Shown here: positions 1 through 64,000 of the stretch, piece after piece
Layout: the number at the start of each line of letters is the position of its first letter
Numbering within the stretch: position 1 is the first letter of the stretch
Source: Antedon bifida
Taxonomy: Eukaryota > Echinodermata > Crinoidea > Comatulida > Antedonidae
Reading direction: 5' to 3'
Assembly: GCA_963402885.1 (NCBI GenBank)
Contig: OY727100.1
Coordinates: forward strand, 19,749,665 to 19,813,664
DNA length: 64,000 nucleotides
Position numbers and translations under genes: made by a program
Notes under the pieces: generated by a model
Told to the model about the DNA's origin: nothing
Seen by the model: the letters and a program-made list of their open reading frames with translations, nothing else
Databases searched by the model: none

Positions 1-1338
1 AATTACGAGACCCATCTTTTAAATCCAATTATTAACACGATGATGTCATCAAATTGACATATAAACATAACTATTTTAGAAGCTAATTATCTAAATAATT
101 ACATTAATACAAATTTGAAGAATTTTGGGCACGTAAAAGTGAGATGCGCTCTCGTTTAAATGCAATAAACTTTTACGCAAGAGATGAAAATATGACTTTT
201 TGAATTAAACTGGCCATATGATGACGTCACAACATCTAATTGGCAAAATATTCACATGAATTCGTAACTACAATCCAATAGCTTCCAGAAAACGTTTTAA
301 TCATGATTATCACTTTTTGTTCTGACGAGCTATAACAGATTAAAATTTACTGTAATGATAAAAATAAGTGCCCTACGTTATTTACATTTTTAGACATGAT
401 GACGTCATAAAAATTAAAATATTTTAACTCATGCGAAAGATAGTTGATTGACGTAGACAATAATAAAATCTCGGGGGAAATGGAATACGTATAAGCGAGA
501 TGCGCTCTGTTGAATGTGATGAGCAATAACGAAAGAGACAAAAATCCTATATTTTACATGCGTGTGGCCATACGATGACGTCATAACATCCGAGAGGTAA
601 AATTTCTGCATGAAATCATTTCTACAATTTATCTTCTTGCATAATAAGTTAAAAAAATTGGGGGTCACCTTTGATCCTGAAGAGCTATAATAGATTCAAA
701 ATAGGCATTATTTTGACAATATTTTGTAACTTTTTAAACAAAAACACGTGCAAATGGTCTAAATCAACGTGTTCGTATGACGTCATTTTAATTTGAAATT
801 ATGTCAATCTTTTTGAAAATGACTAGGAAAGGCTGGAAAATCACAATTCAAGAGAAAAAACATGATTTTCATGCTCCGTGCGCATCTTACGCGCAGAATT
901 GTTCGCGCGCGCGGGAATTTTTGACATGCTCAAAATGTCATGATCAGCGCAGAAAGTTGATTAGAAATTAATTTTGCGCATTTTGAAACTTTAAATGCGC
1001 GTGCGCGCGTAACTTCTTGTAAAACATGCCATTTTTAATCCATAGAAAGTTTGCCTTTGATATGACTTAAATATTCACCAAATGTCAATACAAAATGACT
1101 TTTATTTTTTATCCTATGATCAATCATTGAAATTCATAAAATCGCGCGTAAGTCACGTTGCGCAACTCTGACGTCATTTAAAATATGGAGGTGCACAACT
1201 TCAGGTAAATGTCCATATAATGACAAAGTTATACAAAAGATATATTCACAAGCAATAGGGGATATGCGACGCACAAAAATCCGGGAAAGAAAGAAGAATA
1301 ACAAAGAAGATGAAAAAAAAGATATTTACAATCACATG

Positions 1339-1400
1339 GGTTATCCTGCAACTAAGTTGCGGATAACCAACTAGATTTGAACTCGTCACTTTGACGAGTT
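1339..1400. repeat. Two adjacent hairpins at the end of array unit 1
   Basis: The first inverted repeat (1339-1368) has arms related to GGTTATCCGCAACT and AGTTGCGGATAACC, with one extra base in the left arm. The second (1380-1400) has 9-bp arms AACTCGTCA and TGACGAGTT around a 3-base loop. The same pair, with perfect first arms, recurs at 4510-4571. The second hairpin alone recurs near 2896-2916, and a mutated version lies near 6089-6109. Confidence 0.8.
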
Positions 1401-4400
1401 CGGGTTATCCGCGCAAACGCAACATGCACATACGTTTAAAATATATGAACGCCGACAATTATTATGCCATCCTATGACATAATTAAATATGTTTACAGTG
1501 CTGAATTGTACCTATTTTGTAGCATACAGCATATTACAGTATTTACAGAATACATTGTATGTTATATACAGTGCAGCATAGACGAAATTACGAGACCCAT
1601 CTTTTAAATCCAATTATTAACAAGATGACGTCATCAAATTGACATATAAAGATAACAATTTTTGAAGATAATTATCTAAATAATTACATTAATACAAATT
1701 TGAAGAATTTTGAGCACGTAAAAGTGAGATGCGCTCTCGTTTAAATGCAATGAACTTTTACGCAAGAGATGAAAATATGACTTTTTGAATTCAACTGGCC
1801 ATATGATGACGTCACAACATCTGATTGGCAAAATATTCACATGAATTTGTATCTACAATCCAATAGCTTCCAGAAAACGTTTTAATCATGATTATCACTT
1901 TTTATTCTGACGAGTTATAACAGATTGAAATTTACTGTAAAGATGAAAATAGTTGACCCACGTTATTTACATTTTTAGACATGATGACGTCATAAAAATT
2001 AAAATATTTTTAACTCATGCGAAAGATAGTTGATTGACCTAGACAGTATTAAAATATATGAGGAAATGGAATACGTATAAGCGAGATGCGCTCTATTTAA
2101 TGTAATGAGCAATAACGAAACAGTCAAAAATCCAAAATTTTACATTCGTTTGGCCATACGATGACGTCATAACATCCGAGGGGTAAAGATTCTGCATGAA
2201 TTCATATCTACAACATATCTGCTTCTATATTAAATTAAAAAAATTGGGGGTAACGGTTGATCCTGAGGAGCTATAATAGATTCAAAATAAGCATAATTTT
2301 GACAAAATGTTGTCACTTTTGCAACTAAAACGCGCGCAAATGGTCTAAATCAACGTGTTCGTATGACGTCATTTTAATTTGAAATGATGTAAATCTTTTT
2401 TAAAATGACTAAGAAAGGCTGTAAAATCATAATTCAAGAAAAAAACACATGATTTTCATGCTCCGTGCGCACCTTACGCGTAAATTTTTTCGCGCGCGTG
2501 GGAATTTTTGACATGCTCAAAATGTCATGATCAGCGTAGAAAGTTGATTAGAAATTAATTTTGCGCATTTTTAAATTTTAAATGCGCGTGCGCGCGTAAC
2601 TTCTTGTGAAACATGTCATTTTTAATCCATAGAAAGTTTGCCCTTGATATGACTTAAATTTTTACCAAGTGTCAATACAAAATGACTTTTGGTTTATAAT
2701 CTATGACCTATCATTGAAATTCATAAAATTGCGCGTAACTTACGCTGCGCGACTCTAACGTCATCAAAAATATGGAGGTGCACAACTTCAGGTAAATGTC
2801 CATATAATGACAAAGTTATACAAAAGATATATTCACAAGCAATAGGGGATATGCGACGCACAAAAATCCGGGAAAGAAAGAAGAACTAGACATGAAACTC
2901 GTCACTTTGACGAGTTAGTTATCCGCACCACGACAAACGCCACGTGCACGTCATACGTCTTATTTGGCCTGCTACATTATAGAAATAGGTAGGAAATAAA
3001 TGATTTGGGCTATACCATTCCGTTACAGTCAGTATAACCAGTAAAATCTTTATACATATATTACATACAGTGTAGAATAGGTGAAATTACGGGACCCGCC
3101 ATTTATTCCAATTTTTAACATGGCGACGGTATCAAAATGAAAAACTAAGATAGCAATTTCGGAAGGATATTATCTCAGCAACAACATGTTAACGTGAAGA
3201 AGAAATTTGGATACGTAAAATATAGATGCGCGTTCTTTTAAATGTGATGAACTATGACGCAAAATATGAAAATACGACATTTTTTATTTAACTGGCCATA
3301 TGATGACGTCACAATATCTGATTGGCAACATTTTCACATGATTTCGTATCTACAATACAATAGCTTCCAGAAAACGTTTTAATCGTGATTATTAAATTTT
3401 ATTCTTACGAGCTATAACAGATTAAAATTTACTGTAAAGATAAAATTTATGCCACACGTAATTTAAATTTTTAGGCATGATGACGTCATAAAAAATAAAA
3501 TATTTTTAATTCATGCGAAGGATAGTTGATTGACCTAGACAATTTCAAAATCGGGGTGAAAATTGAAAACGGATAAGTAGAGATGCGCTCTATTAAATGT
3601 GATGAGCTATTACGAAAGGTACAAAAATCCTAAATTTTATATTCGCGTGGCCATACAATGACGTCACAATGTCCGGTTAGCCATATTAATACATGATCCG
3701 ATATCTACAACTCATCAACTTCAAGAATATGTCATCCACAAAAAGTTGACCGTCCAGTTTAGAAATTACGACTGTTTAAAAAAAGGCATAATTTTGACAA
3801 ATTTTGACAAATTTTTGAACTTTTTCATAAAAAACGCACGTAAATTATCCTATTCGACGTGCCCGTATGACGTAATTTTAAGTCGAAATCATTTAAAAGT
3901 TGGTAAAATTACTAGAAAAGGCTTGAAAAACATAAATCACGCAAAAAAAATTGTTTTCAACGTTACGTACGCACGACGCGTGTAAAAAAATGCGCGCACG
4001 TGGGAATTTGTTACCTGCTCAAAATGACATGAAACGCGTAGAAAGTTGATTAGAAATTGATTTTTCGCGTTTTGAAATTTTAAACGCGCGTGCGCGCATA
4101 ACTTCGTGTGAAACATGCCATTTTTTTTACACAGTCAGTTAGCGCAAGATATTACTTAAACTTTTGTTAAGTTTCAATTTAAATTGTTATATGGTTTTTG
4201 ATCTATGTTAAATACGCGAAATTCGTTAAAACGCGCGTAAGTCATGTTGCGCAACTCTGACGTCATTCACAATAGCAGGTGCACAACTTCACGTGAATGC
4301 CCACATGTTGTCAAAGTTATGAAATGTTAACTTTACACGTTTTAGAGATACGCTCTGCACAAAAATGACAGAAAGAAAGAATAATACAGAAAAAAAAAAA

Positions 4401-4436
4401 AAAAAAAAAAGATGATGAAACAGGACAGTTACAAGG

Positions 4437-4571
4437 AGTTATCCGCTGAATGCGGATAACTAATAACAAAGAAGATGAAGATGAAAAAAAAGATATTTAC
4501 AATCACATGGGTTATCCGCAACTAAGTTGCGGATAACCAACTAGATTTGAACTCGTCACTTTGACGAGTTC
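4437..4571. repeat. Hairpin cluster at the end of array unit 3
   Basis: Arms AGTTATCCGC and GCGGATAACT lie at 4437-4461. A perfect 14-bp arm palindrome (GGTTATCCGCAACT and its complement around one base) lies at 4510-4538, followed by the AACTCGTCA/TGACGAGTT hairpin. A pure A run (about 4389-4410) precedes the cluster. Confidence 0.8.
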
Positions 4572-7276
4572 GGGTTATCCGCGCAAACGCAACATGCACA
4601 TACTTAACTATATGAACCTCGACAATTATTATGCCATCCTATGACATGAAATAAATATGTTTACAGTGCTGAATTGTACCTATTATGTAGCATACACCAT
4701 TACAGTATTTTACAGAATAAACTGTATATGTTATATACAGTGTAGCATAGACGAAATTACGAGACCCATCTTTTAAATCCAATTATTAACACGATGACAT
4801 CATCAAATTGACATATAAAGATAACAATTTTAGAAGATAATTATCTAAATAATTAAATTAAAACAAATTTGAAGAATTTTGGGCACGAAAAAGTGAGAAG
4901 CGCTCTCGTTTAAACGCAATGAACTTTTACGCAAGAGATGAAAATATGACTTTTTGAATTCAACTGGCCATATGATGACGTCACAGCATCTGATTGGCAA
5001 AATATTCACATCAATTTGTATCTACAATCCAATAGCTTCCAGAAAACGTTTTAATCATGATTATCACTTTTTATTCTGACGAGCTATAACAGATTGAACT
5101 TTACTGTAAAGATGAAAATAAGTGACCACCGTTATTTACGTTTTTAGACATGATGACGTTATAAAAATTAAAATATTTTTAATTCATGCAAAAGATAGTT
5201 GATTGACGTAGACAATTTTAAAATTTCGGGAGAGAAATGGAATACGTATAAGCGAGATGCGCTTTGTTGAATGTGATGAGCAATAACGAAAGAGTAAAAA
5301 ATCCTATATTTTACATTCGTGTGGCCATACGATGACGTCATAACATCCGAGTGGTAAAGGTTCTGCATGAATTCATATCTACAACATATCTGCTTCTATA
5401 TTAATTAAAAAAAATTGGGGGTAACGGTTGATCCTGAGGAGCTATAATAGATTCAAAATAGGCATAATTTTGACAAAATTTTGTCACTTTTGCAACTAAA
5501 ACGCGCGCAAATGGTCTAAATCAACGTGTTCGTATGACATCATTTTAATTTGAAATTATGTCAATCTTTTTTAAAATGACTAGGAAAGGCTGTAAAATCA
5601 TAATTCAAGAGAAAAACACATGATTTTCATGCTCCGTGCGCACCTTACGCGTAAATTTTTTCGCGCGCGTGGGAATTTTTGACATGCTCAAAATGTCATG
5701 ATCAGCGTAGAAAGTTGATTAGAAATTAATTTTGCGCATTTTGAAATTTTAAATGCGCGTGCGCGCGTAACTTCTTGTGAAACATGCCATTTTTAATCCA
5801 TAGAAAGTTTGCCCTTGATATGACTTAAATTTTTACCAAGTGTCAATACAAAATGACTTTTAGTTTATAATCTATGACCTATCATTGAAATTCATAAAAT
5901 TGCGCGTAACTTACGCTGCGCGACTCTAACGTCATTAAAAATATGGAGGTGCACAACTTCAGGTAAATGTCCATATAATGACAAAGTTATACAAAAGATA
6001 TATTTACAAGCAATAGGGGATATGCGACGCACAAAAATCCGGGAAAGAAAGAAGAATAACAAAGAAGATGAAGATGAAACTAGATTTGAACTCGTCACTT
6101 TGACGAATTCGGGTTATCCGCCACGCAAACTGCACGTGCACGTCATACGTTAGAATATTGAGCACAGAAAAACGATTATGCCATTGGAACAATTTTAGTG
6201 TGCTCTCTATTTTGTGTCACGTCTACAGAATACAGAAATATTAAGCATAACACTATATTGTATACGTACTACATTCAGTGCAGAATAGATGAAAAAAAGT
6301 GACCAAAGTTATTGACGCTTTTGAACATGATGAGGTCATCAAAATTTTAAAAATGGTAAATCATGCGAAAGGTAATTGATTGACCTAGACAATATAAAAA
6401 AATAACGGGAAATGGAATACCGATAAGTGGAGATGCGCTCTATTAAATGTGATGAGCTATGACGTAAGAGACAAAAATCCTCTATTTTATATTCGAGTGG
6501 CCATACAATGACGTCAAAATGTCGGGTTAGCCATATCGATGCATGATTCGATATCTACAACTCATCTTCTTTCAGAATATGTAATAAAAAATAAAATTAA
6601 CCATGTAGTTTAGAATCTATGACTGTTTAAAAAAAGGCATAATTTTGACGAATTTTTGAACTTTTTCATCAAAAACGCGCGTAAATTATCTAATTCCACG
6701 TGCTCGTATGACGTGATTTTAAGTCGAAATTGTTTAAAAGTTGGTAAAATTATTAGAAATGGCTGGAAAAACATAAATCACGCGAAAAAAGCATGTTTTA
6801 ACGCTACGTGCGCACCGCGCGCGTAAAAATTTGCGCGCGCGTGGGAATTTTTTACATGCTTAAAATGACATGAAACGCATAGAAAGTTGATTAGAAATTG
6901 ATTTTTCGCATTTTGAAATTTTAAACGCGCGTGCGCGCGTAACTTTGTCTGAGACGTGCAATTTTTAATCCATAGAAAGTTTGCCCTTAATATGACTTAA
7001 ATTTTCACCAAGTGTCAATACAAAATGACTTTTGGTTTTTAACCTATGTTAAATACGCGAAATTCATAAAATTGCGCGTAACTTACGCTGCGCAACTCGC
7101 ACAGGACTGAAAACCTTATTACGACATCTTCAGATAGAGGTCAATCTTTTGATAAAGTTATACACTGTTATGTTAAGAAGATTTAGAGATACACGCGCAA
7201 CAAAATTCTGGGAAAGAAAGAAGAATAAGAAAGAAAAAAAAAAAAAAAAAAAAAAAAGATCCTGACAATAACAAGG

Positions 7277-7412
7277 GGTTATCCGCCAAGTGCGGATAAC
7301 CAAAAAAAGATATTTACAATCACATGGGTTATCCGCAACTAAGTTGCGGATAACCAAAAATATTGATCCCATACAATAACAAGGAGTTATCCGCTCTACC
7401 AAGCGGATAACT
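7277..7412. repeat. Three GTTATCCGC hairpins in a row
   Basis: Hairpins lie at 7277-7301 (10-bp arms, 5-base loop), 7327-7355 (14-bp arms, 1-base loop) and 7385-7412 (11-bp arms AGTTATCCGCT/AGCGGATAACT). Loop sequences differ while arm cores are kept. An A run (about 7233-7257) precedes them, as at 4389. Confidence 0.8.
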
Positions 7413-7839
7413 AATAATAATAATAAATAAATAAAAGAGCACCAGAACACAACATGTCACATTATAAACTCATTATAAATTCCAACAAGCCGGTACATTA
7501 GTCACAATTTTGAATAATTCATACATGGTGTACCACAACCATCATCTAGTTCCGTTTATTCTGTGGACTGTTTTGGGGCCTTTTTTGGTTCAGAAGTGTA
7601 CTGCATTAAATCGATTTTTCTTTACTGTTTTTGTTTTTATTTTATTTTTGCAACCATCTTGGCAGAATTGAACATGACTCACAACTCGGGTAAATGTCAC
7701 GTCACTCTGACGTGTAATTGACGAATAGTAGCTACTGTAGTTAAAATCCAAAACGTATGACCATTTTGTACGTTGTTGTGTGAAACACACAATTGTCGCC
7801 CTCTGTTTTTTGTATTAATTTTGTTTATCGTTGCCATAA

Positions 7840-8020
7840 AAACATCAGATTCAGATTCAGATAACATTTATTCAGATAATAATGAATGAACATATACAAA
7901 ATAGAAAAAAGATATTAAAGTGAACATAGATAAAGCAGTAATTGGTAGTCATTATTATCATGGATCCCTTCTAGAAGTTAAAACTTGTCTCACAGGGACC
8001 CACAAACAAAACACATTACT
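7840..8020 (-). mobile_element. 3' end of a non-LTR retrotransposon (LINE), tail repeat included
   Basis: On the minus strand this reads as a 3' untranslated region: a GGTCCCTGTGAGACAAG-like segment (around 7990-8005), an AT-rich stretch with ATAAATGTTATCTGAATCTG, and a short tandem tail of TCTGAA units ending at about 7845. Such tails are typical of CR1/L2-like LINE 3' ends. No reverse transcriptase was recognised upstream on that strand, so only the tail is claimed. Confidence 0.5.
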
Positions 8021-10480
8021 AAAAAAATAAAAAATAAACCTAGAGTATATAATTATATAATTGAGGATAAAAATTACAGTATAATAACATAACTAACATC
8101 TTCTTTATCAAAATTATTTAAAATTATATTTCTATAAATCACACACACACACAAACAATCACAAAGTGGCAGGAAACACAAATGAAATCTAAATCACTAT
8201 GCCTGTGTTCTCAGCAAGCAAACAACTCAGCAAGTACAATAATGTATCTATATAAATACATTAATTTTGACATGGAAAAATTCTTGTAAAGATCTTCGCG
8301 TTTCAAATGTACCACGAAACGTAGATTTGATAACATTAGTGTTCACTATTACAATATTGTTACATATTTCTCTCTTAGGAGGATATTATAAGGAGTTTTA
8401 AAACAAAATTTCTGATTTCATCGGTAGATTTTAACCGTCCGCGGTAAGTGATTTCCGGGTTTTTGCTCCCTTCTGTTTGCATACACACTTGGCTTTTCCG
8501 CGGGCCACGCGTGAAGTTTATTCAAAATGAAATTATACTGCAAAAAATGACGATCACATCAAATATATTAATTAATATTTAATTAATGTCAGAAATCGGG
8601 TAAAAATTACATTATGCCTACATCGAGAGAACAGATGCGAGCCATCATACATTTCTTAGCCGGATGGAGTTGTTGAGTTCCTGACAGGTTTAAACAGGTT
8701 GCGCGCTATCTGCTGCATGATTGTGTACCACGGTTGAGACCCTGAATACGTTGACCCATGTTGCAAGCCGTTTAAAAAGTCGTCCTTAGGCCGAAACAAA
8801 TACCAATTGGCCTACCGCATTCATGTGAATAAACGCCCCTCCATATTATTTGGAACATTAACTTCCACCCTCTAATATAAGCCACGCCACGTATATTTAT
8901 AGACACAATATTTTATTATAACACAAACACAATTCAATTCTATTTGTAGGTAGAAGAATTCATTGACTGTTATATCTACAATTTATCAAGCATTTTGATA
9001 CAACTGTTTACTATTATCACTCCTTGAACATATTGTTGTTGTAGAATGTGTTCATACAGTATAAAGTATATAGATATATGAAATGATTTCTAATTTAGAA
9101 TTTTATATAGTAATTTTAGTTAAAATTGACCAATCCAGATGAAGTAGTTTAGTTTCACTGTAGGCCTATACACGAAAAGGATTTATGTAATATTTATTTT
9201 TATTGTTTTCACGTTTGTGCCACTATTACAATTATAATTCGTTTTAGTAAAAACCGTAATGATATGAAGAATTATAAAAACGCTGATTTCAAATGAAGAG
9301 TATAGCTTAAAGAATAGATAGCAGCAAACAAGCTTGGTAAAGATCATAGGTCAAACAGCAATTAGGAACAATAAACATATACATCTTTAGTAATGTATGA
9401 TATAATGTCATATATTTGCATGAAAAGCTCTTATTTATTGGTCAATTATGTATAAATTACATTGTTACCCAAAGTGATGATGACCAAATAAGTTGCATTT
9501 TTTGCTGTTTTTTTTTTAGACCTTTCAGTGAAGAGCATGTCAGAAATACATGTAGGGAGTTAGCCAAGGCAAGAAAAGGACATACGGGATAACTTTTTTA
9601 AAGGCACTGTAGAACCAAGCAAAGAGAGTTAAGTCTATGGTTTGTTTACTTTGTTGAAATATGTAAAAGTTATATGCTATTTCAATTATAGAAAGTGAGA
9701 ATCTGTATTTTATATTTGTACAGTTATTATCATGTTTTTGAAAGTACAGTATACTATAACCACTATCTTAAACAAACAAGGCCATATGCATGGCTGCAGT
9801 CGCTTTTGAGGGATTAGATGAGTATGTAAACATTGCACTCTTATATTCTTTATAAGAGGGTGGTTGTGCAAGTCAAAGGCAGAATATATATCCACAGTAC
9901 AGTAGCTGTAGATATAAGATAAATAATAACATTATATAATTATATTACAGTCCTAATATTTAAATGATTTTAAAATGTGAACGTCTAAACAAACATGGAA
10001 TATTCCATTATTTCCACCATTGACATATCGAAACAGAAAATGCAACTAAACATTGATAACTTTCTCAATTGAAAAATTTCCTTGCACATTTAAAATAATA
10101 AATTGAATGTACGCACAAGTATAACAAAGGTAAGACATTCTATTTTGACATTTTTTAAGTAGAACTCAATGCAAGTTAACATTTAAGTACTGTTCAAGAC
10201 CTTTCTGTGAGTATCTTTTTTTTTAATATAAAAAAATAATCTGAATTTCAAAAATTGCACCTTTTTAAAAATAATATAAAAATGAGCAAGTACTTATGCA
10301 AAAATATATAAAGTAAGGTATATAGTGGTTGTTAAATTAGGAAGAAGTGTGCAACCAAATCATTTTCTTTCGTCCAGAAATATTTCCAAATTACTATAAA
10401 GAGGCGTACAGTAAATTATGATGTGAAATATTCTTATATTTTAAATACTTGTTGGTATATGTATTCCATGAATAAGGAAA
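8021..10480. other. AT-rich stretch without recognisable gene
   Basis: No coding region with homology recognisable by eye was found on either strand. A CA microsatellite sits near 8140-8155. A short match to the dispersed GGCCATAnnCATGGCTGCAGTCGC repeat family lies at 9778-9806. A segment around 9990-10200 resembles 12560-12760 (reported separately). Confidence 0.5.
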
Positions 10481-11389
10481 TATATTGGTAAAGCTCTCTT
10501 GAATCTGGGGCCCCTAAGATTACCCAGTGAGCGCTCCGTCAAAAATGGACGAGTCGTACCCATAGATAACAATAGGACTCAGCCTAGTGTTATAATTGCT
10601 ACCCAATTCAATAATTATGTTCAAAGTTGCTTTAATTCACCTGACTCAAATATAAAGTCTATTCCTTATCCAAAAATGCGAATAATAATATGTAATATAT
10701 CACATTAATTTTAACGGTGTTTCACTAAGTGACCGAGTTTCACACAAAGGACCTCTGTTTGGAAATAGGCTAGACCAAAACGATTCCGGAACAACTTTAG
10801 GCCTTGCTGACTAGGCCTGATGTCTTAATACTATGTGGATTCTGGCGAAACTTTGACGCAAGATTCATGATTTATAAAATTTAATAAATGTTTAGATAGT
10901 GATGACTTGTTTTTTTATAGTTCCTATCGGTGCCGTGTAAGTAACGTTTACTTTGTTTGTTGATCTCACCGGGTGATATTTTCATATTGTGATTTCTTGC
11001 ACAAAATCGCGAATATCTCGACTTTCTTGCGCGAAACCAAGGAAAATCAAAAAGTGGGTTACTTTTATTTTACTGTTACGCTTTACATATTGTGATTTGA
11101 AAAACGTTCTTTTTATCATATTAAAGCTAAAAATCTTGATGATTATTTTTGTCTGCAAATTCATGTTTTCTGATGCTATCAAGTGCAGGAAAAGTGTTTT
11201 GTTAATTTTTTTTTTTTTTTTAATTATTTATTTTCCACACACAAAATATATAACATAGTATTGGTAATAAACATCATTTAGGTAAAAGAAAAAACAGACA
11301 AACTAGTTAAATGTCTTATATAAACCAAGTCAAGTATAGTGTGTGTGGATGGAGACCAAAATAATTTGAAAACAAACTTTAAGGCACAA

Positions 11390-12210
11390 ACCTTAAGGCA
11401 AAGTTAACAGAAAATGAATTGTATTTTCCTCTTCGTTTAAATTACATAAATCACAAGTACCATCATTAGGTACATTGTTAAATTTTACTAATCTGCGATT
11501 AAGAGAAAGTGTATTGTAAATTAAATTGTAGGGCTGCTCCTTCGAAATCATTATTGTCTAATACGTTTTTTTTTTAAATTTCCATGTAATCTTGTATTGA
11601 AGGTTTGGTTTTACCTTCGTTATTCCAGTTGGAAATTGATATTGCTGCTTTAGTGTATGAGCTGCCCATTCTGTGTGTTTGTCACTTTCTTCAGAGAAAA
11701 TATTCTCAATAACATTACATTCCTCTAATGATATTGTTGACACAAATCGTTATTTTGAATGCAATATCATTTTGGGCCAACGATTCTTTTCCATCTTTAA
11801 AAGTTTATCAAAATAATTTATTCTATATAAGTTTTGTATTACAAACATTTTTTATCATCCAGGGTCTCCGTTACAGGGTGCTTTCAGAGAATAAATATTT
11901 CGATTTGTAATTGTAACCGTTCAATTTTTTCACAGTCACGTTTACTTCCGATCCATACGGAAATAAAAAATCTGTTATTATACACATTTTAATCTTCCAA
12001 CAAATTGTTCCTGTAATTTAAAACCTTATTTTGAAATACATTCATATAATTCAGGGCCTTTCATGAACTGCATTTACCACCTCAACCTAACATCACTCTA
12101 TTGAAACATCCGTTACAGTGGTATTACATTATTTAACAGTCTTCCTAATGATTTCTCGTTGTTCCACTAAACTTATCTTTATACAAAGTTAAAAAAAACA
12201 CCTTTTTAAA
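11390..12210 (-). mobile_element. Decayed LINE, reverse-transcriptase C-terminal region
   Basis: On the minus strand, about 11515 down to 11400, one frame reads RRLVKFNNVPNDGTCDLC followed by an NEEEN...HF stretch. That is the C-x2-C plus downstream His arrangement seen at the C-terminal end of many LINE polyproteins. Upstream on the same strand (11558-11743) another fragment resembles the region that normally precedes it, but frames are broken by stops and shifts. This is a fossil with no intact ORF. A + strand LINE-like 3' end with TTGAA repeats (about 12440-12472) lies just beyond it and may be a separate insertion. Confidence 0.5.
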
Positions 12211-12429
12211 TATGATAAAAATCTGTCGGTTTTTTTTAATGATTTTCCATTAATTGTGCTTCCTGTTTATATGTTACATTATAGTTATATTTATCTTTTT
12301 AAATAAAAACTAAACAACTTTTAATTGGTATGTTTTCCCAATTAATTTTGCTTGCAGGGCACGTGCCTCTTTCTATTAAATTTATACAATATTGTACATA
12401 GGCCTACATTTTATTATTATTTAAATTAT

Positions 12430-12475
12430 ATTTGAAATCTGAAAGAAATAAATGTTGAATTGAATTGAACAGATT
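12430..12475 (+). mobile_element. LINE-like 3' tail with TTGAA repeats
   Basis: The sequence GAAATAAATGTTGAATTGAATTG resembles a CR1/L2-type LINE end carrying a short tandem tail. Only the tail is recognisable. Confidence 0.35.
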
Positions 12476-12832
12476 ATACTGATATTCTGTATTTTAACTT
12501 GTGTGAATGACAGGTTATGATTAGGTTCTATGAGATAATCATTGCCATATATATACTTAATAATAAAATGCTTCCATTATTTGTCATGTGGTTAAAAACT
12601 GAAAATACAACTATGTACTGTATTATATTTTACATATTAATTCAATAGAACAATAAATTAGATAAATGCACGCACGCAAGTATAACAGGTAGGAAATTAC
12701 ATTTTTACAATTTTTTTTTAAACTTTAAATCTCAATTGTAACTTTAAAGTAGAGTACTTGTACGGATTTTCAGGTTTATGGTTTCATTCTACAATTGACA
12801 TAGGAACACGTGCTGAAATCGTGAATGCCTTT

Positions 12833-13352
12833 AGAAAAATAAATGACGACATGGTAGTTTTTACAGGTTTGTATTGTTGGAATAAATTTATAAAAAGTAA
12901 TATAAATATGTATTTATTTGAATATACGCCTCGGGGCTTTCATTGTTCAGGAGGGTTTTTAGGTGAGTCGTTTATTCAAGGGAGGCGTTTTTCTGGGGTA
13001 ACATGTAATATGGTACCATTTATAATCAAACATATACCCCTAGATATATAAAAAAGCGGGTTTATTCGAATATATTAACGGCACTACATTTATTATTTTT
13101 ATTGTTGAATGTTGAAGCAATGTGTTGATATTCTGAACTCATGTCAACCTAATTGTAGGCCTATTGAAATTTGTGATAATATCACACATCACAGAGCTAC
13201 AACTAGCTTTTATAACAAGTAAAACAATGCTACAGCAAATACATAATAGCATATTCTGGAGTTTACCATTGAAAGTGAGGGAGACCATCTCCCCCTCCCT
13301 AAACAAATAGGTGGCGGAGATATGCCCCGCTCGTCCCCCAGCCCAGGATCTG
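12833..13352 (+). repeat. Left arm of the long inverted repeat flanking Ig gene A
   Basis: This arm is the reverse complement of 16412-17242. Matching runs include AAATAAATGACGACATGG at the outer end, the CTCGGGGC / AGGAGGGTTTTTAGGTGAG block, and the GATATGCCCCGCTCGTCCCC / CAGCCCAGGATCTGC block at the inner end. Similarity stops abruptly at both ends. The right arm is longer because it carries a LINE insert and a C-rich run. Confidence 0.85.
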
Positions 13353-13495
13353 CGCCGTTGCAAGTGAACATTCTCGATAGATGAAGTAAACGATCAGACT
13401 AAAAGTCTATCGTATTTCAATTAGAGGTGTGCAGTCGAATGTTTTGCATTTATTTTTATATTTATAGAAAGATATAGTAATTTTATTATAAATGT

Positions 13496-13497
<2 letters not shown>

Positions 13498-13580
<83 letters not shown>
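13498..13580 (+). repeat. TTA/ATT trinucleotide microsatellite
   Basis: About 27 uninterrupted ATT units end 30 bases before the splice acceptor of the first recognised exon of Ig gene A. The acceptor therefore has a weak pyrimidine tract. Confidence 0.95.
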
Positions 13581-13581
<1 letters not shown>

Positions 13582-13610
13582 GTTGTTGATTAAACTGTTA
13601 TCATCTACAG

Positions 13611-15576
13611 GCATTTATATTTTTGTATATGCATTAATCGGCTGTGTATACGGCGTAACAGTAGATTTGACTGTGCAACCCAGCAATACCATTGTTGAAA
13701 ATCAGATAATTGGATTGAATTGCTCTTTTGAGAGGTCTCGGTCAACGTCTATCCTAGACCCATTATTCTTTTGGTACAAGATGGTTAACGGTAAAAAACA
13801 AGAAATTGGAAAACAACAAGGCTCATACACAGAAGTGTCGGACAAGACAAGAATGGCAATTTTGGATGGTGTTCTTGTGATACATGAAGTAAAACGATCA
13901 GACTCTGGTGTTTACGAATGTGAAGTTTCTATAGTCGATGATCATCCTGTTAAAACCACTGACAGTAGAAATGTCATAGTATTCTGTAAGAAAAACAAGA
14001 TTTGTCTATTAACTATAAGATACTGTACATGTATTATCAGTCTTCCTCAATTAAAATAGGTATGACTTTTATAAGAGAGAAAGAAAATGTTTACTCCTTT
14101 TATTATATTATAAATTTATATTATCTGTCAGTGAACTAATTATTATTTCACTCGTGTGCTTGTCTACAAGAAATGTTAATAATTATATAAATAATACATT
14201 GTATAGGTACCCTAACTGTACATTGTACTATAGAGCTTGTATTATAATTTTAGTTTCAGATGCCCCAAGCATTGTACTTCCTATAACACTGATGGTTGGT
14301 GATGTGCTGGAGATTGTCTGTACTAATAGTAATGCGGCTTATCCAGAACCAGTTCTTGAGATTTACAAAAATGATAAAGCTATAGCTTCTACAAATGGTA
14401 CTGGGACTGAATTAAGTTACACAGCCAATGTAATGGTCAGTGATGCTGGTGATTACTTTTGTAGAGCCAGTAACGAAGCAGGGACAAAGGACAGTCAAAC
14501 AAAGCACCTTAGTGTTCAGTGTGAGTTATTATAAATGTCTACATTTTTAATATTTATCAATGGTTATATAACATATTTTGGATAATTGATTAACTGATAA
14601 ACATTTGAATTTTCATTTTTAGTTATACATACCCCAAGCATTGTGCTAACACCGATGGTTGGTGGTGTGCTGGAGATTGTCTGTACTAGTAATGCTTATC
14701 CGGAACCAGCTCTTGAGATTTATATGAATGGAAAAGGGATAGCAAATGGCACTGGGACTGAATTAAATTACACGGCCAATGTGAAGGCTAGTGATGCTGG
14801 TGATTACTTTTGTAGAGCCAGTAACGAAGCAGGGACAAAGTACAGTCAAACAAAGCACCTTAGTGTTCAGTGTGAGTATAAACATGGAGGGAAAATATGG
14901 TCTATAGAAATGTTGTTTAAATAAGGTAATAAATAAATTGCAGAGATGGTAAACATTCTAAATTATTGTTTCTCTTTTTAGACTGGTGCGATTCTTCATC
15001 AAAAGTCAATGATGGTAGTAAGTTTTCCAGGAATATACACAATTTCAATATGTGAATACTGTAAAATATTTAATATTTATTCTCTTGCAACATTATGATA
15101 TACTGAAAATGCCTAGTTTATTAAAAAAAATAAGCTTTTTATATTTTGCAGAAATGACAATGCTACTTGCTGGAGTCAGTATTTTGTATGGGATTTTCTT
15201 GTTAGTTTTGCCTGTTTGCTTTTGGTTAATAAGTGAGTTTGAATTTGAAGTTAAATTGCTACAGTACCTACTAACTAATTTTTGAAAATCAGCAACATTA
15301 AAATAATCAAGAAAATCAGTCATAATTATTGTATTATATAATGTCTATGCTTTCTTTTTATTTAAAAATGAAACACATTATCAATAACAACTATGAAAGT
15401 GGTGTAATAATGGCCATCTACATATCAAGCGGTTAATAATTTAATAACAGCAACGAGCTTGGCATTAGCCTGTTTATGAACAATCATTAATTTTGATTTT
15501 ATAATGTTAAGTCACATTTATTTTTATTTTTTCAGATTGTCTTCAATATAGAAAGGAACGTAGAAAGGGAATGTGA
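13611..15576 (+). CDS. Ig-superfamily receptor gene A: three Ig domains, one membrane segment, short basic tail
   Basis: Six exons join in phase 1 throughout: 13611-13985, 14260-14520, 14623-14871, 14982-15017, 15152-15232 and 15536-15576 (stop TGA 15574). The first recognised exon begins with a hydrophobic stretch (YIFVYALIGCVYG) that looks like the core of a signal peptide. The start codon must lie in an upstream exon that I could not find. Ig1 is V-like: Cys in LNCSF, Trp in FFWYK, and DSGVYEC. Ig2 and Ig3 are near-copies of each other (DAGDYFCRASNEAG in both) and lack the usual core Trp, having LEIY instead. A 12-residue linker exon precedes a hydrophobic helix (VSILYGIFLLVLPVCFWLI) and a tail of about 14 residues, NCLQYRKERRKGM, with no ITIM or ITAM. 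It is a type I surface receptor by inference. The ligand is unknown. Confidence 0.82.
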
Positions 15577-16411
15577 GGTACTTATTTCTTAACTACTGTA
15601 CTGCAGTGGGCTACAAAACATTGTGTTAAAACACAAACTTGTTTTATTATTTAGGTGGCAGAATACAAAAACTATAGATAACTTGCCATATCAAATTTGA
15701 TAACATTTGATAACCAATACGATGTTGTTCCGATAAGGCCATAATACAAGCAACTTTTAAAAAAATGTACAGTAGGGACAAAATAGTACTTGTTTAGTAA
15801 ATATCTCTCTTCACCTAAAAAAAGGATCGTTTAGAATATAGCGATGAACAATTCTTATTGTTTGGCTTAATTGAAAACATAACTTTAAATTTACCATTTA
15901 ATTTACCATTTGTTTTCTTAATCATTTTGCAGAAATTTAATGATTCTTCCATGTTTCAATACCCTCCAATTAATGTTTTTCATTGACCCTATTTTTCTGA
16001 AATAAGCGTAATAAAATAATAAATGTAACTAAAGTTGTTCGTAGTGCTTGCGCACGTGCAGATCGATTTGTTTACAAAGTGGGTGGAGCTTGCGCGTTCA
16101 GGTTGGGAAATAGCGTTAAAGTTAACGTTTACGTGCTCGTGCAAAAACTCCCTATTATGATGAATATGAAGGTTTTGATGAAGTGGACATTCGTTAATGA
16201 CCTTGTAATCTAGTGCGCGTGTTCACAGCTGGGCAAGAGGTGGTACCAAACAGAGCCATTTAATGGCTCTGATACCGAAGATTATATAGCGCCGCTCGCG
16301 GCGCAAGATAGATAACTGTGCAAGATATACCCATGAACGCCATTTCGGCAGCTTACAAACAATTGAACCGGAATAGGCCTAAGTCGTTGTCAAGGGCAAT
16401 ATCATACGATG

Positions 16412-17242
16412 TTTGCAGATCCTGGGCTGGGGGACGAGCGGGGCATATCTCCGCCACCTATTTGTTTAGGGAGTGGGAGATGGTCTCCCTCACTTTCAAT
16501 GGTAAACCCCAGAATACGCTATTATGTATTTGCTGTAGCATTGTTTTACTTGTTCCATGTTCCTTCCCGTAGATTAAGATCCAAACTCACATTTCATGTT
16601 CCCTTTAGGAGGGTGAATGTCTGTCAAAATGGATTGTTTTGTAGACTAAGTAAATTATATAATTCTCTTTTAGTTATAGATGATGATAAAGTATTTTATA
16701 ATTTTCTAATGCTACCTTTTTTTTGTGGCATTGTTCATGTATTTGTATCCGTTTTGTGTTTACCCTCCTGTTATTGGCGAATTTATTTTGCTGTTGGTTG
16801 GGTTTGGAAATAAATAAAAAATAAAAAAGCTAGTTGTAGCTCTGTGATGTGTGATATTATCACAAATTTCAATAGGCCTACAATTAGGTTGACATGAGTT
16901 CAGAATATCAACACATTGCTTCAACATTCAACAATAAAAATAATAAATGTAGTGCCGTTAATGTATTCGAATAAACGCCCCGCTTTTTTATATATCTAGG
17001 GGTATATATTTGATTATAAATATTACCATATTACATGTTACCCCAGAAAACGCCTCCCTTGAATAAACGACGCCACCCCTCCCCCCCCCCCCCCCCCACC
17101 CCACTCACCTAAAAACCCTCCTGAACAATAAAAGCCCCGAGGTGTATATTCAAATAAATACATATTAATATTACTTTTTATAAATTTATTCCAATAATAC
17201 AAACCTGTAAAAACTACCATGTCGTCATTTATTTTTCTGAAC
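16412..17242 (-). repeat. Right arm of the long inverted repeat flanking Ig gene A
   Basis: This is the reverse complement of 12833-13352. Collinearity is interrupted by a LINE fragment at about 16556-16825 and by a C-rich run (about 17079-17101) with no counterpart in the left arm. Past 17242 the sequence passes directly into inverted units of the 19.3-20.5 kb minisatellite. Confidence 0.85.
16556..16825 (+). mobile_element. LINE reverse-transcriptase C-terminal fragment inserted in the right arm
   Basis: The + strand frame contains TFHVPFRRVNVCQNG followed by LFCRLSKLYNSL. This resembles the end of LINE polyproteins (a VPF-R...N-F-R...WN-L pattern, here with YNSL). The frame ends in a TAA at about 16812 followed by an A-rich tail, AAATAAATAAAAAATAAAA. 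The left arm lacks this segment, so it inserted after the arms formed or was lost from the other arm. Confidence 0.55.
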
Positions 17243-17420
17243 GATCACGTTTAACACTGTTCTCAACTATAGTCATTTTGGTATACTTGAGCACTGCAGT
17301 GATAATTAGGCCTAATAGGATAAACTTAACAATATATAACAAATAACATTAATGTACACGATCCTGTTTAACACTGTTCTCAACTAGTCATTTTCATATA
17401 CTTGAGCACAGTGATAATAT
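17243..17420 (-). repeat. Inverted copy (about 1.5 units) of the 19.3-20.5 kb minisatellite
   Basis: The motifs GTTTAACACTGTTCTCAAC and TAGTCATTTTGGTATACTTG here are the reverse complement of the unit that repeats at 19320-20490. Confidence 0.85.
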
Positions 17421-18410
17421 GAAAAACATAATAACACTATATTATTTGTAGATGAATATGACGCGGTCACGTACATATGTTGATAAGTAATTGATATAAA
17501 TCGACTTTTAAAAGTGGAATTAACACTATTGATTGTAGATGAATATGACGTGAATTGCACGTACATTATGTTGATGAGTAGTATATTGATATAAATCGCC
17601 TTTTAAAAGTGAAATAACACTAATATTTGTAGATGAATATGACTTGGACACGATTTACATAATTATGTTGATGAGTATATTGATATAATTCGACTTTTAA
17701 AAGTGAAATAAACACTAATATTTGTAGATGAATATGACGTGGACACGTACGGTACATAATGTTGATGAGTATATTGATATAAATCGACTTTTAAAAGTGA
17801 AATTACACTATTGATCATATATGAATATGACGTGAATTGCACGTACATGTTGATGAGTAGGCCTATATTGCCTTCGAAAAGTGAAGTAACTGATTTGTAA
17901 ATGAATATGACGTGGACAAGTACATTTATTGATGAGTATATTGATAAATCGACTTTTAAAAGTGAAATAAGACTAATATTTGTAGATTAATATGACGTGG
18001 ACACGTACATATGTTGATGAGTATATTGATATAAATCGACTTTTAAAAGTGAAATTACACTATTGATCATATATGAATATGACGTGAATTGCACGTACAT
18101 GTTGATGAGTAGGCCTATATTGCCTTCGAAAAGTGAAGTAACTGATTTGTAAATGAATATGACGTGGACAAGTACATTTATTGATGAGTATATTGATAAA
18201 TCGACTTTTAAAAGTGAAATAAGACTAATATTTGTAGATTAATATGACGTGGACACGTACATATGTTGATGAGTATATTGATATAAATCGACTTTTAAAA
18301 GTGGAATTAACACTATTGATTGTAGATGAATAAAGACGTGAATTGCACGTACATTGATGAGTATATTGATATAAATCGACTAAAAGTGAAATAACACTAT
18401 CTTGTCCAAG
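17421..18410. repeat. Minisatellite with ~80-100 bp unit
   Basis: About eleven units contain GTAGATGAATATGACGTG, ACGTACAT, GTTGATGAGTATATTGAT and ATAAATCGACTTTTAAAAGTG. Two stretches (about 17812-17990 and 18052-18230) are near-identical two-unit blocks, a sign of recent unit exchange. Degenerate units continue at 18600-18870 after an interruption. Confidence 0.9.
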
Positions 18411-18414
18411 TACA

Positions 18415-18560
18415 TTCACTTGCACTGATAAAGGGCTAGTGTTGCCCGAAAACTCTGCTAACTTTTCTGGCTGTTTTACTTTATCATTTGATTTAGCTTT
18501 TCGCTTCTTTTTTTGTATCTCCATTGGGATCCAGCCACTGATACCCATAGCATTGTTATT
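18415..18560 (+). mobile_element. Dispersed retroelement-like 3' segment
   Basis: The segment includes GATAAAGGGCTAGTGTTGCC and ends CAGCCACTGATACCCATA. A shorter relative lies on the opposite strand at 30637-30710. The element class is not certain; a LINE or Penelope-like 3' end is my guess. Confidence 0.45.
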
Positions 18561-19049
18561 ATTTCAGTATTTTGCCTTTGGATTTACTAATATTAAAAGT
18601 GAAATAACACTAATGACTGTAGATGATATGAAATTTATGTTGATGTATATTTTTGTAAATATAATATGCACACGTACATACGTTGATGGGTATTGATATA
18701 AATAGATTTTTAAAAGTACAGTAATAGACACTTTATTTGTAGATGAATGACATGGACACGTTACAATAAATATTATCGTTATATCGTATGTTGATGAGTA
18801 TTGATATAAATCGACTTTTTAAAGTGGAATAACACTAAAATGTATAAATGGATATGACCTCAACAAGTATTGTATTAAACGGTACTGTATATTGATAGAC
18901 TTCATACCTGTAATGCCAATGAAATCTGGCAACAAGAATTGTGTTTGATCCTAATAGTATTCTAATAATCTTGGTTTGTAAAGGAGGCATGAACAATCTA
19001 AACGCATTATTGCCAGGGGAGGGGTTGGAGTTTCGAACAAAATCCCCTG

Positions 19050-19185
19050 TGCCCGTCCTATGGTTTTTGTGAACTTTTTAGTAGCGTGCAAACGCGACTC
19101 TACAGCTCACTATGTCGGTCGGTCGGTCGGTAAACACCAATTCAAATTTGAGCACGCGACTGCAGCCATGTATAGGCCTATGGCC
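19050..19185 (-). repeat. Dispersed repeat with a CGGT run
   Basis: The minus-strand order is GGCCATA, CATGGCTGCAGTCGCG, a middle part, then CCGACCGACC with GACATAGTGAGCTGTAGAGTCGCG. Related copies lie at 33175-33290 (+) and about 46930-47135 (+), and a 5' piece at 9778-9806. It is probably a short non-autonomous element. Confidence 0.65.
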
Positions 19186-19319
19186 TGTTTATACCAGAAA
19201 TCAGCAGTGAAAGTATATGTAAATAATATGCGTTAATATAGAATTATTTTTTATTTATTTAATAAATAGTATTAAAGTTGATATTTTTCTTTAGCTGTGC
19301 TTAATTATACTCAAATGAC

Positions 19320-20490
19320 TATAGTTTAAAACAGTATTAAACGGGATCATACATTAATGTTATTTTTTGTATATTATTAAGTTTATCCTATTCTTTATCA
19401 CTGTGCTCAAGTATACCAAAATGACTATTATTGTTAAGTTTATCCTATTCTTTATTACTCTGCTCAGGTATACCAAAATGACTATAGTTGAGAACAGTGT
19501 TAAACGGAATCGTACATTAATGCTATTTGTTGTATATTGTTAAGCTTATCCTGTTCTTTATCACTGTGCTCATACCAAAATGACTATAGTTGAGAACAGT
19601 GTTAAACGGGATCATACATTAATGCTATTTGTTGTATATTGTTAAGTTTATCCTATTCTTTATTACTGTGCTCAAGTATACCAAAATGACTATAGTTGAG
19701 AACAGTGTTAAACTGGATCGTACATTAATGTTATTTGTTGTATATTGTTAAGTTTATCCTATTCTTTATCACTGTGCTCAAGTATACCAAAATGACTATA
19801 GTCGAGAACAGTGTTAAACGGGATCATACATTAATGCTATTTGTTGTATATTGTTAAGTTTATCCTATTCTTTATCACTGTGCTCGAGTGTGCTCAAGTA
19901 TACCAAAATGACTATAGTTGAGAACAGTGTTAAACGGGATCGTACATTAATGTTATTTGTTGTATATTGTTAAGTTTATCCTATTCTTTATCACTGTTCT
20001 CAAGTATACCAAAATGACTATAGTTGAGCAGTGTTAGACTGGATCGTACATTAATGTTATTTGTTGTATATTGTTAAGTTTATCCTATTCTTTATCACAC
20101 TGTGCTCAAGTATACCAAAATGACTATAGTTGAGCAGTGTTAAACGGGATCGTACATTAGTGCTATTTGTTGCATGTATATTGTTAAGTTTATCCTATTC
20201 TTTATCATCTGTGCTCAAGTATACCAGAATGACTATAGTCGAGAACAGTGTTAAACGGGATCGTACATTAAGGTTATTTGTTGTATTTTATTAAGTTTAT
20301 CCTATTCTTTATCACTGTGCTCAAGTATACCAAAATGACTATAGTTGAGAACAGTGTTAAACGGGATCGTACATGTTATTTGTTGTATATTGTTAAGTTT
20401 ATCCTATTCTTTATCACTGTGCTCAAGTATACCAAAATGACTATAGTTGAGAACAGTATTAAACTGGATCGTACATTATATCCTTTGCTT
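19320..20490 (+). repeat. Minisatellite with ~105-115 bp unit
   Basis: About ten units share ACCAAAATGACTATAGTTGA, GAACAGTGTTAAACGGGATC, GTACATTAATG and GTTAAGTTTATCCTATTCTT. Because 1.5 inverted units sit at 17243-17420, the region 17.24-20.49 kb has a foldback layout with unequal arms and a different minisatellite in the loop. Confidence 0.92.
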
Positions 20491-21440
20491 TACTGTGCTT
20501 TGATTTGATGAGCAAGTTTGGTTGCCCCGCCCCCATATGCTGCCTACTAAATTAGGATTCCCTAGCTTTTCTATAAAAATTGAAGTACCCACAATGCACG
20601 TTATACGGAAGTTGTAGTCTTGTAAAATACAGACATAATAGTTTTTATCGTATTGTTTTCATTTAAATATCACTAAGATTGTCTCAAACTAAAAACAACT
20701 AAAATTAGTGAAGGTTGCAAGTGTTTCTAAATGTTTACTACTGGTAGTATTAATACAATTTGGATTATATCATTTTCCAGAAAGGTAGAAAAAACATAAA
20801 ATAGTTGAGAATTCTCAACTAGCCAGGATGGTATAGGAAATATAGCTCAAGAATATAGATAGGTAAAGAATCAACAGTACGCGCTGTTATACAAGATAGG
20901 AAACGCGGAAGTGCTTTCCGGTTTTTAGGCGGACCGTAATTAAGTGGTTGTTGGACTTTTTAAATTTTACACATCACATGCTTCGCCAGTAGGGCTGCAT
21001 ATAGGCTAGAAGTCAGTAACAACTAAAAATTAAATTCTTTTTTTCATTTATATTCCGACGGTACCTAGATTTAGGCTTCTAGGCCTATTAATCTACAATA
21101 CACCACCACCGCCAAAAGGTAAACAAATGTCCATGTTTAGTTATGCATGAATCACCACCACGTGCCCTGAACATTTAAAGTTTAAAGATTGAAAACTATA
21201 AGGTCAAATCCCACAATTCTTATTGGTTACACAAAAAATATAATTCGTCACCACCAAGTAGTCGTCGCTGCGAAAATTCATTCGGTTTTTATTCGGTTAT
21301 CTCCGGAACACAATACGCATTCCTCATTGGTTGCTGTTAGTCTATCAAATAGCGCCGAGCTTCCGATGAACACTATAATTTCATTTTTAATTCACCTATC
21401 TTATTTTTAAGGCAGTTTATCAGATGGGATAATTATTTAA
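20491..21440. other. Unannotated stretch upstream of the GSK3 exon
   Basis: No gene or repeat family was recognised. It is less AT-extreme than its surroundings. It may hold the promoter of the GSK3 exon at 21689, but no core promoter element can be assigned. Confidence 0.4.
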
Positions 21441-21688
21441 TAATCTTTGTGAATTTGTAACAAATAAGGCTCTATTAATTCTTAGTATTTGGATTTAAGG
21501 GAAATTCTACACACCGAAAGAACTGTCATTGATTCACTCATCGCGCTAGCTAGGAGAGGAGTCATTCGCGGCTGCGCCTTGTCGACTGGTGGTGTGGCCC
21601 GCCTCTCCGACAACAAAAGGGAGTTACTACTGAACTTAACTAATATTTTTTTGGAATGTAAAATACTTGTAACTGAAAATTATTAATT

Positions 21689-21770
21689 ATGAGTGGAAGA
21701 CCAAGAACAACGTCATTTGCAGATGCTAATAAAGCAGGAAGTTCTTTATACGGAGGATATAAAATTTCAC
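21689..21770 (+). CDS. GSK3: First coding exon of glycogen synthase kinase 3
   Basis: ATG at 21689 opens MSGRPRTTSFADANK and the exon runs for 27 codons to GGYKIS, ending one base into the next codon before a GTAAGT donor at 21771. This matches the known GSK3-beta N-terminus, which starts MSGRPRTTSFAE and reaches KVS followed by Arg with the same phase. Ser9 in its RPRTTS context, the inhibitory site phosphorylated by Akt, is kept. GSK3 is a Ser/Thr kinase of Wnt and insulin signalling. The 5' leader appears to be the stretch from about 21450. The kinase-domain exons were not found downstream. Either the first intron is very long and houses other genes, or this is a detached exon. Confidence 0.75.
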
Positions 21771-22389
21771 GTAAGTTTAGTGCCAATTTTCTCGATCAAA
21801 AAAGAAAATGAGAAATGCATTGAGTGGGCTTAGACTAGCCTAGCCTAGTAGTTTCCGCTAGGCCTAGTATAGGCGGAAGCCGATCACTCCGGCCGCGCTT
21901 CACTCCGGCCGCGCTTCACTCCGGCCGCCGTATCAGTTTAGCGTGATGTTATGCACTCCGGCCGCTGTTCAATTTGACTTCCTGTGCAAAAGGGCCGTTA
22001 GTATGGAGCGCCCATATCTACGTTTTCTATACTGTTCAGTGTTATTATAACAAATTCTTGGTCAAAAGAATTAAAAGAAAAGAGAATTTAAATGGAACTA
22101 GGCCTAGTTGAATATTTATTAACAAAAATTGTACTTTTTTCATTAACATTCAAAGAAGTTGGAACTGCTTTTTCCTTCAATAACAATATTTAATTTCTTT
22201 CTTTGTACATTTTATAGCTTTATATTAACATTAAAAATTAGTTAAAAACCTTATTTTTATAACACTTTATCTTGCCAGTACCCATACTTACTAATTATAG
22301 TTAATAACAATATGTGTTATTTAATGTTTGAATAATATTTAATTTCTTTCTATGTACATTTTATGTTTAATGCTAGTAATACTGTAGGT

Positions 22390-23073
22390 CTAGTCAAATT
22401 GTCTGACATTGTGCGAGATAATGGGCGATCCAGCGTTTAAAAGAGATCTTGCTGAGCGGTTGCCCTGGTGATACTGGTCCCATAGACGTAGAAGTCTGGT
22501 TGTTGCACCTCGAGAAGCAGCACGTTGTACACGCGTCAGATCTTCTCTGTATACCAATTCAGCAGTAACTGCAACCTGCTCACTTTCCTTGTGCAATACT
22601 TCTAAAAGTAAGTACAGTTGAAGTTTAGCTGAAAGAAAATCGACAAGGTAATGGTTACTGTGTTCCGCAATGTTAGGCATATTTGAATTTTAACCTGTTG
22701 TGATGTAAATAAACTAACAGTTATTTTTTTTTTTAGGTATAGCAACTAAAATGCAATAGAGAAAAACAACAGTGTTCTTACCACGTCTACCTTTGCGGTT
22801 TAATCGATTATGATAGCCCTCGAGATCATTATTTGTCCTTGTAACTTGACCATACACTGTCCAGTCGTCCGGGGTAAACATGTTTCCTTCTATCCAAGTG
22901 GTCCGGTAATAGAACAGCAGGTCCCGGATCGCAGGTGTCGCACCAGCATTTCGTTGAAGGAAATAAAACATATTGGGGATATGTTCGCATGGCAATAACG
23001 GCAGTGCCATCAACTGTCTGACCAACTGGAAAGAGATAAAAGAAAACAAATTGTATAAAATTGAAGTATGCAT
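22390..23073 (-). pseudogene. MULE transposase C-terminal remnant
   Basis: Two minus-strand frames are involved. The first (23073 down to about 22780) includes WTVYGQVTRTNNDLEGYHNR, the NN-x-E-G-x-H-x-R signature found near the C-terminus of FLYWCH/MULE-type transposases. It is followed by a GTAAGA donor at about 22781. The second (22680 down to 22390) reads LQLYLLLEVLHKESEQV and a basic tail, as expected just after that signature. The acceptor that would join them in frame is unclear. The N-terminal zinc finger and the catalytic DDE part are absent. Confidence 0.65.
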
Positions 23074-23154
23074 TTTATAATCTAGGAATTCATGCTAGGT
23101 AAAAGTGATTTATAATCCTGAACTTACTTCATATGTACCAGCATCATTGGACGA

Positions 23155-23300
23155 TGGCCTTTACTTTACTTCTGCTGCCTCTAGCTTATGGAATGACTTA
23201 CCCGCCTCTATTAGGTCGTGTTCTTCCAATTCCACCTTCAAATCTGCCTCATCTTTTTCTTGAGAACTAAGATCTCATACACTGCGCCTTTAATCACTTT
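23155..23300 (+). mobile_element. LINE reverse-transcriptase C-terminal scrap inside the MULE
   Basis: The frame YFTSAASSLWNDLPASIR, then SNSTFKSASSF and a stop, matches the common LWNxLPxxIR...FKxxL ending of CR1/L2-type LINE proteins. It is a fossil only. Confidence 0.5.
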
Positions 23301-23888
23301 TCTTTAAATCCATTTAAAGCACAGATAGCTATATTGTCACAGAAGACTCCATACAATAACTGCACAGTCTTTTTATTTTTATTTTCTATGGTTGATATGT
23401 GATTACTAATCAGAAGGAATAAGTATAACATAAACCCCACACTCTCCTAATAAAGAGAAAAAAATATACTGTATGTTACGAATGTTTATTTTGATTCTCT
23501 ACAAAAAACGTGTCTCGGTTGTAAAAGACTCATTGGGCGCTCCATAGCTGCGGCCGGAATGAATCGCGGCCGGAATGAATCGCGGCCGGATTGAAGCGCG
23601 ACCGGAGTGAAGCGCGGCCGGAGTGATCTGTATTCGTATAGGCGCCTAGACTAGGCTATTCCATAGCTAGTCACACAGGCCTAGCTAGGTTGAAGCTATG
23701 CTTCATAGCATTAGTATTAGAATATTTGTTGAGGAGATTAGTATGAAAAAAAAAATCAACGAACAAAATATAGAAAACAAAGAACTAGGGCCTAGCCTAG
23801 CTAGCCTAGGCTAAAACATATTTATTTGGCAAATCAAATGACCCGTTCATTGATTTTTTTACATACATAGCCTAGTTCTTTGTTTTAA

Positions 23889-24726
23889 CGCCGTGGTTAG
23901 GATTCCGGCACCGGAATTCAACTGCCCACCGTTAGGGAATCCGACACGCTATTGCGCATGCCTAGAGCGAAGTAATTATAGCGTGCACTAATGCCACAGA
24001 CCGCGCACCACACCACCGCGAGAAAGTCGGACGTTGTTGTATTTACTGTAGCCTAGTTAGTCGTTGCGCGGGGGAGAGAGCGATGGATGAAACTTGGCCT
24101 AGGCCCTAGGCCATACATAAATTAAATAATTAAAATACGACTACGCCACGCGTTAAAATAATTATTATGATATTGATAAGAATCAGTATCTATCTAAGAA
24201 TCGTAATGCTGTAATTTTATTAGACAGAGGAAGTATGAAGTTCGGAACGGGAGAAAAACGCAGGCCTACCCAGTCAGTGGCATAACGCTTGCATATTTCA
24301 AGAAATGTACGAAAGTGAATATAGCGTAGCGTTGCGACCCCGACTTCCCGAACAGTTCTGTTTTTTTTTTCACATCATATCCGCGCGGCGGCTGCCGTCA
24401 ACAAATCAACTTGTATACGGGTGCACGTTATTACAGTATAATGCGTTATATGAAATCTTTTATTTTGTACTTGAAAATCATAAAACTAGTCATGTAATTA
24501 TAAATCATAATTATATGAAGTTTATATATGAATGGGCTAGGCTAGTTCGCCGTGGCGCAGCTATTAATGATCTGTTAGCAAAGATGGTGTAGTATCGTTG
24601 CTGTTAGAGTCTGTAGATGATAGAGTATAGAGTCGCCGATTACCTCGCTCTGGGCATGCGCAATAGCGTGTCGGATTCCCTAACGCTGGGCAGTTGAGTT
24701 CCGGTGCCGGAATCCTAACCACGGCG
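23889..24726. mobile_element. 838-bp DNA element with ~80-bp inverted ends and 9-bp target duplication
   Basis: TTGTTTTAA at 23880-23888 is repeated exactly at 24727-24735. The element starts CGCCGTGGTTAGGATTCCGG and ends with its complement; the inverted arms extend about 80 bp with only a few mismatches (through GCTATTGCGCATGCC). The interior has no recognisable transposase. It is a non-autonomous element. The superfamily is open: a 9-bp duplication fits Mutator-like or Merlin-like families. Confidence 0.88.
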
Positions 24727-25009
24727 TTGTTTTAATTGTTTACTATTATGGCCCTAATGGCCACTTCTCCTATCAGCTAGGCCTAGCCTAAGCTAGTAGG
24801 CTAGAGTACGTGTAGGCTGCTCCTCTTCGCCTATTATTAGTAAATTATTGATGCATGTCATGTGGAGTGGATGAAATGTTTGATTAACTAGCCTAGGCCT
24901 AGCAAACGGAAGTTTGGATACGGTACCGTATCTTTAGCCACAGCGTTTAATTAATGTGTCATATAGCTCATCATATATTCATTTAAAAGTTAAAAGTGCT
25001 TCTCCTTGT

Positions 25010-25640
25010 TCGTCTCTGTCCTTTAAATACAATTAATGGAAAGATGAAAACATTTTATATTGTAAAGTATCAAAAGTAGCAGATAGTGTTTAGGAAGATT
25101 ACTGTATATTGGCAATGGCCTACAAATGATTATGGTTATATAAGCAAAAGTTATATATTGATTGATTGAATCGGGCATCACTATAAGCAAAGCTTTAAAA
25201 TGTGATGTTGTCCTATGTAACAATTAAAAATTGGAAAAAAATTAAAAATAAATAAAATTATAATAAAAACAATAACAATAAGTAAATATATGTAAACAAT
25301 AGAGACAATAAGCAATAATCATAAATGACAGTTGAATAAAAAAAAATATTAATAAATTATAATAACAATTTCAAATGTATGACCAGAATAGATCATTCAT
25401 TAAAAAAAAACGATAATGATAAATATTTTGTTCATAATACGTTGTGATTTTAGGTATTAGAATATTTGTTGAGGAGATTAGTATGAATTGTTTTTTTAAA
25501 TAGACCTATACTCTTTATTTTTCTTACTGAGTTTTCAAGGCTATTCCATGTCTTGGCACCCCTACTGTATAGCATACTCTGTTGTCCTATGGTTCTTTTT
25601 AGTACAGTAACAGTGGTATAGTTTTTTCGCGCCGCTGCTT
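25010..25640 (-). mobile_element. LINE 3' end with reverse-transcriptase C-terminus
   Basis: On the minus strand, 25605 down to about 25455, one unbroken frame reads QQSMLYSRGAKTWNSLENSV, then RKIKSIGLFKK and on to a TAA. This is the classic GAKxWNSL...FKK ending of CR1/L2-like LINE proteins. An AT-rich 3' region continues to about 25010. A 33-base piece of the same end (TATTAGAATATTTGTTGAGG onward) also occurs at 23709-23742, so a second truncated copy lies there. Confidence 0.65.
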
Positions 25641-25877
25641 TAGCCAGCTATGTCCCAAGAAGACATACTCAGAAGCTATATCAAGTGGTAGATAATAGTT
25701 CTACAGTAGTTCGGTATTCACAATGACTCCCATTTGACTGTCAATCTAGGCAGATATTAAAATACTGTCAGATAATCATTGAATTATGATCAAAACAGTG
25801 AATAGTAAAGTTTTTGTTTGTAATAAGATACAATTTTTTCACACTTGAATGTCCCATGTATCACTTGTTGACATCTA

Positions 25878-27397
25878 GGGTATTGCTAAACTGCGCAAAC
25901 TGCGCAAACACTGCGCAAACTGCGCAAACACTGCGCAAACAACAAAAAAAGCTGCGCAAACCTCCTTCAAAACAATTATTATTGATTAGAACACAACTAG
26001 AACTATATAGGGAGACAATTTATGGGAAAACAAATTTGAAATTCCTTTAAGTTTGCCTTTTTTTGGGTGAAAAACTTTAATTTTTGGGAAAATTACTGAT
26101 TTCACAGCGCAAACAACAAAAAAAGCTGCGCAAACCTCCTTCAAAACAATTAATATTGATAGAACACAACTAGAACTATATAGGGAGACAATTTATGGGA
26201 AAACAAATTTGAAATTCCTTTAAGTTTGCCTTTTTTTGGGTAAAAAACTTCAATTTTTGGGAAAATTACTGATTTCACAGCGCAAACAACAAAAAAAGCT
26301 GCGCAAACCTCCTTTAAATCAATTAATATTAATAAAAACACAACTAGAACTATATAGGGAGACAATTTATGAGAAAAAAAATTTGAAATTCCTTTAAGTT
26401 TGCCTTTTTTTTGGGTGAAAAACTTCAATTTTTGGGAAAATTACTGATTTCACAGCGCAAACCCCCCAAAAAAGCTGCGCAAACCTCCTTCAAACCAATT
26501 AATGTTTATTAGAACACAACTAGAACTATATAGGGAGACAATTTATGGGGAAAAAAAATTGAAATTCCTTTAAGTTTGCCTTTTTTTGGGTGAAAAACTT
26601 CAATTTTTTGGGAAAATTACTGATTTCACAGCGCAAACAACAAAAAAAGCTGCGCAAACCTCCTTTAAATCAATTAATATTTATTAGAACACAACTAGAA
26701 CTATATAGGGAGACAATTTATGGGAACAAAATTGAAATTGCTGTATTAGTTTGCCTTTTTTTGGGGGAAAAACTTTAATTTTTTGCGAAAATTACAGATT
26801 TCACAGATTCAAAGGTTTGCGCAAACCCCCAAAAAAGCTGCGCAAACCTCCTTCAAATCAATTAAATTTCATTATTTTTTTTTTATTAATTACTTGCCAT
26901 GATAGTCCTAGTCATGATAGAACCAATAATAAGTGATTTGGAAGAGGTTTGCGCAGGTTTTTTTTGGTTTGCGCGATTTACACTGTAAAATCTGACATTT
27001 CACCCAAAAAATTATGTTTTTCGCCCAAAAAAAAGGCCAACTTACAGCAATTTCATTATTTTTTTTTCATTAATTACTTGCCATGATAGTCCTAGTCATG
27101 ATAGAACCAATAATAAGTGATTTGGAAGAGGTTTGCGCAGGTTTTTTTTGGTTTGCGCGATTTACACTGTAAAATCTGACATTTCACCCAAAAAATTATG
27201 TTTTTCGCCCAAAAAAAAGCCAACTTACAGCAATTTCATAATTTTTTTTTCATAAATTACTTGCTATGATAGTCCTAGTCATGATAGAAACAATAATAAG
27301 CCATTTGGAGGAGGTTTGCGCAGGGTTTTTTTTGGTTTGCGCTTGGTTTGCACTGTTTGCGCTTGGTTTGCGCAGTTTGCGCAGTTTAGCAATACCC
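25878..27397. mobile_element. Foldback-type DNA transposon with tandem-repeat arms and 8-bp target duplication
   Basis: GACATCTA at 25870-25877 is repeated at 27398-27405. The element begins GGGTATTGCTAAACTGCGC and ends with the complement. The left arm (to about 26870) is about five and a half units of ~178 bp, each with TGCGCAAACCTCC and a GTTTGCCTTTTTTTGGG motif. The right arm (about 26880 on) is about three units of the same family in inverted orientation, more diverged. GCGCAAAC clusters mark both tips. There is no coding region. An 8-bp duplication fits hAT-like or related elements. Confidence 0.85.
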
Positions 27398-28013
27398 GAC
27401 ATCTAGGCTTGATGAAGTGACCCTCAGACTTGACCTTAGCAATAAAATAAACTGTGACAGAACTTGAGTCTGTTTAATGGTCTAAAATTGGCTTTAATAT
27501 AATTATTATTTAGACATCATTTTTATTTAAATTTTTTAATAAGCACATCACAGATTTACAGATTCAGTATTTCTATTTTTCAATTTCAATTGCACAATTA
27601 TGACATATCAAAGTATTCATTCTTGTTGTATTTTACTTCAAATACAAAAGTTATTCACTTCCGTAAAAAAAAAAAATATTCACTTATAAAAAGATAATTT
27701 TAACCAAAAACCATTGTCTGACAGACAATTTAAGTGTTTTTTTTTTTCAGGTAAATACTTTTTTGGTTAACATGAATATTAACTATTATGTGACAATAAA
27801 ATGACACATTAAAAAACAAATTTGAAAAAAAAAAATTTTTCAGGGGGACAATATATCTTTAAAACTGTTACGTCAACAAGCGAGTGGCGTTTTTTGTAAG
27901 AAATATTTCTTGTTTATTCCTGGTATCATAATTATGTGTTAATTCAATTGTTTGAAAGTAAGTGTCAAACGTAATTGAGAGCTGTTTATTATGAAATTGG
28001 AAATCTACAAAGT

Positions 28014-28385
28014 GGTTAGGATTCCGGCAGAATCAACGCAATTTGTTGGTCAATTGAAAATCCCTCATGCATGCACATTTGTATAAGCTCATGTACACAG
28101 TTTAACACCGATTTTTCCGACTGTTTGGCTGGCTTAGTGGTGTGGTACTGCAGCTAGGGGTCTAGTGATTTTGTAGGTTCAATTCTCGATCAATTTTTTA
28201 ACTTTTTAATTAAAAAAATTGTATTTCATTGACCATCGTCTTTATCCATCATCGTCTTTACCCACCATTGCCTAGAGGGATGTTTTTTATAAGTTTTAGG
28301 TTTTAGTTCTCAGTGAAAAGTTTCTGTCGGAATATGTTAGTGTTACAATGGGCAGTTGATTTCCGATGCCGGAATCTTACCACGC
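28014..28385. mobile_element. Relative of the 838-bp element with decayed ends
   Basis: The left end GTGGTTAGGATTCCGGCA and the right end (complement of TGGTAAGATTCCGGCATCGG, then the complement of CAACTGCCCA) match the ends of the 23889-24726 element. The interior is different and only about 370 bp long. No clear target duplication was seen. A tRNA-like segment lies inside it. Confidence 0.65.
28125..28200 (+). mobile_element. tRNA-like (SINE head) segment
   Basis: TGGCTTAGTGGT resembles a pol III A box and GGTTCAATTCTCG a B box, spaced as in a tRNA. Cloverleaf pairing is poor. It is probably a SINE remnant. Confidence 0.35.
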
Positions 28386-28399
28386 ATTAAATCTAGCCT

Positions 28400-29330
28400 A
28401 GAGTAGTAGAAGGCTTTTTTCTACTCTACTGTGTACGGATTCCCCTGTGTACTGTACTAGGCCTAGGCCCTAGCTATGGTGAACAGACGATCAGGGCCAC
28501 GGACGATCATCATAGAGATGATTGGGCCCATTTTTTTATGTGCCCGATCGTCTTTTAAGTTGGGCCCAAACGTCCACAAAGTTGGGCCCAATAGTCTTAA
28601 CATTGGAGGCCCGATAGCTAAAATTAAGATATTGAAATTCCCTTTTAAACAATGAATTTAACTGTCATGACAGAGCAAGTATCATTATTATAATGGTAGG
28701 CCCCTATGCATTTTTTGTATTAACGACAATAATAATGTCCTCTTAATAGGGACAATCAACCATTTGGCACACTCAAAGGTGTCCCCATCCCCTTAATATA
28801 TCCACTTTTGTTTCATGGAAAAGTGTCCCATGAATAGAGGGTGTCCCAAAGAAGATTCTACCAGAGCCATATATATAAAGAGTTACGGCATTGCAGTAAC
28901 TTTATAATTTTATTATTATTTTAACAAAAACCTTTAAACAAATTGAATGTTATGATATTAAATTCGATAGTTAAAGCCTTTTGAACGTTATACATTTTTA
29001 AAACAAAAGACTCAACTCCATACTCTACATAGGAATAGTTGGACACAAAAATGGCTTCTACTCCATTCAAAGTCGCAACTCTTTATATTATATGGCTCTG
29101 GATTCTACATTCTGTATGCGCTCTAGAACAAGGACTTCGCAATGAGATGATGATAAAAAATGATGCCATTTCCTGTTCAGTTTTTCCTCATTGATCGGCC
29201 AATATATTCTTTCAGATGTGGAAACGAAGTAAATCTTAATAATCTACAGATTGAAAATATTTGGTCATGTTATTAATCAATTAATTTCTTTTCTAAATTA
29301 ATTGATCTTAGTGTGTTTTAATAATGTTTT
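28400..29330. other. Intergenic stretch upstream of Ig gene B
   Basis: This contains a GGGCCCAA-rich patch (28520-28620) and a short GTGTCCC-type repeat (28770-28860). At 29051 an ATG opens a signal-peptide-like frame, MASTPFKVATLYIIWLWILH. It could be a leader exon of gene B, but no donor in the needed phase was found, so it is not joined to the model. Confidence 0.35.
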
Positions 29331-29370
29331 TTTGTTAGTAAAAGTATTGATTATTTTCTTTTCTTTCCAG

Positions 29371-32300
29371 TGTTCCCCAGAGGATTTCTTCTTTGTGCAT
29401 TAATCGGCTGTGCATACGGCGTAACAGTAGATTTGATTGTGCAACCCAGCAATACCATTGTTGAAAATCAAAGAATTGGTTTGCATTGTTCTTTTGAGAG
29501 GTCTCGGTCAACTTCTATCCTAGACCCATTATTCTTTTGGTACAAGATGGTTAACGGTACAAAACAAGATATTGGAAGACAACAAGGCTTATACACAGAA
29601 GTGTCGGACAAGACAAGAATGGCAATTTTGGAAAATGTTCTTATAATACATGAAGTAAAACGATCAGACTCTGGTGTTTACGAATGTGAAGTCAGTATAG
29701 TCGATGATGAGCCATCAAAAAACTCTTCCATAGGCGATGTTTCTGTATTCTGTAAGAATGAAACATTTTTTTTCATTTCGTTCCAACATTTAGTATAACA
29801 AGTAAAATACAGTTAATAACATTTCTGGAATTGATATAAAGAAAGCTAAAATAAAAGCTTCAATAAATGTAGTTGACTATTATACTGTATTGATAGCAAA
29901 GCCTTGGCTTTGTTAAAATTATGAATTACAGTTACCGTATGTAACTAACACATTAGTAATTTTGTTTTTAGACCTGGATTCCCCAAATATTAACTCATCT
30001 ACAAATGATGGCATGCTGCAAATTACCTGTACCCGTGGTGATGCTTATCCAGATCCACTCCTTGAAATTTACAAAGATAGTAAAGAGATATTAATGAATA
30101 GTACCGAGACTTTGTTGAAATACTTGGCAATGGTGTCTGGCATTACAAGTTATTATTACTGTAGAGCGAGTAATGAAGCAGGAGAAATAGAAACAAAACT
30201 GATTATCGGTACAAGTGAGTATATTGTTTTTTTTTATTTTTACATTGGTAACATTGTATTGTACAAGCAAGGAGGGCAGTAAGAATTGTAAAAATATAAT
30301 TAATATGGTATTATTAACCTCAACACTTACGACACTAATTGCTTCGTTAAATGTTTGCACATTCAACAAACTATTAACAACTTGTCTATTTTTGAACTTT
30401 TGTTTAGTGATGAAATTCTTCATTCAGTGATTAAAAAAAGGAAGAAAAATAGTACATCGTCTGTTTTCCATTGCTATTGATTAATAATTATATGATATTA
30501 AATTAATTTTGTGTATTCTTGTTCTGTAATATAAATGTAAGAGGATAATACAGGTTTTAATTTCTTTGTAGATCATACATCTCAAACTTATGGCATGTAT
30601 TAATTAAGTATTTATATCAAAATCAAATTGTATGGGTATCAGTGGCTGAATCTCAATGGAGATACAAATAAAATAAGCAAATAGCACTAACCCTTCCTCA
30701 ATGCGAGTAATTATTTATGATATACACTGTATACAAGTATACATGCATATTGAATATAACTTATGCTTGTTGATTATATGGTTGAAAGATACAGTAGCAT
30801 GTTCAGGTTATAATAATAATGCAACGTCATCAATATATTAACTTATTGAAAATCAATAGGCAGTTTATGTTGGTATAATATCAATTTAAATTAAATAAAA
30901 ATATTCATAAGATAACTTCATGAGTTAAAAGATATGTTATAGGCCTATTTCACAAAGTGGAGTTAAGTTGAATAGAACAGTCTAATGAAGTTTAAAAACA
31001 TTCCTACTGCATAGGTTTTAGACAGATTTTCAAAATCTAAGATTGACCATGAGCTGGTCATTGAATATAACCATAGAATGAACAAATTGATTACTGTACT
31101 AAAATGTGAATGTGTGAAAAATGTATGCTCATGTAGACTGATCTTTTCCTCTAGGTTCAACTGTCTCTCCATCCAACGATGGTATGTGTAAAGTACTTTT
31201 CTTTATTAACATACAAAGTAAAATATAAATAATATAATTATTGTATTAGTAATATTATAATTATTGTTATTTTGATTATTATTTATTTATATTCAGACTT
31301 GATGTTGATGTTTTATTTTATAAATGTACTGAAATGGAAATAAAGGTGAATGTATCTCACAAAAGACAAAATCAAAATAACAGTAATAATAATAGCATTA
31401 TCATTATTTATAGAAAAGCCTAGTGATAGCAGTGGCATGGATGATACTAGTAAGTGCAAATACTTTGTTATAAACCTTACGAGTAGAAGAATGTTTTGCA
31501 GACCTCAGTACAATGATACAACAGAAACAATATTTTGGATAATTGATACTCAACCTTTTCCATTATTATCATGTTGTAAAAAAGGAAGCAGTAATCTGTA
31601 TCAACTAACACTATTATTAATAACTATTTGTACTGTTTTTTTTACAGATACAATTATTTTCTTAATTATTGTCATTGTAATCTTCATAATATTCATTTGC
31701 TACATCAGTAAGTGTTGATTTACTTTCAATATACTGTACTTATATTATTTATACATCTCTTTACTATGGTAGTTGTTGTTGTCATCATAACAATTTTTTT
31801 TCATTATCATTGCGATTTAAATTAGTATTTCACACATATTACTGGGTTTATACTGTCAGATATGGACCATTTTATAAGTTCATAATTATTGTTTATTATT
31901 GTATAAAATGGCATGTTATTTAATATCTGATATAACCTTTTCTTCTTTTCAAAACAGCTAACATTACTACAATGAGGAAATTATATCGGTAAGGATTTAC
32001 TTTTACTTGTTTAAATAGTGATTAAATTAAACGAACACATTGTTTATGAATGGTAAAAATCTTAATATGGTTGAAAACTTTCATATGACGCAATTATTTT
32101 GATTTTAATAAATACTTTTGACATAGTAAATAATAACGGTTGAAATTCTTTCTGTTCTTACAACAAAGCAACATGTAACTGTCATGAGCCTTTGCATTTT
32201 AAATTTAATTCACATTTACTCATTTTTAAATCAAAGGAGGTCAAAAGGAATGGTAATTGAAATTGGTGGTTCAAATATTAGTATTACAGAGGAAATAAAA

Positions 32301-35300
32301 AAACGGCTGGAAGCTCTGTAAGTATCTGTGTATATGTTGTCAAATGTTGATATTGATTTGACACTTCATTCAAATTTTAGTAAACTTGTTATACGGTCAC
32401 TATCACTATTTAGATTGCAATTTAACTAAAATCATCATGTTTTTGAGATATTACCTGTCAATTTTACATCTTTGTGATCATTGATCACCATTTTAAACTG
32501 AAAAATGAATATCTGCATCAAGTTATCTGGCGAGATAGGCTTCTTTACAAAAAGAAGCCCAGAGGTTGAGGTCTTGCAGTATATTTAAAATATGTTTAAA
32601 AAGAAGACAAGATTACTGCTAACGTACATTGTTTAGAAACAGATTTAGACTTTAATTTGTTCCAACGACACAATAGTGATTTGACAAACATTTCTGTGTC
32701 ACCTTTTCATTGACTATATTTTTGATTGCAAATAAGAACTTTGCATTTTGTGACATATAGCCATGAAATTTAATTCAGTAGACTATTGGTATGTTCATAA
32801 AATATGCCTACTGTCCTTTTTCCAGGAACATGAATATTAGGTTGGGTGTGGTCTCTGTCAAGTATTTTGGAAGTTTACTGAAGAATAAAACATTGTTATA
32901 AACCTACTTTACTACATAAATACCAATATTATACAGTATAATGAAATACAGTAAAATAATAATTGACAAATTATGACAAAATACTAATGAAATTGGACAG
33001 ATATTGTTAAAACTGTATTAAGAATAAAAAAAAGCTATCCAATACCAACTAGTATAATATTTGATGAAATGACATGATGGATGCCCATGTTAAGTGTGGT
33101 TTGTTTTGAAATCCAAAATGACCACTTCTCCTGGTCAAATTGTTGGCACCCATTTCATTTGATACCCTAATGAACAAGGCCATATACTGTACATGGCTGC
33201 GTTCGCGCGCTCAAGTTAGTGTTTACCGACCGACCGACCAACCAACCGACATAGTGAGCTGTAGAGTCGCGTTGAACGTGACTAATAACTGTACCAAGTT
33301 TTAGAATGTTTTCACAATTTGAAGGATTTACCTCAACTACTACCTGGTTTTAACAAAGTATTATTACTGTAAAGTAAATCTAGGCCTATTATGTGTTTTT
33401 TATAAATATTTTTGTTATATTATTTTTTATTTGAATTAAATAAAACTGTTCTAATTTTTTAAATAGGTTACAGGAGCATGAACAAGAACATGAGGACAGT
33501 TTTTCTTGGTAAGTACCAGGGAAGTACTAATCATCTGTAACTGTAACCTACAAATGGCTTGGTTCAACCTGGTTGTATGTGTTTCTTAGTTAATTTTCTC
33601 TTTAGCTGTGGAAAACTTGTGCCATTAACTTTATAATGGAAGAAGGGGAGTGGTTGCGATAATTAGTTTAGACCTTCATTTGTGAAATTATCTTTTTTTC
33701 TATGGTCAAATGGTCTCTATACTAACTAAATATAGTACATTTCTTGGCTATTTAAAAAAAAAAACAATTCATTTATGTTACAATAACTTTCATTATTCTC
33801 CTATTAATAAAAATCAAGTTTTAAAAATTAAGCAAAGTACGGAATTTTTTATAATACTATATACAAAAAAAAGTCAAATAATATTGTACTTTGTCTCCAA
33901 TTGACAAAATATAGCCTTTGATTGCTCTTGGTCTATGATTTTAATAGCTAGACCTAACCTACCACTACTGTTTTGTGTATAATTTCTTACACCATTTTTA
34001 ATACCAGTTGGAGACAATTTGGCCGGCAAAATTGATCAAAGACAAAATAATATAATATAAAGAGTGTTCACGTTGTAATTAGTGTGCCGGGAAAATGATA
34101 ATTACTAGGCTACAGTGGCATTAAGCAAGTGTAGAAAACACATTTTGTTTATAATTATTAAAAAGGTTAAAAACTCTGGGGGTGAATTCTTGTCTATGCT
34201 CACAACAAAACAACTTCCAATTACCAAAAACCCTGTTTAGATTAACTTCTTATTTACTATTTTCTGATAGCCCACAACATGGACATGCACATGCATGCTC
34301 AACTGGGATGGATGAACCTGGGGAAAATGACTGTTCGTAAGTATGCATTTAATATTGCTTAAAGATTTGTAATTGACATTCTCGTCCATACTTTATTTTC
34401 TTTTGTAAACACATGGAACTTCTGTAGGCCTACTACAGCAGTATACAAATAACGCACAAGTCAGAGTGTGTTAGATGCAGTGCACTTGAGGGTATTTACA
34501 ATGGTGCGACATGCACGACATTGTCAATACCTTGAGTGCGTCGCAAATTGATTTGTATTTATATAAGGAAGCCAAAAAACTTTGTTAATATAGTTTGCTA
34601 GAGCGTGCAGGTAAACCATTTCTGGCTTCCCAACTATAGGGGTTGAAATCCTAAAACAACTTCCAATTGCCATAAAGCCTTTGTAAATTTTTAGATTTAC
34701 TTCTCAATTACTGTTTTCCGACATTTTAAAATTAAATACACATTTTATGATTTACAATTCATAAGCTTTGTATATTTTTAATAGTTCACATTTATTATTT
34801 TTTGATAGCTTAAATGTCTCGGGAGGAAGACTATCAAGTGCGGAAAGGTCGTAAGTATTCTCATAATAGTACTTTGTCTCTACGATGTAGGCTGTTGATA
34901 AAACATTTTAAGGATCCAATATATATTTGTTACTGGTGGTTGCTGGTTGCTCAGTGCAGCGTAATCATGAGTGAGACGCTATCGTGAAATCTCATCCAAT
35001 CTATCCCATTCATTTAGTATGTATAATTTGGGTAGTTCTAGTTCACCATCATCTCTGTTGTGGTATTTTCTTAAATTTTTGGATTCTTTGATTTTCCTGT
35101 CCTTCCGTGAGGATTTAGTGGTTATTGATATACCAAAAGGGGATTTTTAACACTAATTGATTAATGCTTTTGTATGTTAAGATTTACTTATATCATGGAG
35201 AAATAAGTTAAAGTCCTAACTTATTTCTCCATGCTTATATTTACTATAATTTTGTTTAGGAGGTCAGATGGTAGCAGGGAAAGTAAAACAAGTAAGGACA

Positions 35301-38300
35301 CTCTGTAAGTATTTGTGTATATGTTGTCAACTGTATTTAAAATAGATATATTTATTGAATACAGTTAGTACATTTTGTCACTTAGTATAATATACAAATA
35401 AGGAATGTTTATGAGTGCAGTGGTGCAAATAATTTCATGAAGTGAAAGATAAAAGTTTATATTTTTAATTAAAAGGTTTTTGTATTTCAATCGTTCTTGC
35501 AGTTAAAAAACCTGAATTACAACAATCGTTACAATTTATAAAATAGTAAAAATTGAATAAACATAATTATAACATTTAACATTACAATTAACATAACTAT
35601 CAATTACATACAATTACAATTTATAATATATCCAGTATATAAAATACAATTATTAGAATAGCTTGGCAGGTTATTGCTAAACACCGTAAACCTCCCAAAA
35701 AACATAGCAAACCCCATCGAACTAATATAAAAGATACTGAATCGAATAGTTCAAATAAGAATACATTTTTGTTGTTAACTAGGCCTACATATTTTGGGGT
35801 AAAACATCCATTTTTTGGTTTAAAATAATTGCTAAACCATGCAAACCTCTAAAAACACATAGCAAACCACATCGAACCAACATAAAGTTTACTGAATCAT
35901 GTAGTGTAGCCTACTACACACTTGATGTTAATTTTTAAAAAAAGAATACATTTTTGTTCTTAACTACTTACTGATTTTAGGGGTAAAACACCTTTTTGTG
36001 ATTAAAAATTTCTCAACCTCCTTAAAAATAATTGCTTAATTTTTAATTTTATAAATTGTAACATAGCAAACCCCACCAAACCAACATAAAAGCTACTGAA
36101 TCATGTACACACATTTTTTTCAATTTTTTTTTGTAAAAATCCAACTGAACCAACATACACTAAAAAAAGTGTTTGATTTTTGTTGATGTGATTAATGTTA
36201 CTTCTAGATATTTATTGGTTTACATTAGTGGGTAATGTTAGTGGGTGAAGCAACTGTTATTTATTTTCCATTTTTTAGAACCATAGAGGTTACAAAATAA
36301 TTTAGAAAAGTAATTATAATGCCTTAAGAATAGTCTACACTAGCTAACTTTTGTTTGCAAACAAAGTTTGCCACTGAAGAAGGTTGTGCTACTTGAGGTT
36401 CTCCATCTGAAGATGATGATTTTATTTATTTACCATACAAAGTTAACAAATACAAAAAATGCAATCATTTGTATGGTACCAGGTATATAGCCCTCTAAAT
36501 CCAAAAAGGTTTCCGGCTAACCTCAAATGGTCAACCACCAGTAACCACAACCCCCTCCAAACTTGGAGTTTGCTTGTGTAGACTATGCTTAAACCATACT
36601 TTACCGGTTTGTAGTAGAGGTTCCTTCCGTAAGAACGAAATAGATAAAAAGAGACAACAAAGTCAAGATAATGTTGCAATGACTAAAAAGAACTACAGTG
36701 AAAGACATTTAAACAAAGTTGAACATTATCCACAGACAAGTCTTGTAAGTACATAATAAGCCCATAACAAGTTAAACTTTTCAAACGTCTTAAAACAATG
36801 CAGCTAACAATGTATTAAACAAAGTTGCATTTCCTTATAAAATGGAAGTTTCAATTCAATTTAATTTCCACACTAAAACATGATTTGACGTGTCATAGTA
36901 AAAAGTGTAATTTATGGGTTTGATTTTTTTACATTTCATACAGAAAGATAATGAGACCTGCATTCATTTTGATTCATCAATATTGAATTTCTATTATCTT
37001 TTTTTGGTAATTGCAAAAAATGCTAAATCAATTAGTAAAATGCCTTTTTTTTTTCTATTTAGACCTAAACCTTCATAATGTTAGTACATAGCTTTCTTGA
37101 TAGATTACTTTATTATTAGTTTTTACAATTGCTAAATAAATTTAATTTTATTTACATTTTCTTTAACTGAGAGACTACTATTACATTGATGCAGTACTGG
37201 TAGTTGGATTAATATAAAATTAATATCTTGACTGATTTGGCCTATAGGCATTCGACAGGTAGTATGCCTACCTGTAACTTATACAGATTTTTTAGCTGTA
37301 GATCTTATAATTTAGTAAAATGCACTCATGTCTCCAAAATCTGAATAAAATTAATAATAAGATTAAATATTTTGAATTGCTTCAAACGTTACATTGTTTG
37401 TTTGGCAAGAGTACATTGTATACAATGTCATTGTATGCTGATTTTAAACTGCAGTTTTGCATTTCGTTTATTAAGCAACTTCATTGCAATGTTAAAAGCA
37501 TTTATTTCCCAGGCTATAAGGTTTTTATTATTATCTTTTTTTCTATGGTCAAATGGTCTCTATACTAACTAAATATAGTACATTTCTTGGCTATTTAAAA
37601 AAAAAAACAATTCATTTATGTTACAATAACTTTCATTATTCTCCTATTAATAAAAATCAAGTTTTAAAAATTAAGCAAAGTACGGAATTTTTTATAATAC
37701 TATATACAAAAAAAAGTCAAATAATATTGTACTTTGTCTCCAATTGACAAAATATAGCCTTTGATTGCTCTTGGTCTATGATTTTAATAGCTAGACCTAA
37801 CCTACCACTACTGTTTTGTGTATAATTTCTTACACCATTTTTAATACCAGTTGGAGACAATTTGGCCGGCAAAATTGATCAAAGACAAAATAATATAATA
37901 TAAAGAGTGTTCACGTTGTAATTAGTGTGCCGGGAAAATGATAATTACTAGGCTACAGTGGCATTAAGCAAGTGTAGAAAACACATTTTGTTTATAATTA
38001 TTAAAAAGGTTAAAAACTCTGGGGGTGAATTCTTGTCTATGCTCACAACAAAACAACTTCCAATTACCAAAAACCCTGTTTAGATTAACTTCTTATTTAC
38101 TATTTTCTGATAGCCCACAACATGGACATGCACATGCATGCTCAACTGGGATGGATGAACCTGGGGAAAATGACTGTTCGTAAGTATGCATTTAATATTG
38201 CTTAAAGATTTGTAATTGACATTCTCGTCCATACTTTATTTTCTTTTGTAAACACATGGAACTTCTGTAGGCCTACTACAGCAGTATACAAATAACGCAC

Positions 38301-41300
38301 AAGTCAGAGTGTGTTAGATGCAGTGCACTTGAGGGTATTTACAATGGTGCGACATGCACGACATTGTCAATACCTTGAGTGCGTCGCAAATTGATTTGTA
38401 TTTATATAAGGAAGCCAAAAAACTTTGTTAATATAGTTTGCTAGAGCGTGCAGGTAAACCATTTCTGGCTTCCCAACTATAGGGGTTGAAATCCTAAAAC
38501 AACTTCCAATTGCCATAAAGCCTTTGTAAATTTTTAGATTTACTTCTCAATTACTGTTTTCCGACATTTTAAAATTAAATACACATTTTATGATTTACAA
38601 TTCATAAGCTTTGTATATTTTTAATAGTTCACATTTATTATTTTTTGATAGCTTAAATGTCTCGGGAGGAAGACTATCAAGTGCGGAAAGGTCGTAAGTA
38701 TTCTCATAATAGTACTTTGTCTCTACGATGTAGGCTGTTGATAAAACATTTTAAGGATCCAATATATATTTGTTACTGGTGGTTGCTGGTTGCTCAGTGC
38801 AGCGTAATCATGAGTGAGACGCTATCGTGAAATCTCATCCAATCTATCCCATTCATTTAGTATGTATAATTTGGGTAGTTCTAGTTCACCATCATCTCTG
38901 TTGTGGTATTTTCTTAAATTTTTGGATTCTTTGATTTTCCTGTCCTTCCGTGAGGATTTAGTGGTTATTGATATACCAAAAGGGGATTTTTAACACTAAT
39001 TGATTAATGCTTTTGTATGTTAAGATTTACTTATATCATGGAGAAATAAGTTAAAGTCCTAACTTATTTCTCCATGCTTATATTTACTATAATTTTGTTT
39101 AGGAGGTCAGATGGTAGCAGGGAAAGTAAAACAAGTAAGGACACTCTGTAAGTATTTGTGTATATGTTGTCAACTGTATTTAAAATAGATATATTTATTG
39201 AATACAGTTAGTACATTTTGTCACTTAGTATAATATACAAATAAGGAATGTTTATGAGTGCAGTGGTGCAAATAATTTCATGAAGTGAAAGATAAAAGTT
39301 TATATTTTTAATTAAAAGGTTTTTGTATTTCAATCGTTCTTGCAGTTAAAAAACCTGAATTACAACAATCGTTACAATTTATAAAATAGTAAAAATTGAA
39401 TAAACATAATTATAACATTTAACATTACAATTAACATAACTATCAATTACATACAATTACAATTTATAATATATCCAGTATATAAAATACAATTATTAGA
39501 ATAGCTTGGCAGGTTATTGCTAAACACCGTAAACCTCCCAAAAAACATAGCAAACCCCATCGAACTAATATAAAAGATACTGAATCGAATAGTTCAAATA
39601 AGAATACATTTTTGTTGTTAACTAGGCCTACATATTTTGGGGTAAAACATCCATTTTTTGGTTTAAAATAATTGCTAAACCATGCAAACCTCTAAAAACA
39701 CATAGCAAACCACATCGAACCAACATAAAGTTTACTGAATCATGTAGTGTAGCCTACTACACACTTGATGTTAATTTTTAAAAAAAGAATACATTTTTGT
39801 TCTTAACTACTTACTGATTTTAGGGGTAAAACACCTTTTTGTGATTAAAAATTTCTCAACCTCCTTAAAAATAATTGCTTAATTTTTAATTTTATAAATT
39901 GTAACATAGCAAACCCCACCAAACCAACATAAAAGCTACTGAATCATGTACACACATTTTTTTCAATTTTTTTTTGTAAAAATCCAACTGAACCAACATA
40001 CACTAAAAAAAGTGTTTGATTTTTGTTGATGTGATTAATGTTACTTCTAGATATTTATTGGTTTACATTAGTGGGTAATGTTAGTGGGTGAAGCAACTGT
40101 TATTTATTTTCCATTTTTTAGAACCATAGAGGTTACAAAATAATTTAGAAAAGTAATTATAATGCCTTAAGAATAGTCTACACTAGCTAACTTTTGTTTG
40201 CAAACAAAGTTTGCCACTGAAGAAGGTTGTGCTACTTGAGGTTCTCCATCTGAAGATGATGATTTTATTTATTTACCATACAAAGTTAACAAATACAAAA
40301 AATGCAATCATTTGTATGGTACCAGGTATATAGCCCTCTAAATCCAAAAAGGTTTCCGGCTAACCTCAAATGGTCAACCACCAGTAACCACAACCCCCTC
40401 CAAACTTGGAGTTTGCTTGTGTAGACTATGCTTAAACCATACTTTACCGGTTTGTAGTAGAGGTTCCTTCCGTAAGAACGAAATAGATAAAAAGAGACAA
40501 CAAAGTCAAGATAATGTTGCAATGACTAAAAAGAACTACAGTGAAAGACATTTAAACAAAGTTGAACATTATCCACAGACAAGTCTTGTAAGTACATAAT
40601 AAGCCCATAACAAGTTAAACTTTTCAAACGTCTTAAAACAATGCAGCTAACAATGTATTAAACAAAGTTGCATTTCCTTATAAAATGGAAGTTTCAATTC
40701 AATTTAATTTCCACACTAAAACATGATTTGACGTGTCATAGTAAAAAGTGTAATTTATGGGTTTGATTTTTTTACATTTCATACAGAAAGATAATGAGAC
40801 CTGCATTCATTTTGATTCATCAATATTGAATTTCTATTATCTTTTTTTGGTAATTGCAAAAAATGCTAAATCAATTAGTAAAATGCCTTTTTTTTTTCTA
40901 TTTAGACCTAAACCTTCATAATGTTAGTACATAGCTTTCTTGATAGATTACTTTATTATTAGTTTTTACAATTGCTAAATAAATTTAATTTTATTTACAT
41001 TTTCTTTAACTGAGAGACTACTATTACATTGATGCAGTACTGGTAGTTGGATTAATATAAAATTAATATCTTGACTGATTTGGCCTATAGGCATTCGACA
41101 GGTAGTATGCCTACCTGTAACTTATACAGATTTTTTAGCTGTAGATCTTATAATTTAGTAAAATGCACTCATGTCTCCAAAATCTGAATAAAATTAATAA
41201 TAAGATTAAATATTTTGAATTGCTTCAAACGTTACATTGTTTGTTTGGCAAGAGTACATTGTATACAATGTCATTGTATGCTGATTTTAAACTGCAGTTT

Positions 41301-42125
41301 TGCATTTCGTTTATTAAGCAACTTCATTGCAATGTTAAAAGCATTTATTTCCCAGGCTATAAGGTTTTGAGCTAAGATCTTCAATTCTAAAGTCTCGCTG
41401 TCACCATCAACACTTCGTTGCCAGAAAATGTCACATCTATGATTCATTGATAATGCTTATTATGAACATCGAAACCATAATTACCAAGACAAGATATCAC
41501 ATCACACTTTCCAGAGTTTATTTAAAACTCAAAATATATGTTGAATTATTTTATTTTCACATTATTATCTCTCATTCAAAACCTCTATTACGAAACTTTC
41601 TTTTTAAAAATTAACTTACAATTAACTTTTGCTTTAATGGAAAAAATTGTGGAATAGGCCTACTTTTAAAAATGAGTTAATTTTTTGGAAGTTGTTTTGT
41701 GTGTAAAAACTAAAAACTGGTGTTATATTAAGTTATGAAAATATTTTTCAGCATTGTTACTTGTATTATAATATTGATGTTTTCTGTTGCTTATAGTTTT
41801 ATTTCAGTTTATTATTTATTATATTTTTGTTTTACTTGATTCTTTATTTAATAAAAAAGAATCTAAATCTTGAACCACAAAATTAAACTAATATTTCACC
41901 TGCTTAAATTGTGTTTGAAAAAGAACATGTTGCCATTCATATACACATTTATTGCAATTTGTCTCGAATGTTTTCAATAATATGTTTCAGAATGTAGAAG
42001 GCTTACATTATGCTGACTTGGATTTTACACGGCATGCACGTCACTCCAGGAGTTCAAAAGATGACATAATACACACAGAAGAGACTACATTGTACTGCAG
42101 CATAACTCACCATCATTCGAAATGA
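29371..42125 (+). CDS. Ig-superfamily receptor gene B: two Ig domains, membrane segment, long tail with ITIM and ITSM
   Basis: Exons read by eye: 29371-29751 (V-like Ig), 29972-30214 (second Ig), 31155-31181 and 31414-31449 (linkers), 31648-31707 (membrane helix, IIFLIIVIVIFIIFICYI), 31958-31988, 32237-32317, 33467-33508, 34271-34336, 34809-34850, 35260-35304, 36582 or 36618 to 36744, and 41991-42125 (stop TGA). Phases agree at each join: phase 1 to the membrane exon, phase 2 in the tail, phase 0 at the last. Ig1 is almost the same as in gene A (LDPLFFWYKMVNG, RSDSGVYECEVSIVDD). The last exon carries LHYADL, an exact ITIM (LxYxxL), and TLYCSI, an ITSM (TxYxx[VI]), 25 residues apart. It is inferred to be an inhibitory or switch-type surface receptor recruiting SH2 proteins. 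Second copies of four tail exons lie in the duplication at 37.5-41.4 kb. The leader exon was not found. Confidence 0.78.
33175..33290 (+). repeat. Dispersed repeat with CCGA run (copy in gene B intron)
   Basis: It contains ACATGGCTGC, then GACCGACCGACC and GACATAGTGAGCTGTAGAGT. It belongs to the same family as 19050-19185 and 46930-47135. Confidence 0.65.
33685..37527 (+). repeat. First copy of a 3,843-bp tandem duplication in gene B
   Basis: Sequence from about 33685 recurs at about 37528 with a constant offset of 3,843 bases at every point checked, so no insertions or deletions were seen. It holds four tail exons (CPQHGHAHAC, LNVSGGRLSS, RSDGSRESK and NEIDKKRQQ exons). The edges share an ATTATCTTTTTTT stretch, which suggests unequal pairing at a short match. 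Confidence 0.93.
35660..36120 (+). repeat. Degenerate ~180-bp repeats related to the foldback element
   Basis: Three diverged units share ATTGCTAAAC, GCAAACC, AACATAAAnGnTACTGAATC and GGGGTAAAACA. The opening TTATTGCTAAACACCGTAAACCTCC resembles the tip of the foldback element at 25878. The block is present again at 39503-39963 through the large duplication. Confidence 0.6.
37528..41370 (+). repeat. Second copy of the 3,843-bp tandem duplication
   Basis: Tail exon copies lie at 38114-38179, 38652-38693, 39103-39147 and 40425 or 40461 to 40587. The first three are phase 2 to 2, so joining exon 35260-35304 to 38114-38179 keeps the frame if the phase 0-ending exon at 36.6-36.7 kb is skipped. A longer tail isoform is therefore possible. 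Identity ends at about 41370, after GGCTATAAGGTTTT. Confidence 0.93.
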
Positions 42126-44200
42126 TTAATTTAAAACAAATTCGCCATAAAAGTTATTTATTTAAGTTGTCATGGAACATTATTACCACGATAATAAAAT
42201 TCAGAATTTGGTGTAGAAAACATAGTTTTACTACTACACCAAACATAGTTTTACTACTCCATGTTATGAATGCTTAGCAATATGGTAGTTTAGTTTTTTA
42301 GGATTTTTTTAATTTTTCTGGCGAATATGTTCCCTGGCTGTTATAATAAATGACAAAAATGACGATGTATTGCTTAAATTATTCAACGAATGTGGCGAAG
42401 AGTATGTATGTATACAGTGTATGTATACAGTGTCTCTTGTTTATCGTATCTGTCTTATACAAACGTTTGAATAGAATACATTATGATAATTATTAATTAA
42501 TTACAATTCTTTAAAGAATAAAGTTTATATATGGTATGGTAGAGCGTTTATAATATAGTAATTTTAAAATAATTAAAATTATAATAATTTAATTATTACA
42601 AATTGTATATTACTAATCATAGTGAACCAAACAAGCCCTTCTATTTTGTATATAGATATCGTCTATGTTCTGAATCATTTTTATTTTATTTGTTTGCTAA
42701 GCAACTCAAATTCTTGTTGGAACGTCACTGCTGTATCATCTTGGAGTATTGACAAATAGCCAATATTAGGAAGGTTTTCGGGGTAGGAGCTTAGTATAAA
42801 CAGGCCTTCAATTAACTAATTTGAGCTTTTAAGTTACAACCAATACGACAACGTGTATTCAGTTGTTGATACACATCCGCGTGAATTGAAGGTAATTGAT
42901 AGGCCTGGTGTGGACAATTATGCTTGTCAATTCATGTATTAGCCTATATATTTTTAATGTCAATGTATTTTATCGTAATGTAATTTATCTTGTCTATGTA
43001 TTTTATTGGAATGTAAAAGGGCCATTTATAAATAAAGTTGAAATAAAAAATGTTTTAAAAAAGCATTGTAATATAAAACCGAATTAGATAAACAATTGTG
43101 TAAACGGATTGCACACTGTAAAGATAGCTGTAGATAATGAAAGAAAAATGTGGAACAAACCAATATATATATTATATATGTATAGATAGGATATTATGTA
43201 AATATATGAATACGAATAGACAATTTGTAAACAGATGATACAAAAAATATGTAGGCCTTTGTTAATGGTGTAAAGTAAAGAGAAGATGGGTTGTAGTTAG
43301 TTAATTGTATACACTTTGATTAAGTTTCAGATTTTGCTTGTTGTCAATAAACCACTTCAAATCCACTTTAATATTTGGAAATATTTTGTTGCATTTTGTA
43401 TAACTTTTGTAAAATATAAGTACAGTAGAAAGACTGATCAACCAATCTGATAAATTGGCAGCGTACTGCAATCGGAATGAAACACTTTGATTTTTTTTGT
43501 AAAGCTTTTATAACTGTCGGTCCGTATAAATTGTCTAAACACCGTTTAAATCAATATGATCAGTTAAACATGCGATGGTAGAATAAGATGTCAAATAAGT
43601 TAGACTATTTATATTATAATGGCTACAATGTTCCTTTAAAATCGGACGATAATTACAAATCGTTTTCTTATAGCCTAGACGTAACAATTATTTTACTGCC
43701 CGGCAAGGTATCGTACGGGTTTTATATGAGAGGCAATGGTAGCATTATATATAATTGGATGTCCACATGAAAGTTGTAGTGATGTGACGGAAAACAATTC
43801 GTTACACCTACTCCCGTGAGTGCAATTGGGCATCTCAGCTATTACTGTAAGTTTCGATATACGTACTTCGTTCTGTGGTGATGACATCGATAGAAAATGT
43901 TGGGTAGCATAATGGCAGGTTATGCAATGTAGGCCTTTTTGTCAAACGCTAAACGTTTATTTAAACGTTTAATAGGCCTACACGTTGCGAACAAAAATTA
44001 GCACTGTGCTTAAAAGTTTGTTAACCTAAAGAATAGCCGTGACATATAATATTAAAATGGTAATACCTCTACTAATTAACTTGTTGCGATTAAAGGCTTA
44101 CCCACGTAAGAGAGGATAGAAAAGGAGTGCCCATGTTCGTCGGAAGTATTGAACGTTGAAGAATGCTACGAAGTTATGACGATGTCTAGCAGCTTTTCCT
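42126..44200. other. 3' flank of gene B and intergenic sequence
   Basis: This probably includes the gene B 3' untranslated region. AATAAA-type signals occur, for example in TCAATAAACC near 43350. No further gene was recognised. Confidence 0.45.
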
Positions 44201-44271
44201 GTCAGTGATTGCCCTTTATAATCCGGATGACGATTTGGAAAATCATTTCCAACATTTTTTTACGCAATAAA

Positions 44272-47200
44272 ATGGCTAGAATACAAGTAAATATATTTTC
44301 TGCAATTCTTTGTATTTGCTTTGTCAAAGCTCTTAAAACTATCGATGAAAAACACGAAGTTGTACTAAACGTTGAGCATGGTGTTAACCTGAAGTGGAGA
44401 GTGGACGGAGAAGACATTCTCTTTGAGATGAGTGCTGTAACTCGTGGTTATGTAGCCATCGGGTTTTCTCCTAATGGTGGAATGCCAGGTTCTGATATTG
44501 TAGTTGGATGGGTGAACAACGGCAAAGCATTCGTATCTGTAAGTTTCTTTTTTTTAAGCCGATAGAGAGATGATTTAAGCATGGCACAATACTAATACAT
44601 TATACTGTAATCTAAAAGTGGTATACAGACGGATGTGCATTTGCAATTAAGCACCTGTATTAAAATAAGTTATAGTATTGTAATAGTTTCACACCAGTAG
44701 TAGGCAATTTTTAATGAGTCTTTGCCAAAATAGCAAATTTGTTTTGTACCACGATAGTATTTTGCCAGAACTGTTAAGTTTAGATAATTTACTGTAATTG
44801 CCGAATTATTGAATTTTATGACAATCAAAGAGACAGTTTTTCAGGTTATACTAACTGTGGAAGAAGTAAAATAGACCATTGAGTTAACGGCTTTTTATTT
44901 ATTTATGGTTTTCAATTGGAATTGTATGTACTGGCTGTACTTTATCGTAATAATGTTGTCAAAAGAAAATCACTTAAACATTCATATAGCTTCAAAGTCT
45001 CTGCATTTAACAATACTTTGTCAAATACAATATTCTATATTAAAAGATTCTGCTAAATTTACTTTTTTACATTATTTCTTTTACATCTGCTTTTTAAAAA
45101 TAATGAATTGTTCTATGACGTAATAATTTCGATATACCTTTTTTACCTTATTGTGTTTCTATTGCTTTCAGCTTTGTTAATGTTGATTAACTTAAAGTTT
45201 TTCTTTTAACGTAAATAGTCTCCTTCCATACACATTGATTTATACTTTTTAAAATGACGTAGTACTATTTGTTGTTGTATGGAAAATAAATTCATTTACA
45301 TATCAGAATAGTTTTTTCATTCCATTTTCAAAATGGAAACCTTTTAGCGATTACTATATTAAAGAGTGTGTTAATTGCTTTGGAGGCAACATATGGGCAC
45401 AACATACTTTATATGTGTTCTCGGACTGTTTTATATTAACAATTAAATCATCACAAGTTATTATTTAATAAACTGTCTGAATAAGATAATGATGACCCAA
45501 ACAGTAGCCTAAAGTAACAGTGACAAGTAGATACAGTATATTCAGATTAGAAGCACAAAGGATTGAAGGTAGTTGTTTGAATTGACAAAAAGCATATCTG
45601 CAGTGGGACTGTAAACAAAACTTAAACGGCAATCATTACAACGATTACGGTGATTGAAGCCCAGAATTATTAGAAATTAGAGGAGTCATAATAAGTGTTT
45701 CGTAGGCCTATTGTTGATTTCCCAAAAATTTAGAACACTTTAGAACACACTATTGAGCAGTTTTAAAGGGGTTTCTGTTTTCATAACAGTGCCGATCCAG
45801 ACATGAAATCTGATCTTTAGGCCTATGACCGATATATTATTAATTCTTCGAAGCAGATTTATAACATAATTGTAAATTTTAAAGCTTCCTTATTTGCATA
45901 CTATTGGAAGAAAATACAGAGCTTTATTGTTTTACTTTTCTTTTTAATTTACCACACTTCCGCTCAGCCGGGAAAGAAACAGTAATGTACAGTTGCTTTT
46001 AAGGGAAAAGATAGACTAGAATATTATTACATTGTTCTAAAAACTTCCTTATGTGTGGTAATACATTGCAACTCAATAACAGAAAAACACTCGGCATTTG
46101 TTTCACAATTGGTAATACAGTATATACTGTATAGACTATAACTTCCACTTAAAATCAATGAAACACATTGGAAACCATACTTCTGGAGAGGCTTATGTAA
46201 AATGTAGATGACATGATTCTTTCTGATTTTGCTCAATTTTTTAAAATGCTGTACGGTACTGCATAGTACTATGTAAGTTAATAATTGGTCAACGACCTTT
46301 GACCTAAAATGTTATATGAACACTAAGTGTTTGTATTGCTTTCTTAAAATATTTCATGTTTGTATAATAGCTAGGCCTAATATATGTAATTTTCACATTT
46401 GACATCTTCAAAAGAGCCCACTTGGTTAACCGCTCTTGGATTCATAATTTTCGCACATAAAATGGCTTAGGAAAGTTTAGATAAACTGTCAAAAACTGTT
46501 AATAACAATTATTTATAACAATGAAATGAAAATAATGTCAATATCAAACTAAAACTCTTATTTTGGAAATCAGTGGAATTATTAGGTGCATCAAGACCTG
46601 TTTAATTTCCAAGAATCTAATAAACAAAATAAACAAAATACTGTTTCAGTCCAGTATTTGTCAATTAATGTTATTGTTTCCATAAAAGGACCGATACGCA
46701 TATGACTTCAAAAAGCCTGAAGCTGACTCGTCTCAAGACTATGAACTCCTCTACGGATATGAAGAAAATGGTAAAACAACTATTGGATTCACAAGGAAGT
46801 TGCATACATGTGACCCGAAAGACTACACCATTACAGTAAGTTATAGGCCTACACATAACTTTACACTTTTGGTACGTTTCAAATCGCCTAGAAAAACTCC
46901 GGAGTTCACATAAAAGTAAAAAGTGTTGACAACAAGGCCAACAGCCATAAGTCGCGTGCTCTCAGAAAAAAATGAACTTTCAAAAAGTAATGTACTTTAA
47001 AACTTGTCTGTACATCAAAACAGTTAAAAAAGTACAGAAAAGCGATAAAACGCATAGTGATACCGGACCGACAGACAGACCGACAGACCGACCGACCAAC
47101 ATAGTGAACTATTGAGTCGCGTCCACGCGACTAAAAACTGTGAACGAATCACAAATGATCCTTTACTCTTTCAAACTACATTCATCAAATATTTTGCATA

Positions 47201-50200
47201 AACGAATTTAAATTCTTTAATGTTTCTATAAAAAAAGTAGTTTTCTCAAAGACAAAATGTTTTTTGTTTAAATAATTATTTACTGTATGTACAAATTCTT
47301 TAATAAGAACAACTTTAAACACGTACCTGAAATTTTCATAGTAGCTGGCCCTAATTACACAAGTAAGTATAAACACTCTGTTTGCTTCAATATTTAGTTT
47401 CATCATTTATATCAATCTTTTTTTTCGCTTTCTTTGTAATTTCAATTCGATTTATTCTTTAATAGTAGGCTAAGGTATTATTATATTAGTATTTGCGAAA
47501 TGAGTTTGGAATATATTTGAGTTACATAACTTTATATGCACTTGCACCAACCTTAAACATGTCTAGTCTCTCAAGGAGATTCGTTGCAACAACCTTGCAA
47601 CCCGGTACTCCACCATAATCCATATAAAGGCATGGGCATGGGCATGGGCATGAAAGCGGAAACAACAACAAAACATACTATAATGCTTGGTTATCAATAA
47701 TATTACGTCACAAAGACGTTACAATGTATTTTAGTTTTTTTTTCCGCTTAAAATAATAAATCATAAAAAAAACCTTCTTAAAATCATTATATTTGTGTGT
47801 GGATACTCAAGTAAGCTAAAAGGGTCTTTAGGGCCCAGTTTCCAAATGACATTATGGTAATGGTAAAACACAAGAATACTTTCTAAAAACAGATTTTAAG
47901 TTGAGTATCAATAGAAAAAGTAAGATATTAATTCCATAGGAGCAATCTATCTCATGAATATTGATGGGATAAGTTGTTATAATTATGGGTGTGTTTCCTA
48001 ATGTTTCGATTGCTTCATTTAGGGTGACACATCAAGAATAATTTGGGCTATCAATGATAATGATCCTGACAAACCAGACGATCTGCAGTATCATAGAACG
48101 GCCAGAGGTGTTCGCTCTGTTGTCATTCTGGACTCCACCTTCAAGCTTCGTGAACTGCCAGAGGATGGAAAGTATTTTGATATGTTAATGCCAAATGTGA
48201 GTTTGTTTTGGTATTGTACCTAATAATTATTATTACAATGTTGAGGATAACAATATAGGCCTACGGATGATGTTTAATGAAATATAACAGAATAAAAACA
48301 TACGAAGTTTCAAGAAGGAAGGAGCGAGTCAAATTGCCGAGTGGTTAAATAGCCACCAATAACGGCATGGGTTCGAGACCAACTCGCTCCTTGTTCTGGT
48401 GGTGGAACAAGTCTTCTCGGATAAGGACTATAAACCGTAGGCCCAGTGTACACAGTTATACCCCTGTTCATCATTCTAGACGAGTAGGGGGTTACTCGGT
48501 GAACTGGTTCACAAAATAAATAGATCATGGGGGATTACCACCTATGTTATGTGATAGGACAGTGATTAATTTACTATATTGGTAATCCTTGGCCATTTGC
48601 GCCTAAAGACATAAAATAAAAATTAAAGTTTGAAGAAGTATGTTCGATGATAAGGATGCTTATTTTTTAACAATTATTATGACAATGAATTATTATTCCA
48701 TACTAATAAAAATGGTAATGACGATTAATAACCTCATTGTATAACTGGATTATAATAAAGTAATTCATTATTGATATTAATTATTAATTTATGATAGAAG
48801 AGACCTCGTGTTTCAAGAAACACGAGAAAGAAGAGTTTGATGAAACGTATATTGATGATAACATTCTAATTTTTACAATTATGAATTACATAATACTATC
48901 CTTGTAGGTGTCGGTACCGAATGACGACACGACGTATTGGTGTTCTCCATTTCTAGTGCCAAAGTTTGATAAACCTGTGCAGGTATTTCGTGTAAGTGTA
49001 GATAATATGTTCTTGTCAAAACGTCAATGCCTTCCAAAAAAAAGGATTATCAAATAAGTTTAATTGTTTCCGGAGCTCAGCATCTGCTGGATCCGGAGTT
49101 GAGGCTAGGCTATGCCTCTTGAAAATGACATCATAGCCTATCTCGAATACGTCGAGTGTTTAAATGTATGCGTTACGCTAGATTACTCGCTTTGACATGT
49201 TTTGCCAACATTAAACATCAGGTATTCATGAATAAATTTAAAAACTTGATATTATGTTTATAATTTATTTGTGTTTAGTTTGACACGATAGTTCAAAAGG
49301 GTCATGAAGATCTTGTTCACCACATGATTATTTACGGCTGCACCGGAGACTACGACTCTGTCTCTCATTGGGCAGATTTGTGCATAAGAAAAAATATGCC
49401 ACCCGACCTTGGAAAATGCGTACGGGTGATTTACGCATGGGCAGTCGGTGCTGGGGTAAGTTTGTTGCATGTTTTAGATATTCAGGTAAACATTGCCGAT
49501 TAGTCTGAAGAAAGACATTATGATAACAAAAGATACTCTAATCTTTTCACAACTCAAACACTAATTTAGAGGATTTGGTTTAAGATTGAATCATGCATGT
49601 TTTACCGTATACTCCATGTAGTGCAGAAGCTTTTTACAGTATTATGCAAATGATATAAGAAATGGAAGTCAAATAAATATACAGTATTCGTTTAACCATT
49701 TCAGGCGTTTGAATTTCCGGAACATGTTGGCCTATCACTTGGTGGACCAAACGACCCAACGTTCATGTATATCGAAATGCATTATGATAATCCTGAACGT
49801 AGATCAGGTAGGTATTGTCGACATTTCCATTTACATACCTACTTGGTCTGAAAGCAGTTTGTAAATGAGAAAGCTCGAAAAAACAAATCCCTGTACTAAC
49901 TATCAATATACGTATTAAAATAAAATATATATTCATTTCAATGCTAGTTTTTGGTAACTTAAAAAGTCTTTAATTGTAAGTTTTCTTTTTCCCAAAACCA
50001 TAAGTTAAAAAAAACAAATGTTAACAATACATAGAAATGGCATTTTTGAGGACGACCGTTCGTAAAATATTTAATCACTCTAAATTTCATATTTAAGATT
50101 TCGTGGATAATTCTGGACTTCGACTCCATTATATACCTGCAAGACGTGAGTACGATCTTGATGTATGGATGGTTGGAGAGGCATTTGAAACAAAAGCACA

Positions 50201-53024
50201 TATGATTCCACCAAAAGAAACTTCTTTCAAAACGTTTGGTTATTGTTCTGGAGAATGTACACAGGCAGTAAGTATTAATTACACAATGACTTTTGCATAA
50301 CAGATGAAGTAAAAAAATAAATTAGCAATTTGACCAATCATAAGCGATGGATTTTTCGAACAGTCGCTTGTCATTGGTTACTTCGCTTGCGTTGCGCTTA
50401 CGACCTTTTGCGTTGCGTCAGAGTGCAAACCAAGCTTGAAGGTTACTATAATAATTGACAGTTTTATAGGTCAAGCTGGATATACTTCCGATAAAATACA
50501 CCTTTCCTGTTACGTAATCTTTTTAAGTTCCGCTTAATGGTGCAAGATCGATCTAGATAGACTTTCCAAATTAATAAGGGAACATCCGCCCTATAGGTGT
50601 TAGAAAACGTACACCATCCCAACCATTTTTTTCACAGTCTTTTTTCGTTATAAATTGTTGTGTTTATTTTTCTTTATTTCCATTCACAACAAACTGTTGA
50701 GATAAAAAAAAAAAGGAATGTTTGCATTTTTTTCTTAAAAGTTACATTTTGTTTTCCTATGCCCTTGTGCCTTTTTTCATATTTTTATTTATATACTGTT
50801 TTGTAACAGGGGGTTTCTACTTATAAGCTGTGCTTCAGAGATTCCCCCTTTCCATTCTTTCGTTTTTGCAGCGAATAGAATAAATGTTATTTTTGATTAA
50901 TTGATTGAGTGATGTTTTTTTTAAAGAGTATGAAAGAAGATGTCAAAGTTTTCGCAGTTTTTCTTCATGGTCATCTTGCACGTAAGTATCCAGTCAATTC
51001 TCGTATGGTATCATAGCGAAAATACATCATGAACATCGTCCTCGACCTGAAGGCACAGTATCTGGAGAGACTAATACAGTATCCCGGATGAAGGTTGCTG
51101 TGTCAGAAGGGGATGGTGCATAATTACATTCTCGCAGACATGATGACGTCACTCGCATTATCGGGTGACATTTTTAAGTTACAATTTTCTACATAGAGTA
51201 TATATATCGGTGGTTGAAATACTACAATTCTACAATTCTTAGAAAAAATCACAGTCACAATCTCCTCTTTTTTTCAGTTCGACAAATCAATCTTCAACAA
51301 TATCGGAATGGTACACTTATTAGTGAAGTGCGTGACGATAATTATGATTTTAATCTGCAAGAAACCCGAAATACACCCGAAATAATATACAAACCGGTAT
51401 GCCTATTATGATAATTTTCAACATGTTCAACAATTTATTTATGAAAAAAGTTGATTACCAAGTATATCACTGTGGTAGAACAGCATGGTACTGTATTCGT
51501 ATACCTATCAAGGCAATCTAACAACAGGATGCTGAGCTCCGTTAGATCAAAGGATTTACGTGTGGTTGCGACGCATCAGTTCCCCTAAACAATCAAGTGT
51601 GTTTGAATATCAATTTTCACTCCATGATTTTTTATATTCAATAAACATTTTCTTTTTGTAGGGAGATGATTTTGTAGTGACATGTTCTTACGATACAATG
51701 GACAGGGAAAACATTACATTTGTAAGTATTTTCAAGCTAATAATAATTCAATTGTATTTTATTATATTTATTTAGTATTATTATCTTCCCTGGTTTTGAC
51801 GTAATATTAGTATAAAAAGATAATTATTTTGGCACATATGGCGTTTCATATGCATACTACTTGAGTTTTTTAGAAAAAAAAAATCACAATACTGACGTAA
51901 CTATAACCATACAGACTTGGGTAAAGTCTACGTCACATGCAATAAACCGCTACTTCGAACAACCTTTTGTTTCTTCTCTTCAGGGTGGTATAGGAACCCA
52001 TGAAGAGATGTGTTTAGCCTTTATATACTACTATCCTCGGAGAGCTAACTTGACTTTCTGTATATCTAATCCTACATGGGAAAGTATCAGCGACGAATTT
52101 GGAATTAACACAAACAACGGGTAAGAAAAACGAACTTAAAAAATGACAAATTATGGAGATTAGACGCCAATTTATAAATCATAAAAGAATCAGTGCTCGG
52201 GTTTGTCAAATGTTAACATCAGATGTAGCTATAGGCCTATACTTTCAATACGTGTTTTTGAAGACATCTTGTGCTACTTTTTATACTTCTACAATAATTA
52301 AAATAAATTTATTTGATTTTACAGAACTCTTATTGTCAGCAATATAACAGATATAACAGACTTAGATGGAAAAGAACTAAAGGATAGTTTGAAAGAAGTA
52401 GCATACCATGGGGCACGTTATGAATTTTGCGGATTTGTCAGTGTATGTATAATATAAAAAAGCTTGGTAGACACAACGCAAGCGACAGATCGAATAATCC
52501 ATGCTTGTGATTGGTCAAATTATCACTTGCGTTGCGCCTACGCGTCCTTGTGTTGCGTCTCTAAGTAGGAAACAAGTATTTATGCCTAAAGTAGGCTTAA
52601 GTACAGCCACGTCGCTTGGTTCTAACTAGAGACGCAACGCAAGGACGACGTAGATGCAACGCAAGCCAGTTCAATGGGAACTATTCAAACACGATGCTTA
52701 CCGGCGTCGACGTTGCCTATTCCTCCTGTTGTCCCGGGTCGTCCGATGATGGAGAAATCTGTCCGCAAATTCAATGACTATAAATTGGCTAATTTAATCC
52801 GTTTATAAAAAGTTGTGTAAGTCTACATCTCTTATTAACAAACTTGTTTTGATTTTATACAGCATGGCGTACGAGAGTTTCCTCCAAAGTGGTTCAAAGA
52901 TGATAGACGTATCATTAAGCACGAGGCATGTGCAATGACCGTTTTCAGTGGGAGTAGCAAGACGATGGGAACATTAACGGCCACCGTACTTCTAGCAGCT
53001 TTTGTCATTTCAATATTGTTTTAG
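44272..53024 (+). CDS. MOXD1: DBH-like copper type II monooxygenase (MOXD1 type), complete
   Basis: Thirteen exons give 590 residues: 44272-44538, 46689-46835, 48023-48196, 48908-48991, 49279-49455, 49705-49807, 50098-50267, 50927-50981, 51278-51396, 51662-51721, 51984-52120, 52325-52442 and 52863-53024. The start is set at MARIQVNIFSAILCICFVKA, a good signal peptide; an in-frame ATG at 44227 is less likely. Residues ~25-195 form a DOMON domain (YVAIGFSPNGGMPGSDIVVG). Residues ~197-500 form the two copper domains. CuA ligands are HH at 238-239 and His309 in MHY; CuB ligands are H388-G-H390 and Met461 in EEMC. The family hydroxylates small substrates with ascorbate and O2, like dopamine beta-hydroxylase; the substrate of MOXD1 is not settled. 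The C-terminus is a hydrophobic helix of about 20 residues with almost nothing after it, fitting a tail anchor or GPI signal. Confidence 0.93.
46930..47135 (+). repeat. Dispersed repeat with GACC/GACA run in a MOXD1 intron
   Basis: GACCGACAGACAGACCGACA is followed by ACATAGTGAACTATTGAGTC and a CGCG hairpin. It is the same family as 19050-19185. Confidence 0.6.
48321..48615 (+). mobile_element. tRNA-derived SINE
   Basis: The head (48321-48390) has 7-bp acceptor-like arms GGAGCGA/TCGCTCC, a TGCCGAGTGG A-box region and a GGGTTCGAGACC B box. The anticodon arm is decayed. A ~220-bp body follows, ending GCGCCTAAAGACATAAAATAAAAA. It sits in a MOXD1 intron. Confidence 0.7.
50320..50445. repeat. Dispersed repeat with ACGCAACGCAAG motif, copy 1
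   Basis: It shares TTGACCAATCA, CGCTTGCGTTGCGCTTACGA and TTGCGTTGCGTC with 52470-52680 and 58195-58320. The inverted GCGTTGC motifs suggest a small MITE family. Confidence 0.6.
51500..51590 (+). mobile_element. Fragment of the MITE at 53212-53410
   Basis: CAACAGGATGCTGAGCTCCG and GTGGTTGCGACGCATCAGTTCC match the complement of 53330-53412. Confidence 0.6.
52470..52680. repeat. Dispersed repeat with ACGCAACGCAAG motif, copy 2 (both ends present)
   Basis: GACACAACGCAAGCGACAGA lies near the left end and AGAGACGCAACGCAAGGACG near the right. The inner TTGCGTTGCGCCTACGCG is inverted relative to these. It lies in the last MOXD1 intron. Confidence 0.6.
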
Positions 53025-53211
53025 AATATGGCCCAGTAGGAACACGTTCTAGCTATATAACAACAACTAACACTTGTACATTTCGGAATGTAATATGTTT
53101 GAAATATAGTTTGAAACTGTACTTTTGTATAGAATGTTTGACTGTATATAGTTTTGATAATTAATATTAATGTGATAATACAGTAGCATATTCAATATTT
53201 TCATGTTTTAG

Positions 53212-53412
53212 CAAGGCAATTATCAACAAGAAGCTGAGCTCGCCTCATTGAAGAATAGGAACTAACAATCTTTTGATTTTGTAATAATTTGCTGACAAAA
53301 TTCACACTATAGTTGCGGTTTATACCAATTGCACTCCGGTTTCTGTGGAACTGATCGTGTCGCAACCACACACAAAAACTTTGATCTGACGAAGCTCGGC
53401 ATCCTGCTGTAA
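53212..53412. mobile_element. ~200-bp MITE after MOXD1
   Basis: The left end CAATTATCAACAAGAAGCTGAGCTC is roughly matched by the complement of the right end (AATTTACAGCAGGATGCCGAGC). There is no coding content. A related fragment lies in a MOXD1 intron at 51500-51590. Confidence 0.55.
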
Positions 53413-54390
53413 ATTCCGCGTGTAGAGAACACTATACGCGTTCCCTCTCTTATTGCGAAGAAAGTGTAATCATTAGTATGTTTGAAATAATGTAACGCGG
53501 CAGCTAATTTTCTAGGTCCATGTTTTATAGTTAATTAATTAATTTAATTATGACTACCTCTTCTTTACGGTCAATAGGATTATTATTTAGCACTAGAGGC
53601 TTATTGTGAAGAAATGGTAGGCCTTACAAAACAATACATGTACGTATATATTGTAACCGCAGTTAATTTGATAAGGTTTTAAGTCCGATTACTAAAACCG
53701 GTAATAATTATTAATTTACAGGCAAAAATATATTCAATGCTGTATACATTTTTCGATCGAATTCATTAAATTACTAATAGGGCTTAAATAAATAATAGAT
53801 TAATACATATTGTGCAATTCTTATTATCTGAATGTAAATAATAGGTAATGCACGATAATAAGTAAATGCACGAAGAGGTAGGGTGGAAAATAAACAGGAG
53901 AGGGAGAGAGAGAATTGAATTGAGTGGTGGAAATAAAAAGTGGTTGTGAAAGGTAAATTCGTTTTATGAAATTTTGTGAGAAAAATATTTAATTCAGTTT
54001 GTATGGAACAGGGGGTTGCCTAATTAACTCCCTTGTAGGAGGAGAAATAAAAACGAAATGTATTCGAAGTTAAATTCATAATAATATTATGTAATAATGG
54101 TATTAAAATTATACTATGATATCATGATGTTTTTAATTTATCTATTTGTTTTACTATGGTTTTTTAAGTAACATTGTTTAGGACTAGACCCTGGACTATA
54201 CTTAGTCTACATTGTGATCAGTTCTTGATGACGTTTGTGCTGAGTGACCAAATCTAGACAGCGCCCCCAATATGCCATGCAAATTTGTTTCTGATTTTAA
54301 AAAAGGTTCACCTGTTTAGGCCTGACATTTATAACGCTCAAAATATTTCTCTTTCAAAATCAAAGAAAAACAATATTTATTTTCAATTCC
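53413..54390. other. Intergenic, AT-rich
   Basis: This probably includes part of the MOXD1 3' untranslated region, with AATAAA-type signals near 53888 and 53932. No gene was recognised. Confidence 0.45.
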
Positions 54391-54490
54391 AAAAAAAAAA
54401 AAAAAAAAAATATCCGTAGAGGTTCGAACCCAATATACTAGAGCTGAGAGCACCCAAACCTGAGCATTACCCGTTACGCCACAAAGCAGT
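54390..54490 (-). mobile_element. tRNA-like segment on the minus strand
   Basis: On the minus strand, TGGCGTAACGGGTAATGC resembles an A-box region and GGGTTCGAACCTC is a good B box, followed by a T run (54390-54410). The cloverleaf is imperfect, so a SINE head or tRNA pseudogene is more likely than a working tRNA. Confidence 0.4.
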
Positions 54491-54586
54491 ACATGACTGG
54501 ACAGCTGATAATAGTCTATTTATACTTGTATTACGTAATTCATCATTACGTCATAAATATCCTATTAATCGTGTTAAAACCAAAAT

Positions 54587-54866
54587 GACCAGTTGGCTCA
54601 GTCGCCTGAGCGTCGTGTTGACAACACGTATGTCGTGGGTTCGATTCCCACGCTGGTCGGTGGAATAGAGTTAAAGGTATGCGACCACTGTGTTTGGGGT
54701 TCACAGATTATACGTCCCCCTTTCCACCACACATCATGAGGCGACAACATCAATGCATCTGGTGATGTGCTGGAAACGACCCCAAAAGGCTGTGGCAGGG
54801 CCTTAGTGCTGAGGCAGGGAGAGCACATGTAACACCTTTTTTTTTTATTTAATTTTTTTTTTTAAA
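54587..54866 (+). mobile_element. tRNA-derived SINE with an intact tRNA-Val(GAC)-like head
   Basis: 54587-54659 folds as a full cloverleaf: acceptor GACCAGT/GCTGGTC (one T-G pair), D stem GCTC/GAGC, anticodon stem with one T-T mismatch, loop TTGACAA (anticodon GAC, Val), 5-base variable loop, and T arm GTGGG/CCCAC with loop TTCGATT. Instead of a pol III terminator, a ~175-bp body follows, then a T-rich tail (54836-54866). This favours a SINE over a free-standing tRNA gene; Val-GAC is also an unusual nuclear tRNA. Confidence 0.65.
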
Positions 54867-54939
54867 ACCTGTATTTGATCTCGTAAATTTTATGTTTGTC
54901 GCCCTCAATTTTAAAAGAAATTGAATTTATTTTCATCAC

Positions 54940-56340
54940 AGGTGTACGAAACGGTTTGGTATGCCGTGCGTTGTTATGCAAAGGTTGTGCAGGTGTAGTG
55001 GGAAAGATGCTAGTGTTAGTCATTCGCGGTCAACACGCCACACTGTTAAATTTTGATTTTGTTAATCAATGTTACTACATTGTTAGCGAAATGTCCGATT
55101 CATGCAAGATATTGTATTGTAATATGTTATGAATACACGTTTACCAGAATAAACATATTTTAAACAGATAGTTTGTCACCGATAGTTTTTGTATGGGGTT
55201 AATGGAGAGTGAAATGAGATAAAATATAGAACATTTGCAAAAACTCCCGATTTCTAGACCAATTTCAAAGCTTAGACTAATTTCGCCGCCGGGCTAGGCC
55301 TTAGGCATATACGAAGTCGAGTTTTAAAGTAGAAAACCCCACCTAAAATGTTGAAGTAGCATGTGGATAGTTGACATTTTAACATTATCATAATTATCAT
55401 AGGTGATTATATATACTAATAAGTATAAATATAAGTGCAATTCTGGGCTCTGTTTTCATTATTAGCTCTGCCCAAACGGTGGGCTAGTACTGCTGGAGAC
55501 TTAATATTTAATTTCATATTTCAATGAATAGGTACACTTTCTGGAGACAAGCTCTATTGTCCTGGTGTGAGTGTTATATCCATATTATATTTCCATATAA
55601 TTTAAAATCATGTAAAGTGCCATTTTTTTCGGGCGGGAACCTATGCAGTTCTATTTTTCAAAATTGTCTTGCTCAGCCCTAAGCATGGTGGGGTTCTGAA
55701 GATTCTTATACATGTTGTTTGAAAAAATAATAGATGTCATTTCCGGGGACCTTTGCAGCTCTATTTTAAACAGTTTGGTATGCCGTGCGTTGTTATGCAA
55801 ATGAGTTTGTGCAGGTGAATTATGGGGAAGAAGGTATGTTAGTCATTCGCGGTCAACACGCCACACTGTTACATTTTGATGTAGTTAATCTTTACATTAG
55901 AAGATTGTTCAAATCATGTAAATAAAACATTTTCTAGGCGGGAACCTAGCAGCTCTTCTCTTTTAGTTTGCAAAAGTAATCTCGAAAAAAACTCCATGTG
56001 GAAAAGAAGCTCACCCAAGAGTACTAAAAATGAAGGAGCATAAATGGGCTTCTTTTCGAGGTTTTATGGCAGTCTATTGAAGGGAAAATGATGCCATGCA
56101 ACTTTGTTTCTGATTTTAAAAAAGGTCCACCTGTTTAGGCCTGACATTTACAACAGAATAATCCGCCACCGGGGCGAAGTTGAGTTTTTTTTAAAGTAGA
56201 AAACCCCACCTAAAATGTTGAAGTCGTGTCTGGATATTTGAAATTTTAACATAATTGTCATAGGTGATTATGTATAGTAATAAGTATAAGTGAAATTCTG
56301 GGCTCTATTTTCATTATTAGCTCTTTTTTATATATATATA
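54940..56340 (+). repeat. Two diverged copies of a ~0.85-kb block
   Basis: GTTTGGTATGCCGTGCGTTG at 54951 recurs at 55769; GTCATTCGCGGTCAACACGC at 55019 recurs at about 55842; AGTAGAAAACCCCACCTAAA at 55329 recurs at 56198. A further shared piece (TTTGTTTCTGATTTTAAAAA) occurs at 54286 and 56104, so the duplicated structure began further left. No coding content was recognised. Confidence 0.8.
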
Positions 56341-56599
56341 TTTTATATTTGTTTAAACCAGAAACAACAGCAGAAACAAATCCGCCACTTACAGCTTGGT
56401 TTAACATACAAAGACAATTACAACAACTCAGAAACACTTAAATTACAGATAAAGATTGGAATTAAAAATGTCGATATGGGGATGGGCCTGGACTAAACTA
56501 TTATAGGATAAACTTAATCCACTGAATAATGTAATCATTTTTAAGAACATTGCCTCTGCTAAAGGGAACACAAATGATATTGTTGCTCCTTACATTTAT

Positions 56600-56985
56600 T
56601 AACATTTAGTGACTTTATTTCTATATACCACTGTGCTCCCCTGGTGGCAAATTGGGTTGAATTAAGCAGTGTATTAACATACAAAAAGATACTAATTTCA
56701 GTGACTTTATTTGTATGTTTTAATCACTGTGCTCCACTGGCGCGCCAATGGGTTCACTGAGCACAGTGTATTAACATACGAAAAAAATATTAAAATTCAG
56801 TGACTTATTTTTACTTAATATCACTGTGCTCCACTGGTGGCAAATTTGGTCCACTTGAGCACAGTGTATTAACATATGAAAATATATTTAAAACATTAGT
56901 GACTTATTTCTATTCTATACCACTGTGCTCGCTCCACCGGTGCCAAATCCACTGGACCGGTTACCGTAGTACTAGGCCTGTACTA
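56600..56985 (+). repeat. Minisatellite, about four units of ~100 bp
   Basis: Each unit has AGTGACTTnTTT, CACTGTGCTCCnCTGG, AAnTnGGTnnACTTGAGCACAG and TGTATTAACATA. CTGTGCTC and GAGCACAG are inverted within each unit. Confidence 0.85.
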
Positions 56986-57109
56986 TTTCTATTTCGGAAG
57001 TAAATAAAGGCATAAATGGCGCTCCGTAGAGAAGTAGAACGCTCCACCACCATCGATCGTCAGAATATTAAATGATCTGACGCTCCTGCAAGACCGACCG
57101 GAGGAAAGA

Positions 57110-57620
57110 AAAAGAAGGGTAGGCCTAGGCCTATATTTTAGGGCTGGCCTAGACCGATATAGCTATAGCTTGATAATAGAGGGCCGGATGGGCCTACTAG
57201 ATCTAGCCTAGGCCTAGAGGCTAGCCGGCCTAATGTAGACTCTAGCTAGGCTGAACACATGTCAGGCTAGCTGACTAGGCCTAGCCTAGGCTAGGCCCTA
57301 GGCCTAGTAGTAGTAGGCTATGTCTGGCCTCCGTGATGCCTACCTAGGCCATAGGCCTAGGGGCCTAGATAGCTACGCTAGGGCTAGGTCTAGTAGGCCT
57401 CTAGGCCTAGGTATTAAATTACGTAAACATGTAGGTAGGCCTTAACTAGGCCTAGGCTATTCCAAATTGTATTTTTTTCTTAACTAAACTAGGCCTAGGC
57501 TAGGTCTAGAGGGCCGGCGGGTAGGCTAGCTAGCTAGATCACAAATTTGCCTTTCTTAAGGCAAGTAAGTAGGCCTAGGCCCTAGCTAGGCCTAGGCCTA
57601 GTGATTTCTTTAGTTTAGGC
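57110..57620. repeat. AGGCCTAG-rich low-complexity stretch
   Basis: The palindrome AGGCCT, mostly in CTAGGCCTAG context, occurs dozens of times in about 500 bp, together with GCTAGC and GGCCGGC. Smaller patches of the same motif lie near 21840, 23780, 24780, 24890 and 61200. It lies just upstream of BAG1. Confidence 0.85.
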
Positions 57621-57761
57621 AAGCTTTCTAAATGTACAGCACCTTCATAAACATAATATATTTTGAATTAAATTAATATAATCTTGTGTGTTTTACCCAC
57701 AGAAATAATGTTTAATGGCCTGGGCCTATAGTGACTAGTGATAATCTTAAAACAAAGGAGA

Positions 57762-59885
57762 ATGGAGTTGAAAATTACAGTTCTGCATGGTAAGGATTTG
57801 TTTGATTTTTCTGCTAATATTTTATTATTATGGGAAATAGGCTGGTTCTCTAACGGCAAGTGATCTGTCTTCAGTAAATAAAAATGTAAATTTAAGAGAA
57901 TTTACATTATGAATGAAATTGCAACCTCTTTTTTTCCAGGACAAACATTATACATATTTTTGTAACAACATTTTTAACCTGTTTACTTATTCAAACTGAT
58001 TCAGGTTCTAGTAAACACAAGTTATCGCTTGACAGCTCTGAACTGAGCGTGCTTGATCTAAAAAATGCTGCTTCAACAGCTACAGATGTTCCAGTAGAAT
58101 CTCAGAAACTGATATTTAAAGGTAACTATTTGTACTTTACTTAAACTGTGGTAAAAAACTAAAGTTTGTGGTATCAAATCACAGACTTTCAATGGCATGT
58201 TGCAAATGAATTGACCACAAGTGACATGACAGATGATCTCCATCTTGTCATGATTGGTCAAATTACTTGCGCTGCTCTTACATTCTTGTGTTGCGCCCAA
58301 GTGCGAACTAAGCTAAGCATATATTAAGAAGCTTATAAATGCCACAATTGCATGGTCAGTCAGTTGCCTCTCCTAGTACTGCTTCTAAAACTAAAAATTA
58401 TGAGAATTTTTTTTTAAATAGGTAAGTCACTCAATGATCAAAGCATGCTCCTCAAAGATGTTGGTATCAAGAATGGCTGCAAAGTTATGTTAATAGGCAA
58501 AAAGGTATTGCACAAGTATATTTATAAACTTCTACAAACCCCAAAGTCTCCTAATAGTCATGGGAGTTTCCCACATTTTTGTGATCGATCCTGCTAAAGG
58601 CAAAATTTCTTCCGATTGTTTTGGTGATACAAAAATAAAGATTTTACACTTTTTAAAAATGCATTGGCAACCCCTTTCACACAATGCACATATGCCATGC
58701 TTGGGAAGTGCCTAGCATACCCATTCATCATTATAGGCTTAGATACTGCTAATGCCTGGAATTTCTTTTGAATAGTACCCTCTATGTTTGGAGGTATTTA
58801 AAAAAGTATAGCACCCCTTATGGTTTGGTTGGACTTTTATGAATTTAATCCAATAAATACAGAGTGAAGAATTAAAATACAGTTACCACCACTCTTTATT
58901 TTAAAGAGAACATCTTGACATGCAATGACTTAAATTACTGTAATCCAAAACTCTTCTGACAAGTATTATTATAGTATAGTTTAATAGTACTTTTAAAAAC
59001 AAATTTTCAGATTGATATTGAGGCTGACGCTAGCTATAAAACAATCAAGGATGTTGAGAAAAGAACTGATGACGTTGAGAAGAAACAACACGAAATACAA
59101 GAAGAAATAGATGGCATACAAAAGGTAACATAATTAGTAATCACATCCCATCTACGGACCGCTACAAATTTACATTAAAAAAAGCAAACACTATGTGCTG
59201 AGCAACACTTGAGTGGAGGATACCGGCGCTTATAAACATTTTCATTATTATTATGAACAATTGGATGTTAGTAGTACAGTATAGACAAATACAAAAAAGG
59301 CATTTCTTGTAAGATGGTTTTAATTGCCAGATAGACAAGGATCCAGGAGAAATTACTAAATTGTATATTAAAAAATAATAGTGATCATATCAATACCACC
59401 TGTATCTGGCATTAACCTTTATTTTCATTGTTTTTTAGGGATTTTTACAGAAGGACTTAGTAGAAGAAGCATTGAAAAGATTACAGAAAAGGTTATTAGT
59501 TAGTCAGGAGGAGTTAATGCGATTATTGGAACAGCTAGACAAACTGGTATGACATCCAATAACTATACTTCCTCCCTCTGACTGCCTAAATTAAAGCATA
59601 GTCTATAGAAGATAATAATTATCTGCAAAGTCGGCCTGACTGAGATTGTAAAGTTGGCCAGAATGAAACTGCAAACTATATAAAGTATATACTGAGAGTG
59701 AGACTCAAACTCACACTCAATAGTAAGAAATTGTTATCATTAGGCCATTTTTATTTTTTCAGAGTATAGGTGAAAGTCTCATTGTGATCAGAACTAAAAG
59801 GAAGACGACGGTACAGAAGATTCAACAAAGATTAGACTTTAACGATTCATTAGAAAAGAAAATTATAGACTTAACACAACCTTGA
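57762..59885 (+). CDS. BAG1: BAG family molecular chaperone regulator 1, complete
   Basis: Six exons give 190 residues: 57762-57789, 58005-58121, 58422-58504, 59011-59124, 59439-59546 and 59763-59885 (TGA). Residues 1-~78 are a ubiquitin-like fold: MELKITVLHG, SVLDLKNAAS, QKLIFKGKSLNDQSMLLKDV and VMLIGKK. Residues ~80-185 form the helical BAG domain, with two charged coiled-coil-like helices (KDVEKRTDDVEKKQHEIQEE) and the conserved end TVQKIQQRLD. The BAG domain binds the HSP70 nucleotide-binding domain and speeds ADP release; the ubiquitin-like part links to the proteasome. Length fits the short BAG1 form. AATAAA signals at 60539 and 60713 are likely 3' ends. Confidence 0.93.
58195..58320. 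repeat. Dispersed repeat with TTGCGTTGCG-type motif, copy 3, in BAG1 intron 2
   Basis: ATTGGTCAAATTACTTGCG and TTGTGTTGCGCCCAAGTGCG match 52500-52560 and 50330-50440. Confidence 0.55.
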
Positions 59886-60999
59886 TGTTAAACTGTACAT
59901 TACAATTCCTCTAAGAACAGACTCACACAAATACATAGTTTTGTGAAACAAAAAGAGTGAAGTTTTACCATTTTATAGCTAACTCCAGATCCAGGTATCT
60001 TTGGTTTGCTGCAAAAGCAAGAAGATGTATATGGATAGACAGAAGGGGCTGAAACATAACATTATTGGCGCCTGTGGTAGATTATACAAATAATGATTAT
60101 TTTATGTTTATGAAATAGTACAAATAATTGCATGAGGTGAAAGATGAAAACAGAAAAAAGACTCTATTGTTCACACCTTAAGAAATTATATCATATAATT
60201 ATTACAGTATAGGGTGTGGAATGGAGAGATGGAATGGAAGGGAGAATTGAGTGGAATGAGGCATGGGATTAAAGGGGTACATTATATTTTATAGGTTTAA
60301 AAGCAAAGTCATGCATAAATATTAACGATATACTTATGATGATATCTAATATTAATGCATTTTGAATAAAGTTGATCTAGTTTGATTATATTATAGTTAG
60401 GTAAAAAATAATTCAAGAATATAGGGGTAGAAATAAAAAATTTAGATTTTATGTTTCAATGTTTGTTATGTGTGTCTAGAATATATCGGAGCAGTTCTTC
60501 TATTTTAAATGTCTTATTTTTCTGTGGATGTATATTGAAATAAACTAGATAAAACTCAGTGATTTTTCTATGTTATTGTGTTCATATACCCTTGAAAACG
60601 GGTCACTTCATGGTAAATGTTTCGTCATCAATTGCATCATTATGTAGTCTACGATTTAACAAATGCTGTGCCCAATCAGAAGGAGCTGTGCTAACTTTTA
60701 TTTTCAAGGATCAATAAAGTTTGTCAATTTTTATTTTTGTTTATGCATAAACAAGTGGTTTGTTTAGTAATTTGATAATTGCTCTTCCTTTAAATTTTAT
60801 TATTATTTATTAATTTAATTTATTGTCCAACAATTTCTTTTATCTAAGTATGAAAAATGGTATAGGCCTGCTAGCTTATAATTTATTATTAATTTCCCTG
60901 TGTGTTGCCTAATAATTTTAGAAGACAAAATTTAATAGCCAATGAAATTTCGCCACATTCGCCAAGAGGGCGCTATTTTAAAACTTGCCGGTTGTTGAA

Positions 61000-61073
61000 A
61001 AAGACACGTTGACTTACGACAAGTGTTTTGTGTTTCAGCAACAGAATATTAAATATTAAGAATTCTGCAGAAG
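61000..61073 (+). promoter_or_regulatory. HYOU1: Probable 5' untranslated exon of HYOU1
   Basis: A stretch ending GAATTCTGCAGAAG with a GTATAG donor at 61074 precedes an acceptor (TTTTTTTGTAG) at 61702, 18 bases before the HYOU1 ATG. The transcription start is not defined. Confidence 0.4.
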
Positions 61074-61719
61074 GTATAGTATATCTTTTATTTTAAATAT
61101 GCGTAATATGTTATCATAAAACATAAGTATAAGTTGATATATATTTTGCTTGATCGGAAAAAGGCTGGTCCACACACCGGTCGGTAGGCCTGACTGATGC
61201 CGGGCAGCTAGCTAGGCTAGGCCTAACCGCAAATTCTAGTTAGTTAGTCTAAGTGGGCGGCTAGGAGGTAGAGGAGGCTAGGCCTTCAGTTTCTACTTAG
61301 GCCTATACTGCTTACTAAGGGCCTAGAATAATAAATCATTCGTTGTTTGGTTCAATCAATCTAATGTTGAGGCCTTTTCTCGCTATCGTTTGATTTGTAG
61401 TACTGTACTGTACTTTGTCTTTAATAAATTAAAATGAATACACAGTGAGTCTGTAATACTCTAAATATTCTAAAAAAAAAGGAATTATTAATATTATGTT
61501 TTATCGGCTGGAAAGGATCTATGAATTTAAACAAAGAAGTTCTTTGTTTGGATTTTTTGATCAATTTTATTTACAAAAATCAGTTGCTTTTGGTGTATTA
61601 AGTCTATTATTAATATTAACATAATAAATAGTATACATTTTAAAATTACATATTTGATTTACTTTTTATTCGATCAAATACTTTATTGGAATTTTTTTGT
61701 AGATTTGACTTGAGACAAA

Positions 61720-62216
61720 ATGGGGAGAGCAACGGTTGCTTTTTTAGCAACTGTGTTTGTGGCGTTATGTATGCCTCGTCTGATTGAAGGTTTTGCTGTT
61801 ATGTCAGTTGATCTTGGAAGTGAATGGATGAAAGTTGCAATCGTAAAAGTAAATATTTCATTTATTTTAAGAATAATTCCGATTTTGTCTATGTGTTCAT
61901 TAATTGATACTATTATATAATACCTTTTCTTTATTACAGCCTGGTGTACCAATGGACATAGTACTTAATAAGTAAGTACACAAAACTTTGTTAAAAACTA
62001 TGACCAACTATGACTCAATCACAAACAGATAATAGTCAGACGTCCTAAAATTAATTCTGAGTGGATTTACTTATCAACATGGATTTTCTTCTATTTCTGG
62101 GATAAAAAAAGTAACTAATATATATTTTCAATTTTAGGGAATCAAGAAGGAAAACCCCGGTTACAGTATCTATGAAAGATGGTGAACGTCTTTTTGGAGA
62201 TCCAGCCATGGGAGTT
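61720..62216 (+). CDS. HYOU1: Hypoxia up-regulated 1 / GRP170, N-terminal exons (continues past window)
   Basis: Three exons: 61720-61848, 61940-61971 and 62138-62216 (ends in phase 0). The signal peptide is MGRATVAFLATVFVALCMPR and about five more residues. The mature start FAVMSVDLGSEWMKVAIVKP and then GVPMDIVLNKESRRKTP matches the first ATP-binding loop of HYOU1, the large HSP70-family chaperone and nucleotide exchange factor of the ER lumen. ERLFGDPAMGV ends the visible part. The next exon lies beyond the minisatellite intron and the window edge. Confidence 0.92.
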
Positions 62217-62224
62217 GTAAGTTA

Positions 62225-63985
62225 ATGTTTTCTTGGCTCTCGGTATAATCCCTTAGCTCGGTGTAATCCCTAAGCTTTGTGTAATCCCTTAGCTCAGTGT
62301 AATACCTTAGCTTGGTGTAACCCCTTAGCTCGGTGTAATCTTTTAGCTCGGTGTAATCCCTTAGCTCGGTGTAATCACTTAGCTCGGTGTAATCGCTTAG
62401 CTCGGTGTAATTGCTTAGCTCGGTGTAATCCCTTAGCTCGGTGTAATCTCTTAGCTCGGTGTAATCCCTTAGCTCGGTGTAATCCCTTAGCTCGGTGTAA
62501 TCCCTTAGCTCGGTGTAATCACTTAGCTCGGTGTAATCGCTTAGCTCGGTGTAATTGCTTAGCTCGGTGTAATCCCTTAGCTCGGTGTAATCTCTTAGCT
62601 CGGTGTAATCCCTTAGCTCGGTGTAATCCCTTAGCTCGGTGTAATCCCTTAGCTCGGTGTAATCTCTTAGCTCGGTGTAATCCCTTAGTTCGGTGTAACC
62701 CCTTAGCTCGGTGTAATCTTTTAGCTCGGTGTAATCCCTTAGCTCGGTGTAATCACTTAGCTCGGTGTAATCGCTTAGCTCGGTGTAATTGCTTAGCTCG
62801 GTGTAATCCCTTAGCTCGGTGTAATCTCTTAGCTCGGTGTAATCCCTTAGTTCGGTGTAACCCCTTAGCTCGGTGTAATCTTTTAGCTCGGTGTAATTGC
62901 TTAGCTCGGTGTAATCACTTAGCTCGGTGTAATCTTTTAGCTCGGTGTAATCCCTTAGCTCGGTATAATCCCTTAGCTCGGTGTAATCCCTAAGCTTTGT
63001 GTAATCCCTTAGCTCAGTGTAATACCTTAGCTTGGTGTAACCCCTTAGCTCGGTGTAATCTTTTAGCTCGGTGTAATCCCTTAGCTCGGTGTAATCACTT
63101 AGCTCGGTGTAATCGCTTAGCTCGGTGTAATTGCTTAGCTCGGTGTAATCCCTTAGCTCGGTGTAATCTCTTAGCTCGGTGTAATCCCTTAGTTCGGTGT
63201 AACCCCTTAGCTTGGTGTAATCTTTTAGCTCGGTGTAATCCCTTAGTTCGGTGTAACCCCTTAGCTCGGTGTAATCTTTTAGCTCGGTGTAATCCCTTAG
63301 CTCGGTGTAATCACTTAGCTCGGTGTAATCACTTAGCTCGGTGTAATTGCTTAGCTCGGTGTAACCCCTTAGCTCGGTGTAATCTTTTAGCTCGGTGTAA
63401 TCCCTTAGCTCGGTGTAATCACTTAGCTCGGTGTAATCCCTTAGCTCGGTGTAATCGCTTAGCTCGGTGTAATTGCTTAGCTCGGTGTAATCCCTTAGCT
63501 CGGTGTAATTGCTTAGCTCGGTGTAACCCCTTAGCTCGGTGTAATCTTTTAGCTCGGTGTAATCCCTTAGCTCGGTGTAATCACTTAGCTCGGTGTAATC
63601 ACTTAGCTCGGTGTAATTGCTTAGCTCGGTGTAATCCCTTAGCTCGGTGTAATCTCTTAGCTCGGTGTAATCCCTTAGTTCGGTGTAATCCCTTACCTCG
63701 GTGTAATATCTTAGCTTGGTGTAATCCCCTAGCTCGGCGGTGTAATCCCTTAGCTCGGTGTAACCCCTTAGCTCGGTGTAACCCCTTAGCTTGGTGTAAC
63801 CCCTTAGCTTGGTGTAATCCCTTAGCTTGGTGTAATCCCTTAGATCGGTGTAATCCCTTAGGTTCGTGTAATCCCTTAGCTCGGTGTAATCCCTTAGCTC
63901 GATGTAATCCCTTAGCTCGGTGTAATCCCTTAGATCGGTGTAATCCCTTAGCTTGGTGTAATCCCTTAGCTCCGTGTAATCTGAG
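62225..63985. repeat. 18-bp minisatellite in HYOU1 intron 3 with higher-order structure
   Basis: About 97 tandem copies of CCTTAGCTCGGTGTAATC, starting a few bases after the exon donor and running almost to the window end. Variation is concentrated at the last bases of one unit and the first of the next (CCCTT, CACTT, CGCTT, TGCTT, CTCTT, TTTTT). A variant order CACTT-CGCTT-TGCTT-CCCTT-CTCTT recurs several times. The stretch starting CGGTATAATC at 62241 recurs at 62961, exactly 720 bp (40 units) later. Because 18 is a multiple of 3, long open frames appear here by chance; they are not genes. Confidence 0.96.
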
Positions 63986-64000
63986 TAAGGGCTTTATTCG

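Follow-up and report, generated by a model that had tools for sequence, protein, structure and literature searches.

A 64,000-nucleotide window of the Antedon bifida genome carries two immunoglobulin superfamily (IgSF) genes, A and B, in tandem on the + strand and with open frames in both, which are probably the short-tail and long-tail members of a receptor pair belonging to a multi-copy echinoderm IgSF family. Their layout, as read from the sequence, is paired-receptor-like, and an "activating" role for A would be conjectural. Paired activating/inhibitory or decoy/inhibitory receptors are documented best in vertebrates, and their presence there is taken to signal pathogen pressure on inhibitory receptors. 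Genes A and B form one of three close neighbour pairs in the genome, each with a short-tailed member followed by a long-tailed one on one strand; the others are A'/B' (C13:19.678/19.714 Mb) and C10a/C10b (C10:10.625/10.663 Mb).

AG/GT borders are present at all listed internal exon edges of both genes, and gene A comprises the following features (a slash marks the exon border):

12851..12866, + strand: exon 1, coding part (MVVFT/G, start of the signal peptide), homologous to exon 1 of A'
13611..13985, + strand: Ig1 (V-set), Pfam V-set 55.6 bits, with splice borders
14254..14520, + strand: Ig2; acceptor 14254 picked by homology to A', 14260 being possible too
14623..14871, + strand: Ig3, resembling Ig2 (94% over 135 nt)
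14982..15017, + strand: stalk exon
15152..15232, + strand: transmembrane exon, MTMLLAGVSILYGIFLLVLPVCFWLI, kept across the three short members
15536..15576, + strand: tail exon, NCLQYRKERRKGM and stop, the N spanning the junction
16010..16015, + strand: AATAAA hexamer, a candidate polyadenylation signal and the earliest among seven AATAAA/ATTAAA upstream of position 17000

Gene A begins outside the span 13611..42125 in which the pair was noted, and its exon 1 was recognised via gene A', the string ATGGTAGTTTTTACAG/GTTTGT being common to exon 1 of both. It encodes three Ig domains, of which Ig2 and Ig3 are alike, as against two in B. Its tail, NCLQYRKERRKGM, is short and basic as originally predicted, at 13 residues rather than the ~14 given there; the tail of A' is NCLEYRKEHRKGM. 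The possibility that A is a pseudogene was rejected in view of its open frames, splice borders and in-frame coding gaps: gaps between A and A' are multiples of three in 6/6 exonic cases versus 3/15 intronic ones (p=0.0015), and A thus appears open and frame-conserved against A'.

The features of gene B are:

29371..29751, + strand: Ig1 (V-set), Pfam V-set 33.6 bits
29972..30214, + strand: Ig2
31155..31181, + strand: stalk exon 1
31414..31449, + strand: stalk exon 2
31648..31707, + strand: transmembrane exon, TIIFLIIVIVIFIIFICYI
31958..31988, + strand: tail exon 1
32237..32317, + strand: tail exon 2
33467..33508, + strand: tail exon 3
34271-34336, 34809-34850, 35260-35304 and 36615-36744, + strand: tail exons 4-7, first copy
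37530..41368, + strand: exact second copy of 33687-37525, repeating tail exons 4-7
41991..42125, + strand: last exon with ITIM LHYADL and ITSM TLYCSI; stop TGA at 42123-42125
42193..42198, + strand: AATAAA hexamer, a candidate polyadenylation signal and the earliest among six AATAAA/ATTAAA upstream of position 43200

The predicted long tail of B was recovered, at ~190 residues by summed exon lengths, behind one hydrophobic transmembrane (TM) exon. It contains LHYADL and TLYCSI, which by the motif consensus rules we take to be an ITIM and an ITSM, and both motifs are also present in B'. Their tyrosines in B are 28 residues apart, and B accordingly combines a V-set domain, a single TM and an ITIM and ITSM spaced by ~20-30 residues, the sequence features of an ITIM/ITSM IgSF receptor. 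Four of its tail exons lie inside an exact 3,839-bp tandem repeat; when both copies are read in order the frame breaks, as the second cannot follow the first in frame, and hence either the transcript must skip exon copies or the assembly is wrong here. A first exon was sought by homology, pattern and open reading frame and not found, so that gene B is incomplete at its start. A candidate exon 1 of B' encodes MDYMVFT, and splicing of B from exon 1 of gene A would be consistent in phase. The AlphaFold2 model of the B Ig1 alone had a mean pLDDT of 45.4, which is too low to support a search by fold.

The 315.6-Mb genome was searched in six frames with queries from Ig1, tail and TM; these returned the same few neighbouring loci, indicating that the observed layout is more than chance. 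The genome-wide search proposed with the original prediction thus yielded more members, namely the two further neighbour pairs, in both of which the long/short tail split recurs, and a related cluster 2. The long tail is assigned by homology in two of the three pairs (B and B'); that of C10b is a weaker model with ITIM exons read by hand, and no match to the tail exons of B was found on C10 at E<0.05. The tail exon of C10a has only YRRNGT after a split codon. Cluster 2 has near-identical V domains, with one ITAM-like tail and one ITIM/ITSM tail assigned by position. Two cluster-2 tails keep the pattern GLxYA[DE]LDxTR...TxYxSI at 43-48% identity, with E-values of 2e-7 and 3e-6 in tblastn restricted to the family loci; in the tail search of the genome they rank 10th and 12th of 13 matches, four better-scoring matches on C12 and C1 (E 0.12-0.29) being assumed to be chance as they lie in 509-699-codon frames. 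A TM match at C15:15156527 (E=0.018, with an internal stop) and matches to poly-I microsatellites were set aside.

The Ig1 domains of A and B, both above the Pfam V-set cut-off of 26 bits, show 83% amino acid identity (323/372 aligned nucleotides identical), and all exons from Ig1 to the first after the TM are entered in phase 1 in both genes. Linkage, common orientation, a near-matching V-like Ig1 and equal exon phases had therefore been read correctly. Nucleotide identity in this domain is 277/297 in alignment blocks 10-109 versus 46/75 in the end blocks; the Ig1 domains of A'/B' and of C10a/C10b are each 66% identical. With sites treated as independent, synonymous differences between A and B amount to 13/87 in Ig1 versus 28/54 in Ig2 (p=7e-6). 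The corresponding figures are 31/86 in Ig1 versus 21/145 in Ig2, Ig3, TM and tail together for A-A' (p=3e-4), 55/138 in Ig1 and Ig2 versus 6/52 in two of eight tail exons for B-B' (p=1e-4), and 42/84 in Ig1 versus 9/61 in Ig2 for C10a-C10b (p=9e-6). A is like B in Ig1 and like A' elsewhere, and the likeness of B to B' is greatest in the tail (p<=3e-4). Nucleotide trees conflict in the same region-dependent manner, uniting A with B in Ig1 (99.7/98) versus B with B' in Ig2 (98.3/100), where the domains of A and A' also form a group of their own (99/100); the same groupings appear in protein trees, less strongly supported (72.3/74, 89.5/89 and 96.1/95, respectively). Ig1 is homogenised in one of the three pairs (A/B) and Ig2 in one (C10a/C10b), and the synonymous comparison by domain found no homogenised domain in A'/B'. 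These data support homogenisation of the A/B Ig1, as in vertebrate paired receptors, and the patchy match among A, B, A' and B' is the pattern that gene conversion would leave.

The last exon of B and B' has a dN/dS of 0.19 (3/104 nonsynonymous versus 4/28 synonymous differences, p=0.037), and the ITIM/ITSM exon thus looks to be under constraint. Tail exon 7 of the same genes shows none (dN/dS 1.38, p=1.0). On the Ig side of the suggested comparison, Ig1 has values of 0.39-0.97 in 15/15 comparisons. Tests for positive selection were run on the A-B Ig1 (dN/dS 0.84, not different from neutral, p=0.59) and on the C10a-C10b Ig2, the only one of 15 Ig2 comparisons above 1 (1.16, not significant, p=0.84). 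Positive selection by pathogens, which the original prediction had brought in from vertebrate pairs, is therefore not demonstrated. Constraint between A and A' is weak from dN/dS alone (p=0.09).

All three short members (A, A' and C10a) lack a charged residue in the 20-residue TM core, with K/R confined to the outer edge of the TM, and the sequence of A contains no ITAM or other signalling motif. A PF11628 search for a CD3zeta/FcRgamma-type chain gave 18 weak matches, none over the cut-off, its controls being prokaryotes and hence without a positive control. The classic activating wiring is thus not present in these data, and the suggested ITAM adaptor for A found no backing. The short TM core is identical at 16/20 positions between A and C10a (equalled in 0/100000 shuffles), whereas the three long TMs aligned with each other do no better than 14-21% of shuffles (that of B', KVSIFIMLMLTLVIMIVVVVILWK, was read by eye).

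Vertebrate paired receptors (CD300A/CD300C, PILR, LILR and others) are, like A/B, linked genes with a common Ig ectodomain and a long ITIM tail set against a short one, a likeness in layout. In activating LILR and PILR members a charged TM residue binds an ITAM chain (excerpts of PMC3533184); unlike these, A, A' and C10a have no charged TM-core residue. What the family has in common with the vertebrate systems, by sequence only, are alike ectodomains, linkage in 3/3 pairs, an ITIM member and Ig1 conversion; an activating member with a charged TM or its own ITAM was not found, the ITAM-like tail being in cluster 2. The proposed paired-receptor family hence stands for its linked short/long pairs (three), constrained ITIM/ITSM exon and homogenised Ig1, and falls short in its activating wiring. 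In the fuhc locus of Botryllus, another invertebrate deuterostome, a member without known signalling domain (FF) likewise adjoins a long-tail member, FcoR (excerpts of PMC12065747). FcoR has sushi and Ig domains, whereas A and B match only Ig-type Pfam models (E<=0.001), and, unlike FF/FcoR, both A/B partners have a V domain in common. Oyster CgIgIT2 and the Hydractinia allorecognition proteins are invertebrate receptors with ITAM and/or ITIM, and the excerpted accounts (PMC11999971, PMC12065747) describe no matched short/long pair sharing a V domain.

We propose that B is quite likely inhibitory, its phosphorylated ITIM and ITSM tyrosines recruiting a SHP-type tandem-SH2 phosphatase. If functional, A would, with comparable likelihood, bind the ligand of B and counter B, one of the two genes having received its Ig1 as a copy of the other's. 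The foremost, if tentative, route would be a partner protein held by the conserved membrane helix; failing that, A might conceivably act as a signal-free competitor. Gene conversion in the V domain would keep A and B matched, with the membrane and tail exons staying apart. A decoy role for A, in which it competes at the cell surface without its own signal and buffers ligand away from B, fits its motif-free 13-residue tail, its uncharged TM core and the bare YRRNGT of C10a; this is rather unlikely, as a plain anchor needs no conservation and the short TM core, but not the long TMs, is conserved well beyond composition.

It is improbable that A and B, or more generally a short and a long member, are chains of one receptor complex in which B signals, an arrangement proposed for the FF/FcoR neighbours of Botryllus. 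The adjacent same-strand pairs (3/3) and Botryllus, where FF adjoins and is co-expressed with FcoR, whose tail may hold an ITIM or hemITAM (excerpts of PMC12065747), point in this direction, but near-alike binding domains in both partners suit a shared ligand better than complementary chains, and Pfam finds Ig-type domains only, no sushi. Chance exchange of DNA between neighbours, leaving an Ig1 match with no role and A as a side copy of little value, would account for the tracts sitting in different exons from one pair to another and for the near-neutral dN/dS of the A-B Ig1. It has a low probability in our view, given that the coding gaps are all in frame, the short TM is conserved, and the A/B tract spans the V domain and fades toward its edges. 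V-set/I-set proteins with phosphotyrosine tails serve adhesion too, and neural IgSF proteins such as contactins, DSCAM and Robo give the top sequence matches in the PDB, as would suit non-immune adhesion or recognition receptors with incidental ITIM-like tyrosines; however, the multi-copy, diverging and converting clusters with an ITAM-like cousin suggest a recognition family, making a non-immune role doubtful.

The preferred reading of A and B as a short-tail/long-tail pair could be part of a wider picture, which we offer tentatively: an independently evolved non-chordate paired-receptor system in which, at several loci, V-set receptors come in an inhibitory version with ITIM/ITSM and a counter version that is either short-tailed or ITAM-like. 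Conversion would copy the binding domain between opposite-tailed neighbours, and A-type members would signal via a conserved uncharged helix with no charged adaptor contact. A matched-V, opposite-tail echinoderm family, homogenised exon by exon and accompanied by an ITIM/ITSM versus ITAM-like sister cluster, would show the paired-receptor solution arising without adaptive immunity, and would make the "counterbalance" idea testable across sister species.

Gene A is bracketed by inverted repeats (12830-13353 and 16415-17241; 93-98% in three pieces), and was considered as a transposon-borne gene. Within 213.7 kb of C13 and C10 stretches, the inverted-repeat comparison gave no evidence of a mobile element and the only other matches were to exon 1 and the intron start of A'; the candidate was rejected, the flanking repeats being an inverted copy of exon 1 and intron 1 of A.

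The short-tailed gene of the immunoglobulin superfamily in this window (gene A) and the adjoining long-tailed gene (gene B) are located as follows:
12851-15576, + strand: gene A, 354 amino acids
29371-42125, + strand: gene B, from its V-set domain (Ig1) to the last exon

In A, a signal peptide split between exons 1 and 2 is followed by three Ig domains, a stalk, a transmembrane (TM) exon and a 13-residue tail. In B, two Ig domains are followed by a pair of small stalk exons, a TM exon and a cytoplasmic part of about 190 residues encoded by eight exons, with LHYADL and then TLYCSI in the C-terminal part of the tail; the first exon of B was not found. AG/GT is present at all listed internal exon borders of both genes, and AATAAA signals occur 3' of both stops. 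An exact 3,839-bp tandem repeat within B (33687-41368, 100% identity, 4 bp between copies) duplicates four tail exons, and stops arise when the tail exons of both copies are read in sequence; the repeat reflects either a recent event or an assembly error. Downstream of A there is an inverted copy of its exon 1 and intron 1 (12830-13353 versus 16415-17241), and the region between the two genes contains large tandem arrays (17430-18399, 19429-20478 and 25929-27342; units of about 94/252, 106, 175 and 184 bp).

The window corresponds to C13:19749665-19813664 of a genome of 315.6 Mb in 27 contigs. A 4.3-kb piece of the mitochondrial contig (72% A+T) has an ND1 frame that, with AAA translated as Asn (table 9), contains AETNR and NVEY, motifs typical of animal ND1 that Lys would disrupt; judged by eye, this favours the echinoderm code. 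The ND1 and COX1 genes are on opposite strands. Searches of the whole genome at E<=0.001 recovered 14 matches with the Ig1 of A and 15 with that of C10a, a short-tailed relative, and both searches had the same genes as their top six. These six form three neighbour pairs, all on the + strand with the short member first: A/B, A'/B' (C13:19.678/19.714 Mb, the same contig) and C10a/C10b (C10:10.625/10.663 Mb). The TM and tail of A' read IKILLAGVSILYGIFLLVLPVYFWLI-NCLEYRKEHRKGM, and the last exon of B' shares 95% protein identity with that of B. In C10a the TM is TKIVLIGVSGLYGIFLIALPVCFWFI, and its tail exon reads YRRNGT following a split codon. The TM of C10b is followed by two hand-read exons, one with SYYITI and the other, at a distance of 24 residues between the motifs, with SLYLTL, and by a stop; one acceptor in the stretch scanned yielded the SLYLTL frame. 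This tail is the weakest model, since a motif scan of the region in the three forward frames gave 55 hits, most surely due to chance. A lone stretch at C15:15156527 (ILYGIFIIILPLCFFLFN) is similar to the TM of the short members and has a stop shortly before it; it is either a relic or a chance likeness. Directly upstream of A' (C13:19.6755-19.6774 Mb) lies a gene that looks like the final part of flap endonuclease FEN1, a possible synteny anchor.

Divergence between these genes differs sharply from exon to exon. Synonymous divergence (dS) between A and B is 0.165 in Ig1 and 0.90 in Ig2, and between A and A' it is 0.49 in Ig1, 0.23 in Ig2, 0.13 in Ig3 and 0.08 in TM plus tail. The B-B' values are 0.58 in Ig1 and 0.56 in Ig2, falling to 0.09 and 0.155 in the tail, where two of eight exons were compared; those for C10a-C10b are 0.81 in Ig1 and 0.17 in Ig2. 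By a Fisher test on rounded counts, with sites treated as independent, the contrasts between exons give p=7e-6 (A-B), 3e-4 (A-A'), 1e-4 (B-B') and 9e-6 (C10a-C10b). The Ig1 trees contradict the Ig2 trees, strongly supported at the nucleotide level and with weaker support at the protein level (A+B 72.3/74). Within Ig1, A and B are identical at 277/297 nucleotides over the V body and at 46/75 over the two ends together; at the 3' end A matches A' at 43/54 positions versus 35/54 for B. Gene conversion, or an exon-sized exchange, is the simplest account of the patchwork. The V-body tract of A is barely closer to B' (216/297) than to A' (211/297), which gives no clear direction of conversion. As A'/B' has no homogenised domain, the matching is not permanent.

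The last exon of B appears constrained when compared with that of B' (dN/dS 0.19, p=0.037), and tail exon 7 of the same comparison shows no sign of it (2 synonymous and 12 nonsynonymous differences, dN/dS 1.38, p=1.0). The ratio ranges from 0.39 to 0.97 in 15 Ig1 comparisons and from 0.48 to 1.16 in 15 Ig2 comparisons, the sole Ig2 value above 1 being that of C10a-C10b (p=0.84). Outside Ig1, A and A' differ at 45/473 nonsynonymous versus 21/145 synonymous sites (p=0.09, weak by itself), and their gaps are multiples of three in 6/6 coding cases (Ig1 to TM) versus 3/15 in introns (p=0.0015). Their TM exon, with 1 synonymous and 4 nonsynonymous differences, offers too few changes for a judgement. 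A and C10a are identical at 16/20 positions of the short TM core, a match reached by 0/100000 shuffles; that among the long TMs is equalled in 14-21% of shuffles (278, 307 and 423 of 2000). Relative to Ig1, there is a marginal excess of short-TM identity (p=0.048, taking Ig1 identity as 62/115, derived from 54%).

A genome search with the two last exons of B gave weak matches at C13:23.48 and 23.58 Mb (E 0.8 and 1.6), in a larger cluster of related immunoglobulin-superfamily genes at C13:23.20-23.67 Mb (cluster 2). The tails there read NAEGLTYADLDLTR...ETPYASI and NAEGLTYAELDLTR...ETTYASI, followed by stops, and match the last exon of B at E values of 2e-7 and 3e-6 over the set of loci compared; by sequence this is the ITIM+ITSM module of B again. 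When used as a query, this module gave 10 matches, the best five being on the + strand: four at C13:23.33-23.58 Mb and one on C9 with an internal TAA. A compact - strand gene (C13:23503636-23507374) encodes a V-set-like Ig, a further Ig, a TM and the tail TYQDLQHKVEESAYVNV, whose YxxL-x8-YxxV pattern (YQDLx8YVNV) is ITAM-like except for V in the last place; the frame, read manually, depends on a weak GT donor at the end of the TM exon. This tail as a query gave 19 matches, all on the - strand, with 17 on C13:23.27-23.52 Mb (4 of them the small exon preceding the tail), a single one on C12 and a single one on C1; stops interrupt 2 of 15 tail rows (TAG on C13, TAA on C1). The compact gene is 88% identical in its V domain and 86% in its second Ig to a + strand gene at 23546572. 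Downstream of the latter, the first ITIM/ITSM exon listed is that at 23581196, which by position probably belongs to this + strand gene, linked over 34 kb. Across cluster 2, V domains are 88-92% identical between strands, with ITAM-like tails on - and ITIM/ITSM exons nearby on +. A V-domain search from this cluster gave 20 matches, including 5 of the 6 genes of the A/B family at 29-34% identity. A shared V domain with opposite tails thus seems, from these comparisons, to occur twice in the genome, and cluster 2 is possibly a better case of paired receptors than A/B.

B is predicted to be an inhibitory receptor because its ITIM and ITSM have a spacing suited to tandem SH2 phosphatases, for which PD-1, BTLA, the Siglecs and SHP-2 serve as models. 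A lacks a charged residue in the TM core and an ITAM, and a profile search yielded no CD3zeta/FcRgamma-like chain over the cut-off. A might be a counter-receptor to B: if functional, it would probably counter B, a judgement that sums a route through a partner protein, which is tentative, and a role as signal-free competitor, which taken singly is rather unlikely. Among the papers listed from the open-licence literature, none had a title dealing with paired receptors of echinoderms; this kind of system is already known, and the echinoderm host and the uncharged short partner seem to be new.

Just downstream of B, domain matches over the cut-off to DOMON (44269-44538) and Cu2_monoox_C (51816-52121) perhaps mark a gene of the copper monooxygenase type. 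Further on, an 18-bp minisatellite of about 97 copies (62239-63981) lies inside an open frame of 607 codons on the - strand.
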